Shown here: positions 1 to 64,000 of the stretch, in pieces
Numbering within the stretch: position 1 is the first letter of the stretch
Layout: every line of letters begins with the position of its first letter
Source of the DNA: Litorihabitans aurantiacus
GTDB taxonomy: Bacteria > Actinomycetota > Actinomycetes > Actinomycetales > Beutenbergiaceae
Assembly: GCF_030161595.1 (NCBI RefSeq)
Contig: NZ_BSUM01000001.1
Span: 1,302,001 to 1,366,000 of the forward strand
Direction of reading: 5' to 3'
DNA: 64,000 nt
The notes under the pieces: model-generated
Told to the model about the DNA's origin: nothing
Databases searched by the model: none
What the model saw: the letters and a program-made list of their open reading frames with translations, nothing else
Made by a program: the position numbers and the translations under genes

Positions 1-886
1 CGGCGCCCGTGCTCGTGCTCTCGCCACGGAGGAGCAGCACCTCGCTCGCGCGCGTGACCTGGACGACCGGGTGGCCCACGTGCGTGCCCGCGTACACGCG
101 CGGGAAGATCACCGCCAGGGTGCGGCGCGGGATGGTCCGGGCGGTGACCACCTCGAGCAGCCCGTCGGTCCACGACGCGTCCGGCGCGATGCGCATGCCG
201 CCACCGATCGAGCGCGTGTTGGCGACGGCGACGAGGGTGCCGGCTCCTCCCGCGTCCGCGCCGTCGGCCACGACGCGGATCGCGAACCCGCGGAAACCCG
301 CGAGCTCGACCGCGAGGGCGACCACGTAGCGCAGCGGTCCCCGCGGCCACCGCAGCCGGTTGGCGCGGGCGTTCACCGCCGCGTCGATCCCCGCGCTGAG
401 GACACCCACGAAGTAGCGGCGGTGCGGCGGGGCGACGCCGCCGTCCTCAGCGTCGCCGTCGCCACCCTCGCCCGCCCTCCCGACGACGCCGACGTCCACC
501 ACCTGCGGCGGACGGGCCAGCGCGGCGAGCAGTCGCGCGACCGCGGCGACCGGGTCACGACGCGGGAGCCCGAGCGCCCGCGCGGTGTCGTCACCGGTCC
601 CGGCGGGCACGAGACCGAGCGGCACGTGCGGAGCGTGCGCGAGGATCGCGTTCGCGGCGAGGTTCACGACGCCGTCGCCCCCCACCGCGACGAGGGCGAG
701 GTCGTCCCCCGTGCCGCCGCCCAGCAGGAACTCCCGCGCGCTCCCGGCCGCGGCCCCGCCGTCGGACGCGGTGAGGTCGACGACGTCGTGCCCCGCAGCC
801 CGCAGCTGCTCGAGGGCGACCCGACCGACCCCGGCCGCCCGGCCCCGCCCCGCCGTGGGGTTGACCAGCAGCCCGATACGCGTCAC
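1..886 (-). CDS. Diacylglycerol/lipid kinase family protein (3' end outside window)
   Basis: The product should phosphorylate a lipid (diacylglycerol or sphingosine-like) with ATP at the inner face of the membrane. About 295 residues are visible and the C-terminus lies beyond the left edge. The DAGK catalytic-domain signatures are clear: NPTAGRGRA at about residues 9-17, GGDGVVNLAAN at 69-79 and PAGTGDDTAR at 94-103. A GTG start at 886 is preceded by the ribosome-binding site AGGGGAG, and the frame stays open to the edge. It follows a small membrane protein and the WYL regulator pair on the same strand with a 22-bp gap, so it is probably their operon partner. The exact lipid substrate cannot be told from sequence. 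Confidence 0.85.
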   Translation of the reverse strand, partial: MTRIGLLVNPTAGRGRAAGVGRVALEQLRAAGHDVVDLTASDGGAAAGSAREFLLGGGTGDDLALVAVGGDGVVNLAANAILAHAPHVPLGLVPAGTGDDTARALGLPRRDPVAAVARLLAALARPPQVVDVGVVGRAGEGGDGDAEDGGVAPPHRRYFVGVLSAGIDAAVNARANRLRWPRGPLRYVVALAVELAGFRGFAIRVVADGADAGGAGTLVAVANTRSIGGGMRIAPDASWTDGLLEVVTARTIPRRTLAVIFPRVYAGTHVGHPVVQVTRASEVLLLRGESTSTGA

Positions 887-908
887 GGTCCGACTCCCCT
901 CGCGCCCC

Positions 909-1247
909 TCAGGCCCCGGTGTCGCCGGTGATGTCCGCCCAGCGCCGGCTCGCGCGCTCGTGGCGCTCGACCTTGCGCGCGCGCCGCACCGAGCGCACCT
1001 GCGCGCGTACACCGCGCAGCTGCTCGCGCCGGGCGTCGTCCGCGGTGATCTCGGGGACGATCGCGCCGCCGGCCGCCGCGAGCTCCTCGAGCTCGGCGAG
1101 CCGCGTCTCGAGGCGCTCGAGCACCTGCTGCGCCCGCCCCACCTCGGCCATCAGCGCGCGGAAGGACCGGTACAGGCGCCACCCGATCAGCGCGAGCACC
1201 CCGAGCGCGGCCACCGCCAGCACGAGCCAGATCAACCACCAGGGCAT
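909..1247 (-). CDS. Small membrane-anchored coiled-coil protein, unknown function
   Basis: This 112-residue protein has one N-terminal membrane segment (about residues 3-24, starting MPWWLIWLVL) followed by a charged, probably coiled-coil stretch (about 30-62) and a basic tail rich in Arg. The start is set by a strong AGGAGG site just upstream and by the ATGA overlap with the WYL gene before it. The position resembles that of tatA next to pafBC in other actinobacteria, but the Phe-Gly hinge and amphipathic helix of TatA are absent, so I do not call it TatA. Function unknown. Confidence 0.75.
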   Translation of the reverse strand: MPWWLIWLVLAVAALGVLALIGWRLYRSFRALMAEVGRAQQVLERLETRLAELEELAAAGGAIVPEITADDARREQLRGVRAQVRSVRRARKVERHERASRRWADITGDTGA

Positions 1248-2239
1248 CAGCCCACCTCCTCGTCGGCTGTCAGGGGATAGGCCGTCAGGGCGGCGGACGC
1301 GCGCCCGGCGATCGCGGCGGCGACGTCCGCGGGCTCCAGGCCGAGCACGTCGGGGCCGAGGTCGAGCACCAGCCGGGCGAGCCAGGCCTCGTCGGCGACG
1401 TCGAGCGCGACGACGATGCGCGCGTCGTCCTCGGCGACGACCTCGCCGCCGAACCGCTCCGCCACCCACCGGCTGCGCGGTGTCAGCGCGAGCCGGGCGC
1501 TCAGCGCCCCGGACTCGGGGCGGACGCGACCCGTGCCGGGTGCGACCTCGTGCGCGGCCGCGGCCACGCCGGTGCGGGTGATCTCGCCGACCCGGTCGAG
1601 GCGGAAGTGCCGCACGCCGTCGGCCAGCAGGCACCAGCCGCGCAGGAACCACGACTCGCCGTCGCTGAGCAGCTCGAGCGGGTCGACGTCGCGCTCGGTC
1701 GTGGCGTCTGACGCCGCGGTGTAGCGCAGGTGGACGCGCTCACGCGCCGCGAGGGCCGCGCGGGCGACCGCCAGGACACGGGCGAGGTGGTCCTCGAGCG
1801 GCGCGTCGACGGCGTCGGCCCGCTCGAGCGCGACGGCGTCGGCCGCCTGTGCGGCGTCGCCCGCCGCGGCGGTCAGCTTGGCCAGGGCGGAGGCGACGGC
1901 CGGGTCCGCACCCATGCCCGGCAGGTTCGCGAGGGCACGCAGCGCGACGATGAGCGCGACGGCCTCGCCGGGGCCGAGGCGCAGCGGCCGGTCCATGCCG
2001 CGGGCGTTCGTCAGCGTGATGCGCTGCGCGTCGTAGGAGTCGGCCGAGAAGTCCAGCAGGTCGTCGGGCTGGTAGCCGGGCGTGCCGGAGACCCAGAGCG
2101 TGTCGACGTCCTTCATGATCTGCGCCTGCGGCACGCCGAAGTGCTCGGCGAGCTCCGCGACGGGGACGTCGTCGCGCTCGGCGAGGTAGGCCACCATCGC
2201 GAGGAGGCGCGCGAGTCGGGTCGAGGTCGGTTCAGCCAC
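1247..2239 (-). CDS. WYL-domain transcriptional regulator, PafC-like
   Basis: This 330-residue protein has an N-terminal winged-helix DNA-binding region (about 1-60) and a C-terminal WYL domain (about 165-240, with the LRGWCLLADGVRHFRLDR stretch). It overlaps the upstream WYL gene by 8 bp, the usual arrangement of pafB-pafC. In mycobacteria PafB and PafC act together as the main LexA-independent activator of DNA-damage genes; that role is inferred here from family and pairing. No proteasome or pup genes lie nearby, so the pair is the stand-alone version. It ends in an ATGA overlap with the small membrane gene. Confidence 0.82.
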   Translation of the reverse strand: MAEPTSTRLARLLAMVAYLAERDDVPVAELAEHFGVPQAQIMKDVDTLWVSGTPGYQPDDLLDFSADSYDAQRITLTNARGMDRPLRLGPGEAVALIVALRALANLPGMGADPAVASALAKLTAAAGDAAQAADAVALERADAVDAPLEDHLARVLAVARAALAARERVHLRYTAASDATTERDVDPLELLSDGESWFLRGWCLLADGVRHFRLDRVGEITRTGVAAAAHEVAPGTGRVRPESGALSARLALTPRSRWVAERFGGEVVAEDDARIVVALDVADEAWLARLVLDLGPDVLGLEPADVAAAIAGRASAALTAYPLTADEEVG

Positions 2240-3224
2240 GGGGCGCCTCCGGGCCGGCGAGCGCCGCCGCCGCGCGCAGGCGGCTCACGACGGCGTCGCG
2301 CAGGTGGGGCGGGTCCAGCACGACGACGGCGTCGGTGTGACCCGCGAGGAGGCCGGCGAGGTCCTCGACGTCGCCGACCGGCAGCGCGAGGAGGTCCCAG
2401 CCCGCCCAGCGCCCGTCGCCGGTCGTGACCGACGTCGCGCGCAGCCGCACCTGCGCCGCGCGCTCCGGGCGGACGGCGACCCGCGCCGTCGAGGTCGTCC
2501 CACTCGCGCCGTCGACCGACGCGGCGCCTTCGTCGGTCGCCGCGGACCGCGGGTGCACCGCGGACCCCGCCGCGCCGACCCGCACCGCACCGGTGATGCG
2601 CGTGAGGCGGAAGAGCCGCTCGGCGTCGCGCACGAGGTCGTGCCCGAGCACGTACCAGGCGCCGTCGCGCACCACCAGCCGCCACGGCTCGACGCGTCGC
2701 TGGGACGCGGCGCGCGACGTCGCCGCCCGGTAGGTGAACGTCACGACGGCGCGGTCGGCGATCGCGCTGAGCAGCGGGTCGAACGTGGCCGACGGCGGCG
2801 GGATCCGGAGCACGTGACCGCTGAGCTCGCCCGAGGCGGCCGGGGAAACGGCGCGCAGCTTGGTCAGCGCGCGGCGGGCGGGCAGGTCGAGGTGCTCGCC
2901 GTCCCAGACCTGGGCGGCGACGCTGAGGACGCCGATCTCGGCGGGGGTGAGGTCGACGTGGGGCAGGTCGTACCCGTCCAGGTCGATGCGGTAGCCGATG
3001 TCGTCGCCGTGGGCGTCGTCGGTGAGCGTGACGAGCGGGATGCCGAGCTCGCGCAGCGTGACCTTGTCCCGCTCGAACATCCGCTCGAACGCGTCGTCGT
3101 TGCCGGCGTGGGAGTAGCCGTTGACGTGGCGGCGCACGTCGGCCTTCGTCATGCGGTGCTCGGTGTGGGTGAGCGCGATGACGAGGTCGAGCAGCCGTTC
3201 CGCCGGCGTCACCGTTGTGGACAT
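2232..3224 (-). CDS. WYL-domain transcriptional regulator, PafB-like
   Basis: This 330-residue regulator has an N-terminal winged helix (MSTTVTPAERLLDLVIAL onward), a middle linker and a WYL domain near residues 175-240 (EPWRLVVRDGAWYVLGHD). The frame is open further upstream, but ATG 3224 fits the family N-terminus and is preceded by GGAGGCG. TAGGCT lies exactly 7 nt before the ATG, so the mRNA may start at or next to the start codon. It is the first gene of a WYL-WYL-membrane protein-lipid kinase operon and is divergent from the DUF3866 gene. The DNA-damage-response role is known for the mycobacterial PafBC pair and inferred here. Confidence 0.82.
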   Translation of the reverse strand: MSTTVTPAERLLDLVIALTHTEHRMTKADVRRHVNGYSHAGNDDAFERMFERDKVTLRELGIPLVTLTDDAHGDDIGYRIDLDGYDLPHVDLTPAEIGVLSVAAQVWDGEHLDLPARRALTKLRAVSPAASGELSGHVLRIPPPSATFDPLLSAIADRAVVTFTYRAATSRAASQRRVEPWRLVVRDGAWYVLGHDLVRDAERLFRLTRITGAVRVGAAGSAVHPRSAATDEGAASVDGASGTTSTARVAVRPERAAQVRLRATSVTTGDGRWAGWDLLALPVGDVEDLAGLLAGHTDAVVVLDPPHLRDAVVSRLRAAAALAGPEAPRG

Positions 3225-3231
3225 CGCCTCC

Positions 3232-3237
3232 AGCCTA
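3232..3237 (-). promoter_or_regulatory. Candidate -10 element of pafB-like gene, leaderless spacing
   Basis: TAGGCT on the minus strand ends 7 nt before the ATG at 3224, so transcription would begin at or next to the start codon. The same spacing occurs before hisE, fmt and the orphan kinase gene. No clear -35 was recognised. Confidence 0.4.
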
Positions 3238-3258
3238 GTGGGCGGCATGATGGGGGCC

Positions 3259-4788
3259 ATGATCATCTGGCGCGACGGCGTGGTGACCGGCACCGGAGCG
3301 GCGTGGCGGGGGGCGCTGGAGCTGCAGGTCGAGATCGCGGCCGGACCGGCCGAGCCGGCCGCCGTCGGGCCGGGGACCAGCGTCAAGGCCCTCGCCTACA
3401 CGGACCTCGTCGGGACGCCGGCCGTCGGTGACCGCGTCAGCCTCACGTGCTCGGCGCTGGCACGCGGCCTGGGGACGGGCGGCTACGCGATGGTCGCCGC
3501 GGTCCCCGACGCCCTTCCCGCTGACCCGCCCGCCTCCCCCGGGCACCTCGTGAAGGCGCGGTACACACCGCTGCAGCCGATGGTGCTGGGCGTGGACGAG
3601 CAGGAGTCCGACGCGCACGCCCTCCTGACCGACGCGGACGACCTGGGCGGGATACCCGTCGTCGTCGCCGACCTGCACTCCGCCGTCCCCGCGATCCTGG
3701 CCGGGATGCGCGCCGAGGCCGCGGCGGCCGACCGTCCGGCCCCGCGCGTGGCCTACCTCATGACCGACGGCGGCGCGCTGCCCGCGTGGTTCTCGCGCTC
3801 GCTCGCACGGCTGCGGGAGACCGGGTGGCTGGAGGCGTCGATCACGGTCGGGCAGGCGTTCGGCGGCGATCTCGAGGCCGTCACCGTCCACTCGGGTCTG
3901 CTGGCGGCGCGGCACGTGCTGGGGGTCGACGCCGTCGTCGTCGCGCAGGGGCCCGGCAATCTCGGCACGGGGACGCGCTGGGGGTTCTCCGGCGTGGCGG
4001 CGGGCGAGGTGCTGAACGCGGCGGGGGTCCTGCGCGGTCGCGGGATCGCGTCGCTGCGGGTGTCCGACGCCGACGCGCGCGGGCGGCACCGCGGAGTGTC
4101 GCACCACAGCGCGACCGCCTACGGGCGCGTCGCCCTGGCGGCCTCCGACGTCGTCGTGCCGTCGGCGTACGGGGCGGACGTCCCCGGTTGGAGCGGGGCG
4201 CTGCAGGACGACGTCGTGGCCGCGGCCCGCGCGATCACGCACCCGCGCACGCCGCACCGGTTCGTGGCCCAGCCGCTGGCCGGGCTGACGGAGGCCCTGG
4301 CCGAGGTCCCGGTACGGCTGTCGACGATGGGGCGGTCGATCGAGCAGGACCCCTCGCCGTTCCTCGCGGCGGCCGCGGCCGGGCGCTGGGCCGCGCGGCT
4401 GCTCGCCCCCGTCACCGGGACGGTGCACCACCTGGCGCTGGCCGCGGACTGGGACGACGCCGTCTCGGGCGGCACCTACGCCGTCTCGACCCGGGGTGTG
4501 CCGCTCGCGGCGCAGGGGTTCGTGCACGCCTCGCGCGCGGACCAGGTCGACGGCGTGGCCGACGCCTTCTACGCGGACCTCGCGGACGGCGGTGCGGTGC
4601 TGCTCGACGTCGACGCGGACGCGCTGCGCGAGGCGGGCGTCGCCGTCGTGGCCGAACCGGGCGACCCGCGCAACGCGTCACCGCGGGCGGAGCGGTTCCC
4701 GCACGTCTACGGCGCGATCCCGACGGCGGCGGTGCGCGCCGTGCGGCCGTGGCGCGGGAGCGTGCGGGCGACCGACGACGTCAGCTGA
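3259..4788 (+). CDS. DUF3866 family protein
   Basis: A roughly 509-residue actinobacterial protein of the DUF3866 family, function unknown. The conserved pieces are present: MIIWRDGVV at the N-terminus, LVKARYTPLQ in the first third, YLMTDGGALP, and the glycine-rich GPGNLGTGTRWGFSG. No membrane segment or signal peptide is obvious, so it is probably cytosolic. In-frame ATGs lie at 3247, 3250 and 3259. I chose 3259 because it gives the usual family N-terminus and has a GGGGG tract just upstream, but 3247 is also possible. It is divergent from the WYL regulators, and its stop codon lies inside an inverted repeat shared with the convergent GNAT gene. Confidence 0.75.
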   Translation: MIIWRDGVVTGTGAAWRGALELQVEIAAGPAEPAAVGPGTSVKALAYTDLVGTPAVGDRVSLTCSALARGLGTGGYAMVAAVPDALPADPPASPGHLVKARYTPLQPMVLGVDEQESDAHALLTDADDLGGIPVVVADLHSAVPAILAGMRAEAAAADRPAPRVAYLMTDGGALPAWFSRSLARLRETGWLEASITVGQAFGGDLEAVTVHSGLLAARHVLGVDAVVVAQGPGNLGTGTRWGFSGVAAGEVLNAAGVLRGRGIASLRVSDADARGRHRGVSHHSATAYGRVALAASDVVVPSAYGADVPGWSGALQDDVVAAARAITHPRTPHRFVAQPLAGLTEALAEVPVRLSTMGRSIEQDPSPFLAAAAAGRWAARLLAPVTGTVHHLALAADWDDAVSGGTYAVSTRGVPLAAQGFVHASRADQVDGVADAFYADLADGGAVLLDVDADALREAGVAVVAEPGDPRNASPRAERFPHVYGAIPTAAVRAVRPWRGSVRATDDVS

Positions 4789-4812
4789 CCGAGACGAACC
4801 TGGTCAGCTGAC
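4780..4812. terminator. Bidirectional inverted repeat between convergent genes
   Basis: GTCAGCTGACC (4780-4790) and GGTCAGCTGAC (4802-4812) are perfect 11-bp inverted arms around an 11-nt loop. The repeat overlaps the stop codons of both converging genes, so it can serve both as a terminator. There is no U-tract, as is common in actinobacteria. Confidence 0.7.
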
Positions 4813-6021
4813 GGCGACGTCGCGGTGCCACGACTGGGTCGTGTACCGCGTCTCCCACCCGAGCGAGCGGTAGAGCCCGTGGGCGCCCGTGGGCGAGTCG
4901 GCGTCGACCTCGAGCGCGACGCGGTCGCGACCGCGCGCGACGGCGTCGGCCACCACCGAGTGCAGCAGCCCCTTGGCGACCCCGCGCCCGCGGGCGGCCT
5001 CGAGGACGCCGAGGTAGGAGACGTAGGAGCCGTCGGGGGACGGACCGCTCCCGGAGACGGTCGCAACCAGGGCGCCGACCGGACGAGGCGCGGCGTGGCC
5101 GTCGGTCGCGTCGTCGTCGAGCAGCTCGGCCAGCCACCAGTGGTCCCAGCGGTGACCAGGGTCCTCGCGCAACCGGTGGAGGAACTCGTCGAAGCTCTCC
5201 TCCCACGAGTTGAAGTGGTCGGCGAACGCGCCCTCGAGCACCGCGTGGACGTCACGGAGGTCGCCCGCGTGCGGCATCCCGTCACCCTCGCGGCGCACGA
5301 GGCGGAAGCGCACGCCCCGGCGCTCCCAGCTCGCGGGGTCGGGGACCAGGTCGACGTCGGAGGCGTGGGCTGCGCGCCCCATCTGCCACCAGGTGCGGGC
5401 GAGCGCGAACCCGGAGCCGCCGAGCCAGGCGTGCTGCCGGTCGTCGGCGGCGAAGGCGCCGGTGTCGATCTGCTGCACCGCGATGCCGCGGGCGCGTCCG
5501 ACCGTGACCGCCTGCGCGACCGCCCAGGTGATCAGGACGGCGGACGCGGCGTCGGCGACCTCGGTGACGAGGTCGCGCGCGACGACGTGCACGAAGAGCA
5601 TCCGCCCGCCCGCGCGGTCGTGCACGCTCCCCCACGCCCGGACCGCGCCGTCCGGGTCGAGCAGGACGACGTTCGCGCGGGTGCGCTCGGCGTCGGGGCC
5701 GACCTCGGCGGCGACGACCGACTCGTCCGCACCCGGCCAGCCGCGTCCGTGCTCCTCGTGCTCGCGCAGCAGGGACGTCAGCGCGGCGACGACGGCGGGG
5801 TCGGTGCCGTCGGGTCGCACGAGCGACCAGCCCGCCGGGAGGCGTCCGACGAGCGCGTCGAGCTCGGCCGCCTGGTCGGCGGGCAGGTCGCTCGGCGCGG
5901 CGGCGAACCGCGAGGTCGGCGGGAGCCCTCCTGCCCGGGTGCTGATGCCGGTGTCAGCACCGGTGTCGGTGGTGGTGGTGGTGTCGGGCGGGATCGGGGG
6001 CGTGGTCGGGGGCGTGGTCAC
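4804..6021 (-). CDS. GNAT N-acetyltransferase, two-domain
   Basis: At 405 residues it is long enough for two GNAT folds. The C-terminal one is clear: the acetyl-CoA loop RGRGVAKGLL near residue 345, and GLYRSLGWE at the end. The middle of the protein also looks GNAT-like but has a degenerate loop (VAQAVTVGRARGIA). The first 30 residues are Pro/Thr-rich and low-complexity. The layout resembles mycothiol-synthase-type double GNAT proteins, but nothing specific to MshD is visible, so the substrate is unassigned. GTG 6021 overlaps the stop of the PH-domain gene (GTGA), and the gene follows hisE-hisG-PH on the same strand. Confidence 0.8.
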   Translation of the reverse strand: MTTPPTTPPIPPDTTTTTDTGADTGISTRAGGLPPTSRFAAAPSDLPADQAAELDALVGRLPAGWSLVRPDGTDPAVVAALTSLLREHEEHGRGWPGADESVVAAEVGPDAERTRANVVLLDPDGAVRAWGSVHDRAGGRMLFVHVVARDLVTEVADAASAVLITWAVAQAVTVGRARGIAVQQIDTGAFAADDRQHAWLGGSGFALARTWWQMGRAAHASDVDLVPDPASWERRGVRFRLVRREGDGMPHAGDLRDVHAVLEGAFADHFNSWEESFDEFLHRLREDPGHRWDHWWLAELLDDDATDGHAAPRPVGALVATVSGSGPSPDGSYVSYLGVLEAARGRGVAKGLLHSVVADAVARGRDRVALEVDADSPTGAHGLYRSLGWETRYTTQSWHRDVAVS

Positions 6022-6635
6022 GGTCGATCCTCCTCGTGAGGTTCAGGTTGGTCGGGGTCGGCGTCGGCGGTGGAGGGACCGGCGGCGGGCTGGTCGGGGG
6101 CGGGCCCGTCGGGGGCTGGGTGCTCGGGTGGCGCGCCACGCTCGGGCGCCGTGCCGTAGGCGTCCACGAGCGCCGCGAGCCGCTGCGCCGCGGCCGTGGC
6201 GGCCCGACCGTCGGCCCGCTGGATGGCCATCACGGCGATCTCGTCACCGTCGGCGAGGTCGAGCTGCGCCCACGCGCGGTCCGCGGAGTAGCGGACAGAG
6301 ATGATCTCGGCCCACTCGAGCCGGCGCGTGGTCAGGAGGTTACGCACCACGAGGCCACGGGGGTCGGGGACGGCGCTCACGGTCGCCTGGCGCCACAGGA
6401 TCCCCCAGAGCACACCGCAGAACGCGATCATCAGCAGGTAGTCCAGCGGCCCGAGCCGGGTGGCGGAGTTCGGCCGGACGAAGGCGAACAGCGCCACGAC
6501 GGCGACGAGCACGACCACCGCCAGCACCGCCGCGACCACCTTCGCGCCGCGGGGCGCGAACGGCGCCCACCGGTCGTGCCCGGCGAGCGGACGGTGACGG
6601 TGGGGGCGGTCGGGACGGGGGTGCTGCTCGGTCAC
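6018..6635 (-). CDS. PH-domain membrane protein
   Basis: This 205-residue protein has two membrane helices (about 31-52 and 62-80) followed by a bacterial PH-like domain (about 83-150), with VVRNLLTTRRLEWAEI as the recognisable part. The C-terminal tail is Pro/Glu/Asp-rich. Such proteins sit directly after hisG in many actinobacteria, and their role is unknown. It starts 7 bp after hisG ends and overlaps the GNAT gene at its own end. Confidence 0.78.
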   Translation of the reverse strand: MTEQHPRPDRPHRHRPLAGHDRWAPFAPRGAKVVAAVLAVVVLVAVVALFAFVRPNSATRLGPLDYLLMIAFCGVLWGILWRQATVSAVPDPRGLVVRNLLTTRRLEWAEIISVRYSADRAWAQLDLADGDEIAVMAIQRADGRAATAAAQRLAALVDAYGTAPERGAPPEHPAPDGPAPDQPAAGPSTADADPDQPEPHEEDRP

Positions 6636-6641
6636 GGCGAC

Positions 6642-7484
6642 CTACAGGCGCGTGGCGTGGATCTGGGTCACGAGGATGGCCCGGGCGCCGATCTCGTAGA
6701 GCTCGTCCATGATGCGGTGGCTCGCCCGGCGGGGAACCATCACGCGCACGGCCGCCCACTCGCGATCGTGCAGCGGCGAGACGGTGGGCGACTCGAGCCC
6801 GGGCGAGACCTCGACGGCGCGCGCGACCAGGTCCGCCGGGATGTCGTAGTCCATGAGCACGTACTCGCGCGCCGTCAGCACGCCGGCGATGCGGCGGTCG
6901 AGCGTGTCGAAACCGGCGCGCGGCTCGCCCGGCGGGCGGATCAGCACGGCCTCGGAGGCGAGGATCTGGTCGCCGAAGGTGGCCAGCCCTGCCGCGCGCA
7001 GCGTCGAGCCGGTCTCGACCACGTCGGCGACGGCGTCGGCCACCCCGAGCTGCACGGTGGACTCGATCGCGCCGTCGAGACGCACGACGTCGGCCGTGAT
7101 CCCCCGCTCGGCGAGGTGGCGCTCGACCAGGACCTTGTACGACGTCGCGATCCGGCGGCCCTGGAGGTCCTCGACGCGGGAGATGGACTGCGGCGGCGCG
7201 GCGTAGTGGAACCGCGAGCGGGCGAAGCCGAGGGCGCGGTGCTCGATCGCCTCGACCCCGGAGTCGATGAGCAGGTCGCGGCCGGTGATGCCGGCGTCGA
7301 CCGTGCCGGCGCCGACGTAGACCGCGATGTCGCGCGGTCGGAGGAAGAAGAACTCGACCTCGTTCTCGGCGTCGGTCAGCACGAGCTCGCGGGAGTCACG
7401 GCGCTGGCGGTAGCCCGCCTCGGTCAGCATGGTGGTGGCGGGTTCGCTCAGCGAGCCCTTGTTCGGAACGGCGATGCGCAGCAC
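6642..7484 (-). CDS. hisG: ATP phosphoribosyltransferase HisG (long form)
   Basis: First enzyme of histidine synthesis: it joins ATP and PRPP to give phosphoribosyl-ATP. The 280-residue length is that of the long form, which carries a C-terminal ACT-like domain for histidine feedback inhibition. Visible signatures are LRIAVPNKGSLSEP at the N-terminus, GITGRDLLIDSG and the late DVVETGSTLRAAGL motif of the PRPP-binding fold. The GTG start at 7484 follows hisE by 82 bp. The two genes catalyse steps one and two of the pathway and are usually adjacent in actinobacteria. Confidence 0.95.
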   Translation of the reverse strand: MLRIAVPNKGSLSEPATTMLTEAGYRQRRDSRELVLTDAENEVEFFFLRPRDIAVYVGAGTVDAGITGRDLLIDSGVEAIEHRALGFARSRFHYAAPPQSISRVEDLQGRRIATSYKVLVERHLAERGITADVVRLDGAIESTVQLGVADAVADVVETGSTLRAAGLATFGDQILASEAVLIRPPGEPRAGFDTLDRRIAGVLTAREYVLMDYDIPADLVARAVEVSPGLESPTVSPLHDREWAAVRVMVPRRASHRIMDELYEIGARAILVTQIHATRL

Positions 7485-7566
7485 GGGAGGAGCTTCCTGA
7501 CGGTGGTGGGGTGACGGACGTGGGGTCGGCGACCGGTCGGTCGGCGATCGGTGGGGCGCTTCGTCC

Positions 7567-7830
7567 TCACAGATGTCGGTACACGTCCTGCAGCGTCAGG
7601 CCCTTCGCGATCATCATCACCTGCGCGTGGTAGAGCAGCTGGGACAGCTCGGCGGCCGCCTCGTCGTCGGACTGGAACTCAGCGGCCATCCAGGCCTCCG
7701 CGGCCTCCTCGACGAGCTTCTTGCCGATGAAGTGGACGCCGGCGTCGAGCTCCGCCACGGTGCCGGATCCGGCCGGGCGCGTCTGCGCCTTCTCGGAGAG
7801 CTCGGCGAACAGGGAATCGAACGTCTTCAC
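7567..7830 (-). CDS. hisE: Phosphoribosyl-ATP pyrophosphatase HisE
   Basis: Second step of histidine synthesis: hydrolysis of phosphoribosyl-ATP to phosphoribosyl-AMP and pyrophosphate. The 87-residue protein shows the MazG-like all-alpha signature, with [14 protein letters not shown] carrying the metal-binding acidic residues and [12 protein letters not shown]. The frame is open upstream, but GTG 7830 gives the family N-terminus ([11 protein letters not shown]). No Shine-Dalgarno precedes it; TAGACT ends 7 nt before the GTG instead, which suggests a leaderless mRNA. That -10 element overlaps the stop codon of the ribY-like gene. Confidence 0.92.
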
Positions 7831-7837
7831 GGCCGGC

Positions 7838-7843
7838 AGTCTA
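7838..7843 (-). promoter_or_regulatory. Candidate -10 element of hisE, leaderless spacing
   Basis: TAGACT lies exactly 7 nt before the GTG start at 7830. The absence of any ribosome-binding site in front of hisE agrees with a leaderless start. The TAG of the hexamer is also the stop codon of the upstream ribY-like gene. Confidence 0.45.
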
Positions 7844-8850
7844 CCGGGGCGCGTCCGCGGGGCTCCGGTGACCACCGTCCGGGACGGTGTCGACGATGCC
7901 CGCCGCGAGCATCGCCTGCGCCATCGCCTCCCACTGCGCCGGGTCGGTCTCGCCGCTCGTGCTCAGGTACGGGATGGTCGCCTCGAGCACCGCGAGGGCC
8001 TCCTGGCGGGCGCCGTCGGTCATGCCCGGGATGACGTCGGCCGCGATCTCGACGGCGGCCTCCGGATCCTCGATCACGGCCTCGACCCCGCGCAGGGTCG
8101 CGTCGACGAACGCCTCCTGCTGCTGCGGCGTCAGGTCGGAGGCGTCGGGCACCGCGATGCCCACGCTCACGAGAGCGGGCGGCTCGATCGCCCGGACGGG
8201 CTCCCCGCCGCGGCGAGCCGGACCGCGTCGCCGTTGACGTACCCCATCACGGCGTCGACCTCACCGCTCAGGAGGGCGGTCGTCTGCGTGAAGCCGATCG
8301 AGGTCACGACGGCGTCGTCCGTCGTCAGACCGCCCGCGTCGAGGATCTCGAGCAGCCCGAGCCAGGTGGAGCCGAACTCGCCGGCCACCCCGATCCGGAG
8401 GCCTGCGAGATCGGCGGGGCCGGTCACGTCGGAGTCCTCCGGCACGAGCAGGGCGACCGGCGAGCGTCCGTACAGGGTGGCGATCTGCGCCAGGTCGCCA
8501 CCGCCGGCCCGCTGCGCGAGGACCTCGTCCCCGCTGGCGACCACGACGTCCTCCTGACCCTGCTCGACCGCCGTGAACAGGCCCTCGTTGGCACCGTGGT
8601 GGCGCAGCTCGACGTCGAGACCCGCCTCGTCGTAGTACCCGTTCGCCTCGGCGACGTAGAACGGCGCGAACTGGATGTCGGGGACGTAGGTGAGGCCGAG
8701 CGTGACGGGAGCGGCGCCGTCGGTGGGTGTGTCGCCGTCGCCCTCCCCGGTGCAGGCGGTGAGGACCAGGACGGCGGCGACGGCGAGCGCGCCCGAGCGG
8801 GTGACGCTCGTGCGGGTGGCGGGGTCGGTGCGGGGGGTGGATCGGGTCAC
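7841..8850 (-). pseudogene. ribY: ABC-importer substrate-binding lipoprotein, RibY/NMT1-like (frameshifted)
   Basis: A secreted lipoprotein that would capture the ligand for the neighbouring permease. The signal peptide ends in the lipobox LTAC (about residue 33), followed by the NMT1/ThiY-type fold (TLGLTYVPDIQFAPFYVAEA). Membership of the riboflavin importer RibXY is inferred from the FMN riboswitch in front of the operon; by fold alone it could equally be a thiamine-precursor binder. The reading frame breaks at the CCCC run 8203-8206: adding one base joins ...GYVNGDAVRLAAAG to EPVRAIEPPALVSVGIAVPD and restores about 336 residues. A sequencing slip is likelier than true decay. Confidence 0.75.
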
Positions 8851-8956
8851 GTCTGGGCTCCAACGGGGATCGGGTGGGTGGTCGTGCGGGTGTGGGTGCT
8901 GCGGGGCGACGGCGGTCCGGGAAGAGGGTCGCGAACCACCGGGGCGGGGTGCGTCC

Positions 8957-9766
8957 TCATCGCCCCGCCATGGAGACGGCGCGCCGCTCGAGGAGACGGA
9001 CGAGGAGGTAGGCGGTCATCGCCGTCGCGGTGAGGACGACGAGGGTGGCGAAGAGACCGGCGGTGTCGCCGCGGGTGCGCTGGGTCTCCAGCAGCTGTCC
9101 CAGTCCGCGGCCGCCGATGACGAACTCCCCCACGACCGCACCGGTCATGGCCAGGGCGACACCGGCGCGGAGTCCGGCCAGCACCTGGCCGAGTGCGAGC
9201 GGCGCCTCGATGTGGCGCAGCAGCCGCCACGTCCCGGCGCCGTCCACGCGGGCCGCGGCGAGCACCTCGCGGTCGAGATCGCGCAGCCCCAGCGCGGTGG
9301 TGATGACGATCGGGAAGAAGACGAGCAGGGCCGCCAGCAGCGCCGTCGTGCCCGGTCCGTACCCGAACCACAGCACGAGCAGCGGCGCGATCGCGACGGC
9401 GGGGACGGCCTGGGACGCGGCCAGGTAGGGCTCGAGCGCGGCCGAGGCGCGGCGCGAGTGGACGATCGTCCACGCCAGCGGGAGGGCGACGACGACGGCG
9501 AGTGCGACCCCCTGCGCAGCGACCCCGCCGGTGGCGGAGACGGCCGGCCACAGGTCGCCGGTGCCGGCCAGCTCGACGAGGGCGGTGACGACGGCGGTGG
9601 GGGCCGGGAGCAGGAGCGGACCGACGCGGGTGGCGCCCCACGCCCAGACCGCGAGCAGGGCCAGTGCGAGCAGGAGCGCGGGCAGCGCCGTCGTGAGTGC
9701 ACGGGTGACGGGGCTGCGGGTGGAGTCGCGTCGCATCGCGGGGTGCGGGCGGGTGCTGCCGGTCAC
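8957..9766 (-). CDS. ribX: ABC-importer permease, RibX-like
   Basis: This 269-residue inner-membrane permease has about six hydrophobic segments and the EAA loop that contacts the ATPase (AARVDGAGTWRLLRHIEAP). It belongs to the SsuC/ThiX/RibX permease class. GTG 9766 was chosen because GGAGGGAG precedes it; the frame is open further upstream, but that part overlaps the riboswitch. It is the first gene after the FMN riboswitch and is followed 106 bp later by the substrate-binding gene. No ATPase gene is adjacent, so a shared or distant ATPase is needed. The riboflavin specificity is inferred from the riboswitch. Confidence 0.78.
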   Translation of the reverse strand: MTGSTRPHPAMRRDSTRSPVTRALTTALPALLLALALLAVWAWGATRVGPLLLPAPTAVVTALVELAGTGDLWPAVSATGGVAAQGVALAVVVALPLAWTIVHSRRASAALEPYLAASQAVPAVAIAPLLVLWFGYGPGTTALLAALLVFFPIVITTALGLRDLDREVLAAARVDGAGTWRLLRHIEAPLALGQVLAGLRAGVALAMTGAVVGEFVIGGRGLGQLLETQRTRGDTAGLFATLVVLTATAMTAYLLVRLLERRAVSMAGR

Positions 9767-9841
9767 GTGGGTCTCCCTCCGGGTAGCGTCGTCGCGTTCC
9801 GGGGAGACGGGTGCACACGGGTGCACCACGCAGGTGCGCGG

Positions 9842-9885
9842 CGTCGCGCGGCCGGGCGTGAACCCGGTCGGCGGAGCGCCGACGC
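9842..9885 (-). promoter_or_regulatory. Candidate expression-platform hairpins after the FMN riboswitch
   Basis: Just downstream of the aptamer two hairpins compete for the same bases: GTCGGCG/CGCCGAC (9867-9883, 3-nt loop) and CCGGG/CCCGG (9852-9867, 6-nt loop). They share bases 9866-9867, so forming one weakens the other, as expected for a switch. Neither has a U-tract, and the mechanism is not established. Confidence 0.35.
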
Positions 9886-9889
9886 ACCT

Positions 9890-10031
9890 CGTGCATCCTC
9901 CCATCCGGACTTTCACCGTCGGTCCTGGAGTTCCACCAGGTCAACCGCGCCCGCCCGCAGCGGAGGCTGCGTGCAGGTGCGGGTCGCGGACTGTCACCGC
10001 CGGCTCGGACTTTCACCGACCCCGGAGCACG
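9890..10031 (-). ncRNA. FMN riboswitch (RFN element)
   Basis: The minus strand carries the conserved RFN core in order: GGGTCGGTGAAAGTCCGAG, CCGGCGGTGACAGTCCGCGA, a variable arm, CTGGTGGAACTCCAG, then ACCGACGGTGAAAGTCCGGA and TGGGAGGA. The closing P1 stem pairs CGTGCTCC (5', plus 10024-10031) with GGATGCACG (3', plus 9890-9898) with one bulge. The element lies 124 nt before the ribX start, so it should lower importer expression when FMN is plentiful. This assigns the ABC system to flavin uptake with good confidence. Confidence 0.93.
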
Positions 10032-10047
10032 TGTGTGTTCTGCCGCG

Positions 10048-10053
10048 ATCCTA
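10048..10053 (-). promoter_or_regulatory. Candidate -10 element for the riboswitch-ribXY transcript
   Basis: TAGGAT on the minus strand lies about 17 nt before the first riboswitch stem, so transcription would start just ahead of the aptamer. No -35 consensus was seen. The rest of 10032-10154, between here and the next gene, shows only GC-rich sequence with a weak possible hairpin. Confidence 0.45.
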
Positions 10054-10154
10054 CCGGGCGCCGTCGGGCGACCGGCGCGACGCGGGTGTGACGTCCGCAT
10101 CGTGGCCTCGAGCGCCCCGCCGCGCGCGGGCAGCCATCACCCCGCGGGCGCTGC

Positions 10155-10568
10155 TCAGATCCGGACGAACGACCGCAGCGGAGGGTCGACGTCGCGCACC
10201 TCCCGCAGCCCCCGGGACTCGTAGAAGAGGCGCTGGCCGGGCTCGGCGTCGGTCAGCAGCACGAGCTGCCGCACGTGCCGGTACCGCTCGAGCACGGCGT
10301 CCAGCAGCGCACCCCCGACGCCCTCGCGGCGGACGTCCGGGTGCACGAGGACGTCCTGGAGGTAGGCGATCGTGTGGTCGTCGGAGAGTGTGCGCGCGAG
10401 GCCGACCAGGCGGCCGTCCGCCGCCCGTGCCAGCACCACCGTGTGCGAGGCGGCGACGGCGGCCACGAGCGTCTCGGGCGCCTCCGTGTAGGCGGTCCAG
10501 CCGACCTCGCGGTAGAGGGTCAGAAGCTCGTCCGGCGTCGGTCGTCCCTCGTCGATGCGGAAGGTCAC
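10155..10568 (-). CDS. GNAT family N-acetyltransferase
   Basis: This 137-residue single-domain GNAT protein has the acetyl-CoA pyrophosphate loop VRREGVGGALLDA after the strand AYLQDVLVHPD, and the usual late LFYESRGLREV. GTG 10568 was chosen because it starts the GNAT fold (VTFRIDEGRPTPDEL) and has GAGGA upstream. The open frame continues further upstream, but that part is Arg/Pro-rich with no domain. The substrate is unknown. It is divergent from the ATP-grasp gene. Confidence 0.82.
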   Translation of the reverse strand: MTFRIDEGRPTPDELLTLYREVGWTAYTEAPETLVAAVAASHTVVLARAADGRLVGLARTLSDDHTIAYLQDVLVHPDVRREGVGGALLDAVLERYRHVRQLVLLTDAEPGQRLFYESRGLREVRDVDPPLRSFVRI

Positions 10569-10713
10569 CGGACCATCCTCACAGGGTCCGGCCGCGCGGC
10601 CCGGCCGGGACGGCGCACGGATCGTCCCAACGGCGGGCACGGGCGAGCCGGGACCCGGGGGCGTGGCTACGATCGGACGCCGTCGCCCGGAACGATCACG
10701 AGGAGCAGCAGGC

Positions 10714-11607
10714 ATGGCACGTGTGGGCATCGTCGTCACGGACAGCTACCCGATCGAGGACCCCGACGTCGACACGCCGCGGCTGCTCACGGCCCTGCGC
10801 GAGCGCGGCGTCGGGGCGGAGGCGGTCGTGTGGCACGACGCGGCGGTCGCGTGGTCGGACTTCGACGTGCTCGTGCTGCGCAGCCCGTGGGACTACCCGT
10901 CGCGGGTCGCCGAGTTCGAGGCGTGGTTCACCGAGGTGGCGATGCTGACGCGGGTGCTGAACGAGCCGGCGCTCGTGCACTGGAACCTGGACAAGCGCTA
11001 CCTCGCCGCTCTCGCCGAGCGAGGGATCGGCGTCGTGCCGACGCGGTACCTGGAGCCGGGTGACGGCGAGGTCGAGGAGGCTGGTTCTGCGCTCGCCGAG
11101 CACGGCGACGGCTGGGTGGTGGTGAAGCCGTCGGTGTCGGCCGGGGCGCACGACACCGCGCTGGTCCAGGCCGGTTCGGCGGAGGCGAGAGACCTCGTGG
11201 CCAGGATCCTGGGCCGCGGCGCGACGGCGATGCTGCAGCCCGAGGTGCCCGAGCTCTCGCGCGGGCTGGAGAAGGCGCTGTACCTGATCGACGGCGAGAT
11301 CACGCACGCGATCGCCAAGGGTGCCCTGCTGGAGCGCGGCGGCGGCTTCATCGGCGGCGCGTACCAGGAGACGCCGCAGATCGTGGCGGCGGACGACGAC
11401 GAGATCGCGTTCGCGCGCGCGGTCATGGCCGCCGTCGCCGCGGAGACGGGCCTGGACGTCCCGCTCTACGCGCGCATCGACACGGTCCGCAGCGCCGAGC
11501 ACGGCCTGGTGCTGCTGGAGGCGGAGATGTTCGAGCCGACGTTCAACCTCCACCTCGTGCCGGACGTGGTGGAGACCTTCGCGGACGCGGTGCTCGCGAG
11601 GCTCTGA
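10714..11607 (+). CDS. ATP-grasp domain protein
   Basis: This 297-residue cytosolic enzyme of the ATP-grasp superfamily would make an amide or similar bond through an acyl-phosphate. Supporting parts are DVLVLRSPWDYP in the N-terminal domain, GWVVVKPSVSAGAHDT (nucleotide-binding lysine) in the middle, and LVLLEAEMFEPTFNLH (metal ligands) near the end. It resembles the single-gene ATP-grasp proteins related to DcsG/glutathione synthetase, but the substrate cannot be assigned. ATG 10714 has AGGAGCAG upstream, and TACGAT about 40 nt before it may be its -10. Confidence 0.8.
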   Translation: MARVGIVVTDSYPIEDPDVDTPRLLTALRERGVGAEAVVWHDAAVAWSDFDVLVLRSPWDYPSRVAEFEAWFTEVAMLTRVLNEPALVHWNLDKRYLAALAERGIGVVPTRYLEPGDGEVEEAGSALAEHGDGWVVVKPSVSAGAHDTALVQAGSAEARDLVARILGRGATAMLQPEVPELSRGLEKALYLIDGEITHAIAKGALLERGGGFIGGAYQETPQIVAADDDEIAFARAVMAAVAAETGLDVPLYARIDTVRSAEHGLVLLEAEMFEPTFNLHLVPDVVETFADAVLARL

Positions 11608-11628
11608 GCCCGCGGTGGCGGGCGGTGC

Positions 11629-11650
11629 GGGCGCGTCGGCCGACGCGCCC
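11629..11650 (+). terminator. GC-rich palindromic terminator after the ATP-grasp gene
   Basis: GGGCGCGTCGG is followed immediately by CCGACGCGCCC, an 11-bp perfect inverted repeat 22 bp past the stop codon of the ATP-grasp gene. No U-tract follows. Confidence 0.6.
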
Positions 11651-11744
11651 AACCCCTCACCCCGCGCACACGTCTGCACGGATCCTGCGGCGGCTCGAGG
11701 TGAACCTGTGAAACGGATCCCGCGAGGACTTGCGGAGATCCAGC

Positions 11745-13412
11745 ATGAGTCGCGTGATCACTCCCCTTCCCCGCATCCACGCCGGCGACGTCGCTCGACA
11801 CACGTGGTGGCGGGCCGCGCTGGTGTGGCCGACCGTCGTGGCCCTGGGGACCCTGGTCCACGATGCGCACCTCTCGTCCGTGACGGTGTCGCTGCTGCTC
11901 TCCGCTCTCACCGCCGTGGCGTGGCTCCCGGGGACGATCGGCCTCGGGGTGGTGGCCGGGCTCGCGGCCGAGCACGCCGTCATCACGATGCGCCGTGCGA
12001 CGCACGGGCGGCCTCGCACCGAGGTCGTGGCGGCCGCCGCTGCGGGGGTCCTCGCCGCGACGGCCGTACACCTCACGGGACTGCAGCTGGTGACCGCGAT
12101 CACCACCACACCGGGGCCGCCCTGGTGGCAGGTGGTGACGGCGTGGTCGGCGGTGACGCTCACCGGTCTGCGGCGCACGGCACGGGGTCGGCGGACGCGG
12201 CGGAGAGCACCCGCGTCGACGCCTCCTCGTGTCCCGCCGCCCCCGCGGGTGCCCGTGCCCGAGCGGACGGTGGTGGCGCTCCCGTCCATGATCTCGGGGA
12301 GATGTGCGGTCCGGCCCCGGGAAACGGTCTCACCGGAGCGGCGCACGTCCTCGCCGCCCGCGACGGAGCCGCCGTCGACGGGGGCGTGCTCCCTCGACGA
12401 GCGCGCACGGCCGACCGGTGCGTGGCGTGCGACCGGGACCCCGCCGGTGGAGCTCCTGACCGATCTGATGGCGGTGCCTCGCACGTCGCACTACGCACGG
12501 GAAGACGTTCTCGTGCTCGACCCCGACTCGAGCGGCCGGAACCCGACCGCGATGGACGTGCCGGCGCCTGGAGGGAGTCGGTCGGGGTCGCGCCCCGTCG
12601 GTCGGCCGCAGCTCGATCCTGTCGGGCTGCGGCCGGACCGGGGTGCCAGCGACTCTGCCGCACGGCTCCGGACCACGCCGGTGGCGGTCGAGCGGGCTCG
12701 GGTGGGGGTTCGGCGCGGTCGCGCTGCTCGGTCTCGCGTTGTCGCTGGTGGTGATGGTGCAGGTCGGCGGAGAGCTCGAGCACGACGGGGCTGGGACCTG
12801 CGCAGCGAGGGCGGAGCCGTCGAACCGCTGCGCCTCCGTGGAGCCGGCGCCGGGGGCCGCCGCCGTCGTCGGCACGGTGACTGGTCTCCTCCTCGTCGGT
12901 GGGGGCGCGTGCGGCGCCCTGCTCCTCGTGCGCGAGACGGTCCCGTGGCGGCGTCAGCCGATGGCGACCGTCGTCGTCGGTGCGACAGCAGCCGTGGTCG
13001 CCCTGGTCGTCCTCGCACAGTCGGCAGCGATGTCCGATCGCCCGGTCGTGGCGACTGCGGGAACCGACGGTCCCTCGTCGGTCGACCACACCGACGGACA
13101 GGCGGGCGGCGGGTCGCCGGACCCGCGTCTCGCGCTGGATCGGTTGCTCACCGTCGCCGACGAGGCGATCGGCGACGCCGCGCTCCGGCCGGTCCCGCTG
13201 TCCGTCGAGGAGGCGGAGTGCATGGACGGCGACGGCGTGCCGGGGCGGCGTCTCGAGCTCACCGGACAGTTCACGGCGCACGACCTCGGGACGGCGCGCA
13301 CGAACGGCGAGTTCCTGGAGTTCACGCGGGAGAACGAGGCGATCGCCGTGACGATCACGGAGGCCTGGGAGGAGGCCGGTCTGCTGGGACCCGCCGAACC
13401 CCTCCACGGTGA
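11745..13412 (+). CDS. Multi-pass membrane protein, unknown (3' limit uncertain)
   Basis: From ATG 11745 (GGAG upstream) the first 150 residues form three or four hydrophobic segments (for example ALVWPTVVALGTLVHD and LLLSALTAVAWLPGTIG), followed by a basic Pro/Arg-rich tail. The frame stays open to 13412, but after about 12600 its translation becomes the Arg/Gly-rich type seen in non-coding frames, while the +1 frame becomes clearly coding. So the real gene probably ends or shifts frame between about 12200 and 12640. It may once have been joined to the next gene. No family recognised. Confidence 0.4.
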   Translation: MSRVITPLPRIHAGDVARHTWWRAALVWPTVVALGTLVHDAHLSSVTVSLLLSALTAVAWLPGTIGLGVVAGLAAEHAVITMRRATHGRPRTEVVAAAAAGVLAATAVHLTGLQLVTAITTTPGPPWWQVVTAWSAVTLTGLRRTARGRRTRRRAPASTPPRVPPPPRVPVPERTVVALPSMISGRCAVRPRETVSPERRTSSPPATEPPSTGACSLDERARPTGAWRATGTPPVELLTDLMAVPRTSHYAREDVLVLDPDSSGRNPTAMDVPAPGGSRSGSRPVGRPQLDPVGLRPDRGASDSAARLRTTPVAVERARVGVRRGRAARSRVVAGGDGAGRRRARARRGWDLRSEGGAVEPLRLRGAGAGGRRRRRHGDWSPPRRWGRVRRPAPRARDGPVAASADGDRRRRCDSSRGRPGRPRTVGSDVRSPGRGDCGNRRSLVGRPHRRTGGRRVAGPASRAGSVAHRRRRGDRRRRAPAGPAVRRGGGVHGRRRRAGAASRAHRTVHGARPRDGAHERRVPGVHAGERGDRRDDHGGLGGGRSAGTRRTPPR

Positions 13413-13533
13413 GTGGTACCAGGGCCCGACCTCGGACGGTCACGGATCGGACGACGTGATCGACCTCGCTCACGTGGGCTTCGCCGAGGGGGTCGGCACT
13501 CTTGTCGTCACGTCGACCTGCACCGCACTGTGA
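12643..13533 (+). CDS. Hypothetical membrane protein with three TM segments
   Basis: From GTG 12643 this frame encodes 296 residues of balanced composition. Three hydrophobic helices lie near 20-40 (FGAVALLGLALSLVVMVQV), 75-95 and 108-128, followed by a soluble, probably extracytoplasmic domain of about 160 residues with no recognised family. The start is uncertain because no ribosome-binding site precedes the GTG and the 11745 frame overlaps it by 770 bp. Composition supports this frame over the overlapping one. It converges on rpe with a hairpin between them. Confidence 0.58.
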   Translation: MPATLPHGSGPRRWRSSGLGWGFGAVALLGLALSLVVMVQVGGELEHDGAGTCAARAEPSNRCASVEPAPGAAAVVGTVTGLLLVGGGACGALLLVRETVPWRRQPMATVVVGATAAVVALVVLAQSAAMSDRPVVATAGTDGPSSVDHTDGQAGGGSPDPRLALDRLLTVADEAIGDAALRPVPLSVEEAECMDGDGVPGRRLELTGQFTAHDLGTARTNGEFLEFTRENEAIAVTITEAWEEAGLLGPAEPLHGEWYQGPTSDGHGSDDVIDLAHVGFAEGVGTLVVTSTCTAL

Positions 13534-13681
13534 GACTGATCGCTGCGCGTCGACGCGCCGAGACCAATGTCGTACGGGGACGGGTCAGTGAAACGTCCGC
13601 AGGTGCAGGAACGAACGGACTCGGATCCTGAGGCCGCGCAGAGTCGGACGGGTCCGGCTCCCGAGGGCGGTCAGATCAAAC

Positions 13682-13709
13682 GACGCGGCTCCGGAGAACG
13701 CGCCGCGTC
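13682..13709. terminator. Hairpin between convergent genes
   Basis: GACGCGGC (13682-13689) and GCCGCGTC (13702-13709) form an 8-bp stem with a 12-nt loop between the membrane-protein gene and rpe. The other bases of the 13534-13720 gap show nothing I recognise. Confidence 0.55.
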
Positions 13710-13720
13710 AGTCGTTCGGA

Positions 13721-14386
13721 TCAGTGCTCGTGGCGCGCCTGGGCGAGGGACCGGAGCGCCTCGACCTCGGCCGCGGCGTCCTCGGCGCCGTAGACGGCGG
13801 AGCCGGCGACGAAGGTGTCGGCCCCGGCATCGGCCGCTCGCTCGATGGTGGACCGCGAGATGCCGCCGTCGACCTGGATCCAGAGGTCGAGCTCGCGGTC
13901 GGTGACGGCGCGGCGAGCGGCACGGATCTTGGGCAGCATCGAATCGAGGAAGCTCTGGCCGCCGAATCCGGGTTCCACGGTCATGATGAGCAGCATGTCG
14001 ATCTCGCCGAGGAGCTCGACGTAGGGCTCGACGGGGCTCGCCGGCCGGAGCGCCATGCCGGCGCGGGCGCCGTGCTTCCGGATCTCGCGCGCGAGACGGA
14101 TCGGTGCGGCGGCCGCCTCGGCGTGGAAGGTGACGGACTGCGCACCGGCCTCGGCGTAGGCGGGAGCCCACCGGTCGGCGTCCGTGATCATGAGGTGGAT
14201 GTCGAGCGGGATCGGGCTGACGGGCAGGATCGCCTCCACCACCGGAAGTCCCCAGGTGAGGTTGGGGACGAAGTGGTTGTCCATGACGTCGACGTGCGCC
14301 CAGTCGGCGCCGGCGATCTTGGCGAGCTCGCCGCGCAGGTCGGAGACGTCGGAGTTCAGGATGCTCGGCGTGATTCGGATACCCAC
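13721..14386 (-). CDS. rpe: Ribulose-phosphate 3-epimerase
   Basis: Pentose-phosphate pathway enzyme that interconverts ribulose 5-phosphate and xylulose 5-phosphate. The 221-residue TIM barrel shows all family motifs: [29 protein letters not shown] (metal and catalytic residues), [19 protein letters not shown] and IQVDGGI. GTG 14386 has no Shine-Dalgarno; TAGGCT ends 6 nt before it, suggesting a leaderless mRNA. The rsmB-rpe neighbourhood is usual in actinobacteria; here a DUF222/HNH gene lies between the two. Confidence 0.96.
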
Positions 14387-14392
14387 CTCGGC

Positions 14393-14398
14393 AGCCTA
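14393..14398 (-). promoter_or_regulatory. Candidate -10 element of rpe, leaderless spacing
   Basis: TAGGCT on the minus strand lies 6 nt before the GTG at 14386, and there is no ribosome-binding site. It fits the leaderless pattern seen before several other genes here. Confidence 0.4.
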
Positions 14399-14422
14399 TC
14401 GGCGGCGCGGACGCGCGGCCGA

Positions 14423-14458
14423 GACGCACCGCGACGCACCGCGACGCGACGCGACGCG
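14423..14458. repeat. Short GACGC tandem repeat between rpe and the HNH gene
   Basis: Two near-identical 10-mers of the type GCGACGCACC (14423-14440) run into repeated GCGAC units up to 14458. The tract lies in the 85-bp gap between the HNH gene and rpe. No function is apparent. Confidence 0.5.
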
Positions 14459-14471
14459 GTATCAGGCGTGT

Positions 14472-16226
14472 TCATGCGCCGCGGGGGTAGGCGTTCCAGG
14501 TGTGGTGGGGGCGGGCGGTCCAGGGTGAGGTGACGCGGAAAGGTCGGGGTGAGGGGGTGGTGTCGGGTTCGATGACCCATCGGCCGCGGTGGACGGCGTG
14601 GTGGTGGGCCGGGCACAGCAGGGTGGTGTTGGCCGTGGAGGTGGGTCCGCCGTGGGACCAGGGGGTGATGTGGTGGGCCTCGGTCCAGGTGGCTGGGATG
14701 GTGCAGCCGGGGAAGATGCAGCCGGCGTCGCGGGCGATGAGGGCGCGGCGCATCGAGGCGGGGACGAGGCGGTGGGCGCGTCCGACGTCCACGACGTCAC
14801 CGGCGGTGCCCAGCACGACCGGGATCAGGTCGGCGTCGCACGCCAGACGCCGCAGCGAGCTGACCGCGACGGGTCCGGCGTGCGGCAGGTTCCCCCGACC
14901 GGTCCGAGCCGTGCGTGGCGCGCGTGGATCTTCGTGAATGGGTCGCGGGTGCCGGTCGCGGCTCGTGGGTGAGCTGTCGGGAGTGTGGCCGGGTGGACCC
15001 GGATCACGCTGCTCGATCTCTTCCGGCCCGGCCGTCCGTCGGTGCCTCGTTCGAGCTAGTGCGGCAGAGGTGACGTCGGCTCGCAGGTCTTCCAGCCCGA
15101 TCGTCACGAGCACCTGAGGTGGCAGCCCACCGATCCTGGGCAGCGTTCCGGATCGCAGGGCGGCGTGGCAGGCGCTGACCAGCGCGTCCAGCATCCGCTG
15201 ACCACGGTGGCGGTCGTCGACGACCGGCTCCGAGTCGGAGCCATCAGCGGACCGGTCCTCGGCATTCGCGCCCACGTCAGGACCGCCCGTGTCCGCGCCG
15301 GCCTCCGCGTCGAGACCCTCCGGGGTGGCGGCCTGGTCGGTGGGGTTCGCGGGCGCTGCGGCCTCCTCGGCCCGGTCCTGGGTGGCGCCGTGGGGGCGGG
15401 GGTTGGTGCCGGTGTCGAAGACGGTCATGAGGATCTCGGTCTGGACGGGGTCGGCCCAGATGTCCAGGTGGGTCAGCCCGTGCCACCTGGCACCGACCTT
15501 GACCCCCTGACGGCTGCGCAGCACCCGATCATCGAGCTCGACCCCGTCAGGGTCCAGCAGGTGCACCAACCGGCGACCCACCCGCCGCAGCGTCTCGGGG
15601 TCGAACGTGGCCGCGTGCTCCACCATCGTGACCTCAGCCTCGGCCACCACCTCCGGTGGGGCGACCCGACCCACCTCCTGAAGCGTGCGCAGCACCACCT
15701 CTAACGCCTCCGGCCCCGGCGCATCCGCCAACAGACCGGACACACCGCCCCCGTCGCCGTCCCCGTCGCCCTCAGCCCCGTGGCCGGGCGCGATGTCCAC
15801 CACCCCGAACGCCGGCACCGGCGTGATCCCGATCCCGGCGGCCGCGACCGATGCCAGCGGCGCCAGCACTCCCCCGCTCATGACCGGGCGCGGCAGCACC
15901 GCACCCGCCGCACGGATACGCCGCGCAGCCTCCCGACCCGAGATCCGCAACCGGCTGCGCAGCAAGTCACACCCCCGCCGGAACGGCACCTCCGGAGGAC
16001 CCTCACCCGGCCGCACCGCCGGGGACTCCGCCTCCACCGCACCCGCCGCACGCACCTGCCACCGGTGCACCAGCCTGGCCAGCTGCTCCACCTGCTCAGC
16101 CAGCTCCACCGCATCCATCACATCGGCCGCGGCCAGTGCCGCGGTCAGTCCGGGCTCGGCCGCGGCCACCGCCTCGCGGGCAGCCCGCAGCGCGGCCTCA
16201 CCCTGATCCCGATGCGTCCCCTGCAT
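14472..16226 (-). CDS. DUF222 / HNH endonuclease family protein (13E12 type)
   Basis: This 584-residue protein has the N-terminal DUF222 region (about 1-290) and a C-terminal HNH nuclease domain: CIFPGCTIPATWTEAHHI with the zinc cysteines and the catalytic His pair, then PWSHGGPTSTANTTLLCPAH (about 505-550). A long Pro/Asp/Glu-rich linker with no domain sits between them. The family is the actinobacterial REP13E12 type, often multicopy. ATG 16226 follows a TAAGAT -10 element by 6 nt, and a perfect LexA box covers that promoter. SOS induction is therefore expected, as described for 13E12 genes in Mycobacterium tuberculosis. DNA target and role are unknown. Confidence 0.9.
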   Translation of the reverse strand: MQGTHRDQGEAALRAAREAVAAAEPGLTAALAAADVMDAVELAEQVEQLARLVHRWQVRAAGAVEAESPAVRPGEGPPEVPFRRGCDLLRSRLRISGREAARRIRAAGAVLPRPVMSGGVLAPLASVAAAGIGITPVPAFGVVDIAPGHGAEGDGDGDGGGVSGLLADAPGPEALEVVLRTLQEVGRVAPPEVVAEAEVTMVEHAATFDPETLRRVGRRLVHLLDPDGVELDDRVLRSRQGVKVGARWHGLTHLDIWADPVQTEILMTVFDTGTNPRPHGATQDRAEEAAAPANPTDQAATPEGLDAEAGADTGGPDVGANAEDRSADGSDSEPVVDDRHRGQRMLDALVSACHAALRSGTLPRIGGLPPQVLVTIGLEDLRADVTSAALARTRHRRTAGPEEIEQRDPGPPGHTPDSSPTSRDRHPRPIHEDPRAPRTARTGRGNLPHAGPVAVSSLRRLACDADLIPVVLGTAGDVVDVGRAHRLVPASMRRALIARDAGCIFPGCTIPATWTEAHHITPWSHGGPTSTANTTLLCPAHHHAVHRGRWVIEPDTTPSPRPFRVTSPWTARPHHTWNAYPRGA

Positions 16227-16232
16227 GCCCCG

Positions 16233-16238
16233 ATCTTA
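16233..16238 (-). promoter_or_regulatory. Candidate -10 element of HNH gene, leaderless spacing
   Basis: TAAGAT lies 6 nt before the ATG at 16226 and abuts the LexA box, so repressor binding would block RNA polymerase. Confidence 0.45.
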
Positions 16239-16254
16239 TCGAACGATCGTTCGA
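16239..16254. promoter_or_regulatory. LexA (SOS) box upstream of the DUF222/HNH gene
   Basis: TCGAACGATCGTTCGA matches the actinobacterial LexA consensus TCGAAC-N4-GTTCGA with no mismatch, and the symmetry extends three more bases on each side (16236-16257). It sits 12 bp before the ATG of the HNH gene, over its promoter. The remaining bases up to rsmB at 16501 show only a duplicated CAGCCCGCTTC and no gene. Confidence 0.9.
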
Positions 16255-16500
16255 TAAACCAGGCCCGAGAGCAGACTTGTATCCACAGATTTCGGCGCCA
16301 CCGCAACGCAAACCCGACCTGGGGACAACCCACAACCGCACCACGCCGCGGCATTGCGGCGCCGCCTCGCGCCTACCGCCCCACCCCACCGCAGCAGCCC
16401 GCTTCGCACCTACTCCCGGCAGCCCGCTTCACGCCCGCCACGACACCTCACCTCGACCGCCTCACGCCACGGCATCGCACACGCGAGAAGCGAACCCGCC

Positions 16501-18222
16501 TCACACCCGACGCAGCAGCGCCAGGAACATGGCGTCCGTCCCGTGCCGGTGCGGCCACAGCTGCGCGTACGGTCCCGCGAGACCGGCCACCGGACTCCCC
16601 ACCACCGCGTTCACGGCCGCCGCGGCGTCCAGCACCTCGACGTCGGATCGCGACCGCGTCACGGCGTCGACCACCGCCCGCGTCTCCGCCACGTGCGGTG
16701 AGCACGTCACGTACCCGACCACTCCCCCGACGCGCGTGGCGTCGATCGCCGAGTCGAGCAGCTCGCGCTGCAGCAGCGTCAGCCCGCGCAGGTCCGCCGG
16801 TGTGCGCCGCCATCGGGCCTCGGGCCGACGGCGCAGCGCACCGAGACCCGTGCACGGGGCATCCACGAGCACCCGGTCGAACTCGCCCGCCCGGTCGCGG
16901 CCGACCGTGCGCCCGTCCCACTGCACGACGTCCACGAGCTCGCGCGGCAGCGCCTTGACGCTGCGCTCCACCAGTCCGACCCGGTGCGGCTGCACCTCGC
17001 CCGCCACGAGGACGCTGCCCCGAACGAGCTCACCGGCCGCGGCACGAGCGTCCGTCCGCTCGGCCAGCAGCGCGCCGAGGAGCGCGCTCTTCCCGCCCGG
17101 ACCCGCGCAGAGGTCGGCCCACGTGCTGTCGCTCCCGACGGCGCTGACGTCATCGCCGTCGGCGGCACCGCCGTCGCCTTCGCGACCGCCACCACCTGCA
17201 CCACTGTCGCCACCCGCACGACCGCCGTCGCCGGCCTCGCCCGCGTCGCGCAGCGCGACCCCGGCGAGCGCCAGCGCCACCAGCTGGCTGCCCTCGTCCT
17301 GCACCCCCATGCGGCCCGACCGCACCGCCCCGAGCGCGTCCGGGCTCCCTCCGGTCAACCGCCACGCCGTCGGCGCGAGTCCCGCCGGCTCGAGGAGACC
17401 GTCGTCCTGCGCGTCCCCCAGCTCGCGCTCTTCGACGAGCCCGGGCCGCGCGACGAGCGTGACGGCGGGCGCCGCGTTGTCGGCCTCGAGGAGCGCGACC
17501 AGCTCGGCGTCGAGATCACCCGACGGCGTCCCCGGGTCCAGCGCGAGGCTCTCCCGCAGCGCGCGCACGATCCACGCCGGGTGCGCGAGGCGCTGCCCCA
17601 GCAGCTCGACAGGGTCGCTCGTGCGCTCGGCCATCCGGCGGTCCCACTCGGCCGCGTCCGCGCGGGTGACCTGACGCATCACCGCGTTCGCGAAGGACGC
17701 CGCACCGGTCCCGACGTTCGCCCGCACGAGGTCCACGGTCTCCGACACCGCGGCGTGCTGCGCGACCCTCATCCCCAGCACCTGGTGCGCGCCGAGCCGC
17801 AGCGCGTCCAGCACGCCCGGGTCCATCTCGTTCAGTCCGCGCGACGCGCACATCGCGAGCACCGCGTCGTAGCGGCCGCGCAGCCGCAGCGTCCCGTAGG
17901 CCAGCTCGGTCGCGAAGCCCGCGTCCCGTCCGCTCAGCCCCCGCTCGGCGAGGAGGCCCGGCAGCACGAGGTTCGCGTAGGCGTCCGAGCCGGCGACGGC
18001 GCGCAGCACGTCCCACGCGGCCTGTCGCGCGGGGTCGACGCGTGCCCGGGTACGAGGGCCGCGGTCGGCAGCTCCCGCCGGCCCCGCGGCACGCCTGCGC
18101 GCACCGTCCCGACGGCGGTCCGCACCCCGGTCGTCACGCCCACCGTCCCGACGGCGGTCCGCACCCCGGTCGTCCCGCCCACCACCGCGGCCCGTCGGGG
18201 GCCTGCCGCCGCGCTCAGCCAC
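16501..18222 (-). CDS. rsmB: 16S rRNA m5C967 methyltransferase (RsmB/NOP family)
   Basis: SAM-dependent RNA cytosine methyltransferase. The order is a disordered Arg/Asp-rich N-tail (about 1-60), a NusB-like RNA-binding domain (about 65-200), and the Rossmann methyltransferase domain with [12 protein letters not shown] (SAM loop), [17 protein letters not shown] and VGYVTCSPH, which supply the two catalytic cysteines. At 573 residues it is longer than E. coli RsmB because of the tail and a Gly/Asp-rich insert near 335-370. GTG 18222 overlaps the stop of fmt by 8 bp, the usual fmt-rsmB order. Confidence 0.9.
18102..18179. repeat. 39-bp tandem duplication in the rsmB N-terminal tail
   Basis: Two 39-bp units (18102-18140 and 18141-18179) differ at one or two positions. 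They encode two copies of a 13-residue [12 protein letters not shown]-type segment. The duplication keeps the frame and lengthens the disordered basic tail. Confidence 0.75.
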
Positions 18223-19249
18223 GGTTCACCGCCGCGCCGTCCCCCGCGCGCTCGGACGCGCCGGCGTCACCGCTGTCGGAAGCGCCACCGGCGTCGCCGC
18301 CGGACACCACGCCGTCGAACGCTGCGCCGTCCCCCAGGCGCGCCCCTCGCGCCCAGTCCGCGGCCCGCATCCACGAGCGCCCCGCGGGAGCGACCTCGCC
18401 GAGGGCGACCGGCGACGTCCCCGTCCCCACCAGCACTTCGTTCTTGCCGGCACGGATCTCACCGGGCGCGAGCACGACGTCGTCGCCGACCCCACCGGAC
18501 GCACCGGCTGCCGGCACCACCGGCGCCACCTTCACCCGCGTCCCCGCCAGCTCGGTCCACGCCCCGGGCGCCGGCGTCATCGACCGCACGAACCGGTCGA
18601 CCGCGACCGCGGGCAGGTGCCACGGCACGCGCGCGTCCGCGACCTCGACCTTGGGCGCCAGGCTCACACCGTCCTCGGGCTGCTCGGTGGGGCTCGCCGA
18701 GCCGTCGGCGAGCGCGTCGAGCGTCGCGAGCACGAGCGGAACGCCCGCCTCCGACAGCCGGTCCAGCAGGTCGCCACTCGTGTCGCGCGGCCGCACGGCC
18801 TCCGTCATCGTCCCGATCACCGGTCCCGTGTCGAGCCCGGCGGTGAGCCGGAACGTCGTCGCCCCCGTGATCTCGTCCCCGCTCCGCACCGCCCACTGCA
18901 CCGGGGCGGCGCCGCGCCACGCGGGCAGCAGCGAGAAGTGCAGGTTGATCCAGCCGTGCGCGGGCACGTCCAGGAGCGCGGGCGGGACGAGCGCCCCGTA
19001 GGCGACGACGACGGCGACGTCCGCCCCGAGCGCGCGCACCGCCTCCTGCGCCTCCGGGGTCCGCAGGGTGGTCCACTCCAGGACCTCGATCCCCAGCTCG
19101 CGGGCCGCGACCGCGACCGGCGAGGGCTCCTCACCGCCGCGGCGCGAGCGCCGCGCGGGCGGGCGGGTCAGGGCACCCACCACGGTGTGGCGCTCGGCGA
19201 GCGCCCGGAGGGTCGGGACGGCGACGTCGGGGGTGCCGGCGAACAGCAC
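18215..19249 (-). CDS. fmt: Methionyl-tRNA formyltransferase
   Basis: Transfers a formyl group from 10-formyltetrahydrofolate to initiator Met-tRNA. The 344-residue product shows [13 protein letters not shown] at the N-terminus, the catalytic [19 protein letters not shown] segment and the catalytic Asp in [12 protein letters not shown], followed by the tRNA-binding C-terminal domain and a Gly/Asp-rich tail. As read, the frame starts at GTG 19249, directly at the first strand. Adding one base to the GGGGG run 19255-19259 would extend it to GTG 19266 ([13 protein letters not shown]), which has a leaderless-type -10 exactly 7 nt upstream. That is probably the real start. Confidence 0.93.
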
Positions 19250-19273
19250 GCGCAGGGGGTGGTCACCGGGTCC

Positions 19274-19279
19274 AGTCTA
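19274..19279 (-). promoter_or_regulatory. Candidate -10 element of fmt, leaderless spacing
   Basis: TAGACT on the minus strand ends 7 nt before GTG 19266, the same hexamer and spacing as at hisE. It supports 19266 as the true fmt start. Confidence 0.4.
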
Positions 19280-19938
19280 GGTGGGCCCGACACCGACGCC
19301 CGGAACCCCGAGCCCCACGAGCTCGGCCCGCAGCCGCTCCGCCGTCAAGAACACGCGACCGTGGAAGCCGAGCGCCCGGGCGGCCACCACGTTCTCCTCG
19401 CGGTCGTCCACGAAGACCGCTCGTGCGGGATCGACGTCGTGCTGCGCCACCAGGTGCCGGTAGATCGCGGGGTCGGGCTTGACCAGGCCGATCTCGCCCG
19501 AGACGACGACCGCCTCCAGCTCGCTGACCGTCGGGACGGCCGCGGCCCCGCGCGCGAACGTCTCGGCCGACCAGTTCGTCAGGCCGAGCAGCCGCACCCC
19601 GCGGACCGCAGGTCGGTCACGAGCTCCGGCATCCCCGGTACGGGCCCGACGATCGCATCCGCGAACGCGGCCTCGTAGCGGGCGAGGAAGCCCGCGTGCT
19701 CCGGCCACGACGCCGCCACCTCAGCCTCGAGCGACGCGAAGGACTCCCCCGCGTCGGCGCGGAGGTTCAGGCTCGGGAAGTCGATCTCGCGGGCGACCGC
19801 CTCCCACGCGGTGATCGAGAGGTGGGGGTGTGCCCGCCACGGCTCCCACCGCAGCACCACCTGCCCGAGGTCGAGCACCACCGTGTCCACGACGTCGCCG
19901 CCCCGGCCGTCGGGCCCTGGGGTCTCCGGTGCAGTCAT
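19277..19938 (-). pseudogene. HAD-superfamily hydrolase (frameshifted)
   Basis: A haloacid-dehalogenase-fold phosphatase of about 220 residues. Motif I is VVLDLGQVVLRWEP, motif II GLTNWSAETF, motif III the Lys in GLVKPDPAIY, and motif IV AVFVDDREENV. The frame breaks at CCCC 19597-19600: one added base joins VTDLRSAG to VRLLGLTNWS. ATG 19938 was chosen ahead of an upstream open stretch. All four motifs are intact, so a base-calling slip is more likely than decay. The substrate is unknown. It lies 28 bp before fmt and is divergent from the sigma-factor gene. Confidence 0.75.
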
Positions 19939-20044
19939 GCCAGGGATGCTCTCACGCACGACCGGTGGGCCCGTCCTCGCGCCGGTCGGCGCGCCCGAGC
20001 CCTAGGGTGGTGCCGCGGTACCGGCGCCGCGCGAGGGGAGTGCG

Positions 20045-20710
20045 ATGACGAGGGACGACGCCGCACCAGCCGCGCCCGCGGGCGCAGCAGCCCCGTCGAC
20101 CGCCGCGCTGGTCGCGGCCCTCCACGCGGGCGACGCCTTCGCCGCACGAGTCCGCGCGGCCGAGATCGACCCCGACGCGAGGTGGGCCGCCCTCGCCCGG
20201 ATCGCCGCGTCGGGCGACCCGCCAGGCGGGCCGATCGCCGTCGAGATGCTGGTGGAGGACCTCGACGAGTCCGGCACCGTGCGCCGCTTCGTGCGGCGGT
20301 CCCTCCTGGACGAGCACGCGGTCGACGACGTCGTCCAGGAGACGCTCATCTCCGTCGCCGGCTCGATAACGTCGTTCGCCGGTGATTCCCGGGTCACGAC
20401 GTGGGTGCACCGCCTCGCACAGCGGCGCGTCGTGGACCACCTCCGCCGGCTGCGGGCCACCGAACCGCTCCCCGCCGACGACCTCCTCCCGAGCGCGCGG
20501 ATCAGCTCGATGATCGCGACGCGCGCGACGGTGCGCGAGGCCGTCGACCGCCTACCCGAGCACTACCGGGAGCCGGTCCGGCTCCGCGACCTCGAGGGCG
20601 TCGACTACGCGGAGATCGCCCGGCGGCTCGGGCGGCCGGTGGGCACCGTCAAGGGGCAGATCGCCCGCGGTCGCGCGATGGTGGCGACGTCGATCGGGGA
20701 TCTCGCGTGA
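20045..20710 (+). CDS. ECF-type RNA polymerase sigma factor
   Basis: This 221-residue sigma-70 family protein has region 2 near residues 75-140 (DEHAVDDVVQETLISVAG, then the promoter-melting TTWVHRLAQRRVVDHLRR) and region 4 helix-turn-helix near 165-215 (GVDYAEIARRLGRPVGTVKG). ATG 20045 follows GAGGGGAG. A TAGGGT at 20003-20008 may be its -10. The stop overlaps the start of a Ser/Thr kinase gene (GTGA), and no anti-sigma factor is present. This fits the ECF groups whose activity is controlled by a linked Ser/Thr kinase, which I infer here. Confidence 0.87.
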   Translation: MTRDDAAPAAPAGAAAPSTAALVAALHAGDAFAARVRAAEIDPDARWAALARIAASGDPPGGPIAVEMLVEDLDESGTVRRFVRRSLLDEHAVDDVVQETLISVAGSITSFAGDSRVTTWVHRLAQRRVVDHLRRLRATEPLPADDLLPSARISSMIATRATVREAVDRLPEHYREPVRLRDLEGVDYAEIARRLGRPVGTVKGQIARGRAMVATSIGDLA

Positions 20711-21963
20711 CCCGCCCCCGGACCGTCGCCGGCCGTTACGAGCTGCGCGAGGTCCTGGGCGTCGGATCCTTCGCGACCGTCCACCGGGCGCTCGACGACC
20801 GGTTGGAGGACGAGGTCGTCGTCAAGGTGCTGGCCGAGAACCACAGCCTCAACCCGGACGTCCGCGAGCGGTTCATCGCGGAGGGGCGCAGCCTCCGACG
20901 AGTGGACAGCCCGCACGTCGTCACCGTCCACGACATCGGCGAGACGGACCGGCAGCAGCCGTACCTGGTGCTCGAGCTCGCCGACCGCGGCACGCTCGCA
21001 GCGCGGGTCGCCCGCCTGCGCGAGACCGGGTGGGTCGCGAGCCCCGGCGACCTCCTCGCGGTCGCGCGGGCGCTCGCCGCCGCGCTCTCGGCCGTGCACG
21101 CCGCCGGGCTCGTGCACCGCGACCTCAGCCCCGACAACGTCCTCGTGACGTCCGTCCCCGGGCTCGAGCGGGGCGACGGCGCCGCACCCGATGGTCCACG
21201 CACCGTCACCACCTCGCGGCTCGCGGGGACGACGCCGGGCCCTCCTCTCGTGCGCGCCGACGAACGCCTCGTCCTGGCGGACCTCGGGCTGTGCAAGGAC
21301 CTGGCCGTCAGCTCCGGCCTCACCGTCGCGGGAGGGACGGCGGGATTCCGGCCGCCCGAGCAGCGCTCCCCCGGCACCGTCGACCACCGCGCCGACCTGT
21401 GGGCCGCCTCGACCTTCGTGACCTGGTTGGCCCGCGGCTCGGCGGTTCCCGCGGAGCTCGAGGCCGCCCTGCGTCGCAGCCTCGCCGAGGATCCGACACG
21501 GCGGCACCCGGATGCGCGGGCCTGGCTGGCCGACGTCGAACGCGCGCTCGCCCCGCCGTCGACGCGCTCGCCCGGCCCGGTCGGCAGCACGACCACCGCA
21601 CCGCGGCCACGACGCGCCCGCCGCGGGCTCCTCGCGCTCCTCCTCGCCGTCGCGACGGTGGTGGGCGGCGTCGGGGGCGCCCTCGTCGCGGATGGTCCCG
21701 GCCCACGGTCGTCGACGTCGACGGCGGGTGTCGCCGTCGAGGGACCGTCACGGATCGCGGTGGGCGAGACGGTGACGCTGACCGCGCGCGTCGACGGCGC
21801 GGACAGCTGGGTCTGGACGCTCCCCACCGGCGAGTACGTCTCCGATGCCGCCGAGGTCACGCTGACCCCCACGAGCGCCGGCAGCGCGCGGGTGGTCCTC
21901 ACCGCCCGCGACGCCGCGGGCACCGAGCTGCGGGACGTGCACGTGCTCACGGTGACGGGGTGA
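20707..21963 (+). CDS. Transmembrane Ser/Thr protein kinase with PKD-like extracellular domain
   Basis: The 418-residue protein has a Hanks-type kinase domain (about 9-285), one membrane helix (about 300-325) and an external beta-sandwich, PKD/Ig-like (about 340-415). Kinase residues seen: the lysine in EVVVKVL, HRDLSPDN in the catalytic loop, and ADLGL in place of the usual DFG. The activation segment reads GGTAGFRPPEQ, close to the usual GT...PE. A loop of about 45 residues lies between HRDLSPDN and DLG. GTG 20707 overlaps the sigma gene. It probably senses a wall signal and acts on the sigma factor, which is inference. Confidence 0.87.
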   Translation: MTRPRTVAGRYELREVLGVGSFATVHRALDDRLEDEVVVKVLAENHSLNPDVRERFIAEGRSLRRVDSPHVVTVHDIGETDRQQPYLVLELADRGTLAARVARLRETGWVASPGDLLAVARALAAALSAVHAAGLVHRDLSPDNVLVTSVPGLERGDGAAPDGPRTVTTSRLAGTTPGPPLVRADERLVLADLGLCKDLAVSSGLTVAGGTAGFRPPEQRSPGTVDHRADLWAASTFVTWLARGSAVPAELEAALRRSLAEDPTRRHPDARAWLADVERALAPPSTRSPGPVGSTTTAPRPRRARRGLLALLLAVATVVGGVGGALVADGPGPRSSTSTAGVAVEGPSRIAVGETVTLTARVDGADSWVWTLPTGEYVSDAAEVTLTPTSAGSARVVLTARDAAGTELRDVHVLTVTG

Positions 21964-22051
21964 GGACGCCCGTGCGGAGGTCGTGAAACTTTCCCGCCCC
22001 CGGGCGCGACGAACGATGTGACAGCAGTCGAACGAGAGAGATGGGACGACC

Positions 22052-22699
22052 ATGACCACGACGATCCGACGCCTCGCCCCCTGGGGACTGGTGGCCGCCC
22101 TCGCGCTGACAGCCTGCACCCCGGACACCGCCTAGTTCGGCGACCGCCCCGACAGCGGCACCGAGTCCGGTAGCGCGACGGGCACGGGGTCCGGCACGGG
22201 GTCCGGCACCGAGGACAGCGGCAGCGACACCGACAGCGGTGACGCAGCTCCCCCGCCCGTCGAGACTCTCGATCCCGCCGACCTCGTCGCCGGCCCGTAC
22301 CAGGTCGGGGGCGTCCCGGACGGCGCGCCCGGCGACAGCGGCGTGACCATCGGCGTCCACCGTCTCGAGGTGCAGGACGACGTCCTGCTGATGGAGCTGT
22401 ACTACATGCCGAACGTCCCGGCGGGCACCGCCGGCGAGACCTGGTCGCTGTTCGAGATGAACGGGGGCTCCGGCAGCGTCGCGCCGCTCCTGACCGACCG
22501 GCCGAACCTCACCCAGTACCAGGTCATCGGGCGTTCCGCGGACCAGGGGTGGAGCGTCGACAACCTCGGTGTCGAGGCCGCCGACGGTCAGACGGTCATG
22601 TGGTGGGGCTACTTCGCCGCACCCCCGGAGGGCACCGACACCCTCAGCGTCCAGATCGCGCCGGGCCACCCGATCCTCGAGGTCGAGGTGCAGCGGTGA
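22052..22699 (+). pseudogene. Secreted lipoprotein with in-frame amber stop
   Basis: ATG 22052 begins a 27-codon signal peptide with lipobox LTAC, then TAG at 22133-22135. The same frame continues without another stop to 22699 and is clearly coding: a Ser/Gly/Thr-rich linker followed by a beta-rich domain (LEVQDDVLLMELYYMPNV and YQVIGRSADQGWSVDNLG). Without the TAG it would be a 215-residue lipoprotein. The stop may be a real mutation or a base error. It overlaps the OmpA-domain gene by 4 bp, as in an operon. The 88-bp gap after the kinase gene holds GTGAAACTTT, a possible ECF-type promoter piece. Confidence 0.7.
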
Positions 22700-23325
22700 C
22701 CGCGACCAGCCGCGCGGCGAGGCCCGTCGCCCGCGCCGCGGCCGCCACCGTCCTCACCGCCGCGCTCGCCGCGGGAGCGGTGCTGACGGCCGCGCCCGCG
22801 GGTGCCGCCACCGACCCCGCCTGGCGCAGCACTGCCGCACCTCCGCAGCAGCCGCCGGTACCGAGCGAGGCGCAGCTGCAGCAGTCCACGCGGGTCTTCA
22901 CCCAGCAGAGCATCGACGCCTCCGTGCGGACGTACACGATCGACGGCGTGTCGACCCTGGAGACGACCTCGACCCAGGCGGGTGCCACCACCATCACGCT
23001 GGCCTCCGACATCCTGTTCGCACCGGACCTCTGGGACGTCGGTCAGCCGGCCGCGGACCGGATCGGGCAGCTCGTCGCGGACGTCCCGGAGGGGGCCGAG
23101 GTCGAGGTCTCGGGCCACACCGACGTCATCGTCGGGGCGGTCGAGAATCAGCAGCTCTCGCAGAACCGGGCCGACGCCGTGGCGGCCGTCGTCGCGGCCG
23201 CCCGCCCCGATCTCGTCCTGCGGGCGACGGGCTACGCCGACACCCGCCCCGCCGTCACCGAGAACCCCGAGGACGCGGCGACGCTCGCCGCCAACCGCCG
23301 GGTCGAGATCACCTACGCCGGCTGA
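22696..23325 (+). CDS. Secreted OmpA-domain (peptidoglycan-binding) protein
   Basis: This 209-residue exported protein has a signal peptide of about 38 residues (AAPAGAA cleavage region) and a C-terminal OmpA/MotB-type domain (about 95-205). The diaminopimelate-binding pattern is visible in VSGHTDVIVG, then LSQNRADAVAAVV and a final ANRRVEITYAG. In a Gram-positive cell this domain would hold the protein to the wall. GTG 22696 overlaps the lipoprotein stop (GTGA), making it the last gene of the sigma/kinase/lipoprotein set. A hairpin follows directly. The role is inferred from the domain. Confidence 0.85.
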   Translation: MTATSRAARPVARAAAATVLTAALAAGAVLTAAPAGAATDPAWRSTAAPPQQPPVPSEAQLQQSTRVFTQQSIDASVRTYTIDGVSTLETTSTQAGATTITLASDILFAPDLWDVGQPAADRIGQLVADVPEGAEVEVSGHTDVIVGAVENQQLSQNRADAVAAVVAAARPDLVLRATGYADTRPAVTENPEDAATLAANRRVEITYAG

Positions 23326-23326
23326 G

Positions 23327-23340
23327 CGCCCCTCGGGGCG
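23327..23340 (+). terminator. Short GC hairpin after the OmpA-domain gene
   Basis: CGCCCC-TC-GGGGCG begins 1 bp after the stop codon and precedes the convergent priA gene. It is a plausible terminator for the sigma/kinase operon. Confidence 0.55.
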
Positions 23341-23381
23341 TCGTCCGCCGCGGGGGCGGGCCTGGCGCGAGCGGAACGTCC

Positions 23382-25706
23382 TCAGAGGTCGCGCGGGTCG
23401 ACCACCACGCGCAGCGCACCGGACCGCTTGTGCGCGCTGCGCACGCCGAGGGCACCCTTGACCCCACGAGCCAGCGCGGCGCCCCGGGCCAGCGGTGCCC
23501 GCAGCACGAGGCGGGAGGGGTCGACGACGTCGTCGTCGCCCGTCACCTCGCCCGCCGCCACCGGGAACGGGCCGAGCACCTCCCAGGCGCTCGTGCCGCC
23601 ACCCGTGGCGCCGGCGCCGTCCGGGCCATCACCCGACCCGCGACCCGACCCGTGGCCCGGCTCCGTCGCGGCGACGACCTCGTCCCGCAGGTCGGTCACG
23701 GCCGCCAGCGCACCGGTGACCGTCACCACGCGGGCCGACGGCGGGAACCGCAGCTCGGCGCGCTCGGCCAGCTCGCGCTGGGCGAAGGTCACGGGGTCCC
23801 ACCGCACGAGGGCGGCGGTCACCACCGGCGTCCCGCCCCCGACGGCGACGACGCGGCCGCCGTCCGCCGCCCCGCGCGCCAGCCACGCCGCGGCGAGCCA
23901 GCGCCGCAGCGCCTCCTCGCTCCCGGCCATCCCGGGCAGCGAGGTGGCGAGCGCGCCGTCGAGCAGGACGACGCACGCGTAGCCGCCCTCGGCCTCCGGT
24001 TCGGCGCCCGGGGTCGCCACGACGATCCGCGGCGCGTCGTCGACGCGGTCGACGACGCCGTGGCCCGACTCGCTCGCCGTCACCGGGGTCTGCGGGAACG
24101 CCCGCCCCAGCTCCTCGGCGGTGCGGACCGACCCGACCCGCATCGCGCGCAGCCCCCGCCGCCGCACTCCGGGCAGCGCCACGGGTCGGCGGACGTGCCG
24201 CACGTCCCGCACGTCGGCGGTCCCGAGGCGGCCATCGCGAGCGTCCCGCCGCACGCGGCGCAGCGCGCGGGCGTCCGGCACCGGCTGCAGGCGAGGTGGG
24301 GCACGTAGCCCGCCCGCGGCGTCTGCACGAGGACGGGACCCGTCGTCAACCCCTGCCGCACCGCCTCCCACACCGGGGTCGGGATGCGCGCGTGACCGCC
24401 GGGTCCGGAGCGGGCCAGGTCCTCGGCGTCGGGCGCCGCGACCCGCGGGGCGAGCGTGCGCACGCGGGTCCTCTCGGCCCGCAGCGAGACTGCCCAGCCG
24501 GTCTCGACCAGGTGCTGCGCCCACACGGAGCGCGACGGCGACGCCAGCAGCACGGCGGCACGCTCGGGTTCCGCGCGCATCGCCAGCACCTGGGCCGCGT
24601 GCGGGTAGGGCGAGCGCTGTTCCAGCAGCGAGTCGTCACCGTCGTCCCAGCACACCACCAGACCGAGGTCGACCACGGGCGCCCAGGCGGCCGACCGCGT
24701 GCCGACGACGACGCGCGCCAGCCCCGTCAGCGCGCGCAGGTGCGCGCGGGCCCGCACCGAGGGGCCGTCGGACGCGACGAGACGCACGACTTCCTCCCCC
24801 AGCTCCTGCGCCAGGTGCGCGGCGATCGCGTCGACGTCGCGCAGGTCGGGGACGACGACGAGCACGCCCCGCCCCGCGGACCGCGTCGCGCGGACCGCCG
24901 CGAGCAGCCCGGCGCGCCACGTCGCCGGGCCGCCGACGACGTTCCAGACGGCGCGCGGCGCCTCGCCGGCGCGCAGGCGTCGCAGGAGGGCCGACCCCCG
25001 GGCACGTCGGACCACGGCCCGTCCGACGGCGCCGCGGCGCCGACACCGCCCTCCGCGACGGTCGCGCCCGGACCGTCAACCGGCGCAGCGGTGCGGCCGT
25101 CAACCGGCCCGGCGGTGCGGCCGTCGGCCGGCGCCACGTCCGCGCCCCCGGCCTCACCGCTCGTCGCGACACCGCTCGGCTCGTTCTTGGCCAGCGCCGT
25201 CAGCACCCCGGCCTCGGCGCGCGCGTGGCGCGGCGGGACAGCGAACCGCAGCACGTCGGTCAGCGTGCCGGCGTACCGCCCGGCGACAGCGCGAGCGAGG
25301 CCGAGCACCGCCGGCGTGAGGGTGACCACGGGCGAGACGAGACGCCGCAGGGGGCCAGCCGCCGCCCGGCGTCCTCGTCGGTGACGGGACGGACACCGAC
25401 GACCCATCCGTCCCGCTCACGCCCCGCGAACCGGACCTTCACGCGCGTGCCGACGGCGACGTCCTCGGGTCCCGCGGCACCCGGGAGCTCGTCGGGTACG
25501 AGGTAGTCGAACGGGCGGTCGAGGTGCGGCAGCGGGACGTCGACCACCACCTCGGCGACGGCCGTGGCCGGGACGGCGAGCTCCCGCCGGGTCGGAACGA
25601 CGGCTCGCGATCCCGATCGTCGCGTCGATGCCGTGCCCGCCTCCGACCCGTTCGGCTCCGGGGCCGCCGGCGCGGCGAAGAGGGCCCCGCCGTCGTCGTC
25701 CGTCAC
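23382..25706 (-). pseudogene. priA: Primosomal protein N' PriA-like (three frame breaks)
   Basis: Replication-restart protein of about 775 residues once three single-base gaps are repaired: GGGGG 25350-25354, CCCCC 24995-24999 and CCCCC 24153-24157. The pieces follow family order: the 3'-DNA-binding domain (VVVDVPLPHLDRPFDYLVP), the ATPase region (VVVPDLRDVDAIAAHLAQEL), the zinc-binding region ([26 protein letters not shown]) and the C-terminal domain. As is typical of actinobacterial PriA, Walker A is lost (NVVGGPATWR, no GKT) and the DEAH box is WDDGDDS, so helicase activity is doubtful. Three slips in one housekeeping gene argue for sequence error. It lies 34 bp after metK. Confidence 0.82.
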
Positions 25707-25740
25707 CTCGGGCTCCCGGACCGGCGCGGGCGTCGGGGTG

Positions 25741-26955
25741 TCAGGAGCGCCCGGCGACGGCGGCGCGCAGCGCGTCCGCGCGGTCCGTGCGCTCCCAGGT
25801 GAACTCGGGCAGCTCGCGCCCGAAGTGGCCGTAGTTCGAGGTGAGGGCGTAGATCGGGCGCAGGAGGTCGAGCGCGTCGATGATCGCCGCCGGCCGCAGG
25901 TCGAACACGGCGGAGATCGCGTCGCCGATCGCCTCGCTCGTCACGCCCTCGGCCTCGGTGCCGAACGTCTCCACGTACACGCCCACGGGGTGCGCGCGTC
26001 CGATCGCGTAGGCGACCTGGACCTCGCAGCGCCGCGCCAGCCCGGCCGCCACGACGTTCTTGGCGACCCAGCGCATCGCGTAGGCGGCCGAGCGGTCCAC
26101 CTTCGAGGGGTCCTTGCCCGAGAAGGCGCCGCCGCCGTGCCGCGCCATGCCGCCGTAGGTGTCGACGATGATCTTACGGCCCGTCAGGCCCGCGTCCCCC
26201 ATCGGCCCGCCGAGCGTGAACGCGCCGGTCGGGTTCACGAGCAGCCGCAGCCCCTCGACCCCGAGCCCCGCGGGCGCGTGCTCCGCCAGGACCGGCTCCA
26301 GCACGTGCTTCCGCAGCGCCGCGGCGAGCTCGTCCTCACCGAGGTCCGGGGAGTGCTGCGCCGAGATGACGACCGTGGAGACCGCGACCGGACGGTCGCC
26401 GTCGTAGTCCACCGTCACCTGCGTCTTGCCGTCCGGCCGCAGCCCGGCGACGACACCCTCCTTGCGCACGTGCGTCAGTCGCTCCGACAGGCGGTGGGCG
26501 AGGTGCACCGGGAGCGGCATGAGCGTCGGCGTCTCGTCGCTCGCGTAGCCGAACATCAGGCCCTGGTCGCCCGCGCCCTGCGCGTCGTAGGGGTCGATCG
26601 CGACGCCGTCGCGCACCTCGAGCGAGTCGGTGAGGCCCTGCTCGATCTCGGGCGACTGCTGCCCGATCGAGAGCGAGACGCCGCACGAGGAGCCGTCGAA
26701 CCCGACCTCCGAGGAGGTGTAGCCGATACCGGAGATGACCTGGCGCACCAGCGCGGGCATCTCGACGTAGCCGGTGGTCTTGATCTCGCCCGCCACGTGC
26801 ACCAGCCCGGTGGTCACGAGGGTCTCGACGGCGACGCGGGCTCGCGGGTCGGCCGTCAGCAGTGCGTCGAGGATGGAGTCGGAGACGAGGTCGCTCACCT
26901 TGTCGGGGTGGCCCTCGGTGACGGACTCGGAGGTGAAGCTGCGCAGGGTGGTCAC
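25741..26955 (-). CDS. metK: S-adenosylmethionine synthetase
   Basis: Makes S-adenosylmethionine from ATP and methionine in the cytosol. The 404-residue protein has all family signatures: [15 protein letters not shown], the hexapeptide GAGDQG, and [16 protein letters not shown] near residue 275. The open frame runs far upstream, but GTG 26955 gives the usual N-terminus ([11 protein letters not shown]) and is preceded by GGGAG. It sits between coaBC and priA, the conserved actinobacterial order. Confidence 0.97.
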
Positions 26956-26992
26956 GTCTCCCGAGGGTAGTCGAGCCCTCCGACAGCGACTT

Positions 26993-28210
26993 TCAGCTGT
27001 GCAGACGTCCCACGATGAGGTCGACCAGGCCGTGCGCGACGTCGGCCTTCGAACCCTGCGCCCGGCCCACCTCGGCGCCGCTCGCATCGAGCACCACGAC
27101 GGCGTTGGGGACGTCACCGAAGCCCTCGTGCTCCCCCACGACGTTGACGGCGAGGAGGTCGGCACCCTTCCGGATTGCCTTGTCCCGGCCGTGGGCGGCG
27201 GCGTCCTGGTGCGCATCACCCGTCTCGGCCGCGAACCCGACGATCGTCTGACCGGGTCGGCGCGTGGCGACCAGCCCGGCGAGCACGTCGGGGTTCTCCA
27301 CGAGCGTGAGCGTGAGGTCGTCCCCGGTCTTCTTCAGCTTGGCCGTCCCGGCGCTGGCGGGCCGGTAGTCGGCGACGGCGGCGGCCATCACCACGACGTC
27401 GGCGTCCGCGGACCGCTCGGTCATGACGCGGGCGAGCTCGAGCGCGGTGCCGACCCGCACGACCTGGTGCGCGACGCCGTCGAGCGGGATCTCGACGTGG
27501 GCCGCCACCAGCGTGACGTCCGCGCCGCGCGCCGCCAGGGCGTCCGCGACCGCCAGGCCCTGCCGACCGGAGGACCGGTTGCCCAGGAAGCGGACCGGGT
27601 CGAGGGGCTCGCGGGTTCCGCCGGCGCTGACGACGGCGCGCACACCGGCGAGATCCGCGGCCGTCCCGGCACCGTCGTCGACCCCGTGCCCGACGAGCGC
27701 CAGCGCGGCGGTGGCGATGGCGCCGGGTTCGGGCAGGCGACCCGGCCCGGAGTCGGCACCGGCCAGCCGGCCCGAGTCGGGGTCGAGCACGTGCACGCCC
27801 CTCTCGCGCAGCAGGGCGACGTTGGCCTGCGTAGCGGGGTGCAGCCACATCTCGGTGTGCATCGCCGGGGCCACCAGCACGGGGCAGGTGACCGTCAGCA
27901 TCGTGGCGGTGAGGAGGTCGTCCGCCCGCCCGTGGGCGAGGCGGGAGAGCAGATCGGCGGTCGCCGGCGCGATCACGGCGAGCTCGACGCTCCGGCCGAG
28001 GTGGACGTGCTCCACCTCGGCGGCGTTCGTCCACACGTCGGTGCTCACGCGGTGACCCGCGAGGCCCTCCCACGTGGGACGGCCCACGAACTCCAGCGCG
28101 GAGTCCGTGGGGACCACGTGCACGTCGTGCCCGGCCTCGGCCAGCAGCCGCAGCAGGTGCACCGCCTTGTAGACGGCGATGCCCCCGCTGACACCGAGCA
28201 GGACGCGCAG
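26993..28210 (-). CDS. coaBC: Bifunctional phosphopantothenoylcysteine decarboxylase/synthetase, CTG start
   Basis: Two steps of coenzyme A synthesis: CoaB adds cysteine to 4'-phosphopantothenate, CoaC decarboxylates the product. The N-terminal flavoprotein domain shows [15 protein letters not shown], the catalytic His region and APAMHTEMW; the C-terminal domain shows [31 protein letters not shown] and AKLKKTG. No ATG, GTG or TTG lies before the essential GGIAVYK segment. A CTG at 28210, 7 nt after GAGGAG, gives the normal [12 protein letters not shown] start, so I take it as the initiation codon (405 residues). GTG 28162 would cut off the flavin-binding loop. rpoZ ends 4 bp upstream. Confidence 0.9.
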
Positions 28211-28214
28211 GGTC

Positions 28215-28478
28215 CTACTCCTCGTCGGAGGAGTAGGAGAGCAGACCCTTGTTGATCTCGCGCATCGCGATGGACAGGGGCTTCTCCTGCGGGCGGGTCT
28301 CCACCAGCGGGCCGACGTACTCGAGCAGGCCCTCGTGGAGCTGCGCGTAGTAGGCGTTGATCTGACGGGCGCGCTTGGAGGAGTACAGCACCAGGGCGTA
28401 CTTGGAGTCGGCGACCTCGAGCAGCTCGTCGATGGGCGGGTCGGTGATGCCCTCGGGCTCGGCGATGGTTCCGGACAT
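28215..28478 (-). CDS. rpoZ: RNA polymerase omega subunit
   Basis: Small (87-residue) core subunit that helps assemble RNA polymerase. It shows the actinobacterial omega pattern: [35 protein letters not shown], and the C-terminal [16 protein letters not shown] with an acidic tail. ATG 28478 has AAGGATCC upstream. It lies between gmk and coaBC, the conserved order. Confidence 0.96.
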
Positions 28479-28546
28479 GGGTGGATCCTTCCAGCGGGGG
28501 TGACAGCCTCCCACCCTAGCAGCGGGGCTGCGGATCGGGCGGCAGG

Positions 28547-29128
28547 TCAGGGCTGCATCAGCGACGCGAGCTCGTCGGTGGCGCGGGCCACCGTGTCGTT
28601 GACGACCACGTGGTCGAACTCGCGCTCGGCGGCGAGCTCGACGCGCGCCGTCGCGAGGCGCCGCTCGCGCTCCTCCTCCGACTCGGTGCCGCGACCGACG
28701 AGGCGCTGCACCAGGTCCTCCCAGGTCGGCGGCGCGAGGAACACGAACCGCGAGCCCGGCATGGTTTCGCGCACCTGCCGCGCACCCTGCAGGTCGATCT
28801 CCAGGAGAGCGGGGACGCCGGCTGCGAGCTGCTCCTCGACCGGTCCGCGCGGCGTGCCGTAGCGGTGCCGGCCGTGGACGACCGCCCACTCCAGCAGGTC
28901 GCCACGCTCGATCATCGCGTCGAACTCGGCCTCGTCCACGAAGAGGTAGTGCACGCCGTCGACCTCGCCCGGGCGCGGGGCGCGCGTGGTCGCGGAGACG
29001 GAGAGCCAGATGTGGGGGTAGCGGGCCCGGATGTCGGCGGAGACGGTGCCCTTGCCGACGGCGGTCGGCCCCGCCAGGACGGTCAGGCGCGGGATGCCGG
29101 TGCCGGCGGCGGTGGTCGGCTGTGACAC
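28547..29128 (-). CDS. gmk: Guanylate kinase
   Basis: Converts GMP to GDP with ATP. The P-loop GPTAVGKGT is followed by the GMP-binding region ([33 protein letters not shown]) and the lid [13 protein letters not shown]. The start is uncertain. GTG 29128 has GAGGTGG 8 nt upstream and does not overlap mihF, giving 193 residues; GTG 29140 and GTG 29170 are also in frame, the latter overlapping mihF by 29 bp. The mihF-gmk-rpoZ order is conserved. Confidence 0.95.
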
Positions 29129-29141
29129 CTCGGCTGCCACC

Positions 29142-29453
29142 TCAGCCGAACCGGGAGACGAGGGCGTCACGCTGGTGCGGGCCGAGACCGCGCACGCGGC
29201 GGGTCTCGGCGATGCCGATCTCCGCCATGATCTGCCGGGCGCGCACCGGCCCGACGCCAGGGAGCGCCTCCAGGAGCGCGCTCACCTTGAGCTTGCCGAT
29301 CGCGTCCTCGTTCTCGGCGGCCTCCAGCACGCTGGAGAGCGAGGCCCCGGAGTACTTCAGCCGGTTCTTGACCTCGGCTCGGGTGGCTCGGGCCTGCGCG
29401 GCCTTCGCGAGCGCGTCGGCGCGCTGCTGCGGCGTCAGTTCGGGAAGTGCCAC
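29142..29453 (-). CDS. mihF: Integration host factor, actinobacterial type (mIHF)
   Basis: Small nucleoid-associated DNA-binding protein of 103 residues. The signature is the helix-two-turns-helix [20 protein letters not shown] followed by [14 protein letters not shown]; the N-terminal half is a helical Ala/Lys/Arg-rich arm. GTG 29453 has AGGAG upstream. It stands directly before gmk, as in most actinobacteria. A possible promoter lies just upstream. Confidence 0.95.
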
Positions 29454-29491
29454 CGGGAGTTCTCCTGACTGCTGGACGGGGTGCTACTGCA

Positions 29492-29521
29492 ACCTAGTCG
29501 GACCGGGTCGCGGCGGGCAAC
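29492..29521 (-). promoter_or_regulatory. Candidate promoter of mihF
   Basis: TTGCCC (29516-29521) and TAGGTT (29492-29497), read on the minus strand, are 18 bp apart and about 38 bp before the mihF start. This would give mihF-gmk-rpoZ its own promoter downstream of the pyrimidine genes. Confidence 0.4.
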
Positions 29522-29559
29522 GCAGGTGCCCCGGCCGTGGGCCTCACCACACCGGCGAC

Positions 29560-29589
29560 GCACCGAGGCAGCGCGAGCCGCCGGTGCGG
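29560..29589 (-). terminator. Hairpin after the tyrosine phosphatase gene
   Basis: CGCACCG (29560-29566) and CGGTGCG (29583-29589) form a 7-bp stem with a further internal GGC/GCC pairing. It begins 5 bp past the stop codon of the phosphatase gene and precedes the mihF promoter, so it may end the pyrimidine operon. Confidence 0.5.
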
Positions 29590-29594
29590 CCCGA

Positions 29595-30434
29595 TCACGG
29601 CGCGAGCCGCGACCGCAGCCGCTCGAGGTCGTCGGCCTCCAGGCCCGCGTCCCGGGCGAACGCCACGAGATCGCCGTGACGCTCGATGACGTCCGCGAGC
29701 GCGCCGCGCAGCGAGTCGACGTCGACGCCGAAGATCGGTGCGAGGAGCTCCGGGTCGATCCCCGGAACGGCGGGGACGACGGCGCGCTGGGCGGCGGCCG
29801 CGTGGGTCGAGTAGGCGAAGTCGGCCTCGACCGCCGCGGTGTCCGCTCCCGCCAGCAGCGCGGCGAGGGCCACGAGCACACCGGTGCGGTCCTTCCCCGC
29901 CGAGCAGTGCACGACGACGCCGCCCTCGGCCCGCGCGAGGACCGTCAGGGCCCGCCCGAGCTGGGCGACGGCGTCGGGCGCCGTGACGATCTCGCGGTAG
30001 ACCTCCGCCATGAGGTCGTGGGCGAACCCCGGCCGCTGGACGAGCTCCACGAAGCGCGCCATGGCTGCGGGGTCGCTCCCCCGGCCGGCGATCTGGCCCG
30101 CCAGGGCACCCCCGGGAGTGATCGGGAGGCGGTGCACCGTGACGCCGGGCGGGACGGCGTCGCCGCCCTGGTTCTCGGCCTCGAGGTCGCTGCGCAGGTC
30201 GACGACGTCGGTCACGCCGAGCTCCACGAGCCGGTCGCGCCCGGTCTCCGTCAGACCCACCAGCGCCGCGGTGCGCAGCAGGACGCCGGGTCGAAGACCG
30301 GTGAGCGTGGCGGCGTCCCGAGCGTTCCACGTGCCCTCGATCCCCAGGGAGAGGCCGCGGGGATCGAGCTCGGCGGGGTCCAGGTGGTCGAGCGGACCCG
30401 CGGCACCCGCCGCGTCGCCGCCGGGGCCGCTCAC
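29595..30434 (-). CDS. Tyrosine-protein phosphatase (DSP/Tyr_phosphatase3 type)
   Basis: This 279-residue phosphatase has the cysteine P-loop VVHCSAGKDRTGVL near residue 175 and the general-acid region upstream (VTDVVDLRSDLEAE). The family includes MptpB-like enzymes acting on phosphotyrosine and phosphoinositides; the substrate here is unknown. GTG 30434 overlaps the pyrF stop (GTGA), so it is co-transcribed with the pyrimidine genes, although no metabolic link is obvious. A hairpin follows it. Confidence 0.87.
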   Translation of the reverse strand: MSGPGGDAAGAAGPLDHLDPAELDPRGLSLGIEGTWNARDAATLTGLRPGVLLRTAALVGLTETGRDRLVELGVTDVVDLRSDLEAENQGGDAVPPGVTVHRLPITPGGALAGQIAGRGSDPAAMARFVELVQRPGFAHDLMAEVYREIVTAPDAVAQLGRALTVLARAEGGVVVHCSAGKDRTGVLVALAALLAGADTAAVEADFAYSTHAAAAQRAVVPAVPGIDPELLAPIFGVDVDSLRGALADVIERHGDLVAFARDAGLEADDLERLRSRLAP

Positions 30435-31330
30435 GACCCGCCCTCCTCGATCTCGCGACGGGCGCGCTGCGCCGCGGCGGCGAGCGCGCCGCCGTCGGGG
30501 CCCGCGCCGAGCACGCCGCGCGAGGTCGAGGGCAGGCAGAACGGGAAGGCGCCACCGACGACGGCGCGCACGTCCGCCGCGGTCCCGCCCTGCGCGCCGA
30601 AGCCGGGGACGAGCAGCGGACCGGCCACCGCCTCGAGGTCGACGCCGAGCTCGCTCGCGGCGCCACCCACGGTCGCCCCGACGACGAGGCCCACGCTCCC
30701 CATCGCGGCGCCGGCCGCGACCTCGGCGGCGTTGTGCTGCGCGGCCGTGCGCGCGACGCGGGCGGCGACGCTCGTGCCGTCGGCCTCGCGCGCGTGCTGC
30801 ACCTGTGCGCCCTCGGGGTTGGAGGTGAGGCACAGGACGAACACGCCGCGACCGTTCGCGGCGGCGGTCGCGAACGCCGGGGCGAGCGAGGAGGTGCCGA
30901 GGTAGGTCGAGAGCGTCACGGCGTCGCCGGCCAGCGGCGAGCCCTCGCGCAGGTAGGCGTCCGCGTAGCCCTGCATCGTGGAGCCGATGTCGCCGCGCTT
31001 GGCGTCGACGATGCTCAGGCCCCCGGCGGCGCGCACGGCCGACACGACCTCCTCCAGCACCGCGAGACCGGCGGACCCGTGGCGCTCGAAGAACGCCGCC
31101 TGCGGCTTGATGACACCCGCGTGGGGTGCCAGGGCCTCCACGCTGCGGAGCGCGAACTCGCGCAGTCCCGCGACGTCGTCGCGCAGCCCCCACGCCGCCA
31201 GCAGCGCCGCGTGGGGGTCGATGCCGACGGCGAGGCGGCCGCGTGCGTCGATCGCCTCCGCCAGGCGATCGCCGAACGGGCGCGACGGTGTCCGACTCGC
31301 CGGGGCGGCGTCCGCGGTGCCGCTGCTCAC
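30431..31330 (-). CDS. pyrF: Orotidine 5'-phosphate decarboxylase (type 2)
   Basis: Last step of UMP synthesis. The 299-residue TIM-barrel protein is the longer type 2 form, with the catalytic Lys/Asp array in [17 protein letters not shown] (about residue 110), [14 protein letters not shown] near the N-terminus and [11 protein letters not shown] late. The ATG at 31330 overlaps the carB stop (ATGA). Confidence 0.95.
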
Positions 31331-34300
31331 GCCGGGACCGACGCGCTCGCCGCGAGGCTCTCGGCGCGCTCGGTGTTGAACTCCTGCAGCGAGCGCACGC
31401 CGAACGGTCCGCGGCGGATCGCCTCGATGCCGAGCACCGCGACCGCGAACTGCTGGATCGTGGTGACGATCGGCTTGTCGACGGCGGTCGTCGCCGTACG
31501 GATGTCGTAGCCGTCCGCGCGGGCACCCTGGCCGTTGGGGGTGTTCACGACCATGTCGATCTCGCCGGCGAGGATCTTGTCGAGCACGGTGCGCTCGCCG
31601 TCGGGCCCGGGGCCGTCGGAGGCCTTGCGCACCAGGGTGGTCTCGATGCCGTAGCGGCGCAGCACGTCGGCCGTGCCGGCGGTCGCGAGGATCTCGAAGC
31701 CGAGCTCCACCAGGCGCGCCACCGGGAACACGATCGAGCGCTTGTCGCGGTCGGCGACCGAGACGAACACCCGGCCCGACGTCGGCAGCCCGCCGTAGGC
31801 CGCGGCCTGCGACTTCGCGAACGCGAGCGGCACGTCGACGTCGAAGCCCATGACCTCGCCCGTCGAGCGCATCTCCGGGCCGAGCACGGTGTCGACGACG
31901 TCGCCGCCCGCCGTCCGGAACCGCTTGAACGGCAGCACGGCCTCCTTGACCGCGACCGGCGAGTCGGCGGGCACGCGGGCGCCGTCGAGTTCCGGCAGCG
32001 AACCGTCCGCGCGCAGCTGCGCGATGCTCTCGCCCGACATCACGCGCGCGGCGGCCTGCGCGAGCGGCACCCCGGTCGCCTTCGCCACGAACGGCACGGT
32101 GCGCGACGCGCGGGGGTTGGCCTCGAGGACGTAGAGCACGTCGGAGGACAGCGCGTACTGCACGTTGAGCAGTCCGCGCACGCCCACGCCGTGCGCGATC
32201 GCCTCGGTGGAGGTGCGGATGCGGTCGATCTCACGGCGCGAGAGCGTCACCGAGGGGAGCACGCACGCGGAGTCGCCCGAGTGGATCCCGGCCTCCTCGA
32301 TGTGCTCCATGATCCCGCCGAGGTAGAGCTCGGTGCCGTCGTAGAGCGCGTCGACGTCGATCTCGATCGCCTCGTCGAGGAAGCGGTCGATGAGCACGGG
32401 GGCGGCGAACACCTGCGCGCCCTCACCCTCCACGGGCGTGGAGCGGCGCACGTAGTCGGTCAGCTGCTCGGCGTCGTAGACGATCTCCATGCCGCGGCCA
32501 CCGAGCACGTAGCTCGGGCGCACGAGCACGGGGTAACCCACGCCGTCGGCGACCTCGAGCGCCTGCGGCAGCGACGTCGCGGTGCCGAACGCCGGCGCGG
32601 GGAGCCCGGCGGCGACCAGCACGCCGCCGAAGACGCCGCGGTCCTCGGCGGCGTCGATCGCCTCGGGCGGCGTGCCCCAGATCGGCAGCCCCGCCTTCGC
32701 GAGGCGGTCGGCCAGCGCGAGCGGCGTCTGACCGCCGAGCTGCACGATCACGCCCGCGACGGGTCCGACGGCGAGCTCGGCCTCGTAGATCTCCAGCACG
32801 TCCTCGAACGTCAGCGGCTCGAAGTACAGCCGGTCGGCCGTGTCGTAGTCCGTCGAGACCGTCTCGGGGTTGCAGTTGATCATCACGGTCTCGTACGTGC
32901 CCTTGAGCGCGAGGGCCGCGTGCACGCACGAGTAGTCGAACTCGATGCCCTGACCGATGCGGTTGGGGCCGGAGCCGAGGATCAGCACGGCCGGACGCGT
33001 CCGCGGCTGCACCTCGGTCTCGGTGTCGTAGGAGGAGTAGTGGTAGGGCGTGCGCGCCTCGAACTCCGCGGCGCAGGTGTCCACGGTCTTGTACACGGGG
33101 CGCAGGCCGTAGGCGTGCCGCACCTCGCGCACGGTCTCCTCGGCCAGGCCGCGGATCTCGGCGATCTGGGCGTCGGAGAAGCCGTGGCGCTTGGCGCGCC
33201 GCAGCACGTCGGCGCCCAGGGCGGGCGCGGCGGCCAGCTCGTCGGCGACCTCCTGCAGCAGCAGGAGCTGGTCCAGGAACCACGGGTCGATCGCGGTCGC
33301 CTCGAAGAGCTGCTCGACGCTCGCCCCGCCGCGGATCGCCTGCTGCACCTGCACGAGGCGGTCGGACGTCGCGACGCGCGCGGCGTCCAGGAGCGCCGCC
33401 GTGGCCGCCTCGTCCGGCACCGGACCGCGCCAGTGCAGCCCGGCGCCGGGCGTGTCGATCGAGCGCAGCGCCTTGTTCAGCGCCTCGGTGAAGTTGCGGC
33501 CCATGGCCATCGCCTCGCCGACCGACTTCATGGTGGTCGTCAGGCGGGCGTCGGCCGCGGGGAACTTCTCGAACGCGAACCGCGGGACCTTGACCACGAC
33601 GTAGTCGAGCGTGGGCTCGAAGCTGGCCGGGGTCGAGCCGGTGATGTCGTTGGGGATCTCGTCCAGCGTGTAGCCGACCGCGAGGCGCGCGGCGATCTTC
33701 GCGATCGGGAACCCGGTCGCCTTCGAGGCGAGCGCGGAGGAGCGCGAGACGCGCGGGTTCATCTCGATGACGACGACACGACCGGTCTCGGGGTGGACCG
33801 CGAACTGCACGTTGCAGCCGCCGGTGTCCACGCCGACCTCGCGGATGATGGCGATGCCGACGTCGCGCAGCTTCTGGTACTCGCGGTCGGTCAGGGTCAT
33901 GGCGGGCGCGACGGTGATGGAGTCACCCGTGTGCACGCCGACCGGGTCGAGGTTCTCGATCGAGCACACGACCACGACGTTGTCGGCGCGGTCGCGCATC
34001 AGCTCGAGCTCGTACTCCTTCCAGCCGAGGATCGACTCCTCCAGGAGCACCTCGGTGGTCGGCGAGTAGTGCAGGCCGGCGCCGGCGATCTGGCGCAGCT
34101 CGGCCTCGTCGTAGGCGATGCCCGAGCCGAGCCCGCCCATCGTGAACGAGGGGCGCACGACCATCGGGTAGCCCAGGTCGTCGGCCGCCGCGAGCACCTC
34201 GTCCATGGTGTGGCAGATCGAGCTGCGCGCCGACTCGGCGCCGCACCGCTCCACCACGCCCTTGAACTGCTGGCGGTCCTCCGCCAGGTGGATCGAGGCG

Positions 34301-34659
34301 ATGTTCGCCCCGATGAGCTCGACGCCGTGCTCCGCCAGCACCCCGGCCTCGTCCAGCGCGATGGCCGTGTTGAGCGCCGTCTGGCCGCCGAGCGTCGGCA
34401 GCAGCGCGTCGGGCTTCTCCTTCGCGATGATGCTCGCCACCACCTCGGGGGTGATGGGCTCGACGTAGGTGGCGTCGGCGAACTCCGGGTCGGTCATGAT
34501 CGTGGCCGGGTTGGAGTTCACGAGGATGACGCGCAGGCCCTCCTCGCGCAGCACGCGGCACGCCTGGGTGCCCGAGTAGTCGAACTCGGCGGCCTGGCCG
34601 ATGACGATCGGGCCGGACCCGATGACGAGGACCGAGCGCAGGTCCGTACGGCGGGGCAT
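31327..34659 (-). CDS. carB: Carbamoyl-phosphate synthase large subunit
   Basis: Makes carbamoyl phosphate from bicarbonate, ATP and ammonia passed from CarA. The 1110-residue protein has the two duplicated ATP-grasp halves: [21 protein letters not shown] at the start of the first (carbamate-forming) and [20 protein letters not shown] at the start of the second, separated by the oligomerisation domain. The C-terminal MGS-like allosteric domain contains [16 protein letters not shown] 34659 overlaps the carA stop (ATGA). The first ATP-grasp half also retains [17 protein letters not shown]. Confidence 0.97.
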
Positions 34660-35852
34660 CAGGCGTTCTCCTTGGCGTTCGTGCCGGCGGTGCGGGAGCG
34701 GGTGATGAGGTCGAGGAAGCGGTCGAAGAGATAGGCGGCGTCGTGCGGGCCCGCGGCGGCCTCGGGGTGGTACTGCACCGAGAAGGCCGGCACGTCGAGG
34801 CACTCGAGCCCCTCGACGACCTGGTCGTTGAGACCGACGTGGGAGACGATCGCGCGGCCGTACCGGCCGCCGTCGTGGGGCGTGGTGAACTCCTCACCCA
34901 GCGGGGCGTCGACCGCGAAGCCGTGGTTCTGGGAGGTGATCTCCACCTTGCCGGTCCGCACGTCCTGCACGGGCTGATTGATCCCGCGGTGCCCGAACGT
35001 CAGCTTGTAGGTCCCCAGGCCCAGCGCGCGGCCGAGGATCTGGTTGCCGAAGCAGATGCCGAAGTAGGGCACGCGCGCGTCCAGCACCTCGCGCAGCAGC
35101 GCGACCTCGGCCTCGGCGGCCTCGGGGTCGCCGGGACCGTTGGAGAAGAAGACGCCGTCGGGCCGGTGCGCCGCGATGTCCGCGTAGGTCCCGCCCGTCG
35201 GCACGACGACCACGCGCAGCCCGCGCTCGGCCAGCCGCACCGGCGTCATCGTCTTGATCCCGAGGTCGACGGCGACGACGGTGCCCACGGGCTCCGAGAA
35301 GTCGCCGATGGGCTCGACCACGTAGGTCTCGGGCGTCGTCACCTCACGGGCGAGGTCGGACCCGGCCATCCGCGGCGCACTGCGCACGCGCTCGGCGAGC
35401 TCCTCGATCCCGGCCTGCCCGGGCCGCGCCGGGAGCGCGTCACCGGAGAAGATCCCGGCGCGCATCGAACCGGCCGAGCGCAGGTGCCGGGTGAGCCGGC
35501 GCGTGTCGACCTCGCTGATGCCGACGACGCCCTGCCGCTCGAGCTCGTCGTCCAGCGTCGCGGTCGAGCGCCAGCTCGACGGCGTGCGCGCGGGGTCGCG
35601 CACCACGTATCCGGCCACCCAGATCTGGCGGCTCTCGGGGTCGTCGGTGTTGACGCCGGTGTTGCCCACGTGCGGCGCCGTCATCACGACGATCTGGCGG
35701 TGGTAGCTCGGGTCGGTGATCGTCTCCTGGTACCCGGTCATCCCGGTGGAGAACACGATCTCGCCGAGCGTCTGCCCGCGCGCTCCCCAGGCGCGGCCCT
35801 CGGCGTGCGTGCCGTCCTCGAGCACGAGGAGGGCGAGGTCAGATCCGGTCAT
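34659..35852 (-). CDS. carA: Carbamoyl-phosphate synthase small subunit
   Basis: Glutamine amidotransferase subunit that supplies ammonia to CarB. The 397-residue protein has the N-terminal CPSase domain ([27 protein letters not shown]) and the class I glutaminase domain, with the catalytic cysteine in [13 protein letters not shown] and the His/Glu pair in [17 protein letters not shown] 35852 overlaps the stop of the upstream membrane-protein gene (ATGA). Confidence 0.96.
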
Positions 35853-36361
35853 GCGGTTTCCTTCACGTCGGGGCCCGTGGGGGCGGGGGTGATCGCGTCG
35901 ACGGCGGCGATCAGCGGATCGCGGTCGGCCGCGTAGCGGGTGCGGATGCCGGTGTCGAGAGCGCGGTCGCCGCGCTGCCAGCGGATGACGACGAGGCCCT
36001 GGCGGCCGGGCACCTTGCCGGCGATGCCGTTCTCGCGCCGGGCGCCGCGCAGGTCGGCGGTGGGGATGGCGACGTCGGGCGCGCCGCGGCGCCGCAGCCA
36101 CACGCCGTCGGGCGCGACCTCGACGCGGACCGCCGAGCGGACGCCGAGACCGTCGGCCGCGATGCGGTCGAGCCACTCCCCCGCCGTCGTGGAGGAGACG
36201 TAGACGCCCTCGACCACGAGCGTCGGGGCGGCGGCGGGTTCGACGGCGGGCGCGGCCACGCCCGCGGTGCGGCGGGCGCGGGCGCGCCAGCCGAGCCACA
36301 TGAGGCCCAGGAGGGCGAGGCCGATGAGCGCCAGGAGCGCGACGGCGACCGGCCGGCTCAC
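35849..36361 (-). CDS. Membrane protein of the pyrimidine operon (Rv1382-like position)
   Basis: This 170-residue protein has one N-terminal membrane helix (about 4-25, [19 protein letters not shown]) and a soluble domain with mixed beta strands. A gene of this type stands between pyrC and carA in many actinobacteria, including Rv1382 in M. tuberculosis; function unknown. GTG 36361 overlaps the pyrC stop, and its own stop overlaps carA, so it is an integral part of the operon. Confidence 0.8.
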
Positions 36362-37683
36362 GCGCGGGCCCCGGTGGCATCGGCGTGCGGGACGGCGACG
36401 CCGTCGGCGATCGTGGCGCGCCCGCGCAGGAAGGTCCACCGCACCTGCCCGGGGAGCTCGCGGCCCGCGAACGGCGAGTTGCGGCTCGCGGTCTCCTGCA
36501 CGCGAGGGTCGACCGTGCGGCGGGCGGCCGGATCGATCAGCACGAGGTTCGCGGGCTCGCCGACGGCGATCGGTCGCCCGTGGTCGGTGACGCGACCGAT
36601 CCGCGCGGGGGTGTGCGAGAGCACGCGCGCGACATCGGCCCAGGTGAACGCACCGTCCTCGACCATGACCTGCTGCACGACGGACAGGCAGGTCTCCAGA
36701 CCGGTCATGCCGAACGCCGCGGCGGCCCACTCGCAGTCCTTGTCCTGCACGGCGTGCGGGGCGTGGTCGGTGGCCACGACGTCGATCGTCCCGTCCGCGA
36801 GTCCGGCGCGGACGGCCTCGACGTCCTCGGCGGTCCGCAGCGGCGGGTTCACCTTGTAGACGGGGTCGTAGGTGCGCGCCGTCTCGTCGGTCAGGAGCAG
36901 GTGGTGCGGCGTCGCCTCGGCCGTGACGGCGATCCCGCGGGCCTTGGCCCACCGGATGATCTCGACGCTCCCGGCGGTCGAGAGGTGCTGCACGTGCAGC
37001 CGGCCGCCGACGTGCTCGGCGAGCAGCACGTCGCGCGCGATGATCGCCTCCTCCGCCACGGCGGGCCAGCCGGTCAACCCGATCTCGGCCGACACGACGC
37101 CCTCGTGCATCTGGGCGTCCACCGTCAGGCGCGGCTCCTGGGCGTGCTGCGCGACGACGCCGTCGAACGCCCGGGTGTACTCCAGGGCGCGGCGCATGAG
37201 GACCGGGTCCCAGACGCACTTGCCGTCGTCGGAGAAGACCCGCACGGCGGCGGCCGAGGTAGCCATCGCTCCGAGCTCGGCCAGGCGCTCGCCCGCGAGC
37301 CCGACCGTCACGGCCCCGACGGGGCGGACGTCGGCCCATCCCGCGTCGCGGCCCAGGCGCCAGACCTGCTCCACGACCCCGGCGGTGTCGGCCACCGGCG
37401 CGGTGTTGGCCATGGCGTGCACGGCGGTGAACCCGCCGGCCGCGGCGGCCCGCGTGCCGGACTCGACCGTCTCCGTGTCCTCGCGGCCGGGCTCGCGCAG
37501 GTGGGTGTGGAGGTCGACCAGACCCGGGAGGGCGACGAGGCCGTCGGCGTCGACGCGCACGTCGCCCGAGCCCGCCTGCGCGGCGGCGTCGGCGCCCAGC
37601 GCGACGATCACGCCGTCGCGCACGAGGAGGTCGGTGCGCTCGCCGCCGAGCGGTGAGGCGGAACGGATGAGGTGACCGGACAT
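36358..37683 (-). CDS. pyrC: Dihydroorotase
   Basis: Closes carbamoyl aspartate to dihydroorotate. The 441-residue amidohydrolase (class I) shows the metal-binding [11 protein letters not shown], the region [17 protein letters not shown], and late [19 protein letters not shown] 37683 overlaps the pyrB stop by one base, in the continuous pyrR-B-C-carA-carB-pyrF arrangement. Confidence 0.96.
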
Positions 37684-38644
37684 CAGGCAACTCCTTCGCC
37701 CGCGAGGTCACCCGCGAGCAGCGTGTACAGGACGGCCATGCGGACGGAGACGCCGTTCGCGACCTGCTCCACGACCGTGGAGCGGGGCGAGTCGGCGGCC
37801 TCGGCGGAGATCTCCAGACCGCGGTTCATGGGTCCGGGGTGCAGCACGAGGGCGTGCGGCGGGAGGCGGTCCACGCGCGCGGCGTCGAGGCCGTAGCGGC
37901 GCGCGTACTCGCGCTCGGAGGGGAAGAACCCGCTCGTCATGCGCTCGCGCTGCACGCGCAGCATCATGACGGCGTCGACCTCGCCCTGGACGTCGCCCAC
38001 CAGGGCCGCGTCGAGGTCGCTCGAGACCTCGCACCGCCAGGCGCCGACGCCGATCGGCAGCAGCGTGGGCGGCGCCACGAGCGTGACGCGCGCGCCGAGC
38101 GTGGCGAGCAGGTCGACGTTGCTGCGGGCGACGCGCGAGTGGAGCACGTCACCGACGACCACGACGTGCCGGCCCGCGAGGTCGCCCTCGCCGCCCGAGA
38201 GGTGGCGGCGCAGCGTGAACGCGTCCAGCAGCGCCTGCGTGGGGTGCTGGTGCATCCCGTCGCCCGCGTTCACCACGGGGGTGTCGATCCACCCCGCGTG
38301 GGCCAGCCGGTGCGGGGCGCCGGAGGCGGGGTGGCGCACCACGACGGCGTCGGCCCCGATCGCGCGCAGCGTCTGCGCGGTGTCCTTGAGCGACTCGCCC
38401 TTGGACACGCTCGAACCCTTGGCCGAGAAGTTGATGACGTCGGCCGAGAGCCGCTTGGCCGCGGCCTCGAACGAGATCCGGGTGCGCGTGGAGTCCTCGA
38501 AGAACAGGTTGACGATCGTCAGGCCGCGCAGCGCGGGCAGCTTCTTGATCGTGCGCGACTGGGTCTGCGCCATCGCCTCGGCGGTGTCGAGGAGGGCGAC
38601 GGCGTCGGCCCGCGACAGATCGGCGGTGCTGAGCAGGTGGCGCA

Positions 38645-38645
<1 letters not shown>
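37683..38645 (-). CDS. pyrB: Aspartate carbamoyltransferase catalytic subunit
   Basis: First committed step of pyrimidine synthesis: carbamoyl phosphate plus aspartate. The 320-residue enzyme shows [15 protein letters not shown] (carbamoyl-phosphate loop), [12 protein letters not shown] (mobile 80s loop) and [14 protein letters not shown]. No pyrI regulatory subunit is present. ATG 38645 overlaps the pyrR stop by one base. Confidence 0.97.
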
Positions 38646-39767
<1,122 letters not shown>

Positions 39768-39791
39768 GGGTGCGGGTGTCCGAGCCGGTGC

Positions 39792-40349
39792 TCAGGCGCG
39801 GCCGAGGTAGGCACCCGTGCGGGTGTCGACCTTGACCTTGGTGCCGATCTCGACGAACAGCGGCACCTGGATCTCCGTGCCCGTGTCGATGGTGGCGGAC
39901 TTGGTGCCCGCGTTCGAGCGGTCGCCCTGGAGGCCCGGCTCGGTGTAGGTGACCTCGAACACGATCGAGGCGGGCAGCTCGACGTAGAGCGGGTTGCCCT
40001 CGTGCAGCGCGACGATGACCTCGGTGTTCTCCAGGAGGAAGCGCGCAGCCTCGCCGACGGTGGCCTCGGTCACGAAGATCTGCTCGTAGTCGCTCGAGTC
40101 CATGAACACGAAGGACTCGCCGTCCTTGTACAGGTACTGCATGTCGCGCTTGTCGACGTTGGCCGTCTCGACCTTGAGGCCCGCGTTGAACGTCTTGTCC
40201 ACGACCTTGCCGGACAGGACGTGCTTGAGCTTGGTGCGCACGAAGGCCGGGCCCTTGCCGGGCTTGACGTGCTGGAACTCCACGACGCTCCAGAGCTGGT
40301 TCTCGAGGTTGAGAACCATGCCGTTCTTCAGGTCGTTCGTGCTGGCCAC
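39792..40349 (-). CDS. efp: Elongation factor P
   Basis: Ribosome-binding factor that relieves stalling at polyproline. The 185-residue protein has three beta-barrel domains; the tip loop is [18 protein letters not shown], with a lysine at the usual modification position. Family end motif [11 protein letters not shown] is present. ATG 40349 lies in the 201-bp gap shared with the divergent kinase gene. Confidence 0.96.
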
Positions 40350-40537
40350 AGCGCATCCTCCGGATCGTGGGGCGCGGGCCCCGGTTCAGGTCTGGTCCCG
40401 ACGGCGGCCGCGGCGACCGGGCACGAGGCGTGCGCGGGCGGGCCGGCGGTGTCGGGCGTGCCGCCGACACTTTACGGCATCGCGTCGTGTCGGGGACCTC
40501 ACAGCACTCCCTGCGCGGCGCCCGGCGCGGGCCGACC

Positions 40538-40543
40538 TACGGT
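40538..40543 (+). promoter_or_regulatory. Candidate -10 element of the histidine kinase gene, leaderless spacing
   Basis: TACGGT ends exactly 7 nt before GTG 40551, and no ribosome-binding site is visible. This supports 40551 over the in-frame GTG at 40542. Confidence 0.4.
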
Positions 40544-40550
40544 GACGAGT

Positions 40551-42290
40551 GTGACGTCATCGCCGACCGCCCCGTCGTCCCGACCGACCGCCGGGGGCGC
40601 GGCTCGCCCCGTGCGCCGACGGGCGCTCCTGCTCCACCAGCTGCCCTTCGTCCTCGCCCTGGTGGTCGTGGTGGGCGTGGGGGCCGGGCTCCGCGCCGGC
40701 GGGTCCTCGGTGCACCCGGGCGTCGTCGGCCTCGTCGTCGTGCTGGCCCTCGCGTCCGTCGCGGTCACCGCCACCGTGCGCCGTCCCACGGGGGCGGGCG
40801 CGGTCGCGAGCGTCGTGACCCTGCAGGTGGCGACCGTCGCCGTCGTCGACGTGGCCCTGGTCCCTCCGGGGCCGCTCGCGTCCGGCCTGGTCCTGCTGCC
40901 CGCACTCGTGCTCGCCCACACCGCGGGCGGTCGCCTCGGTCCGTTCCTCCTCGCCGTCGCCCTCCCGCCGGCCCTGACGATCGGCAGCGCGGTGGTGGCG
41001 GGCGCACCCGCCGACGCCCTGGTGGGCGCGCTGCTGACCGACACCGCGGCCGTCACCGTGATCACGATGACCTTCCTGCGAACCCGGGGAGCACGCCACG
41101 GCCGGGCCGACGAGGCCGCGGAGCCGCCACCACAGCTCGTCGCCGACGCGATCGAGTCGGGGCTCACGGTCTACGACGCCGACGGCGGTGTCTCCGTGCG
41201 CAACCGCGCGATGGCGCGGCTCGCCGAGCGCTCGGGGTACGACTTCGAGCGACCCGGCGCCCAGCACATGTACCGCTCCGACCGCCGCACGCCCGTCGTC
41301 CCGGGTGCGCAGCCGGTGGAGCGGATGATGCGCGGCGAGGCCGTCGAGGGCGAGCTGTACTTCCTCGGCCCGCCCGGGGACCAGCGCGCCGTGGAGTTCA
41401 CGGGCACCCGCCTCGTGGACGCCGCCGGCCCCGCGGGATGGGTGATGGCGGCGCACGACGTCACGGACCTCGCGAACGCGGTGACCACGCGGGAGGAGAT
41501 GCTGCTGACCTTCACGCACGAGCTGCGCACCCCGCTGACCTCGATCATCGGATTCGCGGAGATGCTCCAGGACACCGCGGACCTGGAGGCGCTCGGGCTC
41601 GCCCGGCCGGTCGAGGTCATCCACCGCAACGCCACGCACCTGAGCACGCTGGTGCAGCACCTCCTGCAGGCCGGGGTCGAGGCGCACGCGCGGCTGTGCC
41701 CGGAACCCGGGGACGTCCTGGACGTCGCCCGCCAGACCGTCGCCTCGTTCGGACCCAAGGCCGCCGGCCGTGAGGTCGCGCTCGTGCTGGAGTCCGTGCA
41801 CGACCACGTCGCCGGGACGTTCGACCCGCTCCGGCTGCGGCAGGCGCTCGAGAACCTCGTCTCGAACGCCCTCAAGTACACCCCCGCGGGCGGGCGCGCC
41901 CGCGTGGTCGTGACCGCCTCGGGCGAGGACGTGCGGATCGACGTCGTGGACGACGGACCCGGCATCGACCCGCAGGACCTCCCCCAGCTGTTCCAGCGCG
42001 GCTTCCGGTCGGTCTCCGCGCGGCGCACGGCGACCCCCGGCATGGGTCTCGGGCTCGCGATCGCCCGCGACGTCGCGCGGGCGCACGGCGGGGACGTGAC
42101 CGTCGCCGAGCGCACGGGTCCGGGTGCGGCCTTCACCCTGCGGATCCCGCGCACCGCGGTGACCCACCCCGGTGGCGCCCCCGGCACCGGCCCGGCGACT
42201 GCTCCGGCCCCGGACCAGGACCAGGGCCCGACCAGGAGCCCGACCCCGGGCCCGTCCCCGTCGGCTAGCCGGGCGCGCGCCGGGAGCTGA
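40551..42290 (+). CDS. Orphan sensor histidine kinase with PAS domain
   Basis: The 579-residue protein has about five or six membrane helices in the first 190 residues, a PAS domain (about 205-305), then HisKA and ATPase domains: H-box FTHELRTPLTSIIGFAEML, N-box ALENLVSNALKYTP, G1 DVVDDGPGID, F LFQRGF, and G2 GMGLGLAIARD. The C-terminal tail is Pro/Ala-rich. No response regulator gene is adjacent. GTG 40551 is supported by a leaderless-type promoter. Its 3' end overlaps the convergent CoA-binding gene by 26 bp. The signal is unknown. Confidence 0.87.
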   Translation: MTSSPTAPSSRPTAGGAARPVRRRALLLHQLPFVLALVVVVGVGAGLRAGGSSVHPGVVGLVVVLALASVAVTATVRRPTGAGAVASVVTLQVATVAVVDVALVPPGPLASGLVLLPALVLAHTAGGRLGPFLLAVALPPALTIGSAVVAGAPADALVGALLTDTAAVTVITMTFLRTRGARHGRADEAAEPPPQLVADAIESGLTVYDADGGVSVRNRAMARLAERSGYDFERPGAQHMYRSDRRTPVVPGAQPVERMMRGEAVEGELYFLGPPGDQRAVEFTGTRLVDAAGPAGWVMAAHDVTDLANAVTTREEMLLTFTHELRTPLTSIIGFAEMLQDTADLEALGLARPVEVIHRNATHLSTLVQHLLQAGVEAHARLCPEPGDVLDVARQTVASFGPKAAGREVALVLESVHDHVAGTFDPLRLRQALENLVSNALKYTPAGGRARVVVTASGEDVRIDVVDDGPGIDPQDLPQLFQRGFRSVSARRTATPGMGLGLAIARDVARAHGGDVTVAERTGPGAAFTLRIPRTAVTHPGGAPGTGPATAPAPDQDQGPTRSPTPGPSPSASRARAGS

Positions 42291-42756
42291 TCACGCCGGT
42301 GTCGAAGCCGGCCAGGTGCAGCCCGCCGTGGAAGCGCGCGTGCTCGATCTTCAGGCAGCGGTCCATCACGACGTCGAGCCCCGCCTCCTGACCGCGGCGC
42401 GCGACGTCCTCGTGCCACGAGCCGAGCTGCAGCCACAGGGCCTTCGCCCCGACCTCGAGCGTCTCCTCCAGCACCCCCGGGAGGTCGTCGTGGCGCCGGA
42501 AGACGTCGACGAGGTCCGGCACGACCGGGAGGTCGGCGAGCGAGGGGTAGACAGGGTGGCCGAGGATCTCGGACGCGCGCGGGTTGACGAAGTAGACGTC
42601 GTAGGGCGAGCTCGACAGGAGGTACGTCGCCACGAAGAAGCTCGCGCGCGCGGTGTTGGCCGAGGCACCCACGATCGCGACGGACCGCGTGCGGCGCAGC
42701 AGCGCGAGCCGCTCCGGGGCGCTCGGGCCGATCCAGGTGCGCGTGGCGGCGGTCAT
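42265..42756 (-). CDS. CoA-binding domain protein (YccU-like)
   Basis: This 163-residue single-domain Rossmann protein of the CoA_binding_2 family shows SVAIVGASANTARASFFVATYL (nucleotide loop), YFVNPRASEILGHPVYPSL and ALWLQLGSWHEDVA. The biochemical role is unknown. ATG 42756 has GGAGGTG upstream and overlaps the metY stop (ATGA). It is the last gene of the sulfur operon; such genes often accompany metY in actinobacteria. Confidence 0.85.
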   Translation of the reverse strand: MTAATRTWIGPSAPERLALLRRTRSVAIVGASANTARASFFVATYLLSSSPYDVYFVNPRASEILGHPVYPSLADLPVVPDLVDVFRRHDDLPGVLEETLEVGAKALWLQLGSWHEDVARRGQEAGLDVVMDRCLKIEHARFHGGLHLAGFDTGVISSRRAPG

Positions 42757-44099
42757 GCGGACACCTCCGCCGGGCTCGACGGCGACGTCGTCTCGTCGAC
42801 GGCGGTCGCCGCCGTGAGCGCCTGGTCGAGGTCCCACAGGATGTCCTCGACGTCCTCCAGACCGACGCTGATGCGCACGAGGTCCTCCGTGATGCCGCCC
42901 GCGGCGAGCTGCTCGGCCGAGAGCTGCGCGTGCGTCGTCGAGGCGGGGTGGATGACGAGCGTGCGGGAGTCCCCCACGTTGGCGAGGTGGCTCGCGAGCT
43001 GCAGCGCCTCGATGAAGCGCCGTCCTGCGGTGCGGCCGTCGACGTCGTCCGTCGCAGCCACGCCGAAGGCGAAGACCGCCCCCGGCCCCTGCGGCAGGTA
43101 GCGCTGCGCCCGGTCGTGGTGGACGTGGCCGGGGAGTCCGGCCCAGTTCACGTACGTGACGCGCGGGTCCGCCTCGAGCCACTCCGCCACGGCGCGGGCG
43201 TTCGCCAGGTGCGCGTCCAGGCGCTGCGGCAGCGTCTCCACGCCCTGCAGCAGCGTGAAGGCCGACTGCGGCGAGAGCGAGGGGCCGATGTCGCGCAGCT
43301 GCTCCGAGCGCAGCTTGGTCAGAAAGCCGTACTCGCCGAAGTTGCCCCACCACTGCACGCCGCCGTAGGAGGCCACGGGCTCGGTCATCTGCGGGAACTT
43401 CCCGTTGCCCCAGTTGAACCGCCCGCTCTCCACCACGACGCCGCCCAGCGTGGTGCCGTGCCCGCCGAGGAACTTCGTGGCCGAGTGGATGACGATGTCG
43501 GCGCCGTGCTCGATCGGGCGCACGAGGTAGGGCGTGGTGAGCGTGGAGTCGACCACGAGCGGGATCCCCGCGGCGTGCGCGACCTCCGCGAGGCCGGCCA
43601 GGTCGGCGATCTCGCCGGACGGGTTGGCCACGACCTCGGTGTAGAGCACCTTGGTCTCCGGCCGGATCGCCGCGGCGTAGTTGGCCGGGTCGGTGCCGGC
43701 CACGAACGTGGTCTCGACGCCGAACCGGCGCAGCGTCACGTCCAGCTGCGTGACCGTGCCGCCGTAGAGCTGGGCGGAGGCGACCACGTGGTCCCCGGCG
43801 CCCACGAGCGCGGCGAACGTGATGAACTCCGCGGACATGCCGGACGCCGTCGCGACCGCCCCGATACCGCCCTCGAGCGAGGCGATGCGCTCCTCGAACG
43901 CCGCCACGGTGGGGTTGCCGAGGCGCGAGTAGATGTTGCCGTACTTCTGCAGCGCGAACAGGTTCGCGGCGTCGTCGGTGCCGGAGAAGACGAAGGACGT
44001 CGTCTGGTAGATCGGGACGGCGCGGGCACCGGTGGCGGAGTCGGGGACTCCCCCGGCGTGCAGCGCCCGCGTGCGGAAGCCCCAGGGGCGGTCGGTCAT
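42753..44099 (-). CDS. metY: O-acetylhomoserine sulfhydrylase
   Basis: PLP enzyme that makes homocysteine from O-acetylhomoserine and sulfide, releasing acetate. The 448-residue protein has ALHAGGVPDSATGARAVPIYQTT truncated here to its key ends, the TSFVF block, IYSRLGNPT, and the PLP lysine in DIVIHSATKFLGGHG, all typical of the sulfhydrylase branch rather than cystathionine synthases. ATG 44099 overlaps the acs stop (ATGA), coupling it to an enzyme that can reuse the acetate. Confidence 0.92.
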   Translation of the reverse strand: MTDRPWGFRTRALHAGGVPDSATGARAVPIYQTTSFVFSGTDDAANLFALQKYGNIYSRLGNPTVAAFEERIASLEGGIGAVATASGMSAEFITFAALVGAGDHVVASAQLYGGTVTQLDVTLRRFGVETTFVAGTDPANYAAAIRPETKVLYTEVVANPSGEIADLAGLAEVAHAAGIPLVVDSTLTTPYLVRPIEHGADIVIHSATKFLGGHGTTLGGVVVESGRFNWGNGKFPQMTEPVASYGGVQWWGNFGEYGFLTKLRSEQLRDIGPSLSPQSAFTLLQGVETLPQRLDAHLANARAVAEWLEADPRVTYVNWAGLPGHVHHDRAQRYLPQGPGAVFAFGVAATDDVDGRTAGRRFIEALQLASHLANVGDSRTLVIHPASTTHAQLSAEQLAAGGITEDLVRISVGLEDVEDILWDLDQALTAATAVDETTSPSSPAEVSA

Positions 44100-46224
44100 C
44101 GGGATGGCTCCTTCGTCGCCTCGGTCGGACGGGCCGGTGCGCCCGGCGCCGGCTGCGGCACGGGGACGCTCGCGTCGCCGTGCAGCAGGTGGTGGATCTG
44201 GTCGAGCACGTGCGCGTTCTGCAGCGACGTCGCGTCCCCCAGTGTCTCGCGGTCGTGCACCTGGGCGAGCAGCCGCCGCATGATCTTGCCCGACCGCGTG
44301 CGCGGCAGGTCGGGGACGAGGACGACGCGGCGCGGCTTCGCGACGGGACCGATCGCCGTCGCGACGTGCGCCCGCAGCTCCTCCTGCGCGGCGGCCGACG
44401 CGGCGCGCCAGCCCGCCGTGTCGGCGGGGTCTGCCGGCGGTCGCGACGGGATGACGAACGCCGTGATCGCCTGCCCGGTCACGGGGTCGGCCACGCCGGC
44501 CACCCCCGCCTCGCCCACGGCCGGGTGCGCCACCAGCGCCGACTCGACCTCGATGGTCGAGAGCCGGTGGCCGGAGACGTTGACGACGTCGTCGAGCCGC
44601 CCCAGCAGCCAGACGTCGCCGTCGGCGTCGGCGGTCGCGCCGTCGCCCGCGAGGAAGTACCCCTGGCCGTCCTCGCCTGCACCGGCGTACGCGCGCCAGT
44701 AGGAGTCGAGGTAGCGCTGCGGATCGCCCCACACGGTCCGCGCCATCCCGGGCCAGGGGCGGTCGACGACGAGGCGGCCGCCCGCGCCGCGGGCCACCTC
44801 CTTGCCCTCGGGGTCCACGACCTTGACCGAGATGCCCGGCGTGGCCCGCGTGGCCGACCCGGGCTTGAGCGTGCTGGACCCCGGGAGCGGTGCGATCATC
44901 GCCGCACCGGTCTCCGACTGCCACCACGTGTCCACCACGGGGGCGCTCCCGGCGCCGATCTGCTCGCGGAACCAGACCCAGGCCTCGGGGTTGATCGCCT
45001 CGCCGACCGTGCCGAGGAGGCGGATGCTGGACAGGTCGTGCTCGGGCGGCACGCCGTCCGGGAACCACGTCATCAGCGTGCGGATCAGCGTGGGCGCCGT
45101 GTAGTAGGTCGTGACGCCGTAGCGCTCGATGATCTCGAGGTGCCGGGTGCGCCGCGGGGTGTCGGGCGTGCCCTCGTAGATCACCTGGGTGAGCCCGTTC
45201 GCGAGCGGACCGTAGATCTCGTACGTGTGCGCCGTGACCCAGGCGAGGTCGGCGGTGCACCAGTGCACGTCGTCGGGCTTCGCGTCGAAGTGCGCCCAGT
45301 GCGTCCACGCCGCCTGCGTGAGGTATCCGCCACTGGTGTGCAGCAGTCCCTTCGGCCGCCCCGTGGTGCCGGAGGTGTAGATGATGAACAGCGGTGTCTC
45401 GGAGTCGAACGACTCCGCCTCGTGGACGGGGTCGGCGGTGTCCACGACGTCGTGCCACCACACGTCCCGGCCGGGGGTCCACGGCACGTCCTGCCCGGTG
45501 CGCCGCACCACGAGCACGTGCTCGACGTGGTCCAGCCCCGCGACGGCGTCGTCGGCGGTCGACTTGACCTCGACGGCGGCGCCGCGGCGGAACTGGCCGT
45601 CGCTCGTGACGAGCACCTTGGCACCGGTGTCCTCGACACGGAACCGCACGGCCTCGGCGGAGAACCCGCCGAACACGAGCGAGTGGATCGCGCCGATGCG
45701 CGCGATCGCCAGGGTCACCACGATCGTCTCCACGATCACCGGGAGGTAGACGACGACGCGGTCGCCCTTCCCGACGCCCAGCGCGGTCAGCGCGTGCGCG
45801 GCGCGCGAGACCTCCCGCTGCAGCTGTGCGTAGGTGAGCGAGCGGGCCTCGCCGCGCTCCCCCTCGGCGTGGATCGCGACCTTGTCGCCGCGGCCCTCCT
45901 GCACGTGCCGGTCCACGCAGTTGACCGCGACGTTGAGCCGGCCGCCGACGAACCAGCGCGCCTCGGGGACGGTCAGCTCGCCGTCGGCCCCGCCCTCGAC
46001 CGGGACGGCCGGGGACCAGGTGTGGGCGGTGTGCCACGGGGTGTCCCAGCGCAGCCGGTGGGCCGCGCGCTCCCAGAACGCGACCGGGTCGCGCTCCCCT
46101 CGGCGAGCAGCCGCGCGTGCTCGGCGGCGTCGACGTTGGCGCTCGCGGCGAAGGCGGCGGGAGCCGGGTAGGTGCGGTACTCGGTCTGGAGGGCGGAGAT
46201 GGCGGACTGCGGCACGTCGGTCAC
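44096..46224 (-). pseudogene. acs: Acetyl-CoA synthetase (one frame break near the N-terminus)
   Basis: AMP-forming enzyme that activates acetate to acetyl-CoA. About 709 residues after repair, slightly long owing to a C-terminal tail of about 60. Motifs: FIIYTSGTTGRPKGLLH, TWWQSETGAAMIAP, VSGHRLSTIEVESAL and the catalytic, acetylation-prone lysine in RTRSGKIMRRLL. The break is at CCCC 46096-46099: one added base joins ARLLAEG to ERDPVAFWERAAHRLRW. GTG 46224 overlaps the permease stop. Every catalytic motif is intact, so sequence error is the likelier cause. Confidence 0.85.
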
Positions 46225-47140
46225 GACCACCGCCGCAGCAGGTGCTTCTCGGCGAGCCCGACGAGCGCGTTGGTCAGACCCCCGAGCAGCGCGAGCAGCA
46301 CGATCGAGAGGATCATCCGGTCCACGCGGCCGTTCTGGCCCGAGTCGACCAGCAGGAACCCCAGGCCCATCGAGGAGTTCAGCAGCTCCGCCGCCACGAG
46401 GAACAGCCACGACTGGGCCAGCGCCAGCCGCAGGCCCGAGACGACCGAGGGGACGACGGCGGGCAGCTGGACGCGTGCCAGCAGCCGCGGCCCGGTCAGC
46501 CCGTAGGCGCGGCCGGCCTCGACCAGGTGCGGGTCCACGTGGCGCAGCGCGCCCGCGACCGTCGTGTACACGGGGAAGAACGCCCCGATCGCGATGAGAA
46601 TGATCTTGCTGTCCTCGTTGATGCCCACCCACAGCACGAGCAGCGGGACCCAGGCGAGCGACGGAACGGCGCGCAGACCGTCGAAGGAGGGCGCGAGCAG
46701 CCCCCGCACGCGCGGCGAGAGCCCGACGACGGCGCCGAGCACCAGGCCGACCACGGCGCCGATCACGAAGCCGATGATCACGCGCTGGGTCGAGATCGCC
46801 ACGTACTGCCCCAGCAGACCGCGCTGCGCGAGGTCGACGGCGGCGGTCCAGACCGAGGCCGGGGACGGCAGGCGGTAGGCCGGGACGCGGCCGGTCTCGG
46901 TGACGAAGGTCCACGCCGCGAGCACGAGGAGCGGGAGGATCGCGCCGACGGCGACCCGGCGCCAGCGGGACCCGCCGCCCCCGCCGCCGCGGAGGCGTCA
47001 GCCACTCCGCGGCGGCCGTTCGGACCGCGGCGGCCACCCCGGCCGCTGCTCACCGGTCCCGAGGCGGTGTCGTGCGGCGCGCCGTCGCCGGCGGTCGCGT
47101 GCGCTGCCTCCGGGGGTGCCCCGGTGCTGGTCGCGGTCAA
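46221..47140 (-). pseudogene. ABC-importer permease, SsuC/TauC type (frame break)
   Basis: Inner-membrane permease of about 306 residues after repair, with about six helices and the EAA loop EAGRAYGLTGPRLLARVQLP. The class imports sulfonates, taurine, nitrate or similar. The start is a TTG at 47140 with GAGGAG 5 nt upstream; the first 50 residues are low-complexity Ala/Gly/Pro. The frame breaks at CCCCC 46978-46982, just before the first helix (RRVAVGAILPLLVLAAWTF). It stands between the binding-protein gene and acs; its stop overlaps the acs start. Confidence 0.8.
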
Positions 47141-47193
47141 GACGGCTCCTCGTGGATCGGTCGGTGCTGCGGAGGTGGCGGGCGGGCCCGACG

Positions 47194-48273
47194 TCAGTCG
47201 GCGATCGTGGCGGGGTCGGCCGCCTCGGCGTAGGTCGGCTCGAGCAGCTCCGCCAGCGCCGCGTCGATCTGGCTCTGGTCGGCGACGTCGCCGCCGTCGA
47301 CGAAGAACGGGCCGACCACCTCGAGCACGGTGCGCTGCGCCTCGCCCGGAACGGGGTCGATGTCGACGGCGGTGCGCTCGGTGAGGACCTTCTCCGCGAT
47401 CGCCCCGTCGATGCCGGCGGCCTCGGCGAGGATCGCGACGGCCTCGTCCGGGTTCGCCGCGACCCACTCGCGGGCCTTCGCGTAGGCGTCCACGACGACC
47501 TGGGCGAGGTCGGGGCTCTCGCTCAGGAAGCTCTCGGTGGCGTTCAGCAGGCCGTAGGTGTTGAAGTCGACGTTGCGGTACAGCAGCGTCGAGCCCGCCT
47601 CGATCTCGCTGGTGGCCATGAGGGGGTCGAGGCCGGCCCACGCGTCGACGGCGCCGCTCTCGAGCGCGGCCTTCCCGTCAGCGTGCTGGAGGTTCTGGAC
47701 CTCGACGTCCTCCAGGCCGAGCCCGGCCTCGTCGAGCGCCTGCAGCAGGAAGAAGTACGGGTCGGTGCCCTTGGTCGCGGCGACGGAGGTCCCGGCGAGG
47801 TCGGCGACCGACGTGATCGCGGAGCCCTCGGGCACGACGATGGCGGCCCACTCCGGCTGCGAGTAGACGTAGATCGAGTGGATGGGCGACCCGTTCGACC
47901 GCGCGAGCAGAGCCGCCGAGCCCGCTGTCGAGCCAACGTCGACGACGCCCGCGCGCAGCGCCTCGTTAGCCTTGTTCGACCCCGCCGACTGCACCCAGGT
48001 GACCTCGACGTCGTCGCCGAGCGTCGCCTCGAGCCACCCCTGGTCCTTGATGACCAGGCTGAGCGGGTTGTACGTCGCGAAGTCGATCGCGAGCGTGTCG
48101 TCGCTCCAGCCGTCGGTCTCGCCTGTCGCGGCCCCACCGGGGTCGGCGGCGCCGCCCTCCCCGGCGACGCAGCCGGTCAGGGCGAGAGCCGCGGCGAGAC
48201 CGGCCGCCGACAGGGCGAGCACGGGCTGGGTGCGCACGGCGGCGGTCGCTGCGCGCCAGGGGCGGATCGTCAT
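47194..48273 (-). CDS. ABC-importer substrate-binding lipoprotein, SsuA/TauA type
   Basis: This 359-residue secreted lipoprotein has a signal peptide ending in lipobox LTGC (about residue 35), then a periplasmic-binding-protein type II fold of the nitrate/sulfonate/taurine family: NPLSLVIKDQGWLEATLG, VVDVGSTAGSAALLA, and SVAATKGTDPYFFLLQALD. Sulfonate specificity is inferred from the linked metY; it is not proven by sequence. ATG 48273 overlaps the ATPase stop (ATGA). Confidence 0.87.
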   Translation of the reverse strand: MTIRPWRAATAAVRTQPVLALSAAGLAAALALTGCVAGEGGAADPGGAATGETDGWSDDTLAIDFATYNPLSLVIKDQGWLEATLGDDVEVTWVQSAGSNKANEALRAGVVDVGSTAGSAALLARSNGSPIHSIYVYSQPEWAAIVVPEGSAITSVADLAGTSVAATKGTDPYFFLLQALDEAGLGLEDVEVQNLQHADGKAALESGAVDAWAGLDPLMATSEIEAGSTLLYRNVDFNTYGLLNATESFLSESPDLAQVVVDAYAKAREWVAANPDEAVAILAEAAGIDGAIAEKVLTERTAVDIDPVPGEAQRTVLEVVGPFFVDGGDVADQSQIDAALAELLEPTYAEAADPATIAD

Positions 48274-49210
48274 GCGGACTCCTGGGTGGGGGCTGAGGGG
48301 GTGGCTGGGGTGATGGTCGGGGCGTCGCCGTCGTGCGCCGCGGCTGCGGACTCGGCGGTCTGCGCGCCGGCGACGCGCGCCGGGACCCCGAGGCCGCCGA
48401 GCAGCTCGGCGCGCAGCGCCGCGAGCGCGGGGTCGGCGTGGTCGCGGGGGCGCGGACCCGGGACGTCGATGACGTCGCGGACCGACGCCGCCCCCGGGGC
48501 TCCGACGGGTGCCGCCGGGTCGATCGTGCGCAGCACGACGATGCGGTCGGCGAGCACGAGCGCCTCGTCGACGTCGTGCGTGACGAGCACGACGGTGGTC
48601 GGCTCGGCGGCGTGGATCGTGAGCAGGAGGTCCTGCATCTTCAGGCGCGTGAGCGCGTCGAGGGCGCCGAACGGCTCGTCGAGCAGCAGGACCGCGGGGT
48701 TGCGGGCGAGGGCGCGCGCGAGCGAGGCGCGCTGGGCCATGCCGCCCGAGACCTGGCGGGGCCGCAGGTCGGCCGACGCCGTGAGGCCCACCAGCTCCAG
48801 GAGCTCCGCCACGCGAGCGGCACCGGCGGCCTTGGGCGTACCCCGAGGAAGCCCGAGGCGCACGTTCTGCGCGAGGGTGCGCCACGGCAGCAGGCGCGGT
48901 TCCTGGAAGGCGACGGCGGTGCGCGGGTCGACGCCGGCCACGGCGCTCGACCCGATGAGGATCTCCCCGCGGTCGGGTGGTCGAGCCCGCTGATCTGACG
49001 CAGCAGCGTCGACTTCCCGCAGCCCGAGGTGCCGAGCACCGCGACGATCTCCCCGGCCGCGATCTCGAGGTCCACGCCGGCCAGCACGGGGCGCGGCCCG
49101 GCGGGGGTGGTGAACGTGCGCTGCACGTCACGCAGCGCGACGGCCTCGGCAGTCTGGGCGTGCACGGGCGTCGCGGCGTTCGGGCGCGCGGGGCGTGCGG
49201 TGAGCGACAT
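48270..49210 (-). pseudogene. ABC-importer ATPase, SsuB/TauB type (frame break)
   Basis: Cytosolic ATPase of about 313 residues after repair. Walker [13 protein letters not shown]-loop FQEPRLLPW, signature [16 protein letters not shown], Walker [14 protein letters not shown] and switch His in LVTHDVDEAL are all intact. The break at CCCC 48965-48968 separates GLDHPTAG from [11 protein letters not shown]; one added base restores it. ATG 49210 has GAGGA upstream. It is the first gene of the sulfur operon. In the 155-bp gap upstream I see only a weak TTGACG near 49369-49374 as a promoter candidate. Confidence 0.83.
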
Positions 49211-49365
49211 CGGGTCCTCGGTCTGCCGGGTGTCCCGGCGGGCAGGTGGACGGGCGGGCGGGACGCCGCCGCAGCAGCACCCTCGGCCAGCAGGCTACGA
49301 ACGAGGATGGCGTCGATCCACCGCGGCCCGATTCCTCTTACATCGTGAGACGACGCGACCGTTCG

Positions 49366-50043
49366 TCAAGACGCGTCGCGGTGCCCCGGGCCGGGAAGCG
49401 CCGCGGCCAGCCGCCGTTCGAGCTCGACCGCCGCGCCTGCGACGTCCAGCTCGGGGCTGATGACGTGGACGTCCAGCACCGCCCGTCCACCCTCGCCGCC
49501 GGACCCGCCGTCGTCCGTCCCGTCGTCCGCACCGTCGGCGTCGCGCACGGTGGCCGTCAGGGTCCCGGGCATGAGGTTCATGACGAACGCGAACACCACC
49601 CGCGGCGCGCCCGCGGGCAGCCGGCACTCCACCGTCGTCCAGCACGGGTCGACGTCCGCGTGCGGCAGCCGGAGCGTCCGCCGGGCGACGTCGACGCCCC
49701 CGGCCACGGACCGGGCGAGGATCCAGCCGGTGAGCGAGGCGAGAGCAGCCGCGCGACGCGCCGTTCCGCGCACCGCGTCCCCGCCGCGGCGGCCGCGGGC
49801 TGGCCCACCCGTCACCACGAGACTGACCCCGACACCGACCGCGATCGCCGGCGCGGCGTAGACGAGCGCGGAGGCGTCCGCCTCCGTGACGGCGACCCAC
49901 ACGAGGGCGATCAGCAGCGCCCGGAGCACGATCGAGCGCGCCCAGGCACCCGCGCCGGCGCGCCGTCCGTCCCGACGGCCGCCCCGACCGACGCCCGCAC
50001 GATCGTCGCGCCCGCCGGCCACGTCCCGCTCCCGTTCCGTCAC
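49366..50043 (-). CDS. mnhE: Mrp-type antiporter subunit E
   Basis: This 225-residue subunit of a multi-subunit cation/proton antiporter has two membrane helices (about 40-80), followed by the MnhE domain with DPCWTTVECRLP and VFAFVMNLMPGTLTA. GTG 50043 overlaps the previous stop (GTGA) and follows a Gly/Arg-rich N-tail. It is the last gene of the operon, with a C-terminal Gly/Asp-rich insert not usual for the family. Confidence 0.83.
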   Translation of the reverse strand: MTERERDVAGGRDDRAGVGRGGRRDGRRAGAGAWARSIVLRALLIALVWVAVTEADASALVYAAPAIAVGVGVSLVVTGGPARGRRGGDAVRGTARRAAALASLTGWILARSVAGGVDVARRTLRLPHADVDPCWTTVECRLPAGAPRVVFAFVMNLMPGTLTATVRDADGADDGTDDGGSGGEGGRAVLDVHVISPELDVAGAAVELERRLAAALPGPGHRDAS

Positions 50044-51812
50044 CGCGCCACCGCCCACACGAGACCCGCTGCGAGGAGCACGAGCAGCACGACACCCGAG
50101 GCCGCCCACGGTCCGACCCGACGCTGCAGGTGCTCGAGCGCCGCGCTGGGCCGAGGCCACGCCGCGACCCGCTCGGCGGCGCTGCCGCGCCAGGCACCGG
50201 CGCGCTCGAACCCGCGGGTCGCGGCGGCCACGGCGGCGCGCACGGCCCGCTCCTCCACCGCCACGACGTCACCGGGCGGCACGAGGTCGCCGCGCGGGTG
50301 CGCCAGGCGCGTGTCCGCGAACCGAGGCCGCCGCGCGACCCGCACCGCCGCCGCCCCGAGCGCCAGGCCGAGCACGACCGGCCACGCCTGCGCGGCCAGC
50401 GCCGCGGAATCGAGCAGACCGGGAACGGACAGGACGTCGTCGTACCGCTGGGCGAGCGCGAGCACCGGGACGACGGCGGCGATCCCGAGCAGGGCCCAGG
50501 CGGCGTCACGCGTGCGCGGCGTGGGCCGCACGTCGCGCTCGCGGCGGTGCATCACGACGGCGAACCGCACGAGCAGCAGGGTCGACCCGAGGCCGACCAG
50601 CGGCAGCACGTCCGCCAGCGGCGCACCCAGGAGCGGGACGGCGACGTCGCCCACCGCCTCCTTCGCCACGTACTTGGCCACGAACCCGCCGGTCATCGGC
50701 AGCCCGGCCAGCGACGCCCCGGCGACCCCCAGCACGAGGGCGACGGCGCGGCGCGGGAGCCGTTCGGCGTCCCACGCCTGCACCCCGAGGAACAGCACCC
50801 CCTTGGCGAGCCCGTGGTGCACGGCGTACACGACCGCCGCGAGCACGCACGCGGGCGCGAGTCCCGGATCGAGCAGCGCTGAGCCGACGAGCGCGGTGAG
50901 GAACCCCATCTGGCTGATGCTGCTGTACGCGAGGATCACCTTCGGGTCGTCCTGGAGCAGCCCGACCGGCACCGCGAGGAACGCGCCGGCGAGCGCGAGC
51001 GCCAGCACCAGCGCGCCCCAGCCGGGTTCGCCGTCGCCCTCGCCCAGCGGCAGGAACCGCAGCCACCCGACGAGCCCGGCCTTGAGCATGACGCCGGAGA
51101 GGACCGCGCTCGCCGGGGTCGGCGCCGCCGGGTGCGCCAGCGGGAGCCACACGTGCAGCGGGACCGTGCCCGCCTTCACCCCGAATCCCGCGACGAGCAG
51201 GACGATGATGAGGCCGGACGACGGCGAACCGGCCACCGCGGCGGGCACGTCGGCCACCCGCACGGCCCCGGCCGACGCGACCAGGAGGAGCGCACCGAGC
51301 ACGGCCGCCTCACCGAGCACCGCGAGCACCAGGTAGACGGTGCCCGCGCGCCGCGACAGCGTCGTGCCGGTGTGGATGACGGCGGCGTACCCGACGAAGC
51401 TCACCAGCGTGAAGGACAGGTAGAAGGTCACGACGTCGGAAGCCACGAACACGCCGACGTTGCCGACCAGGCACAGCAGCAGGAACGCGGTCAGGACCTC
51501 ACCGCGCCGCGTCGTCGCGCGCGGCACGAACGCGAGGGCGAGGGCGTACAGGGCGGCTGCGAGGCCCACGAGCGGGCGGCCGACGTCGTCGAGCGCCGCT
51601 CCCGACCCGAGCAGGAACCACTCGGCGCGGTGCTCGCCGTCGTCCCCCAGCAGCGCGAGTGCGCCGGCGGGCAGGGCACCCAGCCACGCGTACCTGCCGA
51701 GGGCACCGTGCACCGCGGCCACGCGCGCCGAACGCGCACGCCCGGTGGCACCGATGGCGGCGGCCAGCAGCAGCGGGACGGCGATCGTCGCCGTCAGGAG
51801 CAGGCCGGTCAC
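50040..51812 (-). CDS. Antiporter-like membrane subunit (MnhD/NuoL-N family) lacking the TM5 glutamate
   Basis: This 590-residue protein has about 14 helices and the proton-antiporter fold. The loop lysine/histidine motif is present (GVKAGTVPLHVWLPLAHPA, then ASAVLSGVMLKAG), and the C-terminal extension of about 110 residues ends in a last helix. Where relatives have a conserved glutamate in helix 5 (FFE), this one reads FYLSFTLVSFVGY, with Thr. It may be a structural or altered channel. It overlaps its neighbours at both ends. Confidence 0.85.
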   Translation of the reverse strand: MTGLLLTATIAVPLLLAAAIGATGRARSARVAAVHGALGRYAWLGALPAGALALLGDDGEHRAEWFLLGSGAALDDVGRPLVGLAAALYALALAFVPRATTRRGEVLTAFLLLCLVGNVGVFVASDVVTFYLSFTLVSFVGYAAVIHTGTTLSRRAGTVYLVLAVLGEAAVLGALLLVASAGAVRVADVPAAVAGSPSSGLIIVLLVAGFGVKAGTVPLHVWLPLAHPAAPTPASAVLSGVMLKAGLVGWLRFLPLGEGDGEPGWGALVLALALAGAFLAVPVGLLQDDPKVILAYSSISQMGFLTALVGSALLDPGLAPACVLAAVVYAVHHGLAKGVLFLGVQAWDAERLPRRAVALVLGVAGASLAGLPMTGGFVAKYVAKEAVGDVAVPLLGAPLADVLPLVGLGSTLLLVRFAVVMHRRERDVRPTPRTRDAAWALLGIAAVVPVLALAQRYDDVLSVPGLLDSAALAAQAWPVVLGLALGAAAVRVARRPRFADTRLAHPRGDLVPPGDVVAVEERAVRAAVAAATRGFERAGAWRGSAAERVAAWPRPSAALEHLQRRVGPWAASGVVLLVLLAAGLVWAVAR

Positions 51813-53341
51813 GGGAGCACCTGCCCGGCGATGACCTGGGCGATCGCCCACGGCGAGTACGGCAGGCCGGCGGCGACCCCGAGCGCGATCGTGAGCGCCG
51901 CCGTCACCACCGGGGGTGCGACGAGCGCGAGCGGCGCGCCGAGCCGGGCGCGCGGGCGCGCACCGTCGTCCTCCTGCGCCCACGGTGCGTCGTCGGCGGG
52001 CGGCAGGGCCCACATCCGGTAGACGACCGGCAGGAAGTAGGCGGCGTTCAGGACCGTGCTGGTCAGCAGCACGGGTACGACCCAGCCGTCGCCGGCCTGG
52101 AGCGCACCCGAGGCGAGCGCCCACTTCGAGACGAACCCGGCCAGCGGCGGCAGCCCGATCATCCCGAGCGCGGCCACGGTGAAGGCCGCCCCCGCGAGCG
52201 GCATTCGCCGCCCCACCCCGGCGAGCTCGCTGACGCGGCTCACCCGCAGCTCCTCCGCGAACAGTCCCGCGCAGAAGAACAGCGTGATCTTCATGACCCC
52301 CTGGTTCACCACGTGCACGAGCGCCCCCGCGACCGCGAGCGGGCTGAGCAGCGCGGCGCCGAGCGCGACGTAGGACAGCTGCGAGACCGTGGAGTAGGCC
52401 AGCCGCTTCTTGAGGTCGTCCTGCGTCAGCGCGCGCACGGAGCCGTAGAGGATCGTCACCGCGGCGGTGACGGCGAGCACCGTCAGCAACCCGAGGCGCG
52501 CGAGCAGCTCGGCGCCGAACACGTCGTGCACGACCCGCACGACGCCGAACGCGCCCGCCTTCACGACGGCGACGGCGTGCAGCAGCGCGCTCACCGGAGC
52601 CGGCGCGACCATCGCGGCGGGCAGCCACCCGTGCAGCGGCAGGATCGCCGCCTTCACGCCGACGCCCACGAGCATCATCGCGGCGATCGCGGTCACCGTG
52701 ACCGGCTCCTCCTGCGCGAGGCGCGCGACGGCGTCGACGCCGCCCGAGGTGAACTCGACCGGCCCGACCTCGGCGGTCAGCCAGACCACGCCGGCGAGCA
52801 GGACCACGCCACCGGTGAGGGTGTAGGCGAGGTAGCGGCGCGCCCCCGCGAAGGCCGCGGCGGTGCCGCGGTGCGCGACCAGCGGGTAGGTCACGAGCGT
52901 GAGCATCTCGAAGAAGATCAGGAAGGTCAGCAGATTGCCCGCGAGACCGATGCCCGCCGTCGCGGTGACGCAGAGGCTGAAGAAGCCGAAGAATCGACTC
53001 CGGTTGGGCGAGCCCTCCAGGTAGCCCACGGCGTAGACGGTGGTCACCAGCCAGAGCACCGCCGAGAGCGCCCCGAAGAACAGGCCGAACGAGTCCGTCA
53101 CCAGCACGATCTCGATGCCGGGCACCCACTCGAAGGACGCGCGCTGCTTCTCCCCGTTCACCACGGGCGGGATCAGCGCGACCACGAGCGCGATCTTCAC
53201 CAGCGCCCCGCCGAGGTTGATCGCGGTCCGCGTGCGCACCTGCCCCTCCCGCAGCGGGAAGATCGCGAGCGCGGGCAGCAGCGAGGCGAGCAGCACGAGG
53301 TACGGGATCGGGCTCGCGGTCACGACGGCGTCGGGCGTCAT
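51809..53341 (-). CDS. mnhD: Mrp-type antiporter subunit D
   Basis: This 510-residue proton-conducting subunit has about 14 helices. Key residues seen: TM5 glutamate in LIFFEMLTLVTYPLV, TM7 lysine in VGVKAAILPLHGWLP, the broken-helix lysine in AVAVVKAGAFG, and the later DDLKKRLAYSTVSQL. All expected pathway residues are in place. ATG 53341 overlaps the previous stop (ATGA). Confidence 0.9.
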   Translation of the reverse strand: MTPDAVVTASPIPYLVLLASLLPALAIFPLREGQVRTRTAINLGGALVKIALVVALIPPVVNGEKQRASFEWVPGIEIVLVTDSFGLFFGALSAVLWLVTTVYAVGYLEGSPNRSRFFGFFSLCVTATAGIGLAGNLLTFLIFFEMLTLVTYPLVAHRGTAAAFAGARRYLAYTLTGGVVLLAGVVWLTAEVGPVEFTSGGVDAVARLAQEEPVTVTAIAAMMLVGVGVKAAILPLHGWLPAAMVAPAPVSALLHAVAVVKAGAFGVVRVVHDVFGAELLARLGLLTVLAVTAAVTILYGSVRALTQDDLKKRLAYSTVSQLSYVALGAALLSPLAVAGALVHVVNQGVMKITLFFCAGLFAEELRVSRVSELAGVGRRMPLAGAAFTVAALGMIGLPPLAGFVSKWALASGALQAGDGWVVPVLLTSTVLNAAYFLPVVYRMWALPPADDAPWAQEDDGARPRARLGAPLALVAPPVVTAALTIALGVAAGLPYSPWAIAQVIAGQVLP

Positions 53342-54815
53342 TGCGCACCTCCGACGAATCCGGCCTCGAGGACCTCCACCAGCGGCGCTGCGGCCAGGCC
53401 CAGCACGAGGGCGAGCAGGGCGAGCACGAACGGCACGATAGTGAGGACCCCGCCGACCGCGACGGCCGGCCGCGGGACGTCCGGCTCGCCGGGGACGTTG
53501 AACGTGGCCCGGACCATCGCCGCGGTGTAGGCGAACGCGAGCAGACCGCCCACGAGCAGCGGGAGGAACCACCACCACTCGTCGGACGCGACCGCGGAGG
53601 TCAGAAGCTGCCACTTGGGCACGAATCCGAGCGTGGGTGGCAGACCCGCGAGGCTGACACCGGCGATCGCGAGCGCCGCGACCGTCATCGGCATCCGGGT
53701 CACGGCGCCGCGCAGCCCCTCGAGCCGGTCGCTGCCGTAGGCGAGCGCCAGCGTGCCCGCCGCCAGGAACATCGCGGCCTTGGCCAGCCCGTGCGCGACC
53801 GCCATCGTGACGCCGCCGCTCCACCCGGCGACCGCGGCGTCGTCGAGCACGCCGTCGAGCGGGGCGGCGAGCGCGAGCACCAGCACGAGGTAGCCGACCT
53901 GCGAGACGGTGGAGTAGGCGACGATCTGCTTGAGCCGCCGGCGTCGCAGCGCCATCACGGCGCCCGCCACGACGGCGACGGCCCCGAGCGCGGCCACGGC
54001 CGTGCCCACGCGTGCGGCCGCGGGCGTGCCGGGGGCGAGCTGGAACCACACGCGCCACAGCACCACGAGCGACGCCTTGATCACGAGGGCGGACAGCACC
54101 GCGCTCACCGCGGCGGGGGCGGCCGGGTGCGCCACGGGCAGCCACGAGTGGAGCGGCACGAGCGCGATCTTGGCGCCGAGCCCGACGGCGCACAGCACCA
54201 GCACCACGGGCAGCAGCGGGCTGTCGGCCATCCCCTCACCCGCGAGGGCGATGTCGAGCGTGCCGGTCTCGCCGTAGACGAGCGCGACCGCGAGCAGGAA
54301 CAGCAGCGACCCGACGACGGCGACGTACAGGTACCGCAGCGCGGCGCCGGCCGCGCCCGACCCCCGAGGGCCACGAGGCAGACGGCCGCGACGGTCACCA
54401 GCTCGAGCGTCACGTAGGCGTTGAACAGGTCGCCCGCGACCCACACGCCGTTGAGCGCACCGAGCAGCAGGAGCCACAACGGCCAGAAGGCCCCGGTACC
54501 GCGGACCTTCGCGTGCCCGGTCGCGTACAGCGTCACGGCGGGGGCGACGACGGCGGTCAGCCCGAGCATCGCGGCCGTGACCGCGTCCGCCCGCAGCGCG
54601 AGTCCGACCGGGAGGTCCCACCCCGCCAGCACGACCTCGGCGGTGCCGGTGCGCGCGACGTCGAGCGCCACCACGAGGGAGGCGAGCGCGGTCGCGACGA
54701 CGACCACGACGGCGACCGCGGCCCTCGCGCGCTCGGGCACGACCGCGAGCGCGCCGCCGGCCGCGACGGGCAGCAGCACCAGGAGCGGAAGCAGCACCGT
54801 GGTCACCTCGCTCAC
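53338..54815 (-). pseudogene. Second MnhD-type antiporter subunit (frame break)
   Basis: About 492 residues after repair, with the same fold as its neighbour: TM5 glutamate in YVTLELVTVAAVCLV, then GAKIALVPLHSWLPVAHPA, ALVIKASLVVLWR and LKQIVAYSTVSQVGYL. The break is at CCCCC 54361-54365; one added base joins VCLVALGG to SGAAGAALRYLYVAVVG. All functional residues are intact, so a sequencing slip is likely. GTG 54815 overlaps the mnhC stop. Confidence 0.83.
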
Positions 54816-55198
54816 GCGCCACCTCCCCGGCCGCCACCTTCGGCGCGCTCGTCCGGCTCCGCGTCCGTGACGTCACCGTCGTCGTCGACGGCCTCGTCCT
54901 CCTCGTCGGCGTCGCGGACGCGCCGCGCCAGCGCGAGGGCCAGGGCCGTGACGGCCGCCATGATCACGATGCCGGTGAGCACGAGCGCCTGCGGCACCGC
55001 ATCGGGGTCGACGGCGTCGCCCCCGTCGGTGGCGCCGGTCCCCCGCAGCGCCAGCGCCAGCAGCACCATCATCACGCCGCCGGAGGCGACGTTGAGCGCC
55101 ACGATCCGGCGCACGTGGTCACGCACGAGCAGGTGCCCGAGCAGACCGACCACCAGGACCAGCACCCCGGTCAGGAGGGTGAGCCCGACGAGGCTCAT
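54812..55198 (-). CDS. mnhC: Mrp-type antiporter subunit C
   Basis: This 128-residue NuoK-like subunit has three membrane helices (LTLLTGVLVLVVGLLGHLL, VASGGVMMVLLALAL, ALVLTGIVIMAAVTALALAL) followed by an acidic Asp/Glu-rich tail. PQALVLTGIVI is the family signature. ATG 55198 overlaps the stop of the preceding gene. Confidence 0.9.
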   Translation of the reverse strand: MSLVGLTLLTGVLVLVVGLLGHLLVRDHVRRIVALNVASGGVMMVLLALALRGTGATDGGDAVDPDAVPQALVLTGIVIMAAVTALALALARRVRDADEEDEAVDDDGDVTDAEPDERAEGGGRGGGA

Positions 55199-56154
55199 GC
55201 GCCCTGCTCCTCGGCGTCGACGTCGGCGTCCGCGCGCGCCGCCAGGAACATCGCCGCCAGGCCGGCCGCGATGCTGAGGGCGAGCACGGTCTCGACCGCG
55301 AGGATGAGCGCACCGGCGGCGGACCGCGGCAGCACGAGCCAGCCGCCGGCCGTCGCGGCGGTCGCGGCGGCGAGCGCGACGAACGCCAGCAGCCCGCCCA
55401 CGACGGCGACGGTGCCCGCCCGCCCGCGCGGACCGGCCACACGCACCCCGGCCAGGTGGGCGACAACGAGCGCGGCACCCAGCAGGGCCCCGGCCTGGAA
55501 CGCGCCGCCCGGACGCGTGGTGCCGGCCACGAGCAGCCAGGTGCTGAGCAGCGCGAGCACGGGCAGCAGCACCACGGCCAGCAGCCGCACGGCGGGCGAG
55601 GGAGCGGCAGGGGCGGAGATCCGCCGTCGGGCGAGCGCGCCCGCGCCCAGGGCGGCGGCGGTGAGCACGGCGATCTCCAGCAGCGTGTCGTAGGAGCGGT
55701 AGTTGAGCAGCACCGCGGTCACGGGGTGCTCGACACCGGAGTCGGGCACGGCGGCGATCGCCTCGTCCGCGAGCGGGCTGCGGCCCGACGGCAGCCGTCG
55801 GACGGCGGCGCCCAGCGCGAGGGTCGTCGCCGCTCCCGCGAGGCCGCCCACGACCAGGCGGGCGATCATCGCGACCCGGGCGCGCCCGGCGCCGGTGGAG
55901 GGCGGCTGCGGCGGCCGGCGGTCGGACAGGGCGTCCACCAGCAGCGCCCCGGCCACCCCGCCGCCGAGCGCGGCCTCGGCCAGCGCGACGTCGGGCGCTC
56001 CGAGCCGCGCCCACAGCACCGCCACGACGATCCCGAACACGAGGAACGCCGCGGTCGCGGCCGCGCGTCGCGGCGCGAGCACGGCGACCACCGCGACCAG
56101 GAGGACCGCGGCGAGCAGGGCGACGTCGAGCACGCCGACCTCGGGGCCGGTCAC
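55195..56154 (-). CDS. Fused antiporter subunit: MrpA C-terminal (DUF4040) plus MrpB
   Basis: This 319-residue membrane protein joins two units that are often separate. Residues 1-85 are the DUF4040/MbhD part (LGAPDVALAEAALGGGVAGALL); from about 180 it is MnhB-like, with TTRPGGAFQAGALLGAALVV. A connecting segment of one or two helices lies between. No full-length MrpA is encoded, so this protein provides the MrpA C-terminal functions. GTG 56154 overlaps the mnhG stop. Confidence 0.82.
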   Translation of the reverse strand: MTGPEVGVLDVALLAAVLLVAVVAVLAPRRAAATAAFLVFGIVVAVLWARLGAPDVALAEAALGGGVAGALLVDALSDRRPPQPPSTGAGRARVAMIARLVVGGLAGAATTLALGAAVRRLPSGRSPLADEAIAAVPDSGVEHPVTAVLLNYRSYDTLLEIAVLTAAALGAGALARRRISAPAAPSPAVRLLAVVLLPVLALLSTWLLVAGTTRPGGAFQAGALLGAALVVAHLAGVRVAGPRGRAGTVAVVGGLLAFVALAAATAATAGGWLVLPRSAAGALILAVETVLALSIAAGLAAMFLAARADADVDAEEQGA

Positions 56155-56510
56155 GGGGCCACCTCCTCGGATGCGTCGGAGCCGTCGCGCCGCTCGTCGT
56201 CAGCATCGGTGGCACGGTCACGGCGCGCGAGCAGGTGGCCGTTGGCCGCCGTCGCGAGCAGGGCGAGGAGCCACACGAGCACGAGCTTGGCGGCCACTCC
56301 CCCGCCCTCGTCACCCGTGACGGCGCGCAGCACGAGCGCGGCCACGATCAGACCGAGACCCAGGTTGTCGGCCTTCGCGACGGCGTGCAGGCGCGTGGCG
56401 AGGTCGGGCAGCCGCAGCACCCCCACCGTGCCGACGACGACGAACAGCGTGCCGACGGCGAGCAGCGCGACCACCACGACGTCGACCACGACCCCGACCC
56501 CACCGCTCAC
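56151..56510 (-). CDS. mnhG: Mrp-type antiporter subunit G
   Basis: This 119-residue subunit has three helices, and the family-typical GVLRLPDLATRLHAVAKADNLG between the first two. The C-terminal tail is charged. It overlaps its neighbours at both ends (4 bp). Confidence 0.9.
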   Translation of the reverse strand: MSGGVGVVVDVVVVALLAVGTLFVVVGTVGVLRLPDLATRLHAVAKADNLGLGLIVAALVLRAVTGDEGGGVAAKLVLVWLLALLATAANGHLLARRDRATDADDERRDGSDASEEVAP

Positions 56511-56788
56511 CGGTCGCCCCGCCGATCGCGTGAGCGCAGGACGAGCACCACGACGGTCGCGAGGGCGACCACGGTCAGCGCGGTGTCGCGCAGGGGCGGG
56601 AGGTCCGCGGCGGCGGCGAGCACGAGCAGCAGGGCGGTGCCGGTGGTGCCGAGCAGGACGAACGCCGTCAGGCGATCAGCCGTGGTCGGGCCGGCCACCG
56701 CACGCCACAGCCCGGCGACGATGCCGGCCAGGAGCACCACGGCGACGACGGTGAGCGCCCCGTCCACGACGACGTCCACGTGCACCAC
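56507..56788 (-). CDS. mnhF: Mrp-type antiporter subunit F
   Basis: First gene of the antiporter operon: 93 residues, three helices, with the MnhF motif WRAVAGPTTADRLTAFVLLG. Two adjacent GTG codons (56788 and 56785) can serve as start, with GGAGAGG upstream. It is divergent from the flotillin gene across a 235-bp gap. Confidence 0.88.
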   Translation of the reverse strand: MVHVDVVVDGALTVVAVVLLAGIVAGLWRAVAGPTTADRLTAFVLLGTTGTALLLVLAAAADLPPLRDTALTVVALATVVVLVLRSRDRRGDR

Positions 56789-57023
56789 CTCTCCTCAGCC
56801 GGCCCATCGGCGCGAACTTCCGTCGATGGGGCCTGACCGAGCGTGCGGTCGTGGGGCCCCGGGTCCCCTCCTCGATGCTACCGAGGCGTGCGGCCGCCGG
56901 TCGCATCCAGCAGCCGGGCGGGCCCCGACCCCGCACGCGCGGCCCGTCCCGCCTAGAGTCGAGGCAGCCCACCAGACCGACCCGTCCCGCCGCGCGCGGG
57001 CCGGCCCTGAATGGAGACCCCTC

Positions 57024-58646
57024 ATGGACTTCCCCTCCTCGGTGCTGATCGTCGCGGCCGCCGTCGTCGCGATCGTCGTCATCGCCGTCATCGGAGCGAT
57101 CTACGCGAAGGTGCGGTTCAAGATCGCCACGCCGGACGAGGCGCTCATCATCACCGGCCGCAAGAGCGGCAAGCCGGTCATCAACCCGGAGACGGGTGAC
57201 GAGACGACCGACCTGTCGGGCCAGCGCGTCGTGATCGGCGGCGGGACGTTCGTCAAGCCGATCTTCGAGCAGGTCGTGCGGCTCTCGCTCGCCTCGCAGA
57301 GCTTCCCGGTCGCGGCCGAGGACGCGACCACGAAGTCCGGCGTCGCCGTGACGCTGCGATCCATCGCCGTCGTGAAGGTGGGCGGGACCGAGCGCATGGT
57401 GCGCGCCGCCGCCCAGCGGTTCGCCGGACGCAGCCAGGAGCAGGTCATCGAGCAGCAGACCTCCGAGGTGCTCGTCGGTGTGCTCCGCACCATCGCGGGA
57501 ACCCTGACGGTCGAGTCGATCCTGTACGAGCGTCAGGACTTCTCCAAGGAGGTCAAGGACATCGCGGTCCCGATGCTCGCCGAGCGCGGCCTCATCCTGG
57601 AGAACTTCGAGATCCAGACCGTCGAGGACACCGGCGAGTACATCCGCAACCTCGGGCGCCCGCGCGCCGCCGCCGTCGCCCGCGACGCCGAGATCGCCGA
57701 GGCGCAGGCGCAGCAGGAGAGCACCGAGCGCAGCAACGAGGCGGCCGTCCAGATCGCCGAGTCCAACAAGTCGCTCGCGCTGCGCAACGCGACCATCGCT
57801 CAGGAGACGGCGCAGGCCCAGGCCGACGCCGAGGCGGCCCGCGAGCGCGCCGAGGCCGAGGCGCAGCAGGAGGTCCTGGTCCAGCAGGAGCAGGTCGCCC
57901 AGCGCCGCGCCGCGCTGCGCGAGCAGGAGCTGCAGACCGAGGTGCGCAAGCCCGCCGAGGCCCGCAAGTACGAGGCCGCCCAGGAGGCCGACGCCCGCAA
58001 GTACGCAGCGGAGCAGGAGGCCGAGGCCGCCAAGACGACGGCCATCCGCAAGGCAGAGGCCGAGGCGCAGCGCACGACGGCGCAGGCCGAGGCCGAGGCG
58101 TCCGCCTCCCGCTCGCGCGCCGAGGCGGCGCTCATCGAGCAGCAGCGCCGCGCCGAGGGCGCCCTCGCGCTCGCGAAGGCCGACGCCGACGGGATCCAGG
58201 CCCGCGGTGAGGCCGAGGCGTCCGCCGAGCGCGCCCAGGGTGAGGCCCGGGCCTCCGCGATCAAGGCCGAGGCCGACGCCTACCAGACGTTCCCGGAGTC
58301 GGCGCGCCTGCAGATGGTGCTCGACGCGCTGCCGAAGATGGCGCAGCCCTACGCCGATGCCCTCGGTGCGATCGACGGCATCACGATCATCGACAAGGAG
58401 GGTGCCTCGCGCCTGCCCGGTCAGGTCTCCACGGGCGTCCAGGAGGTCGCCGCGCTGCTCAAGGCACAGACCGGCGTCGACCTGCTCGAGCTCATCGGGG
58501 GGCTCGGGGGCTCGAGCACGTCCTCGGCAGCCGAGCCCGGCACCGCCGGCGGCTCCGTCACGGGTCCGACCCGTCGTCCGTCCGTGACCGGTCCGAGCAC
58601 CTCGGGCTCGTCGCCGTCGGACGGTGCGGCACAGCCGGAGGGCTGA
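57024..58646 (+). CDS. Flotillin-like SPFH/PHB-domain protein
   Basis: This 540-residue membrane-microdomain scaffold has one N-terminal helix (about 6-28), an SPFH/PHB domain (about 30-210, with GQRVVIGGGTFVKPIFEQVV) and a long Ala/Glu/Arg coiled-coil region (about 215-415) of heptad-like AEAEA repeats typical of flotillins. A helical segment LQMVLDALPKMAQPYADALG and a Ser/Gly-rich tail follow. ATG 57024 has GGAG upstream. TAGAGT at 56954-56959 may be the -10. No NfeD partner is adjacent. Confidence 0.9.
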   Translation: MDFPSSVLIVAAAVVAIVVIAVIGAIYAKVRFKIATPDEALIITGRKSGKPVINPETGDETTDLSGQRVVIGGGTFVKPIFEQVVRLSLASQSFPVAAEDATTKSGVAVTLRSIAVVKVGGTERMVRAAAQRFAGRSQEQVIEQQTSEVLVGVLRTIAGTLTVESILYERQDFSKEVKDIAVPMLAERGLILENFEIQTVEDTGEYIRNLGRPRAAAVARDAEIAEAQAQQESTERSNEAAVQIAESNKSLALRNATIAQETAQAQADAEAARERAEAEAQQEVLVQQEQVAQRRAALREQELQTEVRKPAEARKYEAAQEADARKYAAEQEAEAAKTTAIRKAEAEAQRTTAQAEAEASASRSRAEAALIEQQRRAEGALALAKADADGIQARGEAEASAERAQGEARASAIKAEADAYQTFPESARLQMVLDALPKMAQPYADALGAIDGITIIDKEGASRLPGQVSTGVQEVAALLKAQTGVDLLELIGGLGGSSTSSAAEPGTAGGSVTGPTRRPSVTGPSTSGSSPSDGAAQPEG

Positions 58647-58684
58647 GAACGGGCCGTGGCACCCCGGGGCGCCCGGGTCCGTTC
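58647..58684. terminator. Hairpin between flotillin and sfp-like genes
   Basis: GAACGG (58647-58652) and CCGTTC (58679-58684) enclose the GC-rich inner palindrome CCCGGGGCGCCCGGG. It lies exactly between two convergent genes and can end both transcripts. Confidence 0.6.
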
Positions 58685-59452
58685 AGGACCCCAGTGCCCC
58701 GGGGCCGACGATCTCGACGGGGTGGGGCCGCACTGCCGCGACGGCGCGGTGGTGGGTGCCGTCACCGGGCAGGTCGGCGACGCTGAGCCGCGCCACGGCG
58801 GCCACGGGTGCCGCCAGAACGGCGCGCCACGAGAGCTGCCCGTCGCTCCGGTGGTGGGACGACGTCGTCGCGTCCGCCGGGGCGAGCAGCACCTCGTGCG
58901 GTGGCAGCCGCAGACCCAGGCCGGCGGCCTTGAGCACCGCCTCCTTCTCCACCCAGCGCTGCAGCCGGGCGCGCCCGGGATCGGCGGCGCGGGCGACGGC
59001 GTCGCGCTCCCGCGGGTGCAGCGTGAACTCGTCCAGGCCCGGGGACCGCTCGAGCGCGGCGGGCGTCGCCGTCTCGACGTCGACCCCGACGCATGCCTCC
59101 TCGGGTCCGACGGCGACCAGGACGCGCTCACCCGAGCCGGACGTGCTGAGGGACAGGCCCGCCGTCCGCGGCCGACCGTGCGGGCTGTCGCAGTCCTCGC
59201 ACCGGCGCTCGATCACCAGCTCCGGGGCGTCCGCGAGCGGGCGTCCCGTCCGGGTGAGCACGAGGAGCCGCAGCGCCGCGCGCCCGGCCAGCGTGCGCCG
59301 GGCGTCGTCCGGCCGGCGACGGCGTGCGGCGGCGACGCGGTCGACGTCGTCGACCATCGCCGCCGCGGCCTCCTGCGGTGCGAGCCGGCCCCCGTGAGGC
59401 GGGCGCACCGCTCCAGCACGTCCGTCACGGACGCGTCCAGGAGCGTGATCAC
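58683..59452 (-). pseudogene. 4'-phosphopantetheinyl transferase, Sfp type (frame break)
   Basis: Activates carrier domains by attaching phosphopantetheine to their serine. About 256 residues after repair. Signatures: GVDVETATPAALE (magnesium and CoA site) and LQRWVEKEAVLKAAGLG (the WxxKEAxxKA core). The frame breaks at CCCCC 59389-59393, joining ERCARLTG to GRLAPQEAAAAMVDDVDR when one base is added. GTG 59452 overlaps the exporter permease stop. Being last in the NRPS operon, it most likely activates the PCP domain there. Confidence 0.83.
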
Positions 59453-60378
59453 CGCTTGCTGATGCGGCGGTACTGCCCCACGGCGATCGGCGCGAAGATC
59501 GCGATGATCGCGATGCAGCACAGGAACGCGTAGAGCGTGGCGTGCTGCGCCGCCCAGCCGGCTGCGACCTCGAAGTCCTCAGGCGGCTGGTTCCCGAATC
59601 CCTGCCGGACCGCGGTGGCCACGGCGGTCACCGGGTTCCACTCGGCGATCGTCCGCAGCACGCCCGGGAGCGTGTCGGCGGAGACGAAGGCCCCGGAGAT
59701 GAAGCAGACCGGGAACAGCCACAGCAGCCCGAGGCTCTGGGCGACCTCCACGCTGCGGGCCGTGAGCGCGATCGTCGCCCCGATCCACGACGTCGCGAAC
59801 GCGAACAGGACCAGCAGACCGAAGGCGCCCAGCGCCGGACCGATGCCGGCGTGCACGCGCCACCCGATGGCGAGCCCGCACGCCACGATGACGGCGATGG
59901 AGATGCCGCTCGTGACCAGGTCGGAGGTGGTCCGACCCAGGATGACCCCGACGCGTGACATCGGCAGGGCCCGGAACCGGTCGATGAGGCCGGACTGCAG
60001 GTCCTTCGCGAGGTAGACGGCCGTGAAGGAGGAGTTGAACGTCAGCGTCTGCGCGAGGATCCCCGCGATGAGGAACTCCCGGTAGGCCTCCCCGCCCAGC
60101 GCACCGCCGAACACGAACGCCAGGATCAGCACGAAGATGATCGGCTGCGCGACCCCGGTCACGAGGGCCCCGGGGGTGCGACGGACGTTGACGTTGTTGC
60201 GCCGGGCGACGATCCAGCCGTCGCGCAGCGCCGAGAGCAGCGGTGCGAACGCACCGCCGCGGGGCTCGGGCACGAGGCTGCTCGTGGCGGTCGGGCGCAC
60301 CTCGCCCGAGGCGGCGCCGGTACCGACGTCGCAGGCGGGACGGCCGGTCGTGGACCGGTCGGTCGTCGCGGTGCTCAT
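59449..60378 (-). CDS. ABC-2 type exporter permease, DrrB-like
   Basis: This 309-residue membrane protein has about six helices and the ABC-2 pattern VTGVAQPIIFVLILAFVFGG, YLAKDLQSGLIDRFRALPMS and PVCFISGAFVSADTLPGVLR. It pairs with the overlapping ATPase gene. This class exports drugs, lipids or peptide products and often confers self-resistance; in this operon it probably exports the NRPS product. ATG 60378 overlaps the ATPase stop. Confidence 0.9.
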   Translation of the reverse strand: MSTATTDRSTTGRPACDVGTGAASGEVRPTATSSLVPEPRGGAFAPLLSALRDGWIVARRNNVNVRRTPGALVTGVAQPIIFVLILAFVFGGALGGEAYREFLIAGILAQTLTFNSSFTAVYLAKDLQSGLIDRFRALPMSRVGVILGRTTSDLVTSGISIAVIVACGLAIGWRVHAGIGPALGAFGLLVLFAFATSWIGATIALTARSVEVAQSLGLLWLFPVCFISGAFVSADTLPGVLRTIAEWNPVTAVATAVRQGFGNQPPEDFEVAAGWAAQHATLYAFLCCIAIIAIFAPIAVGQYRRISKR

Positions 60379-61391
60379 GCGACCACCGCCTCGCCCGCGT
60401 CGGCCCGGGGGCCGCCGTGGGGGTCGTCCTCGTCACCCTCGTCGGGCACCGACCCGGTGCCCCCGGTGGGGCTCCCGGTCAGCTGCAGGAAGACCTCGTC
60501 CAGCGTCGGCTGGCGCAGCGCCGCCTCGGCGACCGCGGTCCCGGCCGCCTCCAGCGCGCCCAGCAGCGCGCGCAGCTCGGCGCTCCCGTCCGTCGCGGGG
60601 GCCGTCAGCCGCCGCGCACGCTCGTCGAACGCGGCCTCAGGCACGACGCGGCGCGCCGCCACGAGGGCGGCCGCGCCGTCGACACCGGGAGCGAGCACGA
60701 CGTCGACCCACGCCCCGCCCGCGCGCGCCTTCAGCTCGGTGGCGGTGCCCTCGGCGATCACGGCGCCGGCGTCGATCACGGCGATCTGGTCGGCCAGCTG
60801 GTCCGCCTCCTCGAGGTACTGCGTCGTGAGGAGCACCGTGGTGCCGGCGGAGGCGAGCTGCTCCACCGCGTCCCACGTGTCGCGGCGCCCGCGCGGGTCC
60901 AGACCCGTGGTGGGCTCGTCGAGGATGACGACCGGGGGCCGGGCGACGATCGCACCGGCGAGGTCGAGCCGCCGCTTCATGCCGCCGGAGTAGTCGCCGG
61001 CGCGTCGCGAGTCCGCGACGTCCTCGAGGCGGAAGTCCCGCAGCAGCTCGCGCGCCCGTGCCTTCGCACCGCGCCGAGGCATGCCGTAGAGCTCCCCCAC
61101 CATCGTCAGGTTCTCGAAACCGGTGAGCTTGTCGTCGACCGCGGCGTACTGCCCGGAGACACCGAGGTTGCGTCGCACCGCGTCACCGGCGGTCCGCACG
61201 TCGTGCCCCGCGACCCGCACCTCGCCGGCGTCCGGCTCCAGCAGCGTGGTCAGCACGCGGACGGTCGTGGTCTTGCCCGCCCCGTTGGGGCCGAGGAGAC
61301 CCTGCACCGTGCCCTCCGGCACGTCGAGGTCGATCCCCGCGAGGGCCTGGAAGTCGCCGAAGCTCTTGGTCAGTCCTCGGATGGCGATCAC
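60375..61391 (-). CDS. ABC exporter ATPase, DrrA-like
   Basis: This 338-residue ATPase shows Walker A LLGPNGAGKTTTVRVL, signature GDYSGGMKRRLDLAGA, Walker B VVILDEPTTGLDPRGR, and the DrrA-type C-terminal motif QPTLDEVFLQLTG. GTG 61391 overlaps the mbtH stop (GTGA). The open frame runs further upstream but covers mbtH, so 61391 is the start. Confidence 0.92.
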   Translation of the reverse strand: MIAIRGLTKSFGDFQALAGIDLDVPEGTVQGLLGPNGAGKTTTVRVLTTLLEPDAGEVRVAGHDVRTAGDAVRRNLGVSGQYAAVDDKLTGFENLTMVGELYGMPRRGAKARARELLRDFRLEDVADSRRAGDYSGGMKRRLDLAGAIVARPPVVILDEPTTGLDPRGRRDTWDAVEQLASAGTTVLLTTQYLEEADQLADQIAVIDAGAVIAEGTATELKARAGGAWVDVVLAPGVDGAAALVAARRVVPEAAFDERARRLTAPATDGSAELRALLGALEAAGTAVAEAALRQPTLDEVFLQLTGSPTGGTGSVPDEGDEDDPHGGPRADAGEAVVA

Positions 61392-61597
61392 GAGGCGGCA
61401 CGCTCGCGGTCCAGGACCGGCGTGATGTCGTGCCAGTGCGCGGTCACGTACTCCACCGCCTCCTCGCGGGGTGCCGGGCCGAACACGGCCACCCATCCGT
61501 TCGGGACGTCGGCGAACTCCGGCCAGAGGGAGTGCTGGTTCACGCTGTTGACCAGGACCCGGAAGCGGGCGTCGGCGTCGTCGAAGGGGTTCGTCAT
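61388..61597 (-). CDS. MbtH-like protein
   Basis: Small (69-residue) partner that helps NRPS adenylation domains fold and work. It has the family signature: NPFDDADARFRVLVN, NQHSLWPEF, and a late WHDITP segment. ATG 61597 has AGGACGAG upstream and the usual MTNPFDD start; an in-frame ATG at 61615 adds six residues. It follows the NRPS gene and overlaps the exporter ATPase. Confidence 0.93.
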   Translation of the reverse strand: MTNPFDDADARFRVLVNSVNQHSLWPEFADVPNGWVAVFGPAPREEAVEYVTAHWHDITPVLDRERAAS

Positions 61598-61668
61598 GTT
61601 CTCGTCCTCATCCATACGTCGTCAGCAGGTCTCACCAGGGGTTCGGCGCCGCGGGTGGGATCGGATGG

Positions 61669-61716
61669 GTGCCCGGGCCACATTTGTTCGATTCGGAACG
61701 AATGCGACCCGGGCAC
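61669..61716 (-). terminator. Long hairpin between the NRPS and mbtH genes
   Basis: GTGCCCGGG (61669-61677) pairs with CCCGGGCAC (61708-61716), and inside it CATTTGTTC pairs with GAACGAATG with one mismatch. The resulting stem of about 18 bp lies between the NRPS stop and mbtH. It may terminate part of the NRPS transcript or protect its 3' end. The inner AT-rich symmetry could also be an operator. Confidence 0.55.
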
Positions 61717-61732
61717 AGGAGCCGGCACACCG

Positions 61733-64000
61733 TCAGGCGCGCGGCTCGTCCCGGCCCAGCAGCGCATCGAGCACGGGTGCGAGCTCCGGCATCGCCTCGT
61801 CGGCCAGCATGTCGCTGTGTCGGACGCCGACCCGGGAGGACGTCACCTCACCGCTCACGTGGGCCTCCCACGCCGAGGGCGAGGGTCGGTCGGCGGGGAT
61901 CTCGCGCGTCGCCTCGACGACGTGGAGGTCACCGTCGAACGTCGGCACCGGGGTCGCGTCGAGCAGCTCCCCGAGCCGCACGAAGCGGCGCACCATGCGC
62001 TCCACCGCAGTGACGGGAACGTCGGCGAGCGGGTTGTCGACCTCCGCCAGCAGACGGCGGACCGCGTCGACGTCGAGCTCGACGTCGGCCGGCGCCGCGA
62101 TCCCGTTGGCGTCCAGCAGCCCGCGCCACATGGCGTCACCGCCGGCGACGCCGGCCAGCGCCGACTCCCGCGTGGGGTAGGCGTCCAGCACCACGAGGAG
62201 GGCGACCTCCTCACCGCTGCTGCGCAGCCGTGCCGCCAGGTGCTGCGCGAGCCGGCCGCCGAACGACCACCCCATCAGGTGGTACGGCCCGTGGGGCTGG
62301 ACCTCGCGCATCGCCCCGACGTAGCTGTCGAGCAGCTCCTCGATGGTCCCGGCCGTGGGCGGCTCGGGCTGGTCGGGCGCGATGCCCGGCATCTGCAGAC
62401 CGAGCAGCGGCCGCCGCGAGGACAGGTGCTGCAGCAGCACGGCGTACTTCCAGCTCAGACCGCTCGCGGGGTGGACGGCGAACAGCGGTGCGCCCGTGCC
62501 CTGCTCGCGCAGGGGCAGGATCGTGCGCAGGCTGTCCGCCACGGTCGAACCGGCCCCCTCGCCGGCGGACGCGAGCGCGGCCAGCGCGGCCACGGTCGGC
62601 GCCCGGAAGAGCGCCTGCACCGGCAGGTCGCTGCCCAGCGCCTCGTTGACCGCCGCGACGGTCGGCTGGGCCACGAACGAGTGGCCGCCGAGCTCGAAGA
62701 AGGAGTCCTCCGCCGAGACCGCCGACTCCCCTCGCCCAGGCCGAGCACCCGGGCGAACGCCGCGGCGACGGCGCGCTCGGCGTCGCCCTCCGGGGCCCGG
62801 CCACCGGCCGCCCCCGCGTGCTCCAGCTCGGGCAGAGCGGCCGCGTCGACCTTGCCGTTGCGGGTCAGCGGGACCTCGTCGATCACGCGCACGGCGACCG
62901 GGACCATGTAGTCCGGCACGCGCGAGCGCAGGTCGGCGAGCAGGGCGGCGGTGAGGTTCTCGGGCTCTGCGTCGCCGGAGGCGACCACCCACGCCCCGAG
63001 GGCCGTCGCACGCCCGGTGTCGACCGGTCGCACCACGGCCCGCTCCACGCCGTCGGACCGGCGCAGCAGCGCCTCCACCTCACCCGGCTCGACGCGGTGG
63101 CCGCGGATCTTGACCTGGTCGTCGCTGCGGCCGAGGGACACCACGCGGCCGTGGGCGGGTCCGGCGTCGCCCTCGCGGGCGGGCCGCACGGCGACGAGGT
63201 CGCCCGTGCGGTACATCCGGCTCCCGTCGGCGGCGAACGGGTCGGCGACGAACCGCTCCGCGCTCGCCCCGGGGCGACCGGCGTACCCGTGAGCGAGCTG
63301 CTCACCCGCGAGCCACAGCTCACCGACACCGCCCGGCACGGTGGGCCGCAGCGAGGCGTCCAGCACGTAGCCCCGCGTCCCCGGCGTCGTGGCCCCCAGC
63401 ACGGGCGCGTCCGTGTCCGCCACGCGCGCGACGAGCGAGTCGACACCCACCTCCGTCGGGCCGTACAGGTTCCAGGCCTCGACGCCCGTGCGCTCGCGCA
63501 GCCAGTCCCACAGCCCGCCGTCGATCGCCTCGCCGCCCAGCAGGAGCGTGAACGGCGCGTCCGCGGGACGGGAGTCGAGCACGTCGGCGAACGACGTCTG
63601 CGCCACCAGCGCGGCGACGTAGCCCGGCGTGGTCTCCCACGCCGCGACGCCTCGCTCCGCGAACAGGCGCACGAGCGCCTCGGGGTCGCGGCGCACGTCG
63701 TCGGCCACCACGAGCAGCTCGTGACCGGCGGCGAGCCACAGCACGGGGTCCATCGCGGCGTCGAAGCCGACCCCGGTGGTGTGCGCCATCCGCACGCGGC
63801 GGAGCTCGGGGTCGGGCAGCAGCGTGGCCCGGTGCGAGGCGAGCAGGTGCGCCAGCGCGCGGTGCGGCACCTGGACGGCCTTCGGCTCACCGGTCGTGCC
63901 GGAGGTGAACACGAGGTACGCCGGGTCGTCGAGATCCGGCGTCACCGCGGCCCCGGTGTCGTCCGCGGCCTCCGCGACACCGCCCGCTCCCCCGTCACCG
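61733..64000 (-). pseudogene. Non-ribosomal peptide synthetase, A-PCP-TE (frame break; 5' end outside window)
   Basis: The visible 756 or so residues form a terminal NRPS module. Adenylation domain: A3 LVFTSGTTGEPKAV, A5 NLYGPTEVGVDS, A8 GRSDDQVKIRGHRVEPGE, A10 LTRNGKVDA. Carrier domain: FFELGGHSFVA, with the phosphopantetheine serine. Thioesterase: MGWSFGGRLAQ with the nucleophile serine, and the late His in VRHSDMLAD. The frame breaks at CCCC 62728-62731, between A and PCP; one added base joins LGLGEG to ESAVSAEDSFFELGG. My by-eye specificity code is D-A-D-T-L-G-L-V-D-K, with no substrate assigned. It continues past the right edge. Confidence 0.85.

Follow-up and report, generated by a model that had tools for sequence, protein, structure and literature searches.

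Frame breaks at G/C runs in the Litorihabitans aurantiacus assembly are very probably consensus errors, one class of which has a distinct sequence context

Introduction

Nanopore consensus sequences are reported to retain homopolymer insertions and deletions, which end up as frameshifts in gene calls (PMC9262707). For a Klebsiella genome, most errors in the nanopore consensus were ascribed to Dcm motifs and, after these, to homopolymer lengths (PMC6591954), and in one Pseudomonas assembly the deletion peak is described as following homopolymers of four to five bases (PMC12007338).

The case considered here comes from Litorihabitans aurantiacus (GCF_030161595.1, G000), in which a stretch of 64,000 nucleotides (C1:1302001-1366000, hereafter the window) had been given a preliminary description that treated eleven frame breaks. 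The G000 assembly is 3.85 Mb long with a G+C content of 75%, and consists of 5 contigs, one of which measures 3.67 Mb. Its completeness is 95.28% vs 99 for the two genomes of the same genus that were used for comparison, G001 (2 contigs) and G002 (20 contigs, a number suggesting a short-read assembly). Family-level relatives, the family being taken as Beutenbergiaceae, were used as well (G006, G007, which is Miniimonas arenae, G009 and G011). A paper on Beutenbergia cavernae lists non-pathogenic among its keywords (PMC3035217).

Results

Frame breaks inside the window

For ten of the eleven breaks, intact orthologues within the family provide confirmation, while the evidence is indecisive for the one claimed for a SsuC-like ABC permease (46221..46997, minus strand, like the genes with confirmed breaks): the conserved part of this protein (Pfam BPD_transp_1) matches relatives in a single frame and the N-terminal tail varies too much for a decision. 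The view that all are single-base losses holds for the ten, which frameshift-aware alignment reads as one base short, this being meant modulo three (the linkers around the NRPS and sfp-like breaks also differ in length from those of relatives). Their placement in G/C runs of 4-5, put forward for all, stands for nine of the ten, which lie within 3 bases of such a G or C run (the HAD break does so with one of two reference proteins), but not for acs, where a run of 4 is found ~10 bases off the computed interval.

The breaks near 8.20, 19.60, 24.16, 24.99, 25.35 and 62.73 kb were established by tblastn, the queries being ORFs from the corresponding regions in five relatives. They affect a ribY-like gene of the NMT1/THI5 family (7841..9015, break ~8197-8205, Pfam NMT1 in the 5' piece), for which the orthologues in G001, G002, G006, G009 and G011 span both frames, and a gene for a HAD-family hydrolase (19277..20001, break ~19595-19605, Pfam HAD in the 3' piece), for which those in G001, G002 and G006 do so on the coding strand. 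In priA (23382..25940, Pfam PriA_3primeBD), there are three breaks (~24153-24160, 24992-24999 and 25350-25355), all spanned by the G002 orthologue, the other orthologues covering one or two each. The last of these genes is an NRPS that runs off the window (61733..64000, break ~62719-62742), with AMP-binding, PP-binding and thioesterase domains distributed over two frames that are both spanned by the G001 and G002 orthologues. For the breaks near 48.97 and 54.36 kb, orthologue copies located elsewhere in the relatives' genomes were used. The former falls in a gene for a SsuB-like ABC ATPase (48270..49294, break ~48963-48979), whose ABC_tran domain extends across two ORFs and whose G006, G007 and G009 orthologues span both frames, and the latter in a gene for a mnhD-like antiporter subunit (53338..54872, break ~54358-54365, Proton_antipo_M), whose G001 orthologue spans both. 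Side-by-side three-frame readings against relatives served for the breaks near ~46.1 and ~59.38 kb. These concern acs, encoding acetyl-CoA synthetase (44096..46235, Pfam ACAS_N and AMP-binding), which has a break near its N-terminus (~46094-46113) and an N-terminus in another frame when set against G007, and a gene for a sfp-like phosphopantetheinyl transferase (58683..59460, break ~59376-59393, Pfam ACPS in the 3' piece), whose N-terminal motif is in another frame when set against G002.

Comparison with G002 alone recovers six of the ten confirmed breaks, the other four requiring other references or readings. An unsupervised frame scan was also run on the window, from which changes at ordinary gene boundaries were set aside, part of them after examination for further breaks. 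A permease break flagged by tblastn near 9.9 kb was rejected, the conserved DNA there being an FMN riboswitch, as was a twelfth break near 22.7 kb, which reads as two adjoining genes.

Breaks across 900 kb of chromosome

The pattern first described for the window is confirmed in part and is not special to it. Over C1:800-1700 kb, the comparison of stop-to-stop ORFs of at least 30 aa with G002 coding ORFs gives, with a coding filter on, 102 breaks in 584,635 homology-covered bases, 98 short and 4 extra. Three of the latter prove to be two-base losses when aligned to G002 and the fourth is not sharply placed, so within what was checked the statement that none is a gain stands. A G/C run of at least 4 is touched by 81 of the 93 sharply placed short breaks (vs 12.3% of width-matched control positions), yet the other 12 touch none, and the restriction to runs of 4-5 therefore fails genome-wide. 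Breaks occur in 17 of the 18 bins of 50 kb within these 900 kb and are spread regardless of gene function, in core genes as well as accessory ones.

A test of this kind in G002 gives 0 breaks in 335,648 bases (complete run) and, among the matches listed in a run with the coding filter, 0 in 413,437 bases. In G001, there are 19 breaks in 353,428 bases, every one short. When the coding filter is omitted, G000 shows 175 breaks (158 short, 17 extra) and G001 49 (39 short, 10 extra), and an earlier, smaller run had given 52 (50 short) and 14 (all short), respectively. As a side observation, metK of G001 also matches as two pieces in different frames.

Among the 617 G002 ORFs with a G000 homologue (at least 50% identity), 86 are hit by a break in G000, i.e. 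~14%, the 617 being counted before and the 86 after the coding filter. Two or more breaks are found in 13 genes, ten of which (priA and two others were left out) were scanned with NCBIfam. The curated cut-off is passed by 2-isopropylmalate synthase (leuA, three breaks), by the large subunit of 3-isopropylmalate dehydratase (leuC), RelA/SpoT, error-prone DNA polymerase and glycogen synthase (two breaks each), and by a tandem-95 repeat protein with multiple breaks; the remainder are three matches below cut-offs and one gene without a match. On both flanks of the breaks, protein identity is maintained (tblastn).

Run lengths in G000 and its congeners

The preliminary description had proposed that run lengths be compared in close relatives, and the outcome is as it predicted. 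G002 runs with conserved flanks were followed through blastn alignments that cover 679,772 bases of G000: six-base runs are read as five in 8/15 cases (a direct comparison that rests on just these 15 runs) and five-base runs as four in 19/263, the rate of loss thus rising with run length, and 0/278 runs of 5 and 6 are longer in G000. The corresponding figures for G001 against G002 are 0/4 (six to five) and 3/133 (five to four). In a census per 64 kb, G000 has 6.3 runs of at least 6, G002 has 15.6 and G001 has 14.7, and within the window 4 such runs were counted. A Markov expectation was rejected as proof, by itself, of a run deficit: the relatives too have fewer runs of at least 6 than the model expects, so that only the difference from relatives counts.

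Two classes of loss

What is new here is that losses fall into two classes, six-to-five losses being free of sequence context while five-to-four losses cluster at [A/C]GGGG-AG, a pattern not seen in G001. Where the run is now at least 5, GGAG, GAGG or GAAG is near 9 of 40 breaks, compared with 22% of 200 six-base runs of G002. Where the run is now 4, the preceding base is A or C in 41/41 breaks, the following base is A in 33/41 and the next one is G in 35/41, and GGAG lies within 4 bases of 30/41 (vs 22.2% of G002 five-base runs). The full [A/C]GGGGAG context is present at 28/41 four-run breaks in G000 vs 2/11 in G001. Of the breaks that lack a run of 4, 11/15 have GAGG nearby, vs 17.1% of random positions. 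Some losses thus lie outside long runs, in contexts rich in GGAG/GAGG.

At orthologous sites, [A/C]GGGGGAG is cut by one in 11/55 cases vs 6/166 for other five-base runs (Fisher p = 0.0003, although the motif was first noticed on the tested sites, which leaves such p-values a descriptive role). In G000, TGGGGGAG sites are shortened in 0/20 cases. The comparison of motif sites with other five-base runs gives 0/33 and 2/83 in G001. A more independent check than these p-values is the motif census: per 100 kb, [A/C]G5AG occurs 24.9 times in G000, 29.2 in G002 and 31.2 in G001, and [A/C]G4AG 50.9, 41.5 and 39.6 times, respectively. A search of the nanopore literature for an error context of the GGAG/GAGG or CTCC type, conducted at a level short of full texts, found no description of one.

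Three methyltransferase families (PF01555, PF00145 and PF02384) were searched across the three genomes of the genus. There is one match to PF01555, in G000 only, while PF00145 matches are confined to G002 and PF02384 matches to G001 and G002. The closest solved relative of the G000 PF01555 gene is M1.HpyAVI (5hek, E 2.7e-21, 79 bits), which is distant, and the neighbours of the G000 gene are phage exonuclease, primase and RuvC-like genes. M1.HpyAVI is reported to methylate GAGG, GGAG and GAAG (PMC5173035).

Discussion

These breaks are very probably consensus errors in an assembly of long reads for which polishing with accurate reads was absent or incomplete, a reading based on comparison of sequences. 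Homopolymer under-calling in the assembly had been preferred to real mutations from the outset, and this preference is supported by the direction of the breaks, their run context, their spread, the run deficit relative to two congeners, the intact orthologues and the repeated breaks in core genes. It is also in keeping with an assembly of just 5 contigs whose completeness lies below that of both congeners. Roughly every second G/C run of 6 would leave the basecaller or the consensus step one base short, as would a smaller share of five-base runs, chiefly those in the context [A/C]GGGGGAG. The platform would be an R9-like nanopore, and accurate reads would be expected to contradict the assembly. 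Each lost base shifts the frame, which makes intact genes resemble pseudogenes.

A lineage in decay, or one that hypermutates, with base losses in its G/C runs and hence true pseudogenes, would also place breaks in runs, these being natural slippage sites. It is nevertheless highly improbable, since none of the 278 compared runs is a gain and 98 of the 102 breaks are short, and since ~14% of compared genes broken (86/617) would scarcely be bearable for a free-living cell. Gene decay is also rendered implausible by priA and leuA each being broken three times, with identity persisting to either side, and by two breaks apiece in leuC and relA/spoT, and a viable cell with such genes so broken is hard to credit if, as presumed, they are essential in this species. 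Even less probable, to the point of being nearly negligible, is that transcriptional slippage or programmed frameshifting at these runs lets the broken genes still yield full proteins. A G run may be prone to slippage and the proteins look functional on both sides of the breaks, but conservation would be expected of a programmed site, and relatives keep these genes in one frame (0 breaks in 335,648 bases of G002).

Consensus error leaves room for a biological component in the five-to-four class, for which a prophage-borne methyltransferase might, speculatively, be the cause. The six-to-five losses would then be plain homopolymer errors, and those at [A/C]GGGG-AG and GAGG would mark native 6mA at GGAG/GAGG that misleads the basecaller. 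GGAG near 30/41 four-run breaks, GAGG at 11/15 breaks without a run of 4, and a context that is strong in G000 (28/41) and weak in G001 (2/11) all fit, as does a PF01555 gene matched, among the three genomes of the genus, only in G000, whose nearest solved relative has the appropriate reported specificity. This is unlikely all the same: the motif was chosen after viewing the very sites on which it was tested, a plain GGAG methylase would not predict that just 11/55 motif sites and 0/20 TGGGGGAG sites are shortened, and the methyltransferase likeness is distant (79 bits), in a gene that is surrounded by phage replication genes and could be silent. A weakness of the pore for certain k-mers would explain the context equally, and such a weakness in the basecaller is no less likely than methylation. 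The narrower proposal, that these losses are the footprint of native 6mA deposited at GGAG/GAGG by the M1.HpyAVI-like enzyme of the prophage (PF01555 having no match in the two congeners), is a shade more doubtful still; if true, a trace of the methylome would be readable in a finished assembly from nothing but its frameshifts.

With 86 of 617 compared genes apparently broken, gene calls of the G000 assembly are unreliable, and assembly errors should be borne in mind whenever pseudogenes are counted, completeness is scored or pathway gaps are listed for this species. The context bias suggests, in addition, that assembly frameshifts may bear a strain- or pipeline-specific signature.

In conclusion, the pattern is best regarded as one more case of an artefact that is already known. 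It resembles the homopolymer errors reported for R9.4.1-type nanopore data (PMC9262707, PMC12007338) in that deletions sit in runs, gene calls are broken and a relative assembled into 20 contigs has none. It differs from the cases described there in that the runs studied are G/C runs in a genome of 75% G+C, that one class has a strong flanking context and that the platform is a presumption. As with the nanopore errors reported at Dcm sites (PMC6591954), errors cluster at a motif in one genome but not in its relative; unlike those, the pattern here is known from the sequence alone, the motif is affected only in part and the errors are losses in runs.

Errors of the kind found in the L. aurantiacus genome, that is, one-base losses that shift the frame, also seem to occur at a lower rate in the same-genus genome G001, judging from its metK sequence (G001:C2:503387-504600, minus strand), whose match is split into two pieces in differing frames. 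Within the window, a coding-like open frame at 22136-22699 (plus strand), upstream of an OmpA-like gene, directly follows a stop codon and has no clear start; its N-terminus could be one more such break.

The permease and ribY-like genes lie downstream of an FMN riboswitch (Rfam RF00050, 82.9 bits; window 9889-10032, minus strand), which supports a role for both in riboflavin transport. When the stretch at about 40.5-57 kb of the window, with its metY-like, acs, ssuABC-like and mnh-like genes, was compared by blastn with the syntenic regions in G001 and its congener G002, no alignment with either exceeded 600 bases; a close mnh cluster is found at another place in the G001 genome.

Outside the window, at about 1608-1617 kb of the L. 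aurantiacus contig that contains it (L122:8017-16677), phage-like replication genes (exonuclease, primase-like and RuvC-like) occur together with a PF01555 DNA methyltransferase, the best solved relative of which is M1.HpyAVI.
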